Below, piece after piece: positions 1-64,000 of a stretch of DNA of 64,000 nucleotides. The stretch covers positions 3,658,001 to 3,722,000 of the forward strand of contig CP053418.1 of assembly GCA_013127575.1 (NCBI GenBank). Direction: 5' to 3'. A model generated the notes under the pieces. That model saw only the letters and a list, made by a program, of their open reading frames with translations, searched no databases and was not told the DNA's origin. A program made the position numbers and the translations under genes. How positions within the stretch are numbered: the first letter of the stretch is position 1; each line of letters starts with the position of its first letter. Source of the DNA: Ramlibacter terrae. GTDB taxonomy: Bacteria > Pseudomonadota > Gammaproteobacteria > Burkholderiales > Burkholderiaceae_C.

Positions 1-920
1 CCAACACTTACGACAGACAGGAGCAGATTGAGCAACACAGCGCCCCATTTTGGATCAGCTTCTGCAATGCTTCGGGACAAGACGGCAACCCGGTCGGCTC
101 CTATCCATGCTGCGGCAACCAACGCAATGATCAGACCAACAACCCAGACCCACATCGAAGCCGCCAGCCGTGAAGCCCGCTGGTCGAACGCTGCCGCCAA
201 CCCTTTTGTCGTGGTAATTGAGTACGCCTCCTCGCAATTAGCTACCAGCTGGGCGGCTCTCTCGTGCAGCAATCCCATTGCGCTAAGGACGTCCGATGCG
301 CTGCGGTTCGAGTCTGAGATACCCGTGGCTGCTTCCGCAGCTTCGGTGGAGAGAGTCTGAACCCGCGCCGTAGCGGCTTTAAGTTGCTGAAGATCAAGCG
401 GAAGAGACTCAGCAGCTTCGTGTGCTTGCCGAATCTCCTCGAGACGCCTAGAAAGCACATCTCTATCGACATCTACTGAATCAAGCACGGCGGTCATTTG
501 CCGTGCTCTTTTGGCGAGTTTATATGGGACCGAATTCGGTTCCAGAGCAGAGCGATCTGGCAAGGCGAGACCCAGCCACTGCCTCATCCCCTCTAGCGTG
601 TTCATCACCGCCGGAATTGCGTGCAAGCCGTTCCCGCCGTTGAATAGTTGTGGCACTGTATGTGCCTGCATCAAAGCGATTCTTGCAGCGAGTCCAACTA
701 CATAGGTATCCAAAGCTGAGTTGGGATCTTCCGGCATCCGCTCGTCTATCAGTTGATAAAGCGAGCGTATCGACATCTTGATGAGGAATTTGTCGAGCCC
801 GGCGACGTTCCGGGCGTTCCCGCTGATTTCGAACGCCGTTCTAGTTTCCGTCGTAGTGGCGTCTACGGAAGCCTCGAGAGTCTTAAGTGAGTCACTAAGC
901 TGCTTGAATGCGGCGTTCAT
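1..920 (-). CDS. Coiled-coil membrane protein of unknown function (partial, runs off window)
   Basis: The frame is open from an ATG at 920 to the window edge (306 codons, no stop). A strong ribosome site, AAGGAAGG, lies 5 nt upstream of that ATG. Residues 1-150 look soluble. About 150-235 is rich in Glu/Gln/Ala with heptad-like spacing (RRLEEIRQAHEAAESLP) and probably forms a coiled coil. About 258-280 is a clear membrane segment (WVWVVGLIIALVAAAW), and a second hydrophobic stretch (LLNLLLSVVSV) begins at the edge. Codon use is much more AT-rich than in the rest of the window, which suggests horizontal acquisition. I do not recognise a named family with certainty. From memory it resembles uncharacterised coiled-coil/two-TM proteins found in variable genome islands. 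The gene next to it encodes an Mrr-type nuclease, so a defence role is possible but unproven. Confidence 0.75.
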   Translation of the reverse strand, partial: MNAAFKQLSDSLKTLEASVDATTTETRTAFEISGNARNVAGLDKFLIKMSIRSLYQLIDERMPEDPNSALDTYVVGLAARIALMQAHTVPQLFNGGNGLHAIPAVMNTLEGMRQWLGLALPDRSALEPNSVPYKLAKRARQMTAVLDSVDVDRDVLSRRLEEIRQAHEAAESLPLDLQQLKAATARVQTLSTEAAEAATGISDSNRSASDVLSAMGLLHERAAQLVANCEEAYSITTTKGLAAAFDQRASRLAASMWVWVVGLIIALVAAAWIGADRVAVLSRSIAEADPKWGAVLLNLLLSVVSV

Positions 921-1265
921 TGAGCCTTCCTTTGGATACACCGGCGCACCTTGTTGAAAGACTTGGGCGTGCTGTCGAAAGGACCAGTCTAGACGGACTA
1001 CCCAAGTGCTGACGCGGATAAACGAGGACCGCCTGCAGCGCATCTGCCACATACCGCGAGGTCCATGAAGATGGCGCGTTCGTTGGCGGGTCCTGTTCCG
1101 TCGACCCGTCCAGTTTGTGCCAAGGATCGTAGCGTTCCAAGCTTGCGTCGTCTATCCGGTCTACCCCACACTGCGCGCGGTAGTTGGGAGCAGTGTATGA
1201 AATCCTTGTCATCGTGCCGCTTCAGGAGGCGCCCAGAGAAAATGGGGGTGAGTATGCAATTCATT
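921..1265. other. Intergenic region, no convincing gene
   Basis: About 345 bases separate two minus-strand genes. GC is lower than in most of the window. A 105-codon minus-strand frame (1212 to 895) crosses it but overlaps the start of the 920 gene and lacks high-GC codon bias, so I do not call it. The region presumably carries the promoter of the coiled-coil gene; no clear -35/-10 pair is visible. Confidence 0.4.
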
Positions 1266-2147
1266 TCATCGCGTCCCGCGGCATGCCGGAAACTTCGAGC
1301 ATCCCCAGAACTGCGAACCGGCATTGGTCCCCTTCGTGGCCGTTCGCCTCACCATCGGGGAACCGCATTTCGGACAACCCGGAACAGCAGCGGCTGCCGG
1401 CACCCTTGCTGTGTCCACCATCGCCGGCGACGGAGGATGGCGCGCTGCGGGGAGGTCCCGAGGGCGTTTTTCGCGAGCTGCCTTCGCCTGCTGCAGCAGC
1501 CCGAACAGCTTCGGGCCATCGACCAGCCGGACGTTCCTGCCGCTTGCGAATGCGATGGCGTCATCAGTGAAGCTCCCCGAGGTGACGACGAAACCGCCAG
1601 CGGCGCCGTCAGCGGCCATCACCCCATACAGCTCGCGAACCACGTCCACGCCAACCTTGAACGCCTTCCACTGTTTGCACTGGACCGGGAAGGTTTCTTT
1701 GCCCTTGTGCAGGACCAGGTCGACACCTCCGTCTGCCTGCGGACCGCCTTGCTCCCGCACCTCGTAGCCCTGCAGCCGGAACGCCTGCCCCACCAGCGAT
1801 TCGAACTCCTGCCGGGACATGTCCTCCAGCGCCTGCGCAGTGCTGGAGGAGGTGAGCTTGGCAGCCAGTGCACTCCGCCTCCTGCTCGAGACGGCCGAAA
1901 CCGCCGCCCCAATCAGGCACAGCAACGGGACGACGTATTGGAGCCAGAAAGAGAACTGGGAAACGAGCATCGGCACGAGCGCATTGCCGATCTTGGTCGG
2001 GTCGGTGAGTGCCGGCACCGGCCTCGTTGCGAGCCAATGGAACAGGAGGTAGGTAGCTACCGCCACCGCAACGCCCATCCACCATGGCAGCCTGCCCACC
2101 CCTTCCACGAGGTCGTCCGCCGCGCCTTGCCGCCTTCTTCTGGCCAT
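1266..2147 (-). CDS. Membrane-anchored Mrr-type restriction endonuclease with topoisomerase zinc ribbon
   Basis: This 293-residue protein starts at ATG 2147, with GGGAGAG about 7 nt upstream; a longer frame reaches 2216 without a better site. Two predicted membrane segments lie near residues 20-41 (WWMGVAVAVATYLLFHW) and 66-86. A PD-(D/E)XK nuclease domain of the Mrr_cat family follows. Its signatures are the early FESLVGQAF helix, GGVDLVL (metal-binding Asp) and VQCKQWK (Q-x-K). The C-terminus carries CPKCGSPMV and GCSKFPACRG, the four-cysteine ribbon of topoisomerase I C-terminal repeats, which binds DNA. Related proteins are generally annotated as restriction endonucleases, some of which cut modified DNA. 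No methyltransferase lies beside it, which is compatible with a type IV-like, modification-dependent or housekeeping role. Specificity is unknown. Confidence 0.85.
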   Translation of the reverse strand: MARRRRQGAADDLVEGVGRLPWWMGVAVAVATYLLFHWLATRPVPALTDPTKIGNALVPMLVSQFSFWLQYVVPLLCLIGAAVSAVSSRRRSALAAKLTSSSTAQALEDMSRQEFESLVGQAFRLQGYEVREQGGPQADGGVDLVLHKGKETFPVQCKQWKAFKVGVDVVRELYGVMAADGAAGGFVVTSGSFTDDAIAFASGRNVRLVDGPKLFGLLQQAKAAREKRPRDLPAARHPPSPAMVDTARVPAAAAVPGCPKCGSPMVRRTATKGTNAGSQFWGCSKFPACRGTR

Positions 2148-2255
2148 GTACTGCTCTCCCTTTTTGGGTTGCAAATGTAGCGGGGCGCCGGATAAGCGTC
2201 CAGCGCGCAGACGCACTCATGGCCATCGCTTGGTGGCCACCTGCACAATGTCGCG

Positions 2256-2546
2256 GTGCGCCCCTCGGAAGCCCTCGAACTTCATCGCGATCGCATCCGC
2301 GAGATCGCATTGCGGCACAGGGTGAGCGACGTCCACGTTTTCGGATCAGCCAGCAGGGGTGAAGATACGGAGAGCAGTGATCTCGACCTGCTCTCCGAGC
2401 CGACAGAGGAAACGACCCTGTTCGACATCTGCGCTATCCGGCTGGAGCTCAAGCAGCTGCTCGGTGTGGAGGTCGACGTGCTCACGCCCAATTCGCTACC
2501 CGATGCCTGTCGGGATCGCGTGCTCCGAGAAGCCATGCGGTTGTGA
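2256..2546 (+). CDS. MNT-type nucleotidyltransferase (MntA-like), no HEPN partner
   Basis: A 96-residue protein starting at GTG 2256. It contains the minimal nucleotidyltransferase core: FGSASRGE followed by SDLDLL, the G-S-x(n)-D-x-D signature of the MNT family. In studied HEPN/MNT pairs the MNT protein is the antitoxin and AMPylates the HEPN ribonuclease. Here no DUF86/HEPN frame is found within the 80 bases before the next gene or on the other side, so the gene is an orphan or its partner is elsewhere. The start is the least certain part: an ATG at 2248 is out of frame, so either GTG 2256 is used or a base is missing. Confidence 0.75.
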   Translation: MRPSEALELHRDRIREIALRHRVSDVHVFGSASRGEDTESSDLDLLSEPTEETTLFDICAIRLELKQLLGVEVDVLTPNSLPDACRDRVLREAMRL

Positions 2547-2628
2547 AGCTGCAGCATGGTCTGCAGCCGCGGCCGCCGATCGGTGCGCAGCAAGCTGCAC
2601 ACCCTACGAAGGCAAGGCCGCCAAAGCG

Positions 2629-3378
2629 CTAAGCGCCTCGCGCCTTCCCCAACTTCCCCTTCAACCCACTCCCCGCCTCCAGCTCCTTCACCCACAGCGC
2701 ATACCCCGCATCGCTAGGATGCAACCCATCCCGCGCATGCAACTCCCTCGGCCGCTGCGCGAACGGGTCCTCCGCCCGCGGCTTGTAGAGATTCACGTAC
2801 GTAGCGCCCGTCGCCTGAGCGGCCTGCCGCACGGCGGTGTGCAGCATTTGCGAGCGGCGGTCCATCCACCACGCGAGCGGGCGCCAGAAGAACGGCGCAT
2901 TGCCCACGTTCCCCGGCGGCATCATCACGACGAAAGGCGCGATCTGCTTGGCCAGGTCGGCGGCTTGGCGCACCTGCGCAGTGAGCTCGCTAGTTCCCGT
3001 GTTCCGGATCACGTCGTTGCCGCCACCCGGGACCAGCACCGCATCGAAGCGCGACGTGTCCGCCTGCAACTGCCGCACGATGTCTTCGTAGCGCGCGCCG
3101 TCGGTCGCGCGGTTGACGACGCGCAGCTTCGGCAGGTCCGCCGCCAGCAGGCCGGCGACGCTGCGAGTCGGGTCTGACGCGCCGGTGCCGACAGCAGTGC
3201 TGTCGCCCACCACCAGCAGGCTCGCGACCGCAGATGCAGGCTGCGCCTGGAAGGGTTCGCTGTCGCGCGCCAACCGGCCGGCTTCGCGCATCTTCCAGGC
3301 GGAACAGCCGGCGGTGGCGGCAGCGCCGAGGAGCGCAAGCAGGACGAGGGGGCGGATCAGGTTGGGGCGGCGGGTCAT
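2629..3378 (-). CDS. SGNH/GDSL-family hydrolase, lipoprotein
   Basis: 249 residues. An N-terminal hydrophobic signal ends in a lipobox-like LGAAATAGC, so the mature protein should be lipid-anchored in the envelope. The SGNH blocks are visible: VVGDSTAVG (nucleophile Ser near residue 59), GGGNDV (oxyanion Asn), and DGLHPSDAGY (catalytic Asp/His) near the C-terminus. Members are esterases or lipases acting on ester or acetyl groups; the substrate is not predictable. The gene is intact and stands alone, back to back with the MNT gene. Confidence 0.85.
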   Translation of the reverse strand: MTRRPNLIRPLVLLALLGAAATAGCSAWKMREAGRLARDSEPFQAQPASAVASLLVVGDSTAVGTGASDPTRSVAGLLAADLPKLRVVNRATDGARYEDIVRQLQADTSRFDAVLVPGGGNDVIRNTGTSELTAQVRQAADLAKQIAPFVVMMPPGNVGNAPFFWRPLAWWMDRRSQMLHTAVRQAAQATGATYVNLYKPRAEDPFAQRPRELHARDGLHPSDAGYALWVKELEAGSGLKGKLGKARGA

Positions 3379-3459
3379 CCACGCAAACTACCGCAGACGC
3401 GATGCGGAGCCGGTAGGCGGAAGCCGCCGCCGACGACTCCGAAGCACGCGTAGTGGGCC

Positions 3460-4113
3460 CTACTTCCCCGCCCGCGCCTGCTTCATCATGCTGCTCTCGC
3501 TGGTGATCACGCCGATCACGCGCGCCAGCTGCCGGCTGACCGACACGTAGGCGTGGCCGATGCGGCTGTCGAAGTAGAGCGAATCGCCCTTGGCCAGCCG
3601 CATCACCTCCCCGGTGTCGAAGTGCACGTCGATGCTGCCGCTGAGTACGTGCACGAACTCCTCGCCCGGATGCCGCGCATAGTCTTCCGGCCCGGCAATG
3701 GTGCGCGCGTGCACTGTTCCGAGCACCGGCTCCATCTGCTTGCCGGCTGCATGCGTGCCGAGGAACTCGTAAGAGAACGAGAGGCCGCGGTACACCACGC
3801 CCTGCCCCGAGCGCGTGAGCACGGGGCCGGCGAACGGCTTGGCCGTGACGCCCGCCTCCGAAAACATCGCGCTCATGTCCATCTGCAGCGCGCGCCCGAG
3901 CGCGGAGAAGTTCTCGTAGCCCAGCGCGAGCTGCCCGCGCTCTGCGCGCGAGATGGTGGTGATCGAGACGCCGGAGCGCTCGGCCACTTCCGCCAGCGTC
4001 CACCCCAGTTCCTTGCGCGCGGTGCGCAGCCGCCGACCCAGCGTGGCGGGGTCGAGGGTGTGGGCGGCGGCAGCCGGCGGGGGCGGTGCGTCCGATCGGA
4101 CGGGTTTGCGCAT
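3460..4113 (-). CDS. XRE-family regulator with C-terminal cupin domain
   Basis: About 217 residues from ATG 4113; an in-frame GTG at 4131 is possible but less likely. Residues about 25-80 form an XRE helix-turn-helix (GWTLAEVAERSGVSITTISR). Residues about 145-212 form a cupin_2 barrel (HPGEEFVHVLSGSIDVHFDT) that in relatives binds a small ligand. The gene diverges from the oxidase/peptidase/ABC operon and is its likely local regulator. A 16-bp palindrome lies across its own start codon and a second copy lies in front of the operon, which argues for autoregulation and control of both directions. PuuR-type regulators share this architecture. Confidence 0.9.
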   Translation of the reverse strand: MRKPVRSDAPPPPAAAAHTLDPATLGRRLRTARKELGWTLAEVAERSGVSITTISRAERGQLALGYENFSALGRALQMDMSAMFSEAGVTAKPFAGPVLTRSGQGVVYRGLSFSYEFLGTHAAGKQMEPVLGTVHARTIAGPEDYARHPGEEFVHVLSGSIDVHFDTGEVMRLAKGDSLYFDSRIGHAYVSVSRQLARVIGVITSESSMMKQARAGK

Positions 4114-4120
4114 CTGCAAA
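4105..4120. promoter_or_regulatory. Putative operator 1 of the XRE-cupin regulator
   Basis: TTTGCGCATCTGCAAA is an imperfect inverted repeat (TTTGCg-n4-tGCAAA). It covers the ATG of the regulator gene and matches the second copy 65 bp away at 13 of 16 or more positions. Confidence 0.6.
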
Positions 4121-4169
4121 TTCTCTTTCACCTACGAACCAGACCCCCAAGGGAAAACCCGGCACGGCA

Positions 4170-4185
4170 TTTGCGTATCCGCAAA
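4170..4185. promoter_or_regulatory. Putative operator 2 / -35 region of the catabolic operon
   Basis: TTTGCGTATCCGCAAA is a perfect inverted repeat with 6-bp arms and a 4-bp centre. It lies 38 bp before the first gene of the operon. A TACACT at 4193-4198, 17 bp after TTTGCG, could be the -10 box, so binding here would block the -35 region. Confidence 0.6.
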
Positions 4186-4222
4186 ACTGCCATACACTCC
4201 GCCGCAAACAACCGTCCCATCC

Positions 4223-6856
<2,634 letters not shown>

Positions 6857-6900
6857 CCGTCCCCGGCACTCCCGCCAACCCGCCCCCGGAGAACATCAAG

Positions 6901-8490
6901 ATGAATCGACGCTCCCTCGCCGCGCTCGTGTCCGCCGCCATCGCCGCAGGCGCCCTCCTCGGCACGGCGCCCTCCTTCGCCCAGGCCGCGCCGAAGACGC
7001 TGCGCGTGGTGGCGCACGCCGACCTGAAGATCCCGGACCCGACCTTCACCACGGCCTACATCTCGCGCAACTTCGGCTACATGGTGTACGACACCCTGTT
7101 CGCGCAGGACACGAGCGGCAAGCCGAAGCCGCAAATGGTGGAGAAGTTCACCACCTCCAAGGACGGCCTGCAGTGGACCTTCACGCTGCGTCCCAACCTG
7201 AAGTTCTCCGACGGCAACCCCGTGACCTCCGCCGACGCGGTCGCTTCGATGCAGCGCTGGGGCGCGCGCGACTCGCTGGGTCGCGCGATGGGCAACGCGG
7301 GCGCGGAGTGGAAGGCGGTCGACGCACGCAACTTCACGCTGACGCTGAAGGAACCCTTCGGCCTGGTGCTGGACGGCCTCGCCAAGGTCTCCGGCTTCCC
7401 GGCCGTGGTGCTGCCCGAGCGGCTGGCGAAGATGCCCGCCACCGCGCCGCTGACCGAAGTGCTCGGCTCCGGCCCCTATGTCTTCAAGCGCGACGAATGG
7501 GTGCCGGGCAACAAGGCCGTGTTCGTGCGCAACCCGCACTACGTGGCGCGCAGCGAGCCGCCGAACGGCCTGTCCGGCAGCAAGAAGTCGGCGTTCGACC
7601 GCGTCGAATGGCTGTACCTGCCCGACGCCAACAGCGCCATCGCCGCGCTCAAGAAGGGCGAGGTCGACTACGTCGAGCAATTGCCGCCCGACTACATCGC
7701 GCCGCTGCGCACCGACCCCAACGTGAAGATCCTCGCGGCCGGCGCACGGCAGGGCTTCACGGTGATGAACCAGCTGCACCCGCCCTTCAACAACCCGAAG
7801 GCGCGGCAGGCCGTCGCGATGGCCGTCAACCGGGAACGCTTCACGGCGGCCATGGGCTACCCGCTCGACATGCGCGTGACCTACTGCGGCACCTACTTCA
7901 TCTGCGGCAGCCCCAACGAGACGCTGGCCGGCGCCGAGCCGTTCCGCAAGGCCGACGTCGCCAAGGCCAGGCAGTTGCTGGCCGAGGCCGGCTACAACGG
8001 CGAGAAGGTCACGGTGCTGGTCCCGAGCGACGTCACCTACCTGAACGCGCTGGCGTTGATGACGATCCAGACGCTGCGCAGCATCGGCATGACGGTCGAC
8101 GCGCAGACCATGGACTGGGCCTCGATCGGCGCGCGCCGTGCGAAGCGCGATGCGCCGTCCGCCGGCGGCTGGAACGTGTACGTCACCGTGGCGGGCGAAT
8201 TCGACGTCAACTCGCCGATCACCAACGCCTACCTCAGCCCCTCGTGCGGCAACAGCCTGCCCGGCTGGCCTTGCGACAAGGAGCTGGACGAATTGCGCAC
8301 GGCCTGGCTGAAGGAGACGGTGCCCGCCAAGCGCAAGGAGCGCCTCGATGCCTTCCACGCCCGCGCCTACCAGGCCATCCCGTACGTGAACCTGGGCCAG
8401 TACTCCGCCGCCGCCGGCGCGCGCAGCAGCATCAAGGGACTCGACAAGCTCTGGGCCGGCATGCCGATGTTCTGGGCGCTGGACAAGTAA
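6901..8490 (+). CDS. Peptide ABC transporter substrate-binding protein (SBP_bac_5)
   Basis: An intact 529-residue protein with a Sec signal peptide (positive MNRRS, hydrophobic core, cleavage near SFAQAAP). The SBP family 5 signature appears near residues 90-120 (FTLRPNLKFSDGNPVTSAD), followed by the typical two-lobe sequence. It is the periplasmic receptor of a Dpp/Opp-type importer. The two permeases and two ATPases follow directly in the same orientation. Ligands of the family are di- and oligopeptides, D-amino-acid peptides, glutathione or nickel chelates; the surrounding deacylase and MlrC point to N-acylated or D-containing peptides. Confidence 0.9.
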   Translation: MNRRSLAALVSAAIAAGALLGTAPSFAQAAPKTLRVVAHADLKIPDPTFTTAYISRNFGYMVYDTLFAQDTSGKPKPQMVEKFTTSKDGLQWTFTLRPNLKFSDGNPVTSADAVASMQRWGARDSLGRAMGNAGAEWKAVDARNFTLTLKEPFGLVLDGLAKVSGFPAVVLPERLAKMPATAPLTEVLGSGPYVFKRDEWVPGNKAVFVRNPHYVARSEPPNGLSGSKKSAFDRVEWLYLPDANSAIAALKKGEVDYVEQLPPDYIAPLRTDPNVKILAAGARQGFTVMNQLHPPFNNPKARQAVAMAVNRERFTAAMGYPLDMRVTYCGTYFICGSPNETLAGAEPFRKADVAKARQLLAEAGYNGEKVTVLVPSDVTYLNALALMTIQTLRSIGMTVDAQTMDWASIGARRAKRDAPSAGGWNVYVTVAGEFDVNSPITNAYLSPSCGNSLPGWPCDKELDELRTAWLKETVPAKRKERLDAFHARAYQAIPYVNLGQYSAAAGARSSIKGLDKLWAGMPMFWALDK

Positions 8491-8508
8491 GCAGCGCCGC
8501 GCGCACCC

Positions 8509-9441
8509 ATGGCCTACTTCCTGCGCCGGCTGGTCGCCACGCTGCCCGTGATGGCGGTGGTGGCGGTCCTCGTCTTCCTGCTGATCCACCTGTCGCCGGG
8601 CGACCCGGCAGCACTGATCGCGGGCGACCGGCGACCGAGGAAGACATCGCCAAGCTGCGCGTCGCCCTCGGCCTGCACCAGCCGCTGTGGCAGCAGTTCT
8701 CGATCTGGGTCGGCAAGCTGCTCACCGGCGACCTCGGCACCTCGATCTTCACGCAGGTGCCGGTGTCGCAGCTGCTCGCGCAGCGGCTGGAGCCCACGCT
8801 GTCGATCGCCGCCCTGACCATGCTGATCACGCTGCTGGTGGCGGTGCCGCTGGGCACGCTCGCCGCCTACCGCGCGGGCACGTGGATCGACCGGCTCGTA
8901 ATGCTGTTCGCGGTGCTGGCGTTCTCGCTGCCCGTGTTCTGGTCGGCTACCTGCTGATCTACGGCTTCGCGATCAAGCTGCAGTGGTTTCCGGTGCAGGG
9001 CTACGTGCGCTTCGCCGAAGGGCCGGTGCTGTGGCTGCAAAGCCTGGTGCTGCCCTGCGTGAACTGGCGCTGGTCTACATCGCGCTGGTCACGCGCATGA
9101 CGCGCGCCACGGTGCTCGAAGTGCTGCACGAGGACTACATCCGCACCGCACGGGCCAAGGGGCTCGGCGTGCTGCCGGTGCTGGGCCACGCGCTGCGCAA
9201 TGCGGCGATCCCGATCGCCACCACCGTCGGTGTGGGCGTCGCGCTGCTGATCGGCGGCGTGGTCGTCACCGAGACCGTCTATGCGATTCCCGGCGTCGGC
9301 CGCCTCGTCATCGACTCCGTGCAAAGGCACGACTATCCCGTGATCCAGAGCGTTCTGCTGCTGTCCGCCGGCGTGTACGTGCTGATCAACCTGCTGATCG
9401 ACCTGAGCTACCGCCTGTTCGATCCGCGCATCCAGTACTAG
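8509..9441 (+). CDS. Peptide ABC transporter permease, DppB type, frameshifted in assembly
   Basis: Begins MAYFLRRLVATLP, the usual DppB N-terminus, followed by LIHLSPGDPA. The C-terminal part carries the EAA-loop region (EDYIRTARAKGLG) and ends FDPRIQY, which is diagnostic for DppB. Three single-base losses, near 8628, 8943 and 9064, shift the frame; each fits a CCAGG or CCTGG (for the second, PVFLVGYLLIYG is restored). The reconstructed length of about 311 residues and six membrane segments match the family. It pairs with the DppC-type permease 8 bases downstream. Confidence 0.9.
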
Positions 9442-9448
9442 AGCCTTC

Positions 9449-10335
9449 ATGTCCGCCGCACTTCCGGCCGCCCCCGTGGCCGCCCCCGACGAAGGCGCAC
9501 CGCGCCCGCGCCGCTGGCGCTGGGCCCGCAAGCACCCGACGCTGATCATCGGCGCGCTGATGCTCATCGTGATCGCCGCGATCTCGCTGGCCGCGCCGTG
9601 GATCGCCACGCACGACCCGCAGGACTGGACCCGATCGCGCGCATGCAGCCGCCGTCGGCGGAGCACTACTTCGGCACCGACGCGCTCGGGCGCGACGTCT
9701 TCAGCCGCGCCGTCTGGGGCGGACGCATCTCGATGGCCGTGGGCCTCGCCGTCGCGATCCTCGCGACCGTCATGGGCGTGCTGATCGGCCTCGTATCCGG
9801 CTTCGTGCGCTGGGCCGACGGCATCATCATGCGGGTGATGGACGGCCTGATGGCGATCCCCGGCATCCTGCTGGCCATCGCGCTGATGGCGGTGACGCAG
9901 GGCAGCCTGACCACCGTGATCGTCGCCATCACCATCCCCGAGATCCCTCGTGTGGCGCGGCTGGTGCGCTCGCTCGCGCTGACGTTGCGCGAGCAGCTGT
10001 TCGTCGAGGCGGCGCATGCCGTCGGCACGCGACTGCCGACGATCCTGTGGCGGCACGTGCTCCCCAACATGGTGGCGCCGTTGATCGTGCAGGCCACCTT
10101 CGTCGCCGCGTCCGCCGTGCTGATCGAGGCTTCGCTCTCCTTCCTCGGCGTCGGCATCCCGGCGCAGACGCCGAGCTGGGGCAACATGATGGCCGAAGGC
10201 CGCAACTTCGTGGCCGTCGCCTTCCACATCATCCTGTACCCCGGGATCCTGCTGGCGCTGACCGTGCTGGCCATCAACCTGCTGGGCGACGGCCTGCGCG
10301 ATGCGCTCGACCCGCGCCTGGCCCGCCAGCTGTGA
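9449..10335 (+). CDS. Peptide ABC transporter permease, DppC type, frameshifted in assembly
   Basis: Cytoplasmic N-terminus rich in Pro/Ala/Arg, then a first membrane segment ([18 protein letters not shown]). The DppC hallmark follows ([15 protein letters not shown]), then the EAA loop ([13 protein letters not shown]). The C-terminus ends with [12 protein letters not shown], typical of DppC. A single deletion near 9627 (GACTGGACC for GACCTGGACC) breaks the frame. About 296 residues when restored. The stop is followed within 6 bases by the first ATPase gene. Confidence 0.9.
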
Positions 10336-10340
10336 CCGCG

Positions 10341-11352
<1,012 letters not shown>

Positions 11353-11356
<4 letters not shown>

Positions 11357-12319
11357 CGACGCCGCTGCTGGAGGTGGTGAACCTCAGGAAGCACTACACC
11401 TCGCCGCGCCGCTGGCTCACGCCCGACAAGCCGCCGATCCGGGCGGTAGACGACGTTTCGTTCGCGGTCGCGACCGGCGAGACGCTCTCGCTGGTCGGCG
11501 AGTCGGGCTGCGGCAAGACGACCACGGCCAAGTCGGTGCTGCGGCTGGTCGAGCCGACTTCCGGCTCCGTCAAGCTGGCGGGTGAGGAACTGGTGGGCCT
11601 GTCCAAGGAGCAGATGCGGCAGCGCCGACGGCAGATGCAGATCATCTTCGGGACCCGTACGCGTCGTTGAATCCGCGATTGACCGCGGGCGAGGCGGTGG
11701 CGGAGCCGCTGCGCAATTTCGGCGTGGGCGATCGCAAGGAACGTGACGAGCGCGTGCAATGGCTGTTCGCGAAGGTGGGCCTTCGCCCCGAGGCCGCGAA
11801 GAAGTATCCGCACGAATTCTCCGGCGGCCAGCGGCAGAGGCTGGGCATCGCCCGCGCGCTCGCGCTGCAGCCGAAGCTGATCGTCTGCGACGAACCGGTG
11901 TCGGCGCTCGACGTGTCGGTGCAGGCGCAGGTGGTCAACCTGCTGATGGACCTGCAGGAAGAGTTCGGCATTGCCTACCTGTTCGTCGCGCACGACTGGC
12001 CGTGGTGCGCCACATCAGCCACCGCGTGGCCGTGATGTACCTCGGGCACATCGTGGAGGTGGCCGACCGCGACACGCTGTTCGCGGCGCCGCGCCATCCG
12101 TACACCGAGATCCTGCTGTCGGCGGTGCCGGTGCCGAACCCGCGCACGCGGGCGAAACGCATGCTGCTGCAGGGCGATCCGCCGAGCCCGGCCAATCCGC
12201 CGAGCGGCTGCCGTTTCCACACCCGCTGCCCGCTGGCGCAGCCGGTCTGCGCCGAGCAGAAGCCGCCGCTGAGCCCGCGCGAGAACCCGGGCCAGCTGGT
12301 GGCCTGCCACTTCCGCTGA
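11353..12319 (+). CDS. Peptide ABC transporter ATP-binding protein, DppF type, frameshifted in assembly
   Basis: Walker A GESGCGKT, signature FSGGQRQR and Walker B LIVCDEP, followed by [15 protein letters not shown]. The C-terminal extension contains [15 protein letters not shown], the Fe-S-like cysteine motif found in Dpp/Opp ATPases. Two breaks occur: near 11649, where the invariant QDPYASLNP loop has lost a base (TTCGGGACC for TTCCAGGACC), and near 11995 (GACTGGCC for GACCTGGCC). About 322 residues after repair. It completes the five-gene importer; the deacylase gene starts 17 bases later. Confidence 0.9.
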
Positions 12320-12336
12320 ACTTTCCGAAAGAGCCC

Positions 12337-13812
12337 ATGAACGAAGACAAGCACGTCGACCTGATCGTGCGCAACGGCACGATCATCGACGGCACCAAGG
12401 CGCCGCGCTACGAAGCCGACGTGGCCGTGAAGGACGGGCGCATCGCCGCCATCGGCGACCTCGCCGGCTATACCGCGAAGCAGGTGCTGGATGCGAAGGG
12501 CTGCGTCGTCGCGCCCGGCTTCATCGACGCGCACACGCACGACGACATGGCCGTCTTCTCCCAGCCGGGCATGGACTTCAAGATCTCGCAAGGCGTGACG
12601 ACCGTGATCGCCGGCAACTGCGGCATCTCGGCGGCGCCGCTGCGGCAAGACATGGACCTGCCGATGCCGCTGGGCCTGCTGGATGCGCCGGGCGAGAGCC
12701 GCTTCACCAGCTTCGCCGCTTACCTCGACGCGGTGCGCGCCCGGCCCTCCTCCGTCAACGTGGCGGCGCTGGTCGGCCACTCCACGCTGCGCTGCGTGGT
12801 GATGCCGGAACTCGACCGGCCCGCCAACGACGACGAGATCGCGCAGATGCGTGCGATGGTCGAAGAAGCCATGCAGGCCGGCGCCATCGGCATGTCCACC
12901 GGCACCTTCTACCCGCCCGCCGCCGCCGCGACCACCGAGGAGATCATCGCCGTGGCGCAGCCGCTGTCGGCTCGCAACGGCCTGTACGTCACGCACATGC
13001 GCGATGAGGCCGCCAACGTGATGGACTCGCTGGAGGAAACCTTCGCATCGGCCGCGAGCTCGGCGTGCCCGTGGTGGTCTCGCACCACAAGGTGCAGAAC
13101 GCGCCCAACTTCGGCCGCAGCCGGGTGACGCTGCCGCTGATCCGCGAGACCATGAAACACCAGTGCGTGTCGCTCGACTGCTACCCCTACACCGCCGGCT
13201 CCACCATGATCCGCACCGACCGCGGCATGCTCGACGGCCGCGTGCTGATCGCCTCGAGCGAGCCGCATCCGGAGATGTCCGGGCGCGACCTCGACGACAT
13301 CGCGAAGGAGTGGGGCGTGGCCAAGGACGAGGCGGCGCGCCGCCTGCAACCGGGCAGCGCAATCTACTTCCTGATGGACGAGAACGACGTGCAGCGCATC
13401 CTCGCTTTCGACGAGACCATGATCGGCTCCGACGGCGTGCCGGTGGGCGACAAGCCGCACCCGCGCCTGTGGGGCACCTTCCCCCGCGTGCTCGGTCACT
13501 ACAGCCGCGAGGTCGGCCTGTTCCCGCTGGAGACGGCCGTGTGGAAGATGACGGGGCTCACCGCGCGCAACTTCGGCTTGGCCGAGCGCGGCACGCTGAA
13601 GGTCGGGCAGCAGGCCGACATCGTCGTCTTCGATGCGGCCACCGTGCGCGACGCCGCCAACTACACCGAGCCCACGCTGCCCGCCGAGGGCATCGCGGCC
13701 GTCATCGTCAACGGCGCCCTCACACCGGCGCGACGGCGCGCACCGGGGCGCGCGCGCCGGGCAGGTGCTCGCCCGCACTCCTTCCAACCCACAGACCCCG
13801 CAAGCAGCATGA
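12337..13812 (+). CDS. N-acyl-D-amino-acid deacylase (D-aminoacylase family amidohydrolase), frameshifted in assembly
   Basis: Begins with the amidohydrolase N-terminal strand pattern (DLIVRNGTIIDG). Metal-binding DAHTHDD and the GNCGISAAP loop of D-aminoacylases follow, then SHHK and DCYPYTAGST, all hallmarks of the family that hydrolyses N-acyl-D-amino acids to D-amino acid plus carboxylate. Breaks lie near 13044 (TTCGCATC where TTCCGCATC is expected, not a CCWGG case), 13726 and 13762 (both restore to CCWGG). With those repaired the gene ends at 13812, where TGA overlaps the ATG of the RidA gene. Restored length is about 493 residues. In context it would feed D-amino acids to the oxidase at the head of the operon. 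Confidence 0.85.
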
Positions 13813-14180
13813 CCCAGATCCAACGCTTTCCCACGCCGATGGCGGTGCCCTTCTCAAGGCGGTCCGCGCCAATGGCTTCATCTTCCTGAGCGGCCAGCTG
13901 GCGATGGACGCCACCGGCAACATCATCGAAGGCGACATCCGGCGCAGACCAAGGTGGTGCTCGAGCGCATTGCCGCGACGCTGGAAGAAGTCGGTTCGCG
14001 CATGGCCGACGTGGTCCGCACCACGGTGTGGCTGGGCAACCTCGACGACTTCGCGGCCTTTAACGAGGAGTACAGGAAGCACTTCGCCGGCGCGCTGCCG
14101 GCACGCTCCACCGTGGAGGCAAAGCTGTACAAGGGCGCGCTGGTGGAGATCGAGGTGCAGGCGGCCGTCACGGGGCGTAA
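13809..14180 (+). CDS. RidA/YjgF family enamine/imine deaminase, frameshifted in assembly
   Basis: Characteristic pieces: GFIFLSGQLAMD, the IxAQTKVVLERI helix, VVRTTVWL, and near the C-terminus LPARSTVEAKLYKGALVEIEV with the substrate-binding Arg. The family hydrolyses 2-imino acids made by amino-acid oxidases or PLP enzymes to keto acids plus ammonia, which fits an operon with an amino-acid oxidase. The start codon overlaps the deacylase stop. Breaks near 13852 and 13940 (the latter CCAGG to CCGG) split it. The stop is uncertain: one lost G in the run near 14174 would end the protein at 14180, otherwise the frame reads on into the opposite gene. About 124 residues. Confidence 0.8.
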
Positions 14181-14199
14181 CCCAGCGCCGGCGCGGGCG

Positions 14200-15279
14200 C
14201 TACATCTTGCGCGGCACCGAAGCCAGCCAGTTGCCGAACTCGCCCTTCCACCACTTCGCATTGCCGGTGGTGCCGTGCCCCGCGGTCAGGTCGCTGGCCG
14301 GGATCAGGACGTACTTGCCGTTCTTCAGCCGCTTCATCTCGCGCTCCATGATGCCGGTGGCGGGCGGGTTGCGCTCGTCGTCGGCGGCGTTGATCGCCAG
14401 CACGGCGGCCTGCACGCGGTCGAGGCCCGGCGACGCGTTGTAGTCGCCCGACGAAGCCCACTGGTACAGCACATCGTTGGCGTCGGCCGGGAACGGCGCC
14501 TTCAGCCGCGCATCGAGCAGCGCATCGGCCTGCGCGCGCGTCGGCGCCGCCTTGTACAGCGCAAGGTCACCGCCGTTGGTGGCCAGCCCGAAGAACACCG
14601 ACGCGACCTGCGCGCTGCGCGGCTGCTTCGTGTAGTTGCCGCCGTTGTAGTCGGGGTCGTTGACGATCGAGTCGACGATCAGCCGCCGCATCATCCAGTT
14701 CCGGCTCGACATCTCGGTCGGCTGGCAGGCCATCGGCACCAGCGCGTCCATCGCTCCGGGATACTTCACGCCCCACAGCCGGTGTGCATGCCGCCCATGC
14801 TGTTGCCGATCACCAGCCGCAGGTGCCGGATCCCCGGCCTTCCTTCACCAGCCGGTACTGCGCGTCGACCATGTCCTCGTAGTTGTACTTCGGGAACGCG
14901 GCGCGCATGCCGTCAGAAGGCTTGGCCGACTTTCCATGCCCGAGGTTGTCGGGAATGATCACGTAGTACTTGCTCGCGTCCAGCGGCTGACCGGGGCCGA
15001 ACATCTCGCCGGCAAAGCCCGGACCCAGCATGCTGCGGGCATGCCCGGCGGTGCCGTGCAGCACCAGCACCGGCTCCCCGGTCGGCTCGCCGACGGTCAG
15101 GTAGTTGATGCGCACTTCAGGCAGGACTGGCCGGTGTGGAAGCGGAAGTCCTTCGCGACCCAGGTCGCTTCCTTCGGCGGGGGATGGTTCTGCGCCAAGG
15201 CGGAGAACGCCAGGCACGTGAGGCCGGCGACGGCGAGGCGGAGCAGGCGCAGCAGGTGCGCCGACGGTGCGGGGGTCAT
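14200..15279 (-). CDS. Secreted alpha/beta hydrolase (MetX-like acyltransferase/esterase fold), frameshifted in assembly
   Basis: Starts at ATG 15279 with SD GGGAGAC and a signal peptide (LLRLAVAGLTCLAFSALAQ). The body matches the homoserine O-acetyltransferase-like hydrolases: RINYLTVGEP, VLHGTAGHA, IIPDNLGHGKS, then a GNSMGGMHTW nucleophile elbow and, near the C-terminus, the catalytic His in TAGHGTTG. A signal peptide rules out a role in methionine synthesis, so an exported esterase or acyltransferase is likely. Breaks near 15121, 14830 and 14779 each restore to CCWGG. It converges on the catabolic operon and leaves 19 bases after RidA. Confidence 0.8.
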
Positions 15280-15342
15280 GGTTTGTCTCCCGGGACCGCT
15301 TGTTGGTTGCCGGGAAGGTACCTGAGCCCCCGCCGGTTGGCA

Positions 15343-15639
15343 ATGCTGTCAGGACGGGCCGCTCGCGCGGCGGCGATTGCGCGCCCGCCCGACGACTGGT
15401 ACCGGGCGACCTGACCAGGTCGCCGGCCGCGACCTGCTGCAGAACAGCCTGGTCGCGGGCGAGCGGGGCGTGAACGCCAACGCCGAAGGCGCGATCCGGA
15501 GGTGACCACGGCGCTGCAGCAGTCCGACGACAACGTGCAGGTGTTCGTGCAGCTGCTGCGCAAGGCCGAGGAAGAGGCGAAGGCGGAAGAGGACGGCAAG
15601 CCGGCGGTCAACGCCGACGGCGCCACCTGCAAGCCCTAG
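15343..15639 (+). CDS. Small hypothetical protein, frameshifted
   Basis: A coherent C-terminal frame ends at TAG 15637-15639 (VTTALQQSDDNVQVFVQLLR, then an Ala/Glu/Lys-rich helix). Extending it upstream requires three CCWGG repairs near 15396, 15413 and 15495, after which about 100 codons from ATG 15343 are open and have normal codon bias. There is no obvious ribosome site, no signal and no recognised family. It could be the remnant of a longer gene. The proposed start is a guess. Confidence 0.4.
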
Positions 15640-15654
15640 GACCGCGGTCGACCC

Positions 15655-15678
15655 GCATGCCGCGACAATGCGGCATGC
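15655..15678. repeat. Perfect inverted repeat at the start of the next gene
   Basis: GCATGCCGC and GCGGCATGC (9-bp arms) flank GACAAT. Both arms contain an ATG (15657 and 15675), in frame with each other, of the downstream gene. The GACAAT centre also resembles a -10 box, so the element may be a promoter/translation control site or the terminator of the preceding small gene. No T-tract follows. Confidence 0.5.
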
Positions 15679-16205
15679 CTTCCGCCACCGCCCGCTCCAC
15701 CGGCCGCCAGCGCGCCATGGCCGTCATGCTGCTGCTGGCGGTCATCGGGGCGGCGATCCGCTACCTCGCGCCGCAGCCCTCCACGCTGCATGACGTCGGC
15801 ACGCTGCTGCTGGTGCTGTGGCTGCCGGCCGTGGGCAACCTGATCGCCTGGCTGGTTCGCAGGATCCCGCGGCGGCCGCCGCCGGCCACCGAGTTCGCGG
15901 AAGGCAGTGCGTTCACGGCCCACTTGCAGGCGGAGCTGTCGCCCACGCCCGAAGCCGCGGACGTCATGGCCGCCGCCGAACCCGGCCAGCGCCTGTGCAC
16001 GGTCATCGTGGGGCGGCAGGGCTTCACGGCGCGCGTCGAAGGTTCGGTGACCGCGGCCTTGCAGGCGGCGCGGTCCGCGCCGGTGCCGATCGAATTCCTC
16101 CACCCCGCGCATGCCCCGGGGCAGCTGGCGCCCGGCACGCGCTTCTTCCTGCTGGTGGGGAACACCGCCGTGGCGACGGCGACGGTGGCCGCTCAGTCGC
16201 GGTAG
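15675..16205 (+). CDS. Hypothetical protein with two N-terminal membrane segments
   Basis: 176 residues from ATG 15675; ATG 15657, inside the hairpin, would add six codons. Two hydrophobic helices (AVMLLLAVIGAAIRYLA and LLLVLWLPAVGNLIAWLV) are followed by about 110 residues of soluble sequence, including LCTVIVGRQGFTARVEG and a C-terminal GTRFFLLVGNTAVATA strand pattern, that should face the cytoplasm. No family recognised. The last 13 bases overlap the convergent chemoreceptor gene. The frame is intact. Confidence 0.7.
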   Translation: MPSATARSTGRQRAMAVMLLLAVIGAAIRYLAPQPSTLHDVGTLLLVLWLPAVGNLIAWLVRRIPRRPPPATEFAEGSAFTAHLQAELSPTPEAADVMAAAEPGQRLCTVIVGRQGFTARVEGSVTAALQAARSAPVPIEFLHPAHAPGQLAPGTRFFLLVGNTAVATATVAAQSR

Positions 16206-17728
16206 GCGGCGCAGCCGAGCACCAGTTCGCCTTCGCGCCGCACGTACGCGGACTTGGTGAACACCTCCGCGGTCACGGGGTGCACCCACTTGTAGTCGAC
16301 CCACCCCTCGCCGTGCTGCTGCGCGGTGCGCACCATCTCGCGCGCGAAGTGCTTGCCGTCCACGTCCTTCACGTCGGGCCCGGTGCCCGGCGGCCCGGGT
16401 TGTTGCCGTGCGCCACGAACACGGCGTCGCGCAGCCCCAGCACCATCATGTAGAGATCGCGGTGGACGAAGCGGCCCTGGTCGAGCCGGTTCACGTCGGC
16501 GAGCAGCGCCGCATGCCCGTGCCTGCGCTGGAATTCGCAGGCGCGGAGCACGATCGCCTGCGCTTCCGCGGTGCTGCCGCGCGCGGTCGCCCAGGCTGAA
16601 CAAGCCCACCGCGTTCTGCAGCGTCGCCGCGCGCTCCTGCAAGGCGGCCGCCGTTCGCGCCGCGCCCTTCACCAGCGCCGCGTTGTCCTGCGTGGTGCCG
16701 TCGATGCGGCCGATGGCGACGTTGATGGTCTCGATGCCGCTGCTCTGCTCTGGCTGGCGCCGTCGATCTGGCCGATCAGCGCCGCCACCTGCCGGACGGC
16801 CGCCACGATCTCGGACATCGCCGCGCCCGCCTGGTCGACCCGCGCGCCGCCGGCGTCCACCTGGTCGACCGACGTGCCGATCAGGCCCTTGATCTCCCGC
16901 GCCGCCTCCGCGCAGCGCTGCGAAAGCGTCCGCACTTCGGCCGCCACGACGGCGAAGCCGCGCCCCTGCTCGCCCGCGCGCGCCGCTTCCACGGCGGCGT
17001 TCAGCGCCAGCAGGTTGGTCTGGAAGGCGATGCCGTCGATCACGGCGGTGATCTCGCGGATGCTCTGCGAACTGGAGCGGATGCTGCCCATCGTCGCGAC
17101 CACTTCGCGCATCACCGCCCCACCCTGCTCGGCCCGCTCGGTCGCGGCGCGCGCCGGGGCGTGCGCCTGCTGCGCGGTGCCGGCGCTCTGCCGCACCGCG
17201 GCGGTGAGCTGCTCCATCGACGCCGCCGTCTCCTGCAGCGAGTCGGCCTGCACGTCGGTGCGCTGCGCCAGCGCCTCGTTCTCGCGATTGATCTGCGCGG
17301 CGTTCAGCGCCACGTTGCTGGTGCCGGTGCGCACCTGGCCCACCACCGCCGACAGCGTCTCGCGCACCTCGTGCACGGCGGCCAGCAGCGGCCGCAGCTC
17401 GCCGCCACGGCCCGGATCGATGTCGGTGGCCGGTCGCCGCGGCTGATGCGCGCCACCGCGTCGGTGGCCGGGCCGAGCGGCCGCACCACGCTGTGCAGGA
17501 GCCAGCGCGCCGTGGCGAGCGTCGCCACCGGGGCCGCGGTGCCGAGGACGATGGCGACCGTCGCGGGTGTGCCCTGCAACTGGCTGGCCGCCAGCGCCGT
17601 CAGCGCGCCGACCAGCGCCGCCCCAGGCCGAAGGCGAGCCGCACGCGTGTGCTCAGGAAGGTCCGGGTGCGCGGCGCGGCCGGGGACGCGCCGGCCGCGA
17701 AAGCGTGAGTGAGGGTTTGGGCTGTCAC
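16193..17728 (-). CDS. Methyl-accepting chemotaxis protein with C-terminal Cache domain, frameshifted in assembly
   Basis: Starts at GTG 17728. Two membrane helices come close together with almost no periplasmic loop ([14 protein letters not shown] and [17 protein letters not shown]). A HAMP domain follows ([18 protein letters not shown]), then the MCP signalling hairpin with the highly conserved [15 protein letters not shown] tip. After the signalling domain, about 125 residues form a single-Cache-like domain ([41 protein letters not shown]). Breaks near 17630, 17410, 16751, 16585 (two bases) and 16399 fit CCWGG losses. With sensory input at the cytoplasmic C-terminus, the ligand is expected to be intracellular. 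Some Burkholderiales receptors share this layout. Confidence 0.85.
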
Positions 17729-17838
17729 GGCGCGATTGCAACTGATTGTGACGATGCGCGCCAGCCCGTCCGGTGCACGCGCAACACCGAAACCGTCACG
17801 ATTTCACGCCCGGCCGCGTTGGCCGGGCGCGCGCGGAC

Positions 17839-18990
17839 TCAGGCCGCCTTGGCCGGCGCGACCACGCCGATGTGGTCGAGCGCCGCCTTGAGCTGGCCCA
17901 CCGTGCGGTCCACGTTGTGCCATTTCTCCAGGCCGAACAGGCCCACGCGGAAGCTCTTGAAGTCCGCGCCCTCGTCGCACTGCAGCGGCACGCCGGCGGC
18001 GGTCTGCAGGCCTTCGTCGAGGAACTTCTTGCCCGACTGGATGCCGGGGTCGGTGGTGTAGCTCACCACGACGCCGGGCGCCTTGAAGCCATCGGCCGCG
18101 ACGCTGGCCAAGCCGCGGCTCTCGAACAGCGCGCGCACCTTGCGGCCCAGGTCTTCCTGCTCGGCGCGCACCTTGGCGAAGCCGTAGTTCTTCGTCTCCA
18201 CCATCGTCGCGCGCAGGCGCGTCAGCGCATCGGTCGGCATGGTGGCGTGGTACATGTGGGCGCCGCCTTCGTACGCTTCCATGATCTGCAGCCACTTCTT
18301 GAGGTCGCAGGCGAAGCTGCTGCTGGTGGTGCCGTCGATCGCGGTGCGGGCGCGCTCGCTGAGCATGACCATGGCGCAGCAGGGCGAGCTGCTCCAGCCC
18401 TTCTGCGGCGCGGAGATCAGCACGTCGACGCCGGTCGCCTTCATGTCGACCCACACCGCCCCGGAGGCGATGCAGTCCAGCACGAACAGGCCGCCTTCGG
18501 CATGCACGGCTTCGGACACGGCCCGCAGGTAGTCGTCGGGCAGGATCATGCCGGAGGCGGTTTCCACGTGCGGGGCGAACACCACGGCGGGCTTCTTCTC
18601 GCGGATGGTGGCGACCACTTCGGCGATCGGCGCGGGCGCCCGGGGCGCGGTCGGGCCGCTGCCGGTCTTGCGCGCCTTGAGCACGGTCGACGATGCGGGG
18701 ATGTTCCCCATCTCGAAGATCTGCGTCCAGCGGTAGCTGAACCAGCCGTTGCGCAGCACCAGCACGTCCTTGCCGCCGGCGAACTGGCGCGCCACGGCTT
18801 CCATGCCGAAGGTGCCGCTGCCCGGCACCAGCACGGCCGAGCGGGCGTTGTAGACCTCCTTCAGGATCGAGGAGATGTCCGTCATCACGCCCCGGAAGCT
18901 GCGCGACATGTGGTTGAGCGCGCGGTCCGTGTAGACCACGGAAAATTCGAGCAGGCCTTCGGGGTCGACGGTGGGCAGCAATCCGGGCAT
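17839..18990 (-). CDS. Class V PLP-dependent aminotransferase (alanine--glyoxylate type)
   Basis: Intact, 383 residues. It matches the alanine--glyoxylate/serine--pyruvate aminotransferase family: LVPGSGTFGMEAVARQF near residues 53-69, the PLP Asp and catalytic Lys region (DVLISAPQKGWSSSP, Lys near 202), and the C-terminal FRVGLFGLEKW. It transfers amino groups between alanine or serine and glyoxylate or pyruvate. The gene stands alone between the chemoreceptor and the TIGR02588 gene, so its pathway is not shown by neighbours. Confidence 0.9.
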   Translation of the reverse strand: MPGLLPTVDPEGLLEFSVVYTDRALNHMSRSFRGVMTDISSILKEVYNARSAVLVPGSGTFGMEAVARQFAGGKDVLVLRNGWFSYRWTQIFEMGNIPASSTVLKARKTGSGPTAPRAPAPIAEVVATIREKKPAVVFAPHVETASGMILPDDYLRAVSEAVHAEGGLFVLDCIASGAVWVDMKATGVDVLISAPQKGWSSSPCCAMVMLSERARTAIDGTTSSSFACDLKKWLQIMEAYEGGAHMYHATMPTDALTRLRATMVETKNYGFAKVRAEQEDLGRKVRALFESRGLASVAADGFKAPGVVVSYTTDPGIQSGKKFLDEGLQTAAGVPLQCDEGADFKSFRVGLFGLEKWHNVDRTVGQLKAALDHIGVVAPAKAA

Positions 18991-19072
18991 GGCGGTTCTT
19001 CGTTGGAAACTGGGATCGGGAAGCTTAGCACCCGCCCCTTGTCCCCGCCCATCGGGGGTCGCCCGGCCGCGC

Positions 19073-19525
19073 TCAGGGCGCCTGGAAGCTCTCCGGCCGC
19101 AGGTCCAGCTGCAGCGGCCGCGGGTCGCGGCTGAAGAACAGGCCGCCTTCGCGCGATGATTCGCCGGGCAGGAACTGGAATTCGGTCTCGCTGCGCTCCA
19201 CCGCGGTCGCGCCCTGCTTGAGCTCGCCCACGATCTTCAGGGCTTCGGCGGTCGCCTTGCCGCGGTTGTGGACGCGGATCGCGACCCGGTAGCGCGCACC
19301 CTGCTGCCGCACCGAGACCACTTCGACCACCGGGTCCGGTGGCGTCGGCGTGCCGGCCAGTGCCTGCACCACGAGGTACCCCAGGCAGGCCAGCACGAGC
19401 ACGAGCCCCGGGGCGGCCACGGCCCACTGCCAGAACGGCGGCGGGCCTTCGTCGCCGGGCGCGGGCTGCCGTTCGTGGTCGCCGGAACCGGAGTCGGAGT
19501 CGGAGTCTGGGGGAGGACGCGCCAT
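19073..19525 (-). CDS. TIGR02588 family protein
   Basis: 150 residues. A hydrophilic Asp/Ser/Pro-rich N-terminus is followed by one membrane helix (WAVAAPGLVLVLACLGYLVV). A periplasmic beta-rich domain follows (YRVAIRVHNRGKATAEALKI) and resembles an Ig-like or CARDB fold. Proteins of this type (TIGR02588) are almost always encoded beside a TIGR02587 integral membrane protein, as here: only 3 bases separate the two genes. Function unknown. Intact. Confidence 0.8.
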   Translation of the reverse strand: MARPPPDSDSDSGSGDHERQPAPGDEGPPPFWQWAVAAPGLVLVLACLGYLVVQALAGTPTPPDPVVEVVSVRQQGARYRVAIRVHNRGKATAEALKIVGELKQGATAVERSETEFQFLPGESSREGGLFFSRDPRPLQLDLRPESFQAP

Positions 19526-19528
19526 GGT

Positions 19529-20359
19529 TCAGAGGATCAGCCGCGCCGCCGCGGCGCCGATGGCCGCCGGGAACGCGAGCACCGCCACGGACTTCACGAC
19601 GTGCAGCAGCGACAGGCCGTCGAAGCGGCCGAAGGACCAGAGGATCCAGGCGCTGAGCAGCAGCGCCAGCGCGTAGCCGGTGACCGTGAAGCGCAGGAAG
19701 ATGCTCCAGCCGGATGCGTGACTCGGCTTCTCGTGCGTGCCGCGAAAGGCGACGCTGTAGACGAACGCGTGCATCGCGGCCAGCGACATCACCATCACGA
19801 CGACGGCCTGCCACTCGGTGACCTGCAGGCCGATCACCAGCATCTCGTCGGTGGGTGCGAGGTTGAAGGCGAGGAACAAGGCGCCGATGCCCATGATGAA
19901 CAGCTCGCTCACGTAGCCCTCCGCGCCGCCGCGCGTGGACTTCGGCGCGTCGCGCTGGCCCAGCTGCGTCTGCGCCAGCAGCGCGCCGATGCTGGCCGGG
20001 ATCGCCTGCAGCGTCACCTTGCCGACGATCTCGCGCCACGCCATGCCGGGCTCCAGCAGGCCGAGGGCGAGCAGGATGACCAAGCTGGAGACGATCCCGA
20101 CGGCATAGGCCACCAGCGCGTCCAGCACGTCGTCGCGCCAGCTGAAGGTGGGCTCGAAGCCCGAATGCCAGGACAGCGCCACCGGGAACGGGCAGAACAC
20201 CGCGAGCAGCAGCGCCAGCCGCTCCGGCTCCATGTGGAAGCCGAGCCACCACATCTCCATGGTCATGAGCAACGGCAGGCCGAAGATCACGGCGCCGGCG
20301 AACGCGCGCGCCAGGCCCCTGGCGAACATGGCGTTGGTCTCGCGCGGCTCGGCTTTCAT
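19529..20359 (-). CDS. TIGR02587 family (DUF2391-like) integral membrane protein
   Basis: 276 residues from ATG 20359; an upstream extension of the frame lacks a good site. Multiple membrane helices are visible (AFAGAVIFGLPLLMTMEMWW, GIVSSLVILLALGLL, YALALLLSAWILWSF, SVAVLAFPAAIGAAAARLI). The conserved early motif LPLLMTMEMWWLG is typical of the family. It is transcribed first, with the TIGR02588 gene immediately after it, so the two likely form one membrane complex. No function is established. Confidence 0.85.
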   Translation of the reverse strand: MKAEPRETNAMFARGLARAFAGAVIFGLPLLMTMEMWWLGFHMEPERLALLLAVFCPFPVALSWHSGFEPTFSWRDDVLDALVAYAVGIVSSLVILLALGLLEPGMAWREIVGKVTLQAIPASIGALLAQTQLGQRDAPKSTRGGAEGYVSELFIMGIGALFLAFNLAPTDEMLVIGLQVTEWQAVVVMVMSLAAMHAFVYSVAFRGTHEKPSHASGWSIFLRFTVTGYALALLLSAWILWSFGRFDGLSLLHVVKSVAVLAFPAAIGAAAARLIL

Positions 20360-20440
20360 GCGGCCGCAACGATAGCAGCACTCAGCCGTGGCAGGGTGTT
20401 CCCGAACCCGCGATGCACGCGGAACTGGCAGCATGGCGGC

Positions 20441-21303
20441 ATGCCCGCCGAGCCCTTGCACCGCAGCCGCGTGATCCCCTCGCCCCGGCCGGGCGTGTAC
20501 GCCACCGAATCGGCCAGCGCGGTGCACTACGCACGCCACGTGCACGGCACCTTCGGCTTCGGCACCGTCGACGCCGGCGCGCAGCGCTCCGCCAGCGGGC
20601 GCGGGGTGGTCGACGCATTCGCCGGCGACATCGTCACGACCAACCCCGGGGAAGTGCACGACGGCCGCCCGCTCGGCGGCGCCCAGCGGCGCTGGCACAC
20701 CGTGTACCGGAGCCGGCCGTGCTGGCGACGATGGGTCCGGGCGGCGGCGAGGTCGCCATCGCGCAGCCGGTGCTGCGCGACGCGCAGTTGCAGCAGGCGA
20801 CGCGGCACCTCGTCGCGATGCTGGGCGCGTGGTCGCAGGCCCGCGTGACGGCGCTGGCGTGCGAGGAAGCGCTGGTGGCCGCCTGCGGGCTGCTGCTGGC
20901 CCGGCACAGCACGCAGCGCGGTGCGCCGGCGCCGTCGGCGGCGCCGCTGGACCGCGTGCGGCAGCGGCTCGGCGACGACCTCGTGGGCACCCCGTCCCTC
21001 GACGAACTCGCGGCGCTCGCCGGCATCGGCAAGTTCCAGTTGCTGCGCCGGTTCGCCGCGCTCCACGGCTGCACGCCGCATGCCTGGCTGGCCGCGGTGC
21101 GCGCCGAACGGGCGCGGGAGCTGGTGCGGCGCGGCACGGCGCTGGCCGACGCGGCAGCCGCCTGCGGCTTCGCGGACCAGAGCCACATGACGCGCAGCTT
21201 CAGCCGCCAGTTCGGCTTCACGCCGGGAGCGGCAGCGGGCGCATCGCGCGCCGCAATAACGTTCAAGACGGGCGCGCCCGGGGCCGCCACACTGGAGCGA
21301 TGA
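20441..21303 (+). CDS. AraC-family transcriptional regulator, frameshifted in assembly
   Basis: N-terminal AraC_binding cupin (HYARHVHGTFGFGTVDAG; DIVTTNPGEVHD). A C-terminal pair of helix-turn-helices follows (SLDELAALAGIGKFQLLRRF; ADAAAACGFADQSHMTRSF). This is the ligand-binding/DNA-binding layout of activators of amino-acid exporters and of sugar genes. A single base loss near 20716 (TACCGGAGCC for TACCTGGAGCC) splits it. The stop TGA overlaps the ATG of the B3/B4 gene, so the two are co-transcribed and may be functionally linked. Confidence 0.85.
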
Positions 21304-22030
21304 TGCAGTTCAGCCACCATCCCGCCCTCCGTTCCAGCTACCCCGAACTCGTCGCCGGCGTGCTCGCCGCCGGCGGCATCCGCGCCGGCGTCGACGCCGA
21401 GGCGTCGATCGCGCAGTTCGAGGACCTCGCCCGCGCGCGGCTGGCGGGCGTCGCATCCGAGTCGGAGCTGCCCGAGATCCAGGCGTGGCGCCGCGCCTTC
21501 CAGCGCATGGGACTGAAGCCGACGCAGTACCGCTGCGCCTCCGAGTCGCTCCTGCGGCGGCTGCGCAAGGAAGGCGCCATGCCGCGCATCCACCCGCTGA
21601 TCGACGCCTGCAACGCGATCTCCATGGCCTTCGCGATCCCGGTGGCGGTGATCGACCGGCCCACGTGCAAGGTTCGCTGCAGGTCGGGCCGGCCGACGGC
21701 AGCGAGCGCTACCTCAGCTTCGGCGGCGAGACCGAGCATCCGGAGCCGGGCGAGATCAGCTTCATCGACGGCGCGGGCAACGCCCACGCCCGTCGCTGGA
21801 CCCACCGGCAGAGCGGCCTGTCCGCGGTGCGCGACGCCACTTCGCAGGTGCTGATCGTGTGCGAAGCGCTGCACCCATCGGCGGCGGCCGACATGCCGCG
21901 CCTGCTGGCGGCCATCGCAGGGGTCCTGCGGGACATCTGGTCGGCGCCGGCAAGGACGGCGATCCTTTCCGCGCAGGCGCCCGTGTTCGAGGTCGCCGCG
22001 GCGCACGACGGTCGGCGCCGGCTCAGCTGA
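21300..22030 (+). CDS. B3/B4 domain protein (PheRS beta-like tRNA-binding/editing fold), frameshifted in assembly
   Basis: About 243 residues. The central region (EIQAWRRAFQRMGLKPTQYR, then SLLRRLRKEG and PLIDACNAISMAFAIPV) is the B3_4 domain of phenylalanyl-tRNA synthetase beta as found in free-standing proteins. The C-terminal half (ERYLSFGGETEHPEPGEISF) completes the fold. A base is missing near 21661 (GACCGGCCC for GACCTGGCCC). In PheRS this domain edits mischarged Tyr-tRNA; solo versions are proposed trans-editing or aminoacyl-binding proteins. Overlaps the AraC gene by 4 bases. Confidence 0.8.
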
Positions 22031-22053
22031 AAAGGCCCGCGCGCGGCGGGCCT
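22031..22053 (-). terminator. Rho-independent terminator for the MFS gene
   Basis: AGGCCCGC and GCGGGCCT (8-bp stem) enclose GCGCG. Read on the minus strand, the stem is followed by TTTTC. The element sits between the convergent ends of the B3/B4 gene and the MFS gene and may serve both. Confidence 0.65.
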
Positions 22054-22076
22054 CTCATGCGCGGCGCGAGGCCGGA

Positions 22077-23774
22077 TCAGTCACGCGCGTAGATGTCGAC
22101 GTCCTTGGTTTCCCGGATGAACAGCATGCCGATGACGAAGGTCGCCGCGGCCACGATCACCGGGTACCAGAGCCCGTAGAAGATGTCGCCCGTGGCCGCC
22201 ACCATCGCGAAGGCGGTGGTCGGCAGCAGGCCGCCGAACCAGCCGTTGCCGATGTGGTACGGCAGGCTCATCGACGTGTAGCGGATGCGGGTGGGGAACA
22301 GCTCCACCAGCATGGCCGCGATCGGCCCGTACACCATCGTCACCAGGATCACCGGGTACACGGGATCGCCAGCACCATCCCCTTGTTCATCTTGGCGGGG
22401 TCGGCGGCGGCGGTGAGGCCGGCGGCCTTGGAGGTGTCGGTCAGCGACTTGCGGAAGTCGCCGATCGCCTTCGTGCTTTCCGCCGAGAAGCCGTGGCGCT
22501 GGTCGTTCAGCGTGGCGGCCGGGGCCGTCATCACCTTGTCGCCGATGGTGATGGTGGCCGGCTGGCCGGCGGGGCCCGCCTTGTTCTCGTACGGGATGTA
22601 GGCCTGCGTGAGCGCGCGCTTGGCGATGTCGCAGCTGGTGCGGAAGTCGATGTCGCGGGCGATCGGGCTGCCCCCGAACGAGCATTCCTTCGGGTCCGCC
22701 GTCACCGTCACCTTGGTCGCCTCCTGCGCCTGCACCAGCGCCGGGTTGGCGGCCTTCAGCAGCATCGGGAACACGCTGAAGTACGTCAGCGCCGCCAGCA
22801 GGCAGCCGGCCATGATGATCGGCTTGCGGCCGATCTTGTCCGACAGCACGCCGAAGACGATGAAGAACGGCGTGCCGATCAGCAGCGAGGCGGCGATGAG
22901 CAGGTTGGCGGTGGTGACGTCGACCTTGGCGATCGTGGTCATGAAGAACAGCGCGTAGAACTGGCCCGTGTACCAGACCACGGCCGGCCGGCGGTCAGGC
23001 CCAGCAGCGCCAGGATCACGATCTTCATGTTCTTCCACTCGCCGAACGATTCGGTCAGCGGCGCCTTCGAGGTCTTGCCTTCCGACTTCATCTTCTGGAA
23101 GGCGGGCGACTCGTTGAGGCTCAGGCGGATCCACACCGAGATGCCGAGCAGCACGATCGACAGCAGGAACGGGATGCGCCAGCCCCACTCGCCGAAGTCC
23201 TTCTCGCCCATCGCGTTGCGCACGCCCAGGATGACGAGCAGCGACAGGAACAGGCCCAGCGTCGCCGTGGTCTGGATCCACGACGTGTAGGCGCCGCGCT
23301 TGCCGTGCGGGGCGTGCTCCGCCACGTACGTGGCCGCGCCGCCGTACTCGCCGCCCAGCGCCAGGCCCTGCAGCATGCGCAGCGCGATCAGGATCACGGG
23401 GGCGGCGATGCCGATCGTGGCGTAGCTCGGAAGCAGGCCGACGATGAAGGTGGACGCGCCCATGATCAGGATGGTGACGGGGAACGTGTACTTGCGGCCG
23501 ATCATGTCGCCGAGGCGGCCGAACACGATGGCGCCGAACGGCCGCACCAGAAGCCCGCCGCGAAGGCGAGCAGCGCGAAGATGTACGCGGAGGTCGGGTC
23601 GAGGCCGGAGAAGAACTGCCGCGCGATGATCGCGGCGAGCGAGCCGTACAGGTAGAAGTCGTACCACTCGAACACGGTGCCGAGCGAGGACGCGAAGATC
23701 ACCTTCTTCTCGTCGCCCCGCAGGGTGACCACGTGCGGCGTCCCCGTCCCTTGCATCGTCGTAGCTGTTGCCAT
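22077..23774 (-). CDS. MFS transporter, metabolite:H+ symporter (MHS) family, frameshifted in assembly
   Basis: Starts at ATG 23774. The MHS/ShiA-ProP hallmarks are GTVFEWYDFYLYGSLAAI in TM1, RPFGAIVFGRLGDMIGRK after TM2, and ALRMLQGLALGGEYGGAA in TM4. An unusual insert of about 110 hydrophilic residues with several Cys (CSFGGSPIARDIDFRTSCDI) lies between TMs in the C-terminal half, probably in the periplasm. Breaks near 23550, 22990 and 22367 fit CCTGG, CCAGG and CCTGG. About 566 residues in total. Substrates of the family include alpha-ketoglutarate, proline/betaine and shikimate. The insert type is seen in many Burkholderiales members. Confidence 0.85.
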
Positions 23775-23857
23775 GATGTCTCCTTGGTGGAGCCACCAGT
23801 CTTGGAATCGCGTCTGACATCGGGCTGACGCGCCGGCCCCGCGAGCGCAGGCTCCGC

Positions 23858-24409
23858 TCAGGAGATTCCCGCAGGGCCGGGGGCTCCTGTCAGCGAGTCG
23901 TAAGCGCCTGCCGCGCCCCGCTTGCGCGGGCGCACGGCGCTGGCGTCGCGCGGCCACTCGGCTTCGCGAAAGGCGCGCCACAGGTCGGTGGCGCCGAATG
24001 CGCCATGCAGCCGGCGCTGGAAATCGTCGTCCACCAGCAGGCGGCTGTAGTACTGGAGCATGGCGCGGTCGACCGCCAGCGCGGGCCGCGGCGCGACCAG
24101 GACGAAGAAGCAGCTGACCAGCGAGCGATGCACCAGGCAGGGCCGCTGCAGCCGCACGAAGGCCGCCTGCGGGCGGCCCAGCTTCCACATGTCGGCGTGC
24201 GGGATCGCGACGCCCTTGCCCAGCACGGTGGAGCCGCGCCGCTCGCGCCGCGACAGGCGCTCGAGCAAGGCCTGCGGGTCGATGCCGTGCACGGCGTGCA
24301 GCGCGGCCGCAGCCTGCTCCAGCGCGCCTTCGGGCGTGGTGGCGGCACTGCTGGCCAATACGCACTGCAGGTGCAACAGGCCCTTGCGGCCGACAACTTC
24401 TGGATCCAC
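23858..24409 (-). CDS. PTS IIA (EIIA-Ntr/PtsN-like) domain protein, divergent
   Basis: About 183 residues from GTG 24409; no good ATG is in frame, so the start is uncertain. The core RRGSTVLGKGVAIPHAD contains the IPH histidine that receives phosphate in PtsN. Upstream and downstream helices match the PTS_EIIA_2 fold (ALEQAAAALHAVHGIDPQALLERL; AMLQYYSRLLVDDDFQRRL). It lacks EI/NPr neighbours. It lies back to back with a KdpD/KdpE-like pair; in E. coli, unphosphorylated PtsN stimulates KdpD, so a regulatory link is attractive but inferred. A Pro/Arg-rich tail of about 25 residues is extra. Confidence 0.7.
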   Translation of the reverse strand: MDPEVVGRKGLLHLQCVLASSAATTPEGALEQAAAALHAVHGIDPQALLERLSRRERRGSTVLGKGVAIPHADMWKLGRPQAAFVRLQRPCLVHRSLVSCFFVLVAPRPALAVDRAMLQYYSRLLVDDDFQRRLHGAFGATDLWRAFREAEWPRDASAVRPRKRGAAGAYDSLTGAPGPAGIS

Positions 24410-24491
24410 GCGCCCATTGGAGGGGGCCGGGCGTAAAAACAGCGTTAAAAGTGAAGGGGCTCGACGGCGCGGCAGAATCACGCCACGCCCC

Positions 24492-25900
24492 ATGCGCACC
24501 CCACGCTTCGCCCATCCCGGCCGACTTCCCGCTTCGCCTCGCCGCGGCTGGTTGCGCGTCGCCCTTGTGCTGGGCGCCTGCACGGCCATCGCGGAGCTGA
24601 TGGCGCCGCACCTCGACCCCGCCAACATCATCATGGTGTACCTGGCCGGCGTGGTGTACGTGGCGCTGCACGAACACGCGGCGGTCGCGCTCGGCACGGT
24701 GGCGGCCAGCATCTTCCTGTTCGACCTGATCTTCGTGCCGCCGCGCTGGGGCCTGCATCCCATCGATCCGCACCACATCTTCACGTTCGGCGTGATGCTG
24801 GCCGTCGGCCTGCTGATCAGCCAGCTCGCGGCATGGGCGCGGCGCCAGGCGGAACTGGCCGAAGGCCGGGCCCAGCGCGCGGACGCGCTGAGCCGGCTCG
24901 CCGAGCGGCTGGCGTCGGCGGCGTCGCGCGACAGCGTCGCCCGCGCGGTGGCCGCGGTGGTTGCCGAAACCTTCGGCGCCCGCGCGACGCTGGAGCTGGA
25001 CCCGGGGGCGCCGTGCGGGACGCCGGCCTTGTCGCTCCAGCTCACCGGGACCGGGCCGCCGCTGGGCCGGCTCGCGCTGCGGGACGCCGGCTCCGGCTGG
25101 GCCGCGGAAGACCTGCAGCTGCTGGAAGCCTTCGCGCACCAGGCGGCGCTGGCGCTGGAGCGCTGCGCGTTCGAGGAGAAGAGTTCCGCCGCGCAGGTGC
25201 AGGTGGAAAGCGAGCGCCTGCGCAGCACGCTGCTGGCCGGGATCTCGCACGACTTCCGCACGCCCCTGACCGCGATCGTCGGTGCGGCCACCGTGCTGCT
25301 GGAACAGGGGGACCGGCTCGACGCGGCGCGGCGCGAACGGCTCACGCACGGCGTGCTGGACGAAGCGCGGCGCCTGCACGGCGTGATGAGCGACCTGCTC
25401 GACCTCACGCGGATGGAGGAAGGTGCGGTGCAGCTGCAGCACGAATGGTGTCCCGCCGACGACCTGGTCGGCGAGGCGCTCGCGGCGCTCGGCGCGGCGC
25501 GCACGGTGGGCGTCCGGTGGCGCCCGACGCGGTCGTCTGGTGCGACCCGCGGCTGGTGCAGCAGGCGCTGCGCAACATGGTGGCGAACGCGCTGCACTAC
25601 ACGCCGCCCGGCACGCCCGTGACCGTGCGCGTGGAAGTCGCGGATGCGCAGTGGCGGCTGGTGGTGCAGGACGAAGGGCCCGGGCTGCCCCGCGGGCAGG
25701 AGCAGGCGATGTTCAGCAAGTTCCGGCGCGGACGCAACGAACCGACCAGCGCCGGCTTCGGTCTGGGGCTGGCGATCTGCGCCGCGGTGGCGCAGCTGCA
25801 CGGGGGCAGCATCGCCGCCGCCAACACGCCGGGCGCGCGGCTCACGATGGAACTGCCGCAGCCGTCGCGGACCGGACCGCAACCGGCGGAGGCCGGATGA
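24492..25900 (+). CDS. KdpD-like sensor histidine kinase (DUF4118), frameshifted in assembly
   Basis: Four closely spaced membrane helices (VALVLGACTAIAELMA, NIIMVYLAGVVYVAL, LGTVAASIFLFDLIFV, FTFGVMLAVGLLISQLA) form the DUF4118 domain of KdpD. A GAF-like segment, HisKA (SHDFRTPLTAIVGAATVLL, His near 254) and HATPase (NMVANALHYTPPGTPV, GFGLGLAICAAVAQLHGG) follow. The N-terminal KdpD and Usp domains of true KdpD are absent, so it is a short relative. One base is missing near 25515 (GTCCGGTGG for GTCCAGGTGG). The stop overlaps the response regulator start by 4 bases. Confidence 0.85.
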
Positions 25901-26605
25901 ACCGCCTTCCGGGCCAGTTGCTGGTGATCGAGGACGACGCCGCGATCCGCGGGTTCTGGTGACCTCGCTCGAAGCGGAAGGGTATGGCGTGCACCAGGCC
26001 GCCGACGGCCGCTCCGCCGAGCAGCTCGCCGCCACGCGCCGCATCGACCTGTTCCTGCTCGACTGGGGCTGCCCGACATCGACGGCGTGCAGTGGATCCG
26101 GCGCTTGCGCGCCTGGACCCAGCGGCCGGTGCTCGTGCTCTCCGCACGGTCCGAGGAGCTGCAGAAGGTCGAAGCGCTGGATGCCGGGGCCGACGACTAC
26201 CTCGTCAAGCCGTTCGGCGCCGCGGAACTGCATGCGCGGGTGCGGGTGGCGATGCGCCACGCGGCACAGACGACGATGGACGGCCACACGGTGGTGGTGG
26301 CGGGCGAGCTGCGCATCGACCTGCACGCGCGCACGGTGCGGCGGGGGTCCGCGACCGTGCGCCTCACGGCCACCGAATGGCGGCTGCTGGAGGCGCTGGC
26401 GCGGCGCGCCAACCGGGTGGTGACCTCGACGCAGCTGCTGCGCGATGTCTGGGGACCGGGCTACAGCGAGCAGGCGCACTACCTGCGCATCTACGTGCGG
26501 CAACTGCGCCAGAAACTCGAAGTCGACCCGTCGCAGCCGCGGCTGCTGCAGACCGACACCGGCGTCGGCTACCGGCTGCTCGCAGGCGATCCGCTCAGCT
26601 CTTGA
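25897..26605 (+). CDS. KdpE-like OmpR-family response regulator, frameshifted in assembly
   Basis: Receiver domain with VIEDDAAIR (acidic pocket), phospho-Asp in [13 protein letters not shown] (restored), VLSARSEE and VKPFGAAEL (Lys). An OmpR-type winged helix follows ([40 protein letters not shown]). Sequence around [15 protein letters not shown] resembles KdpE. Two deletions, near 25959 (TTCTGGTG) and 26066 (GACTGGGG), both restore to CCTGG. About 236 residues. Coupled to the DUF4118 kinase; no kdpFABC is present in the window, so its targets are unknown. Its 3' end overlaps the convergent ABC-2 permease by 11 bases. Confidence 0.85.
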
Positions 26606-27357
26606 GCCGGTAGCCGGTCCGGAAGATCCAGGCCGTGACCGCCAGGCAGACGGCCATGAACACCAGCGTCATCGCCAGGCTCACGCCCACGCCGACGTCC
26701 GAGATGCCGTAGAAGCTCCAGCGGAACCCGCTCACCGGGTAGACCACCGGGTTGAACAGGCTGATCTTCTGCCAGATCGGGGGCAGCATGTCGATCGAAT
26801 AGAAGCTGCCGCCGGGAAGGTGAGCGGCGTGATCACCAGCGTGGGGATGAACTGCAGCTTCTCGAAGCCGTCGGCCCAGATGCCGATGATGAACCCGAGC
26901 AGGCTGAAGGTCAGCGCCGTCAGCAGCAGGAACACCAGCATCCAGCCGGGATGCAGGATCTTCATCGGCACGAACAGCGCCGCCGTCAGCATGATGATCG
27001 CGCCGAGGAACACCGACTTGGTGGCCGCGGCCCCCACGTATGCGATCACCGCCTCCAGCGGCGACACCGGCGCCGACAGCAGTTCGTAGATGGTGCCGGT
27101 GAACTTCGGGAAGTAGATGCCGAACGAGGCGTTGGAGACGCTCTGCGTCAGCAGCGAGAGCATCACCAGCCCCGGCACGATGAAGGCGCCGTAGCTCACG
27201 CCGCCCACCTCGGGAATGCGCGAACCGATCGCGGAGCCGAACACCACGAAGTACAGCGCGGTGGAGACCACCGGCGAGACGATGCTTTGCAGCAGCGTGC
27301 GGAAGGTGCGGCCCATCTCGAACAGGTAGATGGCGCGGACGGCATGCAGGTTCATCG

Positions 27358-27361
<4 letters not shown>
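26595..27361 (-). CDS. ABC-2 type transporter permease, frameshifted in assembly
   Basis: About 255 residues with six membrane helices and the ABC-2 membrane signature ([36 protein letters not shown]). The C-terminal part ([36 protein letters not shown]) is diagnostic of the YadH/NodJ-type exporters. A break near 26815 has CCCGG where CCTGGG is expected. The start overlaps the ATPase stop by 4 bases, so the two form a simple drug, lipid or oligosaccharide efflux system. Confidence 0.85.
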
Positions 27362-28286
<925 letters not shown>

Positions 28287-28347
28287 GTGGCCGCGACGAT
28301 AACCCATCGCAGCGGTTAAAGTCGCGGGCACAACAGAGGAGCCCCTC

Positions 28348-28503
28348 ATGGCCAAAGGCGAACAGCGCAGCAACAAGATGGTGAAGAAGCCCAAGAAGGA
28401 CACTTCGCCGCCGAAGGAATCCTCCGGCACCTCCGACCGGCCGATGCCGCCGACCACCACGGTGGTGCCCACGCGCGGCAAGCTGAAGAACAAGGTCGGC
28501 TAG
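28348..28503 (+). CDS. Small basic conserved protein (51 aa)
   Basis: ATG 28348 is preceded by a good AGAGGAG site, and the frame is open for 51 codons to TAG 28501-28503. The product is Lys/Pro/Ser-rich with no membrane segment ([20 protein letters not shown]; ending RGKLKNKVG). Sequences of this shape occur as small uncharacterised proteins in Burkholderiales (from memory). It diverges from the ABC ATPase, and its stop overlaps the end of the convergent ABC exporter. No function known. Confidence 0.7.
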
Positions 28504-30316
28504 GCGCCGGCTTCGCCCTCACCCTCTTCGGGCGCTTCGGGCGCTTCCCCGGCGGGCGCCACGGCGGGCGGCCCCGCCGGCCGTTCCCCGACCTGCTGGC
28601 GCCACATGGCGTAGTACAGCCCCTTGGCCGCCACCAGCTGCGCGTGGCTGCCCTGCTCCACGATGCGGCCCCGCTCCAGCACGTAGATGGTGTCGGCGTG
28701 CAGCACCGTCGACAGCCGGTGCGCGATCAGCAGCGAGATCTGCGTGCGCTGCCCCGAGATGCGCCGCACCGTCTCCGTCACCTGCTGCTCCGTCAGAGAG
28801 TCCAGCGCCGAAGTCGCCTCGTCGAAGATCAGCAGGCGCGGCTCCCGCAGCAGCGCCCGCGCGATCGACAGCCGCTGGCGCTCGCCGCCCGACAGGCGCG
28901 TGCCAGCTTCGCCGATCACCGTGTCCAGCCCCTGCGGCAGCCGCGCCAGCAAGGCGCTGCACTGCGCGTGTTCGAGCGCGGCGAGGATCTGCGCGTCGGT
29001 GGCGTCGGGCCGCACGAACAGCATGTTCTCGCGCACCGTGCCGGCGAACAGGCTGGTCTCCTGCGTCACGTAGCCCACCTGCCGCCGCGCCTCGTTGTAG
29101 CGCAGGCGCTTCGTGCTGACGTCGTTGAAGAACACCTCGCCCTCGTTGGCGCGGTACAGGCCGAGCAGCAGCTTCACCAGCGTCGACTTGCCCGACCCCG
29201 AGGGGCCGACGAAGGCGATGGTGTCGCCGCGGCGCGCCGAGAAGCTCACGTCGTCGAGCGCGTTCTCGTCGGCGCCGCGGTGCCGGAACACCACGTGCTC
29301 GAAGCGCAGCGACTCGATGGGGCCGACGTGCACGGCGTCCTTGGGCCGCTGGTCGACCGGCTTGGCCATCAGCTCGGCGAAGTTGGCCAGCGACGAACTC
29401 GCTTCGCGCCAGGCCAGGATGATGGTGCCCAGCTCCTGCAGCGGCGCCAGGATGCCGACCGAGATGAACTGCATGGCGATCAGCTCGCCGGTGGAGAGCA
29501 CGTCGCGGAAGATCAGCCACAGCAGCGTGAACAGGATCGACAGCTTCAGCACGCTCAGCGTCGTGCCCTGCAGGAACGACAGCCAGCGGATGCGCCGCAC
29601 CTTGGCCATTTCCAGTTCGAAGATCTTGTGCGTCTGCGCTTCCAGCCGGCGGATCTCGCGGAAGGTCAGGCCCGGGCTCTTGATCAGCGCCACGTTGCGC
29701 AGGCTCTCGGTGATGAAGCCGGCATTGCGCGTGGTCTCGCGGTTCAGCGCGCGCTGCTGCGAGCGGATCTGCCGGCTCAGGAGCCCCGACAGGCCGCCGA
29801 GCACCAGCAGCCCGAGCAGGAACACCGGCACCAGCAGCCAGCTCTTGGTGATCGCGTACCAGAGCAGGAAGGCGAGGCCGATGGCCGACGCGTACAGCAC
29901 GTTGATGAAGGCGTTGATGAAGCGCTCGGTGTCGCGCCGCACGCGCAGCAGCAGCGACAGCGTCTCGCCGCTGTTCTGGTCCTCGAACTCCCGGTAGCGC
30001 AGGCGCAGCGTCTGGCGCAGGCCGTCGTTGAAGATCTGCGTGCCGAAGCGCTGCACCACCATGCGCGTCACGTAGTCCTGCATGGCCTTGCAGGCGCGCG
30101 AAGCCACCGCGACGGCGACGGCGAGCGCCAGCAGCCGCAGCGCGCCGCCGACCAGTTCCTCGTCGCTCTTGGCGTCGCGCTGGTTCGCGTAGTCGTCCAC
30201 CAGCCAGCCGAAGATGATCGGGTCGACCAGCGCCAGCACTGGCTCAGGCCGGCCAGCAGCAGCGCCAGCGCGGCCAGGCGGCGCTGCGGCTTCAGGTATT
30301 TCCAGAGCAGCGGCAT
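28500..30316 (-). CDS. ABC exporter, fused membrane and ATPase domains, frameshifted in assembly
   Basis: About 606 residues. Six-helix ABC_membrane domain (SAIGLAFLLWYAITKSWLLV, SILFTLLWLIFRDVLSTG). The nucleotide-binding domain has GPSGSGKST, LSGGERQRLS, LLIFDEATSALD and the H-loop IAHRLST. The C-terminus is an acidic/Pro tail. The start overlaps the stop of the upstream kinase gene (ATGA), so sensor and exporter are co-expressed. A single base is missing near 30239 (AGCCAGTGCTG for AGCCAGGTGCTG). Resembles MsbA/lipid or multidrug exporters; the substrate is unknown. Confidence 0.9.
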
Positions 30317-33159
30317 CACGGTGTGGGCAGTGTGAAGTAGAAGGTGGCGCCTTCGCCGGGCGCGGCTTCGGCCCAGATGCGGCCGCCCCGGCGCGAGATC
30401 GCGCGCGCCACCGTCGCCAGGCCGATGCCGGTGCCGGGGAACTCCTCGGCATCGTGCAGGCGCTGGAAGGTGCCGAACAGGCGGTCCGCGTAGAGCATGT
30501 CGAAGCCGGTGCCGTTGTCGCGCACGAAGAACTCGCCGCGCTGCGGCGAGCCGCCCACGGCGATGTGCGCCTCCTCGCGCCGCGAACTGAACTTCCCAGG
30601 CGTTGCCCAGCAGGTTCTCCAGCACGGAGCGCATCAGGCGCACGTCGCCCTGCACCGCCAGCCCCGGCTGCACCGTCCATTGCACGCGCCGGTGCGGCTC
30701 GTCCTGCTGCAGCCGCTGCAGCACCTCGGTGGCCATGTCGCTCAGGTTCACGCCGGCCGGATGATGTCGACCTCGGACACCTGCGCCAGCGCCAGCAGGC
30801 CCTCGACCAGCTGCGTCATCGTCTCGGCGTTGCCCATGATGCGCGCCGGTAGTGCTGCGCCCGGCCGTCGGGAAGCGCCTTCAGTTCCTCGCCGAGCAGG
30901 CGCCCGAACGACAGCACCCGCTGCAGCGGCGACTGCAGGTCGTGCGAGACCGAATAGGCGAAAGCCTCCAGCTGCTCGTTGGCCAGCCGCAGCGCCGCCT
31001 TGCTGTTCAGGAGGTCGGTGACGTCGGTGTCGATGCCGACCCAGAACGAGATCGCGCCCTGCGCATCGCGGATCGGCTCGGCCCGGTAGATCGTGCTGTG
31101 GTAGCTGCCGTCGCGCGCCCGCACCCGGCGCTGGCCGGCATAGACGCCGCCGGAACGCCGCGCCTCGCTCCAGTTGTCGCGCACCGGCTGCACGTCGTCG
31201 GGATGCAGCAGGTCCATCCATTCGAAGCCGAGCCAGCGCGGCGGCGCGTCGCCCACCAGCTCGTACCACGCGCGGCTGAAGAAGGTGACCGCGCCGGTGG
31301 AGTCCACCGTCCAGAAAGGCAGCGGCGCCTGTTCGGCCAGCGTGCGGAACAGCGCCTCCTGCTGCGCGAGCTGGCGCGTGCGCTGGGCGACCTTCTGCTC
31401 CAGGCTGGCATTGAGCTCGCGGATCTCCTCCACCATCCGCACGCGCGCCGTGATGTCCTGCTGCGCGCCCTGCACCGCCACGACGCGGCCGTCCGCGTCG
31501 CGCACCGCCTGCCCGAGCGAACGCAGCGAAACGCGGCGGCCGCTGAGGTCACGATCTCCACCTCCGGGTCGAACGGCGTGCCCTGGTCCACGCAATCCTG
31601 CAGCGCGCGCTGCGTCTTCGCCAGCGACGCGGGCGCCACCATCGCCATCACCTGTTCGACAGGCACGTCCAGCCCCGGCAGTTCGAGCGCCGCCGCCGCG
31701 TCCTCCGACCAGGTCACGCGCTGCGACGCGAGGTCCAGCCGCCAGCCGCCCAGGCGCGCCAGCCGGCCGGCCATGCGCAGGAACTCCGCCTGGCTGACCA
31801 GCCGCGCCTGTGCCTGCTTCAGCGCATCGATGTCCGTGGCGGTGCCGTACCAGGCGGTGATCGCGCCGCCCTCGTCGCGGATCGGCACGGCGCGCAGCAG
31901 CTGCCAGCGGTGGCTGTCGTCGGCGTAGCGCAGCCGGACCTCGTGCTGCAGTTCCACGCCCGATTGCAGCACCCGCTGGACGTGCTCCAGCGTTCCCGCG
32001 CGGTCTTCCGGGTGCATGCGCTCCTGCCAGCCGGTGCCCAGCGCGCGTCTTCGACCGAGGTGCCGGTGACTTCGACCCAGCGCTGGCTGATGAACTGCAC
32101 CGCGCCCTGCGCCGTCGCCGCGAACACGATCTGCGGCATGGCCTGCGCCAGCTCGCGGAAGCGCCGTTCGCTGCTGCGCCGGATGCGCCCCTGCCGCTGC
32201 AGCTGCAGCGTGAGGCCGGCGGCGATGAGCATCGCGCCGGCCCAGAACACCCCCGCGAGCAGGGTGAAGCGGCGCCACGGCGCCAGCATCTCGGCGTAGC
32301 CCACGCCGACGACCACGACCAGGTCGGGATGCGTGGGAACCGTGCGGTACGAGATCACGCGCTCCATCTTGTCGAGCACGCTGGTCACCACGAAGCGGCC
32401 CTCCGCGGCGCGGGGCAGGTGCTCGGTGAACAGCGGGATGCGGGACAGGTCGCGCCCCAGCAGCTTCTCGTCGGCGGGGCTGCGCATCATCAGGCGGCCG
32501 CCGCGGTTGTAGAGCGCCACGATCCCGTTGGCGCCGGCGTCGACGCGGCTCCAGAGCTGTTCGAAGTAAGGCGGCTCCACCGCCGCGGCGATGATGCCGT
32601 GCGGCCTGTCGGCGCCGCCGCGCAAAGGCCGCGACAGCGTGAGCTGCCAGCGGCCCGTGCTGCGGCTGCGCACCGGCGGGCCCACGTACAGGCCGAGGTC
32701 CGGCCTTGCCTGGTGCATCTGGAAGTACTCGCGGTCCGCCAGCATCACGCCGAGGCTGCCGGTGGCGGAGTCGAACGCGATGCGCCCCTGCGGGTCCACC
32801 ACCCAGATCCCGCGCACGAAGGGGAGCTCGCTCAATTGCGCCTGCAGCAGGCGGCGCGCGGTGGGCTCGTCGAGCTCGCCGGCCGCCGCCGCCGCGTCGA
32901 GCTGGGCGGCGGCGAGCTGCAGGCGCGCATCGACCGACTGCAGGGTGCGGGAGGTCTGCTCCACGATCACCTGCGACAGCGCCGAAGCGCGCGCCTCGCC
33001 GGCCCGCAATGCTTCGGCGCGCAGGACCCAGAGCGCGATGGCCAGCAAGGCCCCGGTGAGCACCGCGAATGCCAGCACCAGCCACGGCAGCCGGCCCGCG
33101 CCTTCATGCATCGGCGGGGACGGGTCGGGGTACTTCACGGGGCTCGGCATGCCCGGCAT
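30316..33159 (-). CDS. Membrane sensor histidine kinase with Cache-like sensor and several PAS domains, frameshifted in assembly
   Basis: Order: membrane helix ([20 protein letters not shown]); periplasmic dCache-like domain ([32 protein letters not shown]); second helix ([19 protein letters not shown]). PAS domains then follow ([51 protein letters not shown]). HisKA is at [19 protein letters not shown], and HATPase shows [12 protein letters not shown] (restored), [15 protein letters not shown] and [13 protein letters not shown]. The last two blocks match phytochrome-like bacterial kinases. Breaks near 32041, 31553, 30853, 30763 and 30595 mostly restore to CCWGG; the one at 30595 is an extra base. 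No response regulator adjoins. ATG 33150 is an alternative start. Confidence 0.85.
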
Positions 33160-33295
33160 TCTGCGGGCAAAGCGAGGCGCGCCGACCGGGGAGCCTGCGG
33201 CGCCGCCGTCACGCACACGGGCGATTGGCTGACAGCCACGGCCGAGCCGCTGCCGTGAAATCCTTCCGTCAGTCATCAAGAACGAAGGAGCCACC

Positions 33296-33516
33296 ATGAC
33301 CCAGCAAGCCACGGTCCGCGGAGAAGTCAGCTACCGCGTCGGAGACGGCGTGCTGATGCCGATCCCGCCCGGCCCCGTCTCGATCGACGTGGCGGACGAC
33401 AGCGTCACCCCGGGCTGGGAGGAAGGCCGGGCAACGCCGTGTCGACCGCCATCACGCGCGACGAGTACGACCGCTACGTCCGGGAAGGCAAGATCCGCGT
33501 CGCCGACGGCCACTGA
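33296..33516 (+). CDS. Small conserved protein (about 73 aa), frameshifted in assembly
   Basis: ATG 33296 follows a GAAGGAG site. The protein reads MTQQATVRGEVSYRVGDGVL, then PIPPGPVSIDVADDS. After one lost base near 33429 (GGCCGGGCAAC for GGCCTGGGCAAC) it continues through STAITRDEYDRYVREGKI and ends VADGH at 33516. No membrane segment or known domain; the name and function are unknown. It leads a same-strand group with the membrane protein 11 bases downstream. Confidence 0.7.
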
Positions 33517-33527
33517 GTCCGACCGCC

Positions 33528-34187
33528 ATGGCCACCGTCGAAGCCTTCGAGATCGTCGTGCTCGCGGTGGCGCTCGCCGCCGCCCTGCTGGTGCGGCCAT
33601 GGCGTCTGCTGCAACCACGGCGATCGTCCGCGCTCGCCACGCCGCTGCTGGCGGTGCTGACCCTGCTGCCGTGGCTGTGGTCGTGGCCGGGGCTCGCCGC
33701 GCTGCCGATCCCCTTGCACTGGTCGGCCGCTCCGCTCGTGGTGCTGGTGCTGGGCTGGCCGCTCGCGGTGCCCACGCTCACCGTCGCGGGCCTGGCGACG
33801 ATGGTCACCGGCGGCGCGTCGTTCGGCGCGGCGATCACGCTCGTGGTCTGGTCGGGCATCCTGCCGGCGACCCCGGTGCTGGTGCTCGGGCACGGCATCC
33901 GGCGCGCCTTCGGGCCGCACCCGGTGGCCTACCTTCTCGGCCGCGCCTTCATCGTGCCGCTGGCCACGCTGGGGGCGTGCAGCGGCTGCCGCTGCCGCGG
34001 GCCGGGGCTTCACCAGTCCGCGCGGCGACCTCCAGGCGGTGGCGGCGCTGCTGCTGGCGATGGGCGAAGCGTCGTGGACCTGCGCCGTCGCCAGCCTGCT
34101 GGTGGCCTACCGTCCCCAGTGGCTGGCCACCTGGTCCGACGCGCTGTACCTCGGTCGCCCCGTGCCGGCCCCACGAACGCGGGCGTA
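33528..34187 (+). CDS. Predicted multi-pass membrane protein, frameshifted in assembly
   Basis: Hydrophobic helices cover most of the chain (FEIVVLAVALAAALLV, LATPLLAVLTLLPWLWSW, LVVLVLGWPLAVPTLTVAGL, AITLVVWSGILPATPVLVLG). HPVAYLLGRAFIVPL then leads to a final helix (AVAALLLAMGEASWTCAVAS) and a short basic tail ending at TAG 34185. Breaks near 33972 (a G run) and 34009 (CCTGG to CCGG) are needed to reach that end. Layout loosely recalls CbiM/ECF-type permeases, but I would not name it. About 220 residues. Confidence 0.6.
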
Positions 34188-34216
34188 GCGGCCCCAAGGC
34201 ATGTCATGATTTCCGC

Positions 34217-35037
34217 ATGCATGCCGTCTTCCGCTTCTCGCTCCCCCTGCTCCTCGCCGCCACGCTGGCCCCTCGCGGGCGCAGCCGATCGAGGAAGTCC
34301 CTTTCATCACCTCCCCCGACAACGTCACGCTGGAAATGCTGCGCGTGGCGAACGTCGGCCCCGCCGACCATGTGATCGACCTCGGCTCCGGCGACGGCCG
34401 CATCGTCATCCGGCGGCGAAGCGCTTCGGCGCCACCGGGCTGGGCGTGGAGATCGACCCGAACCTGGTGCGGCAAAGCCGGCGCCATGCGCTCGACGCCG
34501 GCGTGGAGCCGCGCGTGCGGTTCCGGAGCAGGACCTGTTCAAGACCGACCTCGCGCCGGCCACCGTGATCACGATGTACCTGCTGCCCGAAGTGAACATG
34601 GCGCTGCGGCCCGCGGTGCTGGCGCTGAAGCCCGGCACGCGCATCGTTTCGCACGACTGGGACATGGGCGACTGGAAGCCCGACCAGACGACGGTGCTGC
34701 CGGTGCCGAACAAGAAGGTGGGCTGGAGAAGTCGAGCAAGGTGCACCTGTGGGTCGTGCCCGCCCGCGTCGAGGGCCTGTGGTGCGGCAGCGGCGCCAGC
34801 CTGCGCGTGGCGCAGCGGCACCAGCAGTTCAGCGCGCGGCTGGTGCACGGCGGCGCCGTGCGCGAACTCGACGGCCGCATCCGCGGCACCGCACTGCAGG
34901 CGAAGGCGCCGGGCGAGGCATCGGTGGACTTGCAGGCGGCGCCCGACGCGCTGCGCGTCACCGGCGGCAGCGGCGCGCTGGCCGCGCTGCAGGGACAGTC
35001 GTTCCGCCGCGCCGCCGGCACCGGCTGCGGCGCCTGA
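34217..35037 (+). CDS. Exported SAM-dependent methyltransferase-like protein, frameshifted in assembly
   Basis: N-terminal signal-like stretch (MHAVFRFSLPLLLAATLA), then a class I methyltransferase domain: VIDLGSGDGRIVI (motif I), GVEIDPNLVRQSR, ITMYLLPEVN and GTRIVSHDWDMGDW. The C-terminal 90 residues are a separate beta-rich region. Breaks near 34270 (C run), 34413, 34526 and 34725 are inferred, the last three as CCWGG losses. A methyltransferase with a signal peptide is unusual because SAM is cytoplasmic. Proteins of this layout are common in Burkholderiales and uncharacterised. The DMT transporter starts 4 bases after the stop. Confidence 0.75.
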
Positions 35038-35041
35038 TCCC

Positions 35042-35951
35042 GTGAACTGGTGGTGGATCCCCATCGTCCTGTTCGGGGCGCTGGCACAGACGGCGCGCAA
35101 TGCCGCGCAGCGCTCGCTCGTGGCGCAGGCGGGCACGCTCGGCGCGACGCTCGTGCGTTTTCTCTACGGCATCCCGTTCGCGGCGGCGCTGGTGCTGCTG
35201 CTGCACGCGCTGCCCGCCACCACGGCGCCGGTGCCGGCCTTCGGCGCCGGATATTTCGGCTGGCTGATGCTCGGCGCGCTCGGCCAGCTCGCGGCCACCG
35301 CGTTCCTGCTGGTGGCCATGAAGCAGCGCAACTTCGTCATCGGCGTGGCGTACTCCAAGACCGACGCCCTGCAGGTCGCGCTGTTCGGCTCCCTTTTCCT
35401 GGCCGAGCTGCCGGGATGGGTGACGCTGCTCGCCATCGCGCTGGCCACCAGCGGCGTGCTGCTCCTGTCGCTGCCGGCCAAGGCATCGCTCACCGGCGGC
35501 GCGCGCACTGGACCAGCGGCGCCGCGCTCTGGGGCCTCGCCTCGGCGCCGGCTTCGCGATCTCCGCCGTCGGTTACCGCGGCGCCGCGCTGCAGCTGCCC
35601 GGCGTGCCGGCGTGGCTGATCGGCGCGTGGGGCGTGCTGTTCGCGCAGACCGCGCAGAGCCTGCTGCTCGGTGGCTGGCTGGCGGCGCGGTCGCCCGCTT
35701 CGCTGCGCGCGACGGTGACGGCGTGGCGGATTTCGCTGGTGGCCGGTGGCGCCGGCGCGCTCGCGTCGCTGTGCTGGTTCACGGCTTTCGCGCTGACCAC
35801 CGCCGCCAACGTGCGCACGCTCGGCATGGTCGAAGTGGTGTTCAGCTACCTCGTCTCCCGCAGGCTGCTGCGCGAGAAGCTGGAGATCGCCGAACAGGCC
35901 GGGCTGGCGCTGGTCGTGGTCGGACTGCTCTGCCTTGGGCTCCAGCTCTAG
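35042..35951 (+). CDS. EamA/DMT-superfamily transporter, frameshifted in assembly
   Basis: GTG start, MNWWWIPIVLFGALAQTARN. About ten membrane helices in two EamA halves (FLYGIPFAAALVLLLHAL, FGWLMLGALGQLAATAF, WVTLLAIALATSGVLLL, then LWGLASGAGFAISAVGYRG restored, and AGLALVVVGLLCLGLQL). Two deletions, near 35504 (CACTGGACC for CACCTGGACC) and 35541, shift the frame. About 303 residues. Family members export or import metabolites, often amino acids. Substrate unknown. Confidence 0.85.
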
Positions 35952-36014
35952 TTCCGGCTGCGTCCTACACCCCGCCGGCCGCGCCGGGGAGATTGAAGCC
36001 TTCGGAGGTTTTCG

Positions 36015-36377
36015 ATGGCGACGACAGACACCACGCCGGAAAGGCAGCAGCCCTTCACCCTGTACGCGGCCCGGGGCCGCCTCTACGCCAGCAATGCGGC
36101 GCAGAAGCTGATCGACCTGGGCGAGCTGTCGCAGCAGGGCGACCAGTGGCGCTACCTGCTCGATGGCAACAAGCAGGCCGGCTCCGGCTTCTTCACCGCC
36201 GAAGAGGCCCTGCGCGATGTCGGCGGCAAGATCCGCTTCCTCTACCTCGATGGCCAGTTCACCGCCGTCGCCGACGCGCGCGACAACCCGGAGCTGGACC
36301 TCGCCAACGCCGCGCGGCTCGACATCACGCTCGACGCGCTGGCGCCGGGCGAACCCGCCACCGACGCTACGGTCTGA
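36015..36377 (+). CDS. Hypothetical soluble protein (120 aa)
   Basis: ATG 36015 with GGAGG 6 bases upstream; the frame is intact. Mixed alpha/beta sequence (FTLYAARGRLYASNAAQKLI, DQWRYLLDGNKQAGSGFFTA, KIRFLYLDGQFTAVADA) without signal peptide or membrane helix. No recognised domain. Its 3' end overlaps the convergent ligD by 11 bases. Codon use is native. Confidence 0.75.
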   Translation: MATTDTTPERQQPFTLYAARGRLYASNAAQKLIDLGELSQQGDQWRYLLDGNKQAGSGFFTAEEALRDVGGKIRFLYLDGQFTAVADARDNPELDLANAARLDITLDALAPGEPATDATV

Positions 36378-38251
36378 CGGGCGCGAATCCCGGCAGCAGC
36401 TTCATCGCCCCGGCAAGCGACTGCTTCTTCTTCCAGTAGCCGGCCCACGGGTCGGCCTTCAGCTTTTCCAGGCGCTGCGGCGCCGTCACGATGTTCCAGT
36501 GCGCGCCGCCGGTGAGCGCCGGCAACTCGTCCCGGGCGATGGGCATGGAGACAGCGAGCCCGGGCCGCGCGCGCGCCGAATAGGCTTCGGCGGTGGACTG
36601 CACCCAGCCGTTGCGCAGGTAGTCGATGAAGATGCGGCCGACGCGGTTGCGCGGCCCCGACTTCGCGACGAAGCGCTGCGGGATGGTGCGCGCCATGTGC
36701 TGCACCACCGCTTCGGTGAATGCCTTGACCGTCTCGTAGTCGTGTTGCGGCCGCACCGGCACGAACAGGTGCAGGCCCTTGCCGCCGGTCGTCTTCAGCC
36801 AGCTTTCCAGCCCCAGCTCCTGCAGCAGCGCGCGCACGAGCAGCGCGGCCTCCTGTACGGGGCCACGCGACGCCGTCGCCGGGATCGAGGTCGAACACCA
36901 GCCGGTCGGGCTTGGCGATGGCCGCGTCGGTGGAGTTCGGTGTGCACCTCCACCATCCCGAGCTGCGCCGCCGCGACGACGTCTTCGACCGACGTGAAGG
37001 CGATGGCCGGGTCGTGGCCGGGCCACAGCGCGGGATCGGTGCCGCGCAGCCCGCGCATGCCCTCGGGATGCTGCTGGAAGACCATCGGCTGCTCGATGCC
37101 CAGCGGGGCGCGCTTGATGTACGCCGGCCGGCCCGCCAGGTGCGGCAACGCCCGGGGCGCGGCCTCGGCGTACCAGCGCACCAGGTCCAGCTTGGTCAGG
37201 CCGGTGGAGGGATCGATCACGCGGCTGCCGTGCGTGACCTTCAGCAGCGCGTGCTTCGCCGGCGGCGGGGCCTTGGCAGCTTGCGGCCGCTCGCGTTCGA
37301 CGGCGTGCGCCGGCTTGTCCTCGCGCAGCCCCTTGAACGACGCGTGGCGCAGGCTGCCGCCTTCCGGCCATTCGTTGTACGTGACCTCGCACACCAGTTC
37401 GGGCTCGACCGGGTCGCATGCCGGTCGTGCCCCGTGGGCCCGGCGAACGGCCGCTTCTTGCGCGCCATCGCTTCGAGCCGCTGGCGCAGCGCCGCCGACA
37501 CCACGCCGGTGAAGCCGGTCCCGACCTTTCCCGCGTACTGCAGCGCGCCGTCTTCGTCGCGCTGGCCGACCAGCAGCGCGCCGATGCCCGAGGGCCGCGC
37601 GTCGTCGGGCCGGTGAAGCCGCCGATCACGAACTCTGGCGCTGCACGCACTTGAGCTTGATCCAGTCGTCCGAACGCCGGTGCACGTAGGCCGAGCCGCG
37701 CCGCTTGCCGATCACGCCTTCGAGCCCGAGCCGGCACGCGGACGCGACGATGTCGGCGGCGGCGCCGGGCACCTCCTCGGCTGAAGCGCAGCCCGTGCGT
37801 TTCCTTCAGGGTGGACTGCAGGAATGCGCGGCGCTCCTCGACCGGCACGCGGCGCAGGTCGTGGCCGGCGCAGTACGGCACGTCGAACAGGTAGAACACG
37901 ATGGCGTCGTTGGCGCCGCCCTCGATCGCGTTCTGCAGCGCGTTGAAGCTCGGCTTGCCGCTTTCATCGAGCATGACGATCTCGCCGTCGTACCAGCCCG
38001 GCGGCACTGGCGGCGGCCAGTTCCTTCTTCAGAGCCGTGAAGCGCTCGGTCCAGTCGTTGCCGCGGCGGGTGATGATGCGCACGTCCTTCGGGCCGCCGA
38101 TGCGCGCCAGCATGCGGTAGCCGTCGAACTTGATCTCGTAGATCCAGTCGCCCGGCAGTGGCTTGTCCACGAGGGTGGCGAGTTCGGGCTCGAGCGCCTC
38201 GGGCAGGTCGGCGGGCACGGCGCCGGGCGGCGGAACGCGGCGGGTTGCGAT
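36367..38251 (-). CDS. ligD: DNA ligase D (ligase-polymerase form, no phosphoesterase domain), frameshifted in assembly
   Basis: The N-terminal half is an ATP-dependent ligase with YEIKFDGYRM (adenylated Lys), YDGEIVMLDESGKPSF and EGVIGKRRGSAYVHR. The C-terminal half is the archaeo-eukaryotic primase-type polymerase of LigD: LVFDLDPGDG (metal Asp pair), KTTGGKGLHLFVPV and NRVGRIFIDYLRNG. LigD works with Ku in non-homologous end joining. Five breaks (near 38008, 37758, 37629, 36945 and 36868, several of two bases) restore to CCWGG; two more fall in G or C runs (37433, 37604). The start is unclear: AGGAG lies 7 bases before ATC 38251, while GTG 38218 is the first usable standard codon. No room remains for the usual 3'-phosphoesterase domain. 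Confidence 0.85.
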
Positions 38252-38294
38252 GGCAGGGCTCCTGTTTCGAAATCGAGTGTGGAATGATCGGGCG

Positions 38295-39689
<1,395 letters not shown>

Positions 39690-39780
39690 CGCCCGGCCCG
39701 TGCGGTCCTACACGCAATGGGCATGGACACGCACGGCGAGGGCCGGTACAACGAAGGACCATCAGGCGGAGAGCATCACC

Positions 39781-40094
39781 ATGTCCTTCGGCACCCTCCT
39801 GTACCGCTACTTCTTCTTCGGCTGGCTGTTCAAGGACGTCAACCGCGGCAACCTGCTCGAGCGCGCGGCCGCGTGGCGCCACAACCAGGCGCAGGCGCGC
39901 TGGCTGCCCACGTACATGAAGCGATGGACTGGTGCGCGGTGCTGTTCTACCTGCTCGGCGGCCTGGCCGAATTCGTCGCCGGCGCGCCGGGGGTGTCGGT
40001 GCTGTTCTACGTGCCCAGCGCCTTGAGCATCCCGGTCAACGCGGTCATCGCGGCGGCGTGGGTCGGCTTCAAGGTGCTGCCGGCCCAGGTCTGA
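39781..40094 (+). CDS. Small membrane protein of unknown function, frameshifted in assembly
   Basis: ATG 39781. Aromatic-rich N-terminus (MSFGTLLYRYFFFGWLFKDV), a basic loop (LERAAAWRHNQAQARWLPTY), then two hydrophobic stretches (CAVLFYLLGGLAEFVAGA and LSIPVNAVIAAAWVGFKVL). A base is missing near 39929 (GGACTGGTGC for GGACCTGGTGC). About 104 residues with the last 26 bases overlapping the convergent LysR gene. No family recognised. Confidence 0.65.
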
Positions 40095-41031
40095 GCTCGG
40101 CGCCCTCCACCTCTTCCAGTCCCATCCCCGCCACCGTGCGGCGCGCGTGCTCGACCCGGTGGTCGAGGAAGGCGCGGGTGCGCGCCGGCATGAACTGGCG
40201 GCTCGGCAACGCGGCCACCAGGCTCAGCCGGTTGGTGATCCATGGCGCCAGCACGCGCTGCAACTGGCCGTCGCGCAGCATGGGCGCAATCAGGTCGACC
40301 GGCTGGCTGCTGATGCCGGCGCCATGCACCGTCGCGCGCAGCAGCGAATCGGTGTGGTTTGCGGTCATCACGGCAGGCACCTCCACGTCCAGCTCGCGGT
40401 CGCCGTCGGTGGGATCGATCAGCCGCATCGCGCGCAGCCGCACGCCCGGGGTGCGCAGGCGCAGGCACCGGTGCTGCGCCGGGTCGGCCGGGGTGCGCGG
40501 CTCGCCGTGCCGCTGCAGGTAACCGGGCGCGGCGCAGAACACCGCTTCGCTGTGGAGGATGGTGCGGACGATGGCGCCCGCATGCACCTGCACCAGCCCG
40601 TTGAGCACGGTCAGGTCGTAGTCCTCGACGTTCGGGTCGGCGATGTCCTCGACATGGATGTCGAGCACCACCTGCGGGTAGCGCTGCTGGAATTCCGCCA
40701 CCGCCGGCGCGATCATGTGCGTGGCCACCACCGGCAAGGCGAGGATGCGGACCGTGCCCGACATCTCTCGGGTGTGCGCATGCGCCATCGCGTCGGCCTC
40801 GTCGATGTCGCTCAGGATCACGCGCAGCCGGCTGAGGTAGCTGTCGCCCGCCGGCGTGAGCGACAGCCGCCGCGTGGTTCGCTGCAGCAGCCGCACGCCC
40901 AGGTGCTTCTCGAGGTCGCTCACCAGCCGCGTGACCATGGCCGGCGCCATGTCGAGCTTGCGGGCCGCCGCCGCGAAGCCCCCTTCGTCCACCACCTGCT
41001 GGAACACCCGCATCGATTGAAGTCGGTCCAT
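40069..41031 (-). CDS. LysR-family transcriptional regulator
   Basis: Intact, 320 residues. N-terminal winged helix (MRVFQQVVDEGGFAAAARKL, LDMAPAMVTRLVSDLEKHLG) and a type 2 periplasmic-binding-like effector domain (SGTVRILALPVVATHMIAPA; AGISSQPVDLIAPMLRDG). It is divergent from the DUF4148 gene across an AT-rich 117-bp gap. LysR proteins usually control the divergent gene, but DUF4148 proteins are common and numerous, so the link is only suggestive. Confidence 0.9.
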   Translation of the reverse strand: MDRLQSMRVFQQVVDEGGFAAAARKLDMAPAMVTRLVSDLEKHLGVRLLQRTTRRLSLTPAGDSYLSRLRVILSDIDEADAMAHAHTREMSGTVRILALPVVATHMIAPAVAEFQQRYPQVVLDIHVEDIADPNVEDYDLTVLNGLVQVHAGAIVRTILHSEAVFCAAPGYLQRHGEPRTPADPAQHRCLRLRTPGVRLRAMRLIDPTDGDRELDVEVPAVMTANHTDSLLRATVHGAGISSQPVDLIAPMLRDGQLQRVLAPWITNRLSLVAALPSRQFMPARTRAFLDHRVEHARRTVAGMGLEEVEGAELRPGPAAP

Positions 41032-41148
41032 GGCTTGATTATTAACGATTACGCAATTCCAGCTTGACGATCGGGTGGTTTTTTGATGATTCGGTTAGCA
41101 ATACAGTCACTCCATCGCTTCCGACATCAACCCCTGAAAGGACTCACC
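41032..41148 (+). promoter_or_regulatory. AT-rich divergent promoter region (LysR / DUF4148)
   Basis: This stretch is strikingly AT-rich for the window (GATTATTAACGATTACG; GGTTTTTTGATGATTCGG). TTGACG at 41064-41069 could be a -35 box for the DUF4148 gene, with only a weak -10 (TGATTC) 17 bases on. The region should hold both promoters and any LysR site; no exact boundaries are claimed. Confidence 0.4.
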
Positions 41149-41509
41149 ATGAAATCGACCCGTCTCCTCCTCGTCGCCGCCCTCGCCACCGCCGGCTTCG
41201 CCGCCCACGCCGATGCGTTCGACGCCCCGGAATTCGCCAAGCCGTTCAACGGCGCCAAGAGCCGTGCCGAAGTGCAGGCCGAACTCGGCCAGTACAAGCA
41301 GGCCGGCGCGAACCCCTGGTCCACGTCGTACAACCAGCGCACCGGCTTCACCAGCGGCCGCACCCGCGCCGACGTCCGGGCCGAGTACATCAACAGCCGT
41401 GACCGCGTCGCCGCCTTCACGGGCGAAGACAGCGGCTCCGCCTACGGCTTCCCACAAGCCGGCCCAAGCTGCCCAGCAGTTCGCCGGCCAGCCGGTCAAC
41501 GCCCAGTAA
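41149..41509 (+). CDS. DUF4148 family periplasmic protein, frameshifted in assembly
   Basis: Signal peptide (MKSTRLLLVAALATAGFAAHADA) is followed by the Burkholderiales DUF4148 pattern (KSRAEVQAELGQYKQAG, TSGRTRADVRAEYINSRD). Two bases are lost near 41446 (TACGGCTTCC for TACCTGGCTTCC). The restored tail is an Ala/Gln-rich segment ending GQPVNAQ. About 121 residues. DUF4148 proteins are abundant small secreted proteins without known function. A terminator follows. Confidence 0.85.
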
Positions 41510-41518
41510 GGCGTTTCC

Positions 41519-41544
41519 GAAAGGCGTCCCGTGCGCCTTTTCTC
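41519..41544 (+). terminator. Rho-independent terminator
   Basis: AAAGGCG and CGCCTTT (7-bp stem) flank TCCCGTG and are followed by TCTC, 10 bases after the DUF4148 stop. Confidence 0.7.
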
Positions 41545-41605
41545 ACGAAGCCCCGCCCGACCCACCCGGTCGCGCGGGGCTTCTGCCATGGGTGCGCAGC
41601 GGATA

Positions 41606-41621
41606 CTGTACGATCATCCAG
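41606..41621. promoter_or_regulatory. LexA-like SOS box before the radical SAM/UdgX cassette
   Basis: CTGTACGATCATCCAG has the CTG-N10-CAG frame of the beta/gamma-proteobacterial LexA box, with one mismatch to CTGT-N8-ACAG. Its last base is the first base of the proposed GTG start. TACGAT inside it could be a -10 box for a leaderless transcript, which LexA would cover. Confidence 0.55.
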
Positions 41622-42894
41622 TGAACCTGAACGACAAGCTCGCGGTGCTCGCCGACGCCGCCAAGTACGACGCCTCCTGCGCCTCCAGCGGCGGCGTCAA
41701 GCGCAACTCGCTCGACGGCCGCGGGGTGGGCTCCAACGAAGGCATGGGCATCTGCCACAGCTACGCGCCGGACGGCCGCTGCATCTCGCTGCTGAAGATC
41801 CTGCTGACCAATTTCTGCCAGTACGACTGCCTGTATTGCGTCAACCGGGTCAGCAGCAACGTGCCGCGGGCGCGCTTCACCATCGACGAGGTGGTGCGGC
41901 TCACGCTCGATTTCTACCGCCGCAACTGCATCGAGGGCCTGTTCCTCTCCAGCGGCATCATCCGCAGCGCCGACTACACCATGGAGCAGGTGGTGGAAGT
42001 GGCGCGGCGGCTGCGCGAGGAGCACGACTTCCGCGGCTACATCCACCTCAAGACCATCCCCGACGCCGCGCCGGAACTGCTGCAGCGCGCCGGCCGCTAC
42101 GCCGACCGCCTGTCCATCAACATCGAACTGCCGACCGAGCAGGGGCTCGGCACGCTGGCGCCGGAGAAGGACGGCGCCGCCATCAAGCGCTCGATGGCGC
42201 GGTTGCGGGTGCACATCGACGATGCCAAGGCGCAGGCGCGCGATGACGCGCGCACCTCGGTGGTGTCGCTGCCCGGCGCGCCGCCCGGCAAGGCGAAGAG
42301 CGAACCCTTCGCCGCCGCCGGCCAGAGCACGCAGATGATCGTGGGCGCCGACGCGACCGACGACGCGACCATCCTCGCCACCAGCGCGCAGCTGTACGGG
42401 TCCTACCGGCTCAAGCGCGTGTACTACTCCGCCTTCAGCCCGATCCCGGATGCGTCGTCGTCGCTGCCGCTGAAGGCGCCGCCCCCGGTGCGCGAGCACC
42501 GTCTGTACCAGCCGACTGGCTGATGCGCTTCTACGGCTTCGAGGCGGGCGAGATCGCGTCCCCGCGCACCGGCGGCATGCTGCGGCTCGAAGTCGATCCG
42601 AAGCTGGCGTGGGCGCTGGCGCATCCCGAGAAATTTCCGGTCGACCTCGATCGCGCGCCGCGCGAACTGCTGCTGCGCGTGCCCGGCCTCGGCGTGAAGG
42701 CCGTCGACCGCCTGCTGCTGGCCCGCCGCGTGCGCAGCCTGCGCGCCGAAGACCTGAAGCGCCTGCACGTGCCGGTGCAGAAGGTGCTGCCCTTCGTGGT
42801 GGTCGCCGACCACCGTCCTGCGCGCGCGCCCGACATGCAGCGGGCCGTGGCGCAGGCGGCGAAGCCGGTCCCGGAACAAGCGGCGCTGTTCTGA
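41621..42894 (+). CDS. Radical SAM protein, putative DNA modification/repair (TIGR03916 type), frameshifted in assembly
   Basis: Starts NLNDKLAVLADAAKYDASCAS, the usual N-terminus of the family (GTG 41621; ATG 41588 would place the SOS box inside the gene). The radical SAM cluster is CQYDCLYCVNR (C-x3-C-x2-C). At the C-terminus a helix-hairpin-helix motif (LLLRVPGLGVKAVDRLLLAR) suggests DNA binding. One base is lost near 42510 (TACCAGCCGAC for TACCAGGCCGAC), which separates the HhH part. About 424 residues. The gene is almost always paired with the UdgX/DUF4130 gene, here 1 base downstream. Confidence 0.9.
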
Positions 42895-42895
42895 C

Positions 42896-44311
42896 ATGCG
42901 GGTGCGGCTGGACCACGAAACCGACCTGGACGGTTTCCGCCGGGAGGCGCGCGTGCTGCTGCAGCGCGGCGTGCCGCCCGAGCACGTGAGCTGGGCGGTC
43001 GGCGCCCACGACGACGACCTCTTCGCCACGGAACCTCCGGCCGCGTTCAACGTCCCCGCGACGAGCGCCGTGTCGGTGCCGGCCGCCTTCATGGAGCTGT
43101 GCCACACCGTGGTGCTGCACCGCGAACCGCAGCGCTTCGCCTTGCTGTACCGGCTGCTGTGGCGGCTGGCGCACGAGCCCGGCCTGCGCCACGACCCGCT
43201 CGACGGCGACATGATCCAGGCGCGCCACATGGCGCAGGCGGTGCGGCGCGACATCCACAAGATGCACGCGTTCGTGCGGTTCCGGCAGGTGGTGGACGGC
43301 GAAGACGCGGACGATCCGCTGCACGTCGCGTGGTTCGAGCCCGACCACCACATCGTCGAAGCCAATGCGCCGTGGTTCCGGCGCCGCTTCGCCAACATGC
43401 GGTGGGCGATCCTCACGCCCGACCGCTGCGTCGAGTGGAACCGGCGCGAGCTGCGCTTTCGCGCGGGCGCGACGCGGGCCGACGCGCCCGCCGCCGACGC
43501 CGGCGAGCAGCTCTGGCTCACCTACTACCAGAGCATCTTCAACCCGGCACGCCTGAAGCTCAAGATGATGCAGAAGGAGATGCCGCGCAAGTACTGGCGC
43601 AACCTGCCGGAGGCGCAGCTGATCGCGCCGCTGGCCGCGCAGGCACAGGAACGCAGCGGCACCATGATCGAGCGACCGCCGACGCAGCCGCTGCGGCGCA
43701 TCCCGGCGCCGGTGCAGCGCGTGCCCGTGGTGGCCTCCAGCGATTCGCTGCCCGAACTGCACGCGGCCACCAACCGCTGCCGCGATTGCCCGATCGGCGC
43801 GCTGGCCACGCAGGCCGTGCCCGGCGAAGGCCCGATGTACCCCGCGCTGATGTTCGTTGGCGAACAGCCCGGCGACCAGGAAGACCTGCGCGGGCGGCCC
43901 TTCGTCGGGCCCGCCGGGCAGCTGTTCGACCGGGCGCTGGCGCAGGCGGGCATCGACCGGCAGGCGGTGTTCGTCACCAATTCCGTGCGCCACTTCAAGT
44001 ACGAATTGCGCGGCAAGCGGCGCATCCACAAGACGCCGACGCAGCTGGAGGCGGATGCCTGCCGCCACTGGCTCGACGAAGAGATCGCGCTGGTGCAGCC
44101 GCGGGCGCTGGTGGCGCTCGGCGCGACGGCCGCCCGCGCCCTGCTGGGCCGGCCGATGGCCGTGATGTCCGAACGCGGCCAGTGGTTCGCGCGCGCCGAC
44201 GGGCTGCAGGTGCTGGTGACGGTGCATCCCTCGTCGCTGCTGAGGCTGCCGCCCGAGCAGCTTCCGGCCGCGTTCGAGCGCTTCGCCCGGGAACTGGCCC
44301 CGGGCAAGTAG
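42896..44311 (+). CDS. udgX: DUF4130-UdgX fusion, uracil-DNA glycosylase superfamily
   Basis: Intact, 471 residues. The first 240 are the TIGR03915/DUF4130 DNA-metabolism domain (QAVRRDIHKMHAFVRFRQV, FEPDHHIVEANAPWFRRRF). Residues about 285-465 form UdgX: CRDCP (iron-sulfur Cys pair, near 297), FVGEQPGDQEDL (motif A), FVTNSVRHFKY, the KRRIHKTP loop near 374, and VTVHPSSLLR (motif B, near 443). In mycobacterial UdgX the His of that loop binds uracil-excised DNA covalently, giving a tight, irreversible complex. It probably acts with the radical SAM protein in a DNA-damage response. Confidence 0.93.
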   Translation: MRVRLDHETDLDGFRREARVLLQRGVPPEHVSWAVGAHDDDLFATEPPAAFNVPATSAVSVPAAFMELCHTVVLHREPQRFALLYRLLWRLAHEPGLRHDPLDGDMIQARHMAQAVRRDIHKMHAFVRFRQVVDGEDADDPLHVAWFEPDHHIVEANAPWFRRRFANMRWAILTPDRCVEWNRRELRFRAGATRADAPAADAGEQLWLTYYQSIFNPARLKLKMMQKEMPRKYWRNLPEAQLIAPLAAQAQERSGTMIERPPTQPLRRIPAPVQRVPVVASSDSLPELHAATNRCRDCPIGALATQAVPGEGPMYPALMFVGEQPGDQEDLRGRPFVGPAGQLFDRALAQAGIDRQAVFVTNSVRHFKYELRGKRRIHKTPTQLEADACRHWLDEEIALVQPRALVALGATAARALLGRPMAVMSERGQWFARADGLQVLVTVHPSSLLRLPPEQLPAAFERFARELAPGK

Positions 44312-44418
44312 CCCGGCCGGTACATCTCCTCACCTGGTTTGCGGGGGCGACTCGTGGGCTTCGCGCGGGCGAAATGTGCGGCGCGCACAGTAGACCCAAC
44401 GAATCAGGAGAACCACCC

Positions 44419-44940
44419 ATGAAAGCGAATGCCATCCTCTGCGCCGCCCTCGTCGGCACCCTCGGCTTCAGCACCACGGCCACCGCCCGGGACCGTGACG
44501 GCCGCCGTGGCGACGGTCCGCGCGCCGAGCGCCGCGACGACCGCCGGAGCGCCGGGAAGACCGCCGCGAAGAACGCCGCGAAGAACGCCGCGAGAACCGT
44601 GCGGAACGCCGCGATGACCGGCAGGACCGCCGCTTCGAGCAGGCCCAGCGCCGAGGACCGCCGGGAAGACCGTGCCTACCGGCAGGGCTACCGCAACGGT
44701 GCATACCAGCAGCCGGGCTACGTGTACAACCAGCCGCGCTACTACGGCAACGGACCGCGCTTCCAGCGGGGCGGCTACCTGCCGTACGAGTACCGCCAGA
44801 ACCACTACTACGTGAACGACTGGCGCTCGCACCGCGGCCTGTACGCCCCGCCGCACGGCCACCAGTGGATGCAGGTCGGCAGCGACTTCGTGCTGGTGGC
44901 CCTCGCCACCGGCCTGATCGCCAACCTGCTGATCCAGTAA
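44419..44940 (+). CDS. RcnB-family periplasmic protein with hidden compensated frameshift
   Basis: Signal peptide (AILCAALVGTLGFSTTATA), an Arg/Asp/Glu-rich middle, and a C-terminal RcnB domain (YEYRQNHYYVNDWRSHRGLY, GHQWMQVGSDFVLVALATG). The reading frame looks unbroken, but bases 44533-44660 translate to an atypical Ala/Lys/Asn/Thr segment. In the neighbouring frame they give repeats of REERREERRENRAERRDDRQ, as expected for the family. A lost base at 44533 (CCAGG to CCGG) and two lost at 44652 (CCAGG to CCG) explain it. RcnB modulates Ni/Co efflux in E. coli; most relatives are uncharacterised. Confidence 0.8.
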   Translation: MKANAILCAALVGTLGFSTTATARDRDGRRGDGPRAERRDDRRSAGKTAAKNAAKNAARTVRNAAMTGRTAASSRPSAEDRREDRAYRQGYRNGAYQQPGYVYNQPRYYGNGPRFQRGGYLPYEYRQNHYYVNDWRSHRGLYAPPHGHQWMQVGSDFVLVALATGLIANLLIQ

Positions 44941-44943
44941 GGG

Positions 44944-45846
44944 TCAGCCGCCGCGGACCAGCCGCATTTCGTTGGCGCCCTGCTCCGCGCCGCTGCCCGG
45001 CACCGTCTCGCCGGCGCGGTCGCGGACGGCGTCGAGGTGCGCGGCCAGGCGCTCGGGCGCCTGCGCGTCCAGCCCGATGTGCACGCCGCGCGTCAGCGTG
45101 ACGTTCGCGGCTTCGAAAGCGCCGGCCCCTGCGCACAGCGTGGTGCGGGTGGGCGCGTCTTCCGCGGCCAGCACCAGCATCGCCGGCACCACGGCCTCGG
45201 GGCCGAAAGCCTGCAGCATGTCGGGCGGGAACAGCGCCTCGGTCATGCGCGTGGCGGCGGTGGGCGCCAGGCAGTTGACGCGGATGTCGTGCTTCTGGCC
45301 TTCGATCGCCAGCGTCTGCATCAGCCCCACCAGCGCCATCTTGGCGGCGCCGTAGTTCGCCCGGCCGAAGTTGCCGTACAGGCCCGACGACGACGTCGTC
45401 AGCACGATGCGGCCGTACTTCTGCCGCTGCATCAGCGGCCACAGCGCCTTGCAGCAATGCACCGCGCCCATCAGGTGCACGTCGAGCACCAGCCGGAAGT
45501 CCGCGATGTCCATCTTGCCGAAGCTCTTGTCGCGCAGGATGCCGGCATTGCTCACCAGCACGTCGACGCGGCCCCGGGCGTCTTCCGCCTGCTGGACCAT
45601 CGCCTGCACCGCTTCGAAATCCGTCACGGATGCGCCGTTGGCCAGCGCCTCGCCGCCGGCCGCGCGGATCTCGTCGACCACCCGTTGCGCCGCCGTCACG
45701 GAGCCGCCCGAACCGTCGACCGCCCCGCCGAGGTCGTTGACCAGCACTTTCGCGCCGCGCGCGGCCAGCGCCAGCGCATGCTGCCGGCCCGGGCCGCCGC
45801 CCGCGCCCGTGACGATCGCGACCCGTCCCCGGAAATCCACCGCCAT
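44944..45846 (-). CDS. SDR-family oxidoreductase, (3R)-hydroxyacyl-CoA dehydrogenase type
   Basis: Intact, 300 residues from ATG 45846 (AAGGAG upstream). NAD(P)-binding TGAGGGPGRQHALALAARGA, LVNDLGGAVDG and NAGILRD; catalytic Ser in TTSSSGLYGNFG; Tyr/Lys in NYGAAKMALVG. The NDLGG motif and length match the dehydrogenase domain of type 2 multifunctional beta-oxidation enzyme. The C-terminal extension of about 55 residues is part of that group. Likely role in fatty or aromatic acyl-CoA breakdown. Confidence 0.88.
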   Translation of the reverse strand: MAVDFRGRVAIVTGAGGGPGRQHALALAARGAKVLVNDLGGAVDGSGGSVTAAQRVVDEIRAAGGEALANGASVTDFEAVQAMVQQAEDARGRVDVLVSNAGILRDKSFGKMDIADFRLVLDVHLMGAVHCCKALWPLMQRQKYGRIVLTTSSSGLYGNFGRANYGAAKMALVGLMQTLAIEGQKHDIRVNCLAPTAATRMTEALFPPDMLQAFGPEAVVPAMLVLAAEDAPTRTTLCAGAGAFEAANVTLTRGVHIGLDAQAPERLAAHLDAVRDRAGETVPGSGAEQGANEMRLVRGG

Positions 45847-45941
45847 CCCTGCTCCTTCACTGTGGCAAAGCCGGTGAATGTAGCGCACGCCGTGCAGATG
45901 TAAGTTGACGTAAGCAACTCGGCAGCACTACAGTGCCGACC

Positions 45942-46602
45942 ATGGGCATGTTCAACGGCTCCCCTGGCGCGCTGGTTAGGCGGGCCCGCGCCTGCGCGCG
46001 CGTCGGGCAAGGCGCGCATGGGCCCGAACAGCACGCAGTTCGTGGCCTCGCAGGCCGCGTCCTCCGCCGGCGCGCATGCCGAGCGCAAGGAAATCCTCAA
46101 GCTCGCCATGCGCGAGCTGCTGCAGCACAACGGCATCCCCGAAAGCTGGTTGTCGGCCGACCTGCTGCGCACCAGCAGCGCGCGCCGCGAACAGGGCATC
46201 CACGTGCGGCTGCTGGTCCGCCACTGGGACCCGCGGCTGCTGCTGCACGGCGTGGCGCTCGAACAGGACTTCCTGCGGCGCCTGATCGCGCTCGACCCCG
46301 GCGCCGCCGAGTGGCTGATGGGCTTCTCGTGGCAGTTCACGCTGCCCGACCTGTCGGCCTGTCCCGACCTGCCGCCGCCGGCGAGCTGGACGGCGCCCGT
46401 CGTCCAGGCGCCAGCCGCCGCGGCCGACGCGCCGCCCACCACCACCGCGGGCGACATCATCGAAGGCCCCGTCGTCATTCCGCAGACGCAGGACGAGGTG
46501 CGGGCGGACCTCGAACGCCTGCTGGCGCTGCGCGACGACGACCTCAAGCGGCACGGCCCCGGCGAAGACGGCTTCGCGGCCACGCGACCCGTCGGGATCT
46601 AG
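45942..46602 (+). CDS. Hypothetical protein, frameshifted near the start
   Basis: From ATG 46018 an intact frame of 194 codons encodes a soluble protein (AERKEILKLAMRELLQHNGI, IHVRLLVRHWDPRLLLHGVA, GFSWQFTLPDLSA) with an acidic tail (QDEVRADLERLLALRDDDLK). Adding two bases near 45976 (GTTAGGCGG for GTTCCAGGCGG) joins it to MGMFNGSPGAL at ATG 45942, which I take as the true start. No family is recognised; similar proteins in Burkholderiales are uncharacterised. The hybrid kinase gene begins 10 bases later. Confidence 0.7.
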
Positions 46603-46612
46603 CCGCTACCCC

Positions 46613-49600
46613 GTGGCGGCTGTCCTCGCGCGGCTGCTGCTGCTGTGCGTCCTCGGCTGCGCCGTGCTGCCCGCCCGGGCGCACGACCCGCGCGAGGTGG
46701 CGCGCGACGGCGTGATCGACCTCACGCTGCCCGGCGCCACCGCTTCCATCCACGAACTGCAGGGCGAATGGGGCTTCGCCGGCAGCGCTTCCTCGATCCC
46801 GCGGACGCCAGCCCGCCCACCGCCACCGCGCCGGTGCCGGATGCTGGAACGACGTCGTCGCCGACGGCAAGCGGCCTGGGCCCGACGGCTACGGCACGTA
46901 CACGCTGCTGGTGCGCTGCCCGGCCGGCCAGCAGGTGGCGCTGGCGATGCCCGCGCAGCGCACCGCGCTGCGCATGTACGTCAACGGCCGGCTGGCGATG
47001 GCGCAGGGCCGTCCGGGCCGCTCGGCGGCGGAGGCGCAGCCGGCCATCGGCCAACGCGCCGTTCTCACCGACACCTTCGCCTGCCCGCTGCGCATCACCG
47101 TCCACATCTCCAGCTACGAGCACCGGGCCGGCGGCTTCGTGCGTCCGCCCATCGCCGGGCCGCTGGAGGTGCTGGCGCCCGACTTCAAGCAGCGGCTGGC
47201 GCTGGACACCATCCTGCTCGGCGCCTACCGGTGCTGAGCATCACGCCGGTGTTCTTCTTCCCGGCGCGCCGCAAGGACGTGACGCCGCTGCTGTTCGGGC
47301 TGTTCTGCCTGGCGCAGACCGTCTACAGCGACATGACCGGCGAGCGCCTGCTGCTGCAGCTCACGCTGGGCGCGCAGGCGCCCCGAGCTGTACACGGGGC
47401 TCGAGTACTTCGCCTGGTACCTGTCGATGGCGACTTTCCTGCTGCTGGTGCACGCCCTCTTCCCGCGCGCGCTGCATGCGCGCGCGCTGCACCTGCTGGT
47501 GGCCGCCTGCGCCGCCGGCGCGTTGCTGGTGGCGCTGACGCCGGCCCGCGTGTACAGCCACACGGTTTACTTCGGGCAGGCGCTCGGGCTGGCGATCGGC
47601 ATCTACGTGCTGGGCTGCATCGGCCGCGCCGCCCGCGCCGGCCGCCGCGACGCGGGCGTGCTGCTGGTGGGCATGGCGTTCCTGTTCGCCGTGCTGGTGG
47701 TGAACCTGCTGGAGTTCTACGTCGGCCTCGCGCTGCGCACCCTCACGGCCTTCGGCCTGCTGGCCTTCGTGCTGTCGCCCGCGCTGGTGCTGCTGCGTCG
47801 GCTGGCGCGCGCCCTCACCACCGAGGAGCAGCGCAGCACGGAGCAGCGCGAGAAGGCCGATTTGCTGGTGCGCACCACGCAGGCCGGCATCCTCGACATG
47901 GACCTGGCGCGCGGGCTGGTGCGCTACTCGGACCGGCTGCTGGAGATCCTCGGCTTCCCGGCGGGCACCGTCACCTCCGACTGGCCCGAATTCTTCGAGC
48001 GCATCCATCCGCACGAGCGGGCCATGGTGCGCGAAACCTTCCACCACCACCGCGAGGACCGCTCGGTGCGCGGCGGCGAGCAGCGCCACCAGCCGGAGGA
48101 ATACCGGCTGCTGCGGCAGGACGGCAGCGCCGTGTGGGTGCATGCCGAAGCCATCAGCCTGCGCGCGTCCGACGGCGCCGCGCTGCGCTACATCTGCTCC
48201 ATCCTCGACATCACCGACCACCGCGCGGTCGCCGAGGGGCTGAAGCGGCAGAACGCGGCGCTGGCCGAGAACGCGCGCCTGCGCGAAGACGTCGAGCGCA
48301 TGTCGCGCCACGACCTGAAGACGCCCCTGAACAGCATCATCGGCGTGACCCGGCTGCTGCGCGAGGACGCCGGCGTTCCGCCCGAACACCGCGAGCTGCT
48401 GGCGATCACCGAGCGCGCCGGCTACCGCATGCTGGAGATGGTCAACCTGTCGCTCGACCTCTCGCGGATGGAGCTGGGCACCTACGACTTCACGCCGCAG
48501 GCCGTGAACCTGGTCGACGTGGTGTCGCGCGTGCTGCTGGACGTGCAGGGCACGGCGGAAGCGGCGCGGGTGCAGATCGGCATGGAGCGCGCCTTCAGCA
48601 AGCCGGTGTACGCGCGCGCCGAGGAGCTCCTGTGCTATTCGATCCTGGCCAACCTGGTGAAGAACGCCGTGGAAGCGACGCCCGCGCATGGCACGGTGGT
48701 GATCGGCATCGAGCGCGGCGACCCGGTGCGGGTGTGGGTGCACAACGCCGCGCAGGTGGCGCCCGAAGTGGCGGGCCGCTTCTTCGACAAGTACGCCACC
48801 GCCGGCAAGGCGGGCGGCACCGGCCTGGCACGTACTCGGCGCGCATGATGGCGCGGGTGCAGGAGGGCGAACTGGACATGCGCACCGGCCCCGAAGGCAC
48901 GTGGGTCACGCTCACCCTGCGCGCGCTCGGCGCCGAGCAGCTGCCGCCGCCGCTGGTGGCGCTGCCGCACGGCGACGCATCGGCGATGCCCGCGCGCGGC
49001 ATGACCGGCGCCGACTTCCCGCCGCGCCGCGTGCTGGTCGCCGACGACGACGAATACAACCGGCTGCTGCTGCTGCGCTACCTGCCGTCGCCGCCGTTTA
49101 CGGTGGAGACCGCGGCCAACGGGCTGGCCGCCACCGAAGCCGTGGTGCGCCACTGGCCCGACATGATCCTGATCGACATGGAAATGCCCGTGATGAACGG
49201 GCTGGAAGCGGTCGCCGGATCCGCGCGCGCGAGGCGCGGGAGGAACGCGCGCCGACACCGATCGTGATGTTCTCGTCGAACGACGACCCGGTCTCGATGC
49301 GGCGCGGGCTGGCCGCCGGCAGCAACCGCTACCTGACCAAGCCGTTCACGCGCGAGGCCCTGCTGGCGCTGATGCGCGAGCTGGACACGCGCGGGCTGGC
49401 GCCGACGCAGGTGCCGCTGGAGCTGGACGAACCGGAGCCCGCCGAGCCGGCCGGGGCGCCGTCGCCCGAGGCGGAGGTGGCGGTGGACCCGCAGTTGCTG
49501 GAGGAAGTGCCGGCCTTCCTCGACTCACGCCGGCGGATGGTGGAAGGCATGGCGGACGCGCTGGCCGCCGCGGACCGCGAACAGCTGCGGGCGATCGCCC

Positions 49601-49759
49601 ACCGCGCCGCGGGGGCCGGCCCTGTTCGGTTTCGCGTGGGCGGCGTGGCAAAGCCGCAAGGTGTCGGGGCTCGCCGCCGAGGGCGGCGCGGAGGAACTGG
49701 CGCTGGAGATCGAGCGGCTGCGCGAGCACCTGCGGACGGTGCGCGCGCGAGGAGCCTAG
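46613..49759 (+). CDS. 7TMR-DISM hybrid sensor kinase with PAS, receiver and Hpt domains, frameshifted in assembly
   Basis: GTG start and signal peptide ([18 protein letters not shown]). A jelly-roll periplasmic domain ([13 protein letters not shown] restored, [13 protein letters not shown]) is followed by seven membrane helices of the 7TMR-DISM type. PAS ([19 protein letters not shown]), HisKA ([20 protein letters not shown]), HATPase ([17 protein letters not shown]), receiver ([19 protein letters not shown], phospho-Asp in [13 protein letters not shown]) and Hpt ([12 protein letters not shown] restored) follow. Breaks near 46791, 46846, 47231, 47384, 48829, 49218 and 49619 all restore to CCWGG. 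About 1053 residues; a complete phosphorelay in one chain. Its stop overlaps convergent infA by 4 bases. Confidence 0.85.
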
Positions 49760-50019
49760 CGGCGGCGGTGCTGCGGCGGCGGGCCGCCCGTGCCACGATT
49801 GGGCAGGTGCCGGAACATGATGCGGCCCTTGGTCAGGTCGTAGGGCGACAGTTCCAGCGTCACCAGGTCACCCGCGATGATGCGGATGTGGTTCTTGCGC
49901 ATCTTGCCGCCGGTGTAGGCGACCAGCTCGTGGCCGTTGTCCAGGATCACGCGGTAGCGCGAGTCCGGGAGGATTTCGGCCACCCGGCCGTTCATCTCGA
50001 TCAGTTCTTCCTTCGCCAT
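49756..50019 (-). CDS. infA: Translation initiation factor IF-1
   Basis: Intact, 87 residues. [20 protein letters not shown] and the S1-like OB fold ([49 protein letters not shown]) are unmistakable. It binds the 30S A site during initiation. The Arg/Pro-rich tail ([15 protein letters not shown]) is longer than in E. coli, as in second IF-1 copies of Burkholderiales. It is not in the ribosomal-protein operon, which suggests a paralogue. Confidence 0.95.
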
Positions 50020-50116
50020 GCGGAGCCTTCATGCCATGGCCTGCACGCGGCAGGGCGGATTGCATTTGGAAGCCGGCTGCGGGCGCGCGCCGGCCTCGGA
50101 CGCGGGGATTGTAGTG

Positions 50117-50541
50117 CTACTGCCCGGCGCCCGGATAGGCCGCTTCGATGACGGCCGCAAGCTCCCCGAGCTGGGCCGGTGCTGGGCGGCGAGCTTGCCG
50201 ACCAGCCGCCGGCCGCGGGCGGTGAGGTGCACCTCGACCAGGCGGCCATCGTGCGCGTGGTCCTGCCGGCGCACCAGCCCGAGCTCTTCGCAGCGCGACA
50301 CCAGCGCGACCACGCCGTGCGGCTGGGCCTGCAGGCGTTCGGCCAGCTCGCCGATGCTGGCCCATTGACGGCCGGGCATGCCCCGGGTGTGCAGCATCAG
50401 GTGGTACTGCAGGGCCGTGACGCCGGCGGCGCGGGCCGCCTCCTCGCCGAAGCGCAGGAAGCGCCGCAACTGGTAGCGGAACTCCGACTGGCGCTCCAGC
50501 CCCGCCTTGTCCAGCGGGCCCGACTTCCTGCTCGAATCCAT
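50117..50541 (-). CDS. MarR-family transcriptional regulator, frameshifted in assembly
   Basis: ATG 50541 with AGAGGAGA upstream. Winged-helix MarR domain: VTALQYHLMLHTRGMPGRQW, SIGELAERLQAQPHGVVALV (recognition helix), and LVRRQDHAHDGRLVEVHLT (wing). One base is missing near 50174 (CACCGGCCC for CACCTGGCCC), restoring HLAQLGELAAVIEAAYPG at the C-terminus. About 141 residues. It diverges from tctBA across a 153-bp gap that contains two matching palindromes, so it probably represses the transporter and itself. Confidence 0.88.
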
Positions 50542-50618
50542 CCGTCTCCTCTGCGCCCGCGACGGCGGGCGCGCGCCGCACTGTACACCGTACGGAAATA
50601 CCCGCCCCACCCATTGGG

Positions 50619-50629
50619 TCACGCCGTGA
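50619..50629. promoter_or_regulatory. Putative MarR operator half of a twin site
   Basis: TCACGCCGTGA, a perfect inverted repeat with 5-bp arms and one central base. Its centre lies 21 bp, two helical turns, from that of the related site at 50640. Confidence 0.5.
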
Positions 50630-50639
50630 GGTAGTTAGG

Positions 50640-50650
50640 TCATGCCATGA
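50640..50650. promoter_or_regulatory. Putative MarR operator half of a twin site
   Basis: TCATGCCATGA, a perfect inverted repeat that differs from the first copy only by paired changes (C to T, G to A) that keep the symmetry. It lies 45 bp before tctB. Confidence 0.5.
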
Positions 50651-50694
50651 TATGAATCGCCGCCGGCTGCCACCAACCACAGGAAACGGATCCC

Positions 50695-51159
50695 ATGAAG
50701 CTGCGCATCGTCAACCAGAAGGATTTCGCCGCCGGCGCGATCTACGTGCTCGCCGGAGGCGGGTTCGGGATCGGCGCCTTCAACTACACCATCGGCGAGG
50801 CCGCGCGCATGGGGCCGGGCTACTTCCCGCTGTGCGTCGGGGTGCTGCTCGTCCCTGGTCGGGCTGGCCACCATGGCCACCGCCGTGCGCCCCCACGCGG
50901 CCACCGACGACCTGAAGCGGCCCGACCTGCGCGCCGCCGCCGGATCCTCGGCGCCGTCACGCTGTTCGGTCTGCTGCTCCAGCCCGCCGGGCTGGTGGTG
51001 GCGCTCGCGGTGCTGGTCGTGGTCTCCAGCATGGCGAGCCACGCGTTCCGCTGGAAGGGCACGCTGCTCAACATGGTGGTGCTCGTCGCCTTCAGCATCG
51101 GCGTCTTCATCGAAGGCATCAACCTGCAACTGCCCCTGTGGCCCACCTTCCTGCGCTGA
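50695..51159 (+). CDS. tctB: Tripartite tricarboxylate transporter small subunit TctB, hidden compensated frameshift
   Basis: Four-helix TctB protein: an N-terminal segment ([35 protein letters not shown]) typical of the family, and C-terminal helices ([39 protein letters not shown]). The frame seems continuous, but between about 50851 and 50943 it reads as Arg/His/Pro-rich nonsense. The adjacent frame gives [11 protein letters not shown] and a normal second helix. Changes at two CCTGG places (50851, 50943) explain it. TctB works with TctA and a periplasmic TctC to import citrate-like acids. Confidence 0.85.
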
Positions 51160-51165
51160 TCCCCC

Positions 51166-52668
51166 ATGGAACTGCTCTCGCACCTCGCCATCGGGTTCGA
51201 AACGGCGCTCAGCCTGCAGAACCTCGCCTATGCCTTCCGGGTTGCCTGCTCGGCACGCTGATCGGCGTGCTGCCCGGCCTCGGCCCCGCGACGACCATCG
51301 CGATGCTGCTGCCCATCACCTACACGCTGCCGCCGGTGTCGGCGCTGATCATGCTGGCCGGCATCTACTACGGCGCCCAGTACGGCGGCTCGACGACCGC
51401 CATCCTGGTCAACCTGCCGGGCGAGTCGTCCTCGGTGGTCACCGCCATCGACGGCTACCAGATGGCGCGCAAGGGACGCGCCGGCGCCGCGCTGGCCACC
51501 GCCGGCATCAGCTCCTTCCTCGGCCGGCTGCTTCGCCACGCTGGTGCTGGCGGCTTTCGCCGTGCCGATGTCCGAACTCGCGTTCAACTTCGGCCCGGCC
51601 GAATACTTCTCGCTGATGGTGCTCGGCCTGGTCGGCGCGGTGGTGCTGGCTTCCGGTTCGCTGGTCAAGGCGATCGGCATGATCCTGCTCGGGCTGGTGC
51701 TGGGGCTGGTCGGCACCGACGTCAACTCCGGCGTGGCGCGCTATTCGTTCGACATTCCCGAACTGACCGACAGCATCAACTTCGTCGCCGTCGCGATGGG
51801 CCTGTTCGGCTTCGCCGAGATCATCAACAACGTCGAGCAGCGCGAGCACCGCGAGACCTTCACCAACAAGGTGACCTCGCTGTTCCCGACCATGGAGGAT
51901 TTCAGGCGCTTCCTGCCCGCCGCCGCGCGCGGCACGGCGCTCGGCACCGTGCTGGGCATGCTGCCCGGCGGGGGCGCCACGCTCTCCTCCTTCGCGTCGT
52001 ACACGCTGGAAAAGAAGATGTCGCGCCACGCCGCGGAGTTCGGCCACGGCGCCATCGAAGGCGTGGCGGGTCCGGAGGCAGCCAACAACGCGGGCGCGCA
52101 GACCTCCTTCGTGCCGCTGCTGACGCTGGGCATTCCGTCCAACGTGGTGATGGCGCTGATGGTGGGCGCCATGACCATCCACAACATCCAGCCCGGCCCG
52201 CAGGTGATGACCAGCAACCCCGAGTTGTTCTGGGGCCTGATCGCCAGCATGTGGATCGGCAACGCCATGCTGGTCGTGCTGAACCTGCCGCTGATCGGCC
52301 TGTGGGTCAAGCTGCTCAAGGTGCCGTACCACTTCCTCTACCCGGCCATCCCGGTGTTCTGCTGCATCGGGGTCTACTCGATCAACAACAACACCTTCGA
52401 CGTCTTCATGACGGTCGGCTTCGGCGCACTCGGCTACCTGTTCTCGCGCTGCGGCATGGAGCCGGCGCCGCTGCTGCTGGGCTTCGTGCTGGGACCGATG
52501 ATGGAGGAGAACCTGCGCCGCGCGCTGCTGCTGTCGCGGGGAGATTTCTCGACACTGGTGACGCGCCCCCTGTCGGCGAGCCTGCTGGTCGCCACCGTGG
52601 CCCTGATCGCGATCGTCGCGCTGCCGGCGATCCGCAAGACCCGGGAAGACGCCTTCCGGGAGGCCTGA
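51166..52668 (+). CDS. tctA: Tripartite tricarboxylate transporter large permease TctA, frameshifted in assembly
   Basis: About 501 residues and ten to twelve helices. TctA hallmarks: [77 protein letters not shown] and [20 protein letters not shown] base is lost near 51236 (TTCCGGGTT for TTCCTGGGTT), and another indel lies near 51527. The start lies 6 bases after the tctB stop. No TctC gene adjoins; beta-proteobacteria often keep many orphan Bug-type receptors elsewhere. Confidence 0.92.
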
Positions 52669-52670
52669 GG

Positions 52671-53138
52671 CTACTTGCCGGCCGGCACCGCATCGACGAC
52701 GATGCGCGACGCCGAGGCGATGAGCAGGACGTCGCCGGCCAGCAGCACGTATTCGTTGCCGGGCGGCGCCTTCGGCAGCGCGGCGAGCAGGCCCGGCGGC
52801 AGCGGCAGCGCCTTGGTCGCCTTGGGCACCGGCAAGCCGATCTTCCAGCCCGCGCCGGCGCCGGCCTCGGCGCCGCAGGCAGCGCCCTGCTTCACCAGCC
52901 CGGGCAGGCAGGGCTTGCCCGGCCCGTGGTTCTTCGCCGGGTAGTCCTGTACCGCCTTGCGGTAACGCGGCGTGATGTACGCACCGGGCCGCAGCGGCTG
53001 CCGGCCCATGTGGCCGCCCCGGCCGACTTCGCTGGACTGCCCCGGCTGCACGGGGGCCTCGCGCTCCCGCTTGGGCTGTGCGTGCAGGGCCGCGGCCGCG
53101 AGCAGCGCGGCCGAGAGAACGATCGCGCGGGCCGCCAT
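52671..53138 (-). CDS. Putative periplasmic protein with RcnB/DUF1236-like C-terminus
   Basis: 155 residues from ATG 53138; an in-frame GTG at 53144 would overlap gshA. Signal peptide ([17 protein letters not shown]), a basic/Pro-rich middle with a Cys pair ([18 protein letters not shown]), and a C-terminal segment ([20 protein letters not shown]) like the last strand of RcnB/DUF1236 proteins. Intact. It lies directly downstream of gshA on the same strand and convergent to tctA. Function unknown. Confidence 0.7.
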
Positions 53139-53140
53139 GC

Positions 53141-54697
53141 TCACACCGCCGCCAGCGCCGGAGCCACCGCCGCCTTGCCCATCCCGAGCCGCTCGGCCGA
53201 GACGTATTGCTGGCGGTACTGCTCGAACGGCAGGCTGTCCGCGGCTTCCACGGCAGCCTGGTCCTGCACCGACTGCTTCACGATCGCTTCCATCCGCGCA
53301 TGCATGCTGCCGCCGTAGGGCAGCTTGAGCAGGCGGGCCTTGGCCTGTTCGGACTGCGACAGCGAGAACGACGCGAAGCCGTTCTGGTGGTCGCGCGCCA
53401 TGGCCGACAGCACGCGGGTGGACGGCAGCAGCGCCGGGTCCTGCAGCAGCGCCTCGGCGGAACGCAGCGCATCGCCGTAGTCGGTGGTGTCGTGCACCGA
53501 GTCGAGCATCGCCGCGATCGGGCCGCAGGCGGCGATGATCTCGGCGCCCCCTCCACCACCAGCTTGACGTGGCCGCCGTCGCGCTCGAGCAGCAGGCCGG
53601 GCTCGCGCCCGTAGGCGGCGGTGCGGTGCTGGTTGCGGCCCAGCGCCGCGATCTCCTGCGGCGTGTCGTCGGGGCTCTCGCTCAGCAGGCAGTGCAGCAG
53701 GAAGATGTCGAGGAAGCGCATGGTCTGCGCCTTGATGCCGACGGGCACGAACGGGTCGAGGTCCATCAGCCGCACTTCGACGTATTCGACGCCGCGCTCG
53801 CGCAGCGCATGCAGCGGCCGCTCGCCGGGACGGATCACGCGCTTGGGACGGATCGTGCCGTAGAACTCGTTCTCGATCTGCAGCAGGCTGGTGGCGAGCT
53901 GGTTGTACTCGCCGCCCGGGTTGATGATGCCCACCGCCTCGTACGCGGGATAGGGGCGCGTCAGCGCGTCGTGCAGCGAAGCGGCATAGCCGTCGAGGCT
54001 GTTGTAGCTGACCGCGAGGCTGGCCTGCGCATCGCTCTGGTAGCCGAGGCGGCCCATGCGCAGCGACGTTCCGTACGGCATGTAGACCGTGTTCGGCGAC
54101 AGCGTCTGCAGCTCGTGGCGCCGGCCGGAGACGAAGGTCGAACAGGCGGCCGGCGAAGCGCCGAACAGGTACAGCAGCAGGAAGGCGTGGCGGCGGAAGT
54201 TGCGGATCAGCCCGAAGTACTGCGCGTCGCTCACGCCGGGCAGCGACCAGTTGTAGTGGATGCCCGAGATGGTCTGCATCCGCCGGCCATAGCGGTTGGC
54301 CGGGGCCCATGCGGTAGACGCTCTTGGCGCGGCCCACGTTGGACGAGCCGTAGCGGCCGATCGGGATGGTCTCGTCGGGCGGCAGCTTGCACGGCATGCT
54401 GCTCGCCCACATCAGTTCGTCGCCGAGCGCGCGGTAGACGAACTGGTGCACCTGCGTGAGTTCTTCCAGGCACTGTTCGACGCTGGCGTGCACGCCGGTG
54501 ATCAGCTCCAGCTGCGATTCGCTGTAGTCGGTGGTGATGTTGGGGTGCGTCAGCGCGGCGCCGAGCGCCTTCGGGTGCGGCGTGAGCGCCAGCGCGCCGT
54601 CGGGCGTGGCGCGCAGGCTTTCCTTTTCGATGCCGCGCCGGATGCCTTGCAGCCGCGCGGGCGCCAGCGTGCTCAAGGCCTGTTGCAGGTTGCTCAT
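53141..54697 (-). CDS. gshA: Glutamate--cysteine ligase, frameshifted in assembly
   Basis: The E. coli-type Gsh[16 protein letters not shown] and [15 protein letters not shown] (Glu/Mg site). [42 protein letters not shown] and [15 protein letters not shown] follow. It joins glutamate and cysteine, the first step of glutathione synthesis. Breaks near 54309 (two bases, CCTGG) and 53548 (a G run) split the chain; restored length about 519 matches the family. It is followed by a periplasmic protein gene 2 bases later. gshB is not in the window. Confidence 0.93.
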
Positions 54698-54786
54698 AAG
54701 TGTCTTCTTCTCGCCCCGGGTCTGGATGGCGAGGCGAAGTTAACACCTTTGCCCAAAGCCTGCTGGCATCGGGGCAAGCGCGGCCG

Positions 54787-56377
54787 TCAGGGTTTGGTGG
54801 TAGGCGGCAGGGGCACCATCACCGGCGCGCCGGGCGCCGAGCAGCCCATGTCGCAGCACTTGCCGGGCTGCCGGTTCTGCGTGATGGCGCGCGCGGGATC
54901 GTGGGCGACGCCGCGGTCGAGCAGGCGCTCGACCAGTTCCACCTTGGAGCCCACCGGGTAGTGGCGCCAGATCTCCTGCTTCATCGCCGCCGGCGAGCCG
55001 CCGCCGTGCAGGCTGATCAGGCTGTACCAGCCGCCCCGGTAGCCGGCCGTGAGGTCTTCGATGAAGCGCGCCGTCTCGATGCGCTGCGCGTACGGCACGG
55101 CCGGGTTCGCGCGCAGCACGTCGGCCGGCTGGCGCCGGTCTCGGGGTTGTGGTCTTCGTCGGGCCCCGGCAAGGTCACGACCAGCCCGCCGCTCACGTAA
55201 TGCGCGATGCGGTGCATGTCGTAGATCTGCGTGGCCAGCAGCAGCTTGCCGATGTTGGAGAACACCGGGTCGGGCATGAAGGTGTTGCTGTGCGCGTCCG
55301 CCTTGCCGTACACACTGGCGGCGACGCCGCAGGCGAAGAAGCCTTCGGTGATCTTGATCAGGTCCACCATCTGCTCGCGCAGGTGCGTCTCGCGGCCCGG
55401 GTCGAAGCCGTTCGCTTCGCACATCAGCGCGCCGGCGCCGATCAGCAGGTCGCCGAAGCCCGCGCGCGCCCCGATGCAGGTGTGGCGATGGTGCGTGGCA
55501 TAGCTGTACGTGAGGTGGCCGCTGTGCTCCCACTCGCCGGCGTAGAACACGTTCTCCCACGGCACGAACACGCGGTCGAACATGCACACGCCGGTGCTCT
55601 GGCCGTATTTGCGGCTGAAGAGCGCCTCGCCGTGTTCCACCTTCTCGCCGGGGCGGCCGGCCGCGCGCGCGGCGATGGTGAGTCCCGGCGCATCGATGGA
55701 AACGGCGCAGCAGACCGCGAAGTCCGCGTCGGCCTCGCCCATGTTGCGGCAGGGCATGACCAGCAGTTCGTGCATGTAGGGCGCGCCGGTGACGATTGCC
55801 TTGGTGCCCGAGATGACGATGCCCTTCGCGTTGCGCTCGACGATGTGCACGTAGCTGTCGGGATTGGCCTGTTCGTGCGGGCGGCGGCTGCGGTCGCCCT
55901 TGGCATCGGTCATGGCGACGCCGAGCGTCAGGTCCGGTCCTGCACGCGGTGCAGGTAAGCGAGGAAGCGCTCCGTGTTCTCGCGCGTGCCCACGCGTCGT
56001 CGTCGCGCGCGGGCCACGGCCGATCGCGTTGAGCGCGTCGTGCGTGAGGTAACGCTGCGCGCAACCGGTTTCTGGCACACCAGCCGCACCGCCTCCAGCT
56101 TGTTCAGCAGGTCGGCGCTGCTGGTGTCGATGTGCACCAGCCGGTTCACGCGCTTGCCGCTGGTGTGCTGCACCGCCGTCATCAGCGGCGCGTATTCGGG
56201 CTTCAGCGCGTAGTCGTACGTGAGCGCGATCGCGTTGATGCCGGGCTGCATCGACGGATCGTCGGCCACCGATTCGAGCAGGCGGCCATCGACGAACACG
56301 CGCGGCCGCAGGCGGCGCAGCGATTCGCGGTAGTCATCGCCGGACATCAGCGTGGCGTGGGCGGCCGGTGCGTTCAA
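54787..56377 (-). CDS. 4-hydroxyphenylacetate 3-monooxygenase family (HpaB-like) oxygenase, frameshifted in assembly
   Basis: TTG 56377 with AGGAGAGAG is the best start; ATG 56347 is an alternative. N-terminal SGDDYRESLRRLRPRVFVDG and MQPGINAIALTYDYAL are typical of HpaB. The central part has GDRSRRPHEQANPDSYVHIV (FADH2/flavin loop), GIVISGTKAIVTGAP and DRVFVPWENVF. The C-terminal helix bundle follows. Breaks near 56075, 55935 and 55130 restore to CCWGG; another indel pair lies near 56010. About 530 residues. It uses reduced flavin from a separate reductase to hydroxylate a phenol; no reductase gene adjoins. Confidence 0.88.
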
Positions 56378-56439
56378 TGCTCTCTCCTGGTGGAGCGCCC
56401 ATTCTCCGCGCGCGCCGGCGGCCTCGCCAGCCGGGTTTG

Positions 56440-56978
56440 TCAGGAGGCGCGGGCGCCGGCGGGTTGCCGCAGCTCGCGTTCGAGTTCGCCGCGGCCGTCT
56501 TCCAGCAGGTCGTCGGCCTCGCCCGGCAGCGCGCCGCCGGGCGACAGCTGGTCGACCATCTCGGGCATGATTTCGGCGAAGGCCTGCGCCACCTCCTGCT
56601 CGGGCACGCCGAGGCGCTGCGCCATCCGGGCGAGCTCGTCGCGTCCGACCACCTGCTGCACCGCCTGCTCGTCGAGCACCTCGTTGTCGCCGCTGGCGAT
56701 CCACGATTGGGCCGGCGTCCGTACCCGCGCTCCCGGAAGCGCTGGAGCACCGCGCCGATGCCGCCGTTGTTCTGCACCCAGCGCATGGCCAGCGGCAGCA
56801 TCATCAGCAGGATGGCGTTGCGGCCCCCACCGCCGCGGCCCGGGGGCGCACGACGGCCACCGAGCATCCCGCCGAGGACGCTCCCCATCGCGGCGCCGCC
56901 GAGGCCGCCGCCCATTCCACGCCGGCGCATCGCATGTCCGAAGACGCCACCCAGCACCTGTCCCAGCAACGGGTTCAT
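56440..56978 (-). CDS. YidB-like DUF937 protein, frameshifted in assembly
   Basis: ATG 56978 with AGGAGC upstream. Gly/Met/Arg-rich N-terminus (GQVLGGVFGHAMRRRGMGGG) with a short hydrophobic core (NAILLMMLPLAMRWV), then the DUF937/YidB C-terminal domain (IASGDNEVLDEQAVQQVVGR, LARMAQRLGVPEQEVAQAFA, MPEMVDQLSPGGALP). One base is missing near 56714 (CGCCGGCCC for CGCCAGGCCC). About 180 residues. Function unknown. Confidence 0.85.
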
Positions 56979-57078
56979 CGCAAGCTCCTGTTGATCCGCA
57001 TGCTTGCAGCGTCGCGGCCGGGCGGACGCGCGGGTGTAGGCCCGCGGCCTGCCTGCACCGCGGCAACGGCTGGCAGCG

Positions 57079-57747
57079 TCAGCGCGCGAGCACGCGCAGC
57101 AGCCAGTCGTTGAGGTGGTGGATCTCCTCCATGCACACCGAGTGGCCGATCGGGTAGTCGTGCCAATCGACCGCATAGCCCATCGCGCGCAGCGCATCGG
57201 CCGACTGCTGGGCCCGCGCGAGTTCGATCACTTCGTCCTGCCAGCCGTGCGCCGGGAAGACCGGCGTCGCCTGGTTGGCCTCGCTGCGCTCCGCGGCGGT
57301 CTGCTGCGCCAGCGGCAGGTAACCCGAAAGGCCCACGATGCCGGCCAGCGGCTTCGCATGGCGCAGGCCCGTCATCAGCGCCATCGCGCAACCTTGCGAA
57401 AAGCCGGCGAGCACGATGCGGTCCGACGCGATGCCGCGTTCCTCCTCGCGCTGCAACAGCGCCTCCACGACGGCCTGCGAGCGGCGCAGCCCCGCCTCGT
57501 CCTGCACGCCCTGCGACTCGGTACCGAGGATGTCGTACCAGGCCCGCATGCGGTAGCCGTTGTTGATCGTCACCGGCATCACGGGCGCGTGCGGGAAGAT
57601 GAAGCGCTCCGGGCCGACGGACGCCAGGTCGAGCTCCTGCGCGATCGGCACGAAATCGTTTCCGTCGGCGCCGAGCCCGTGGAGGATGATGAGGGTGGCG
57701 ACGGGGTTGGGGCCGGATTCGGCCTCGATGGTTTCGAGCGCGGACAT
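57079..57747 (-). CDS. Carboxylesterase/phospholipase family alpha/beta hydrolase
   Basis: Intact, 222 residues from ATG 57747 with SD GGAGACC. LIILHGLGADGNDFVPIAQE (oxyanion region), LAGFSQGCAMALMTGL (nucleophile Ser in GFSQG), PVFPAHGWQDEVI (catalytic Asp) and DYPIGHSVCMEEI (His). This is the Abhydrolase_2 family, which hydrolyses short-chain esters and acyl-thioesters. Stands alone. Confidence 0.9.
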   Translation of the reverse strand: MSALETIEAESGPNPVATLIILHGLGADGNDFVPIAQELDLASVGPERFIFPHAPVMPVTINNGYRMRAWYDILGTESQGVQDEAGLRRSQAVVEALLQREEERGIASDRIVLAGFSQGCAMALMTGLRHAKPLAGIVGLSGYLPLAQQTAAERSEANQATPVFPAHGWQDEVIELARAQQSADALRAMGYAVDWHDYPIGHSVCMEEIHHLNDWLLRVLAR

Positions 57748-57881
57748 GCAGGGTCTCCTTGCGGCCAAGCATAAACGCGCCCGCGGCGGGCGAGCGGTGT
57801 CCGACACACCATTCGGAGCCGTCCGACTTGGGGCGGCCCGCGCTGCCCGCAGAGTGAAGTCAACGAAGAAAGGAAACCCGC

Positions 57882-58267
57882 ATGAAAGTGCAAGTGAACA
57901 CGAGCAACGACGTCGAGAACAAGGAAGGCCTGGAGCGCTGGGCCAGCGACTACCTCAACGAGCAGCTCGCGCGTTTCGACCAGGACCTCACCAGCATCGA
58001 AGTGCAGTTGACCGACGAGAACCACGCCGCCAAGGGCGGCGGCGCCGACAAGCGCTGCATGCTGGAAGCCCGCATGAACGGCCGCGCCCCGGTGGCCGTT
58101 ACCAACTTCGCCGCCAACCAGGACTGGCCTTCCGCGGCGCGACCGAAAAGCTGGTGCATGCGCTCGACCACCATTTCGGCAAGCTCGACCGCAAGGAGCA
58201 CCGCGTGCGCGACACCATCCGCCGCGATCCGGAAGTGCTCGAGGGCGTGGTCCCGCCGCAGGCCTAG
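57882..58267 (+). CDS. hpf: Ribosome hibernation promoting factor (HPF/RaiA family), frameshifted in assembly
   Basis: ATG 57882 with a GAAAGGAAA site. Short HPF fold: MKVQVNTSNDVENKEGLERW, IEVQLTDENHAAKGGGADKR, CMLEARMNGRAPVAVTNFA and, after one lost base near 58125 (GACTGGCC for GACCTGGCC), a helix (GATEKLVHALDHHFGKLDRK). About 128 residues. It binds the 30S subunit in stationary phase. The C-terminus overlaps the convergent aminotransferase by 4 bases. Confidence 0.88.
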
Positions 58268-59160
58268 TACGCGACTGGCGTGGCGTAGCGCGGATCGCCG
58301 TGCCACGCCCAGTAGGTTTCGGCGAGCCGGCGCGTCAGCGCGCCCGGCTCGCCGTTGCCGATGGCCGCGCCGCCGACGCGCGTCACCGGCAGCACGCCGC
58401 CGCCTGAACTGCTCAGGAAGGCCTCGTCAGCCGTCCGCAGTTCGTGCGCCGGCAGCGCGCGCAGCTCCACCGGGATGCCGAGGGCCTGCGCCATCTCGAT
58501 CACGGTGCGCCGCGTGATGCCCTCCAGCACGCCTTCCTTCGGCGTCACCAGCGTGCCGCCGCGGACGGCGAAGACGTTGAAGCCCGGCCCTTCCACCACG
58601 TTGCCCGGGCATCGGTCAGCAGCACCGTGTCGCCGCCGGCATCGAGCGCACCGAGCAGCCCCATCGTCAGGTCGTTCCAGTGGTAATTCTTGGCCGTGGG
58701 ATCGACGCTCGCGGCGGGGATGCGCTGCACGTCGCTCACGATCACGTTCAGGCCGCGGCGGCGCTGCTCCTCGTTGGCGATCCACACGTACGGCACGGCG
58801 AAGGCGTAGAACTGGTTCGCGGCCTGGCGCGGATCGCGCGAACCCCAGGCCGGCTGGCCGCGGGTGCAGACCATCTCCACGTAGGCGCTGCGCAGCCCGG
58901 CGCGGCGCACGCACCCGGTGAGGATGTCGACGATGCCCTCCGCGTCGCGTCCCGGATCGAGCCGGAAGCGAGCGCAGCTGCGCAGGAAACGCTCGGTGCG
59001 CGTCGAGGCGGAAGAACGAACCGTCCCACACCGTGACGACGTCATAGGTCGCGTCGGACCGCAGGAAGCCCCAGTCGGTCATCGGGATGCTCGCCTGCGC
59101 AATGGGAACGTACGCGCCGCGCTGCCAGGCGGCGCCCCGGGAGAAGTCGGGCTGGTCCAT
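58264..59160 (-). CDS. Class IV PLP aminotransferase (D-amino acid/branched-chain type), frameshifted in assembly
   Basis: ATG 59160. Fold-type IV features: [19 protein letters not shown] and RLDAHLERF (restored). [19 protein letters not shown] carries the K-N-Y motif with the PLP Lys; [20 protein letters not shown] and [20 protein letters not shown] bind the PLP phosphate. Members are branched-chain or D-amino-acid aminotransferases or 4-amino-4-deoxychorismate lyase. Two breaks, near 58988 (two bases) and 58609, restore to CCTGG and CCAGG. About 300 residues. Confidence 0.88.
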
Positions 59161-59227
59161 GCGCGCATTCTGCGGCAGCACGCGCTTCGCTACCATGCGG
59201 GCGAATCAACAGCGCGAGGAGCAGCCC

Positions 59228-60036
59228 ATGGCCATGGACGTGATCGACTACGAGATCCGCGGATCGGAAATGCAGTTCGTCGAGGTGGAGCTCGACCCCG
59301 GCGAGGCGGCGATCGGCGAGGCCGGCAGCATGATGTTCATGGACGCCGGCATCACGATGGACACGGTGTTCGGCGACGGCAGCGCGCAGCAGGGCGGCTT
59401 CTTCGGCAAGCTGCTCGGGGCCGGCAAGCGGCTGGTGACGGGCGAGTCGCTGTTCACCACGGTGTATTCCAACCGGTGCAGGCCAAGCAGCGCGTGGCGT
59501 TCGCCGCGCCCTATCCCGGCAAGATCCTGCCGATGGACCTGCACCAGCTCGGCGGCACGCTGATCTGCCAGAAGGATGCGTTCCTCTGCGCCGCGCGCGG
59601 CGTGTCGCTGGGCATCGCGTTCCAGCAGAAGCTGTCGGTCGGCTTCTTCGGCGGCGAAGGCTTCATCATGCAAAAGCTCGACGGCGAGGGCATGGCTTTC
59701 GTCCACGCGGGCGGCACCTGCATCAAGCGCGAACTCGCCGCCGGCCGGTGCTGATGGTCGACACCGGCTGCGTGGTGGCGCTCACGCCCGGCGTCAACTT
59801 CGAGATCCAGTACGTGGGCAAGGTGAAGACGGCGCTGTTCGGCGGCGAGGGCCTGTTCTTCAGCAAGCTCACCGGGCCCGGAACGGTGTGGCTGCAAAGC
59901 CTGCCGTTCTCGCGGCTGGCTTCGCGGGTGTTCGCGGCGGCGCCGCAACGGGGCGGCTCGCGCGACGAAGGTTCGGTGCTCGGCGGCGGCCGGCGGCGCG
60001 CTGCTCGGCGGCGTGCTCGGCAGCGACGACGACTGA
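59228..60036 (+). CDS. TIGR00266/AIM24 family protein, frameshifted in assembly
   Basis: ATG 59228. AIM24 beta-sandwich: [80 protein letters not shown] and [20 protein letters not shown]. Breaks near 59477 and 59747 (each CCAGG to CCGG) and 59989 (two bases) are repaired to end at TGA 60034-60036 in a Gly-rich tail. About 270 residues. Bacterial members are uncharacterised. Confidence 0.88.
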
Positions 60037-60210
60037 TGTCAAGCGTGACGCGGCATTCGGACGGATGAGGACACGACCAGAAACACTTGTGCCAACGTGT
60101 TTCCCTCGCTGTTGCGGAACTGCCTCTCCTTGCCGCGCTACAGCGTGCGTAAATGGCGCTCCGGTTGCGGCGTTCCGGCCGAACCCGGAAACCCATCAGG
60201 AGACGAAGAA

Positions 60211-60573
60211 ATGAACCTTGCCTTCAAGAGAACGACCTGCCGCGTGCTGGTGGCCTCCCTCCTCACGCTGTCCTTCCACACGGCCCAGGCGGGCCTGATC
60301 GGCGCCGACCGGGCGGCCCCGGCGACATCGCCCGGCAGCGACCGCGCGCTGGTGCTCGGCACGCTGGACCGCGCCGAAGTCGCCGCGCAACTGCAGGCGG
60401 CCGGCGTCGATCCGCGCGCCGCCCGCGAGCGCGTCGCGACCATGACCGACCGGGAAGTGCACGTGCTGGCTCAGGACATCCAGAACGCGCCGGCCGGCGC
60501 CATCTCCGGCTGGGGCTGGGTCGCGGTCATCCTGATCGCCGGCCTGATCTGGTACTACGCCATCCGCAAGTAA
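60211..60573 (+). CDS. PA2779 family protein
   Basis: Intact, 120 residues. Signal peptide (VLVASLLTLSFHTAQA), a helical middle (DRAEVAAQLQAAGVDPRAAR, ERVATMTDREVHVLAQDI) and a C-terminal membrane helix (GWVAVILIAGLIWYYAIRK). It is the usual partner of the PA2778-type peptidase encoded 9 bases downstream. Ribosome site AGGAG lies about 14 bases before the ATG, with a nearer GAAGAA. Function unknown. Confidence 0.88.
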   Translation: MNLAFKRTTCRVLVASLLTLSFHTAQAGLIGADRAAPATSPGSDRALVLGTLDRAEVAAQLQAAGVDPRAARERVATMTDREVHVLAQDIQNAPAGAISGWGWVAVILIAGLIWYYAIRK

Positions 60574-60582
60574 GAAGGAGCG

Positions 60583-61541
60583 ATGCGGACGAACGCAACG
60601 GCTTCGTTCCGGACACGGCTGCTCGCCCGGGCGGCCGTGTTCCTCCTGCTGTCCGGCTGCGCATCGCTGGTGCCGCAGACGATGAACCTGCGCACCGACT
60701 GGCCCGAGGGCGTCCCGCGGCAGGTCGACCCGCCCAGTGCCGTTCTTTCCCCAGAAGGACTACCAGTGCGGGCCCGCCGCGATCGGCATGGCACTCGCGT
60801 ACAGCGGCGTGCCGGTGCAGCCGGACGCCCCGGTCGACGAGGTCTGGCTGCCGTCGCGCAAGGGCAGCCTGCAGGTGGAGATGCTCGCCACGCCGCGCCG
60901 CCATGGCCGCGTGAGCTACCGGCTGGCGCCGCGCTACGGCGACCTGCTGCGCGAAGTGGCCGCCGGCAATCCGGTGGTGGTGCTGCAGGACGTCGGCTTC
61001 ATCGGCGCCACGGCACTACGCGGTGGTCAACGGCTACGACTACGCCACCGGCACGATCACGCTGCGCTCGGGGCTGCAGCTGCAGCAGCGCATGTCGTTC
61101 ACCGCGTTCGAACGCACCTGGCTGCAGGGCGGCTACTGGGGCATGGTGGTGCTGCCGCCGGGCCGCATCGCAGCCACGGCGACGGAAGAAAAGTGGCTGG
61201 AGGCGCTGCTGGGGCTCGCACGCGGCGGCGACGCCGAAGCCACGGTGCAAGCGTACGCAGCGGCGCTGCAACGGTGGCCCGACAGCCTGCCCGCGGCCAT
61301 CGGCCTCGCCAACCACCTGCACGCGCGCGGCGCGCTCGGCGAAGCGGCCGGCGTGTTGCGCACCGCGATGCAGAAGCACCCGCAATCGGTGATCGTGCTG
61401 AACAACCTGGCGCAGACGCTGTCCGACCTCGGGCGGCATGCGGAGGCGCTGGCGCTGCTCGATCGCGCCGCCGAGGCGCAGAGCCCGTTCGCCTCCGAAG
61501 TGCGCGCGACGCGCCAGCTCGTCGAATCGCGGATGCGCTAG
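60583..61541 (+). CDS. PA2778 family cysteine peptidase with TPR tail, lipoprotein, frameshifted in assembly
   Basis: Lipobox in LLLSGCASLVP. C39-like papain fold: VPFFPQKDYQCGPAAIGMAL (catalytic Cys), GRVSYRLAPRYGDLLREVAA, and the catalytic His in HYAVVNGYDYATGTI. After about 140 residues come TPR helices (WPDSLPAAIGLANHLHARGA, VIVLNNLAQTLSDLGRHAEA). Breaks near 60735 (two bases) and 61008 (two bases, GCCACGGCAC for GCCACCTGGCAC) restore to CCWGG. About 320 residues. Probably a periplasmic peptidase acting with the PA2779 protein. Confidence 0.88.
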
Positions 61542-62594
61542 GCGGCCGGGGCCTTCGCGACGCGCGTCACGAACCCGGGCGCGTGCGCGCCGTCGATCCA
61601 GCGCACCACCACCACGGCCTCGCTGGCCGGATCGATCCACGTGTAGTGGCCGCCCGCTCCGACGGGGAACCAGCTTTCGCGCGAGGCATCCGCGAACATG
61701 CGGCCATCGCGGTTCAGCCAGGTGAGCCAGCCGTAGAACGGCGCCACGGCCGAGGGCTGCTGCATCCGACGCACCCAGTCCGCCGGGACGAGCTGCCGGC
61801 CCGCATGCGCCCCGTTATCCAGCAGCATCTGCCCGATGCGCGCCTGGTCGCGCGCCCCGATGGAGACGCCGCCGCCCCAGTGCGTGCCGCCGGGCACCGA
61901 CTGCATCCGCCGGCCGTCGATCTCCACCCACGCGTCGTCGTAGCCCACCCACTGCCACCCGGCCGCGGGCCCGCCCAGCGGGCGCAGGATGGCCTCTTCG
62001 AACACCTCCGGCAGCGGACGCCGGAACAGGTGCAGCAGCGCCAGCGCGAACTGGTTGATGCGCACGTCGTTGTATTCCCAGTAGCTGCCCGGCGGCTGCA
62101 GCGTCCGCGCTTCGCCCTTCGCGCCCTGCGGCGGCTTGGGGTCGTGCGCGACGCGCCGGTTGTGCTCCACCGGTCGGGCATGCCGAAGCAGGTGCCGCCC
62201 CATTCGCTGGTCTGCTCCAGCAGGTGGGCCCAGTCACGGCGGCATTGTGCGGATCGTCGAAGCCGATGCCGGGCAGCCGTTCGCCCACGCGCTGCCGCGC
62301 ATCCGGCAGCAGGCCGCGCGCATGCGCCACGCCGGCCAGCAACGCGAGGTAGGTCTTGGCGACGCTGTACGTGAGGTCGGCGCGGTCGGGTTCGCCCCAG
62401 CTCGCCACCTCCTCGCCGCGCACGCGGATGACGCCCGACACGCCGCCGCGCGGATGCACCGGCCCGCGCAGCCGGTTGAACGGCGGCGGATCCGCATGGT
62501 GGACGCCCCAATGCGCCGGGTCGGCGGCGGGGTCGCGCGGCCAGCTCACCTCGTGCGCCTGCGCGTAGGCGACTGCTTCGCTGAAATCGTGCAT
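61538..62594 (-). CDS. Serine hydrolase, beta-lactamase class C family, frameshifted in assembly
   Basis: ATG 62594. SxxK in LTYSVAKTYLALLAG (nucleophile Ser and Lys), the Tyr motif in YWEYNDVRINQFALAL (Y-x-N), and HxG-like FPVGAGGHYTWIDP near the C-terminus. No signal peptide is evident. Breaks near 62175 and 62233 (CCTGG to CCGG and CTGG) split the chain. About 352 residues. Such proteins are esterases, D-aminopeptidases or penicillin-binding relatives. Divergent from the NUDIX gene with 24 bases between. Confidence 0.85.
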
Positions 62595-62618
62595 GGGGCG
62601 CAGGATAAGCTAGCTGCC

Positions 62619-63492
62619 ATGGAACTGCTGCCAGGCTTTCGCAACGAAGCGACACCTCTTCCCTCCGCCACGGTGGTGCTGCTGCGCGACGGGCACGAGG
62701 GCCTCGAGGTGTTCCTGCTGCAGCGCCACGCGCAGTCCGACGTGCTGGGCGGCGCCTATGTCTTTCCCGGCGGCAAGGTCGATGCCGGCGACGCCGACTG
62801 GCTGGACCGGCTCGACCTGCCGCCGGCCGAACTGCAGGCGCGCGCCGGGCGAACCCGACACGGACGCCGCGCAGGCGGCCACGCTGTTCGTTTCCGCGGT
62901 GCGCGAACTGTTCGAGGAAACGGGGCTGCTGCTGGCGGACGTGGCGCCCGAACAGGCGCGGCAGTCGTGGCAGGCCTTGCGCAGCGGCGCCGGCTTCACC
63001 GAGCTGCTCGCGCCGCTGAACCCGAGGCTGGCGGCCAGCGGGCTGCAACCCCTGGTCGCGCTGGGTGACGCCGGTGGTCAGCAGCGTGGCGCGCAAGCGC
63101 TTCGACACGCGCTTCTTCGTGGCCGCAGTGCCGCCGGGCCAGCAGCCCGCGCACGACGACCACGAGGCGACGGCCAGCCTGTGGCTGTCGCCCGAGGCGG
63201 CCTTGCGCCAGTACTGGGACGGCCACATCGAGCTGGCGCCGCCGCAGATCATGAGCCTGGCGCACTGGCGCGCCACGCCACGCTGGCCGGCGTGCTCGCC
63301 GCGGCCCGCGCCCGCACGCCGCCCTGCATCCGCCCGGAGCCTTTCGACGTGGATGGCGAACGGGTGCTGTGCTATCCCGGCGACGCTGCGCATTCGGTGC
63401 GCGAGCAGTACCTGCCGGGGCCGACGCGCCTGCGCTGGCGCAACAAGCGCTTCGAGCCCGACGGCGGGCTCGCCATGCTGCTCGGCGATTGA
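62619..63492 (+). CDS. NUDIX hydrolase, frameshifted in assembly
   Basis: ATG 62619. N-terminal beta-strands (ATVVLLRDGHEGLEVFLLQR, GGAYVFPGGKVD) start the Nudix box. An insertion follows, then the RELFEETGLLLA half of the box (G-x5-E ... REUxEE). The C-terminal part (VARKRFDTRFFVAAVPPGQQ, EATASLWLSPEAALRQYWDG) matches the NUDT19/CoA-pyrophosphatase-like group. Breaks near 62851, 63064 and 63274 are needed; the first and third fit CCTGG. About 292 residues. Likely hydrolyses CoA esters or nucleotide diphosphate conjugates. Confidence 0.85.
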
Positions 63493-63569
63493 GCATCGCG
63501 CCCCGCCCTGCTCCCATCGCCTCCCACACGCCGCGCACCGCCGCGCCTACAGGCGATGACGCTGCCGGC

Positions 63570-63591
63570 CTGCGCCACGGCCGTGGCGCAG
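63570..63591. repeat. 22-bp perfect palindrome
   Basis: CTGCGCCACGG is directly followed by its reverse complement. It lies in the 251-bp gap after the NUDIX gene and could form a strong hairpin (a terminator without a T-run) or a protein-binding site. The rest of the gap (63493-63743) shows no gene. Confidence 0.6.
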
Positions 63592-63743
63592 GGCCCCTAA
63601 TGACACAAAGCCAGCCGGCTTCCGCGCTACAACGACAGGTATCGGACTTTTCCGCCTCCGCGGGCGATCAGCGAGAACATTGTCCAGTGGGCCGGCAGGC
63701 TTTCCCCGCGGACGCGTCCGTCCCGATCCCAGCGCCCGCCCTC

Positions 63744-64000
63744 ATGAACGATCTTTCGCACGCACCCGCCGAAGCCCCGTCCCGACTGCGCAGCCCCGCC
63801 ACCGCCTGGTCGCTGCTGTTCGCGGCGATCCTGCTGGGCGGCATCCTGTCCGTCGATGCGCCCCGGGCGCGCCCCGATCCCGCCGGCGTGCGCGAGGTGG
63901 TGCAGCAGCAATTGCAGGCACTGGCCGCCGAAGACGCCGGCACCGCCTTCGCCCTCGCGGACCCGGGCCTGCGCACCCGCTTCGGCAATGCCGACGAATT
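63744..64000 (+). CDS. DUF4864 domain protein (partial, runs off window)
   Basis: ATG 63744; 85 codons are visible. An N-terminal membrane helix (AWSLLFAAILLGGILSV) is followed by the DUF4864 start (GVREVVQQQLQALAAEDAGT, AFALADPGLRTRFGNADEF). Such proteins are small exported or membrane-anchored proteins with an NTF2-like fold. No good ribosome site is seen. The end lies beyond the window. Confidence 0.75.
   Translation, partial: MNDLSHAPAEAPSRLRSPATAWSLLFAAILLGGILSVDAPRARPDPAGVREVVQQQLQALAAEDAGTAFALADPGLRTRFGNADE

Follow-up and report, generated by a model that had tools for sequence, protein, structure and literature searches.

Frame breaks at CCWGG in the Ramlibacter terrae genome point to nanopore consensus errors at a probably methylated motif

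The window analysed here is a stretch of 64,000 nucleotides from the single 5,277,406-bp contig of Ramlibacter terrae, marked by a skewed motif composition and by frame breaks (Table 1). Its ratio of CCWGG to CCSGG (W/S) is 0.35, the same value as in 16 scattered 20-kb stretches of this genome. Stretches of the relatives G005, G007, G008, G011 and G014 carry 4.9-6.6 CCWGG per kb with W/S ratios of 1.2-1.5, while G016 is lower (2.96 per kb, W/S 0.80). All comparison genomes are relatives at about 81% identity to R. terrae, and none is the same strain. Rfam (gathering threshold) and tRNA scans gave 0 matches within the 64-kb window.

The genome is the published assembly of the type strain, H242T, and was made from nanopore reads of native DNA. 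The accessible part of the R. terrae species paper describes a MinION assembly built with Unicycler 0.4.7 at 306x coverage, and a record of 5,653 genes, 2,807 of them protein-coding. The main text of that paper mentions neither Illumina nor PacBio, which suggests an assembly made without short-read polishing. One point against is completeness, given as 95.6% (CheckM) in the accessible part of the species paper versus 63.72% listed for the assembly. G014, which we take to be R. montanisoli B156T, published in the same paper with the same method, served as same-study control.

Table 1. The window and the frame breaks compared with aligned relatives
Feature	Position in the window	Observation
Whole window	1-64000	CCWGG low (133 sites, 2.08 per kb), CCSGG high (376, 5.88 per kb), frame breaks at lost CCWGG
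Frame break (4847)	4836-4851	Deletion vs 12 relative stretches, CCWGG in at least 1
Frame break (5143)	5130-5146	Deletion vs 12 relative stretches, CCWGG in at least 1
Frame break (6138)	6132-6143	Deletion vs 3 relative stretches, CCWGG in at least 1
Frame break (6511)	6505-6513	Deletion vs 3 relative stretches, CCWGG in 0 of 3
Frame break (8628)	8624-8635	Deletion vs 3 relative stretches, CCWGG in at least 1
Frame break (9627)	9620-9631	Deletion vs 2 of 3 relative stretches, CCWGG in at least 1
Frame break (10928)	10922-10933	Deletion vs 3 relative stretches, CCWGG in at least 1
Frame break (13940)	13934-13946	Deletion vs 3 relative stretches, CCWGG in at least 1
Frame break (34413)	34408-34418	Deletion vs the sole aligned relative stretch, without CCWGG
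Frame break (34725)	34715-34730	Deletion vs the sole aligned relative stretch, without CCWGG
Two frame breaks near 38652	38648-38668	Each a deletion vs 2 of 3 relative stretches, without CCWGG
Frame break (61008)	60999-61010	Deletion vs 1 of 2 relative stretches, without CCWGG

A sequence-only reading of the window had restored broken frames by hand and offered 14 example breaks as lost CCWGG sites. Seven of them stand as deletions with CCWGG in a relative. Five others are also deletions, but the gapped relative stretches, one to three in each case, have no CCWGG there; at 35504 there is no qualifying gap against the aligned relatives, and at 59477 no relative is aligned. Relative stretches cover 50.7 kb of the window at least once and 34.9 kb at least twice. 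Where at least two stretches back a deletion, CCWGG is present in 24 of 43 cases, and the 19 with CCWGG in no gapped stretch are a point against; over all clusters, including those seen in a single stretch, the count is 33 of 131. The corresponding figures for insertions are 3 of 18 and 4 of 82. Hand restoration is permissive and, alone, weak evidence: 31% of random 10-mers hold a CCWGG remnant with one base deleted.

Aligning the genome to its relatives provides a site test that needs no hand restoration. We compared 464 kb (the window with 200 kb on either side) with 540 kb of G011, of which 260 kb aligned at 80.8% identity. R. terrae shows a 1-2 nt deletion at 116 of G011's 961 CCWGG sites (12.1%) and an insertion at 27, whereas all 5-mers pooled give 3,236 of 182,538 (1.8%) and CCSGG only 11 of 638. 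Against G014, deletions reach 135 of 1,142 at CCWGG (binomial P 1.4e-67, the most significant among 5-mers) versus 13 of 646 at CCSGG; at CCWGG sites of four further relative stretches the count is 24 of 272. Counting sites and indels against relatives, a check that the sequence-only reading had proposed, thus bears it out. The commonest product of the 116 deletions is CCGG (49), the remainder being CCAG (36), CGGG (13), CCG (9), CAGG (7) and two others, and CCAGG is replaced by CCGGG at 87 of the 961 sites. A T after CCAGG makes a site most prone to deletion (130/552, with 46/431 for A, 52/758 for C and 23/362 for G, counts pooled over G011 and G014 in which one site may appear twice).

By deletion rate against G011, CCWGG ranks second, behind AGGTA/TACCT (21 of 167). 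We rejected a second break motif (AGGTA, ACCTG, CGAGGTA), as this excess could be traced to CCAGGT-type sites: 37 of 548 CGAGGT sites in two relatives bear deletions, and the R. terrae sequence starts with CC in 29 of these 37 (CCGGT 19, CCAGT 6, CCGT 4), so that the site in R. terrae was most likely CCAGGT. A CCNGG specificity was rejected as well, since deletion at CCSGG in R. terrae is hardly above that in the control G014 (9 of 773).

Over 227.7 kb covered, 213 deletions of 1-2 nt are shared, position for position, by the alignments to G011 and to G014. CCWGG is carried by at least one relative at 138 of them (65%), versus 286 of 5,000 random positions (5.7%), and the claim that frame breaks are locked to CCWGG holds on this evidence. 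Among the other 75, 18 lie in homopolymers of at least four and 35 at a one-mismatch CCWGG, which is weak evidence as about 23% of background positions have one; the last 22 match none of these forms and count against. Even the intact CCWGG sites of R. terrae are matched by CCWGG in a relative no more often than this (314 of 482, 65%), and the data are therefore consistent with CCWGG as the place of most deletions. Insertions against the two relatives have CCWGG in a relative in 21 of 45 cases. The 258 two-relative events amount to a density of about 1.1 per kb, which corresponds to about 70 in 64 kb.

Sites with CCWGG in both G011 and G014 reveal the fate of the motif. In R. terrae, 154 of these 534 are intact, in keeping with the earlier view that the error is partial; 86 are deleted, 69 have the central base changed, 9 have an insertion and 216 show other substitutions. 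For the comparison motif GCWGC, 745 of 1,005 sites are intact and 3 deleted. About half of the true CCWGG sites thus appear altered in the assembly, and the central base is changed almost as often as a base is deleted. When the centre falls on codon position 2, W is turned into G or C (W to S) at 63 of 562 sites, versus 2 of 671 in the control G014. Such changes are nonsynonymous and therefore create false missense changes.

The same-study control shows what the method yields in a genome with no PF00145 (C5-methyltransferase) match in the profile search. G014 has 8 deletions among 1,193 of G011's CCWGG sites, and its own strongest deletion excess is in C and A runs. That its breaks are not locked to CCWGG, together with the MinION/Unicycler origin of the R. 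terrae assembly, supports nanopore consensus failure as the cause, as had been proposed. In reverse, G011 is deleted at 0 of 273 CCWGG sites of the other relatives and those relatives at 2 of 204 of G011's; G007 and G016 give 0 of 61 and 0 of 76. A point against is that G011 has three C5-methyltransferase matches of its own, weaker and partial. PF01555 methyltransferases gave no match in the profile search of either R. terrae or G014.

In line with the expectation of a Dcm-type gene outside the window, a search of the R. terrae genome returned one C5-cytosine methyltransferase match, at 7172-8152 of the contig. It scores 280.7 bits with PF00145 (cut-off 22) and 319.3 with TIGR00675 (cut-off 100.65), within the dcm superfamily domain, and 418.9 bits with the E. 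coli Dcm subfamily model NF007772, under that model's cut-off of 710. We class the predicted enzyme as Dcm-like, not as E. coli-type Dcm. Its nearest solved structures are 3lx6 and 3me5, which we take to be Shigella Dcm, and the alignment spans the target-recognition stretch, with NGFG and RTLSARYYKDG; it is this stretch that sets the specificity. Points against are the low score with the subfamily model and the open frame, which at its start falls about 52-57 residues short of two plasmid homologues. With so many frame breaks in the genome, another methyltransferase gene, itself broken, could evade the search.

A Vsr gene (TIGR00632 145.9, cut-off 97.85; PF03852 108.3, cut-off 27) adjoins the methyltransferase gene, and a gene for an MvaI/BcnI-type endonuclease (PF15515 129.5 bits, cut-off 25) lies beside the two. 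In Thauera humireducens and Celeribacter indicus, the same three families adjoin one another on plasmids, with identities of 69% and 64% for the methyltransferase, 58% and 52% for Vsr, and 49% and 42% for the endonuclease, respectively. Those clusters are plasmid-borne, whereas that of R. terrae lies on the 5.28-Mb contig (5.3-8.2 kb). At the third of the three plasmid loci examined, in Thauera aminoaromatica, the neighbour is annotated as an HNH endonuclease. Our literature search found no paper on Dcm, Vsr and MvaI together.

We conclude that the breaks are almost certainly nanopore consensus errors at CCWGG sites, probably methylated by a Dcm-like enzyme encoded elsewhere on the contig. Methylation of CCWGG in R. 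terrae is probable, and the motif of the errors suggests that the predicted methyltransferase is active with this specificity. A disturbed signal would be the likely source of the errors: because the basecaller did not know the mark, reads would err alike wherever it occurs and the consensus would preserve the error. The central W would be dropped or called as G or C, a neighbouring G or C dropped, or occasionally a base added, the indels giving frameshifts about once per kb and the base changes giving false amino-acid substitutions.

Two precedents resemble this case. We take PMC6591954 to be the 2019 study of Wick and colleagues. In the part of it available, about 70% of consensus errors fell in Dcm motifs with the default models of the then-current ONT basecallers; the errors likewise lay at CCAGG/CCTGG in native DNA read with models untrained on methylation, but in K. 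pneumoniae with an accurate reference, whereas R. terrae is a betaproteobacterium, our diagnosis drew on the finished assembly together with relatives about 81% identical, and about half of the true sites appear altered. The accessible text on Listeria and Modpolish (PMC10687267) similarly describes errors centred on pentanucleotides, with the motif taken from the errors, tied in four strains to a methyltransferase-encoding system specific to the lineage; there, however, the motifs were GCAGC and GCTGG, and the default setting of Modpolish draws on genomes no less than 95% identical.

The artefact is a known one at a known motif, and what this analysis adds is the diagnosis in this genome: a base modification can be diagnosed from error patterns in raw sequence and the likely enzyme named. 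We consider it rather probable that finished nanopore-only public assemblies keep an imprint of the methylome, from which relatives at about 80% identity reveal the motif, its separation from near-motifs (CCWGG from CCSGG) and context effects, and predict an active methyltransferase that is then found. If this is true, it could become possible to assign specificities to the enzymes of many unsampled species with no recourse to raw signal, and the Ramlibacter Dcm-like/Vsr/MvaI-type cassette would be active at CCWGG. The genome is that of a type strain. False breaks and missense changes would mislead annotation, completeness estimates, phylogeny and claims of gene loss in this species.

Could the genes be truly broken? 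About half of the annotated genes are not protein-coding, as in genomes undergoing decay. However, the breaks track a five-base motif, codon position 2 often shows W to S changes, and essential genes, which a pseudogene-rich decaying genome should keep intact, are hit too: in R. terrae, rpoC, alaS and the main dnaE are each split into six matched pieces, against one piece each in G011. As a real state this would be hardly compatible with life, which makes real breaks very improbable; we agree with the sequence-only reading on this point and give real pseudogenisation next to no weight. MvaI cuts CC^WGG, leaving a one-base overhang. Its loss before rejoining would turn CCWGG into CCGG, and restriction scars of this kind would suit both the MvaI/BcnI-family gene and the predominance of CCGG among the products (49 of 116). 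The other products (CCAG, CGGG, CCG, CAGG) and the replacement of CCAGG by CCGGG would be left unexplained, essential genes are affected, and G007 has Dcm-like, Vsr and MvaI/BcnI matches yet no deletion at the 61 sites compared, which makes scars extremely improbable. It is no easier to believe that ordinary nanopore errors in homopolymers and high-GC sequence coincided with CCWGG by accident or were assigned to it because placement by hand is ambiguous. Hand restoration is indeed permissive, and 18 of the 213 deletions lie in homopolymers, but the relatives themselves carry CCWGG at the breaks, the homopolymer errors of G014 are not locked to CCWGG, and the equal break rates at CCWGG and CCSGG that chance would give are not seen.

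A different question is whether part of the CCWGG deficit is real, through avoidance of the site under CCWGG restriction-modification, on top of the consensus errors. We regard this as unlikely, though worth more credit than the alternatives above. G016, with Dcm-like and Vsr genes, has a mild deficit (observed/expected 0.78) and no deletion at the 76 sites compared. G007, on the other hand, has 6.11 CCWGG per kb and so no deficit, and in R. terrae the intact, deleted, centre-changed and inserted sites together make up 318 of the 534 conserved ones (60%), within the 50-74% that are intact for four control motifs.

To see what stands at the frame breaks, we followed each 5-mer of a relative into the present genome (G000, taken as R. 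terrae H242T), with ungapped and matching flanks required, over 464 kb of G000 (the window and 200 kb on each side) against 540 kb of the relative G011; 260 kb aligned, with an identity of 80.8%. Restoration of frames by hand is partly circular, because a one-deletion remnant of CCWGG (W is A or T) is present in 31% of random 10-mers. At the CCWGG sites of G011, G000 shows a deletion of 1-2 nucleotides in 116 of 961 cases and an insertion in 27; deletions reach 11 of 638 at the near motif CCSGG (S is G or C) and 3,236 of 182,538 for all 5-mers pooled. The lock of frame breaks to CCWGG, proposed in the sequence-only reading, is thus borne out. With G014 (taken as R. montanisoli B156T, a sister assembly of the same study and method) as reference, deletions in G000 number 135/1,142 at CCWGG and 13/646 at CCSGG; CCWGG heads all 5-mers in significance (P = 1.4e-67). 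The CCWGG sites of four other relative stretches gave 24/272. When relatives are compared with each other, G011 has deletions at 0/273 CCWGG sites of the others, and the others at 2/204 of its own.

Ranked by deletion rate against G011, CCWGG came second to AGGTA (21/167), and after masking CCWGG, CGAGGTA and its neighbours remained in excess among deletions. A second break motif (AGGTA, CGAGGTA) was nevertheless rejected: G000 has a deletion at 37 of 548 CGAGGT sites of two relatives, and since its own sequence starts with CC at 29 of these 37, the G000 site is most likely CCAGGT. The next base matters for CCAGG, as counts pooled over two relatives in the 464 kb round the window show: a following T is the most error-prone (130/552 deleted), with A at 46/431, C at 52/758 and G at 23/362.

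The indels themselves can also be taken as the starting point. The G011 and G014 comparisons have 258 indels of 1-2 nucleotides in common, in 227.7 kb covered by both. CCWGG stands in a relative at 138 of the 213 deletions, the others being in homopolymers (18), at a one-mismatch CCWGG (35) or elsewhere (22), at 21 of the 45 insertions, and at 286 of 5,000 random positions. This share of deletions (65%) equals the share of intact G000 CCWGG sites that are also CCWGG in a relative (314/482, 65%); therefore most deletions fit a CCWGG origin. An earlier tally of about ninety CCWGG breaks to about ten others has the right order of magnitude in this two-relative test, but was not reproduced break by break. 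Within the window by itself, one or more relative stretches could be aligned over 50.7 kb, and CCWGG was found at 24/43 deletions backed by at least two stretches and 33/131 of all deletion clusters (insertions: 3/18 and 4/82, respectively). Among 14 coordinates put forward as examples, seven are deletions with CCWGG in a relative, but five are deletions without it and one has no qualifying gap; no relative aligned at the remaining one.

Are these breaks real? Normalised for orientation, the 116 deletion products against G011 are CCGG (49), CCAG (36), CGGG (13), CCG (9), CAGG (7) and two others. One explanation worth stating is that the CCGG products are scars of an MvaI-type cut, with the one-base overhang lost; another is plain gene decay. 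Both run against the state of essential genes in G000, where rpoC, alaS and the better-matching dnaE-family gene each fall into six pieces and another dnaE-family gene falls into two; the matches listed include no further full-length rpoC or alaS. A cell without rpoC, alaS or dnaE is not viable. All four genes are in one piece in G011; in G014, both dnaE-family genes are in one piece, rpoC in two and alaS in three. The breaks are therefore very unlikely to be true pseudogenisation.

Consensus errors at CCWGG also take a same-length form, CCAGG to CCGGG, at 87/961 sites of G011. At codon position 2, where the change of W to G or C is nonsynonymous, it affects 63/562 sites in G000 versus 2/671 in G014 (position 1, 10/135 versus 3/181; position 3, 3/17 versus 4/19), so that false amino-acid changes arise with frames intact. 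The error is only partial, as had been noted: among 534 sites with CCWGG in both relatives, G000 has 154 intact, 86 deleted, 69 centre-changed, 9 inserted and 216 otherwise substituted. For comparison, 50-74% of the sites of four control motifs are intact and 0.3-1.1% deleted; the centre is changed at 0.6-1.4% of sites for three of them, but at 37/208 for CCSGG. With other substitutions set aside, we infer that about half of the true CCWGG sites are altered (164/318). The mass balance agrees with this estimate: G000 has about 2.0 CCWGG per kb versus 4.9-6.6 in five relatives (G005, G007, G008, G011 and G014), and 5.6-5.9 CCSGG versus 4.1-5.1. Sixteen stretches scattered round G000 show the same shift as the window.

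A Dcm-type methyltransferase had been expected outside the window, and a search of G000 for PF00145 (C5-cytosine methyltransferase) returned a single match there (see table); a search of G000 and G014 for PF01555 methyltransferases gave none. The open frame has 365 residues, starts some 52-57 residues shorter than in two plasmid homologues, and scores 319.3 bits for the dcm superfamily and 418.9 bits, below the cut-off of 710, for the DNA cytosine methylase subfamily NF007772. Its best solved relatives, 3lx6 and 3me5, which we take to be Shigella Dcm, align across the target-recognition stretch. A Vsr gene adjoins it, followed on the opposite strand by a gene with the MvaI/BcnI endonuclease domain (PF15515), which is rare in the genus (2/59 genomes searched). 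The same trio occurs on plasmids of Thauera humireducens and Celeribacter indicus. Judging from the error motif, the enzyme is probably active, with CCWGG specificity.

Candidate methyltransferase and its cassette in G000
Feature	Contig position	Location
Cassette (MvaI/BcnI-type endonuclease, Vsr, Dcm-like methyltransferase)	5312-8188	outside window
PF00145 match	7172-8152	far outside window

The sister assembly G014 gave no match in a PF00145 profile search and, at G011 CCWGG sites, has 8 deletions in 1,193, with 686 intact. Platform and pipeline alone are therefore not the cause of the lock, which goes with the enzyme-bearing genome. Nor does the enzyme seem sufficient by itself, since two relatives with Dcm-like and Vsr genes, G007 and G016, have CCWGG deletions at 0/61 and 0/76. 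Three partial C5-methyltransferase matches are present in G011 too, which shows no sign of CCWGG errors, as judged by deletions at relatives' CCWGG. The strongest deletion excess of G014 is in C and A runs; this assembly carries homopolymer errors, and its alaS and rpoC are fragmented. In ten 20-kb stretches of G016, CCWGG occurs at 2.96 per kb (observed/expected 0.78) and CCSGG at 3.71; this mild CCWGG deficit is possibly real site avoidance.

Nanopore consensus failure at Dcm sites, invoked from the start as a known phenomenon, matches the report of Wick and colleagues that, with the ONT basecallers of the time, Dcm motifs accounted for about 70% of the consensus errors in K. pneumoniae (PMC6591954). 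In Listeria, Chiou and colleagues found other pentanucleotide motifs to be behind low-quality genomes (PMC10687267), whereas the motif in G000 is CCWGG. G000 is a new instance of these modification-linked errors, its methylation being presumed; added here are the diagnosis for this genome, a class of false missense changes, a context effect, a natural control and a candidate enzyme.

The soil isolate R. terrae H242T was assembled from MinION reads with Unicycler 0.4.7 at 306x coverage, as a complete genome of 5,277,406 bp with 5,653 total genes, 2,807 of them protein-coding; the main text of that paper mentions neither Illumina nor PacBio, and gives R. montanisoli B156T two contigs of 4,459,501 and 293,893 bp (PMC9705899). 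G000 is one contig of 5,277,406 bases, of which the window takes up 3,658,001-3,722,000. Its listed completeness is 63.72%, compared with the CheckM value of 95.6% given in the species description (PMC9705899), and frame breaks may be judged very differently by different completeness tools. In a named-genome scan with one window protein, the best two of 80 matches kept were Ramlibacter sp. RYN_569 (91%) and Caenimonas sedimenti (86%).
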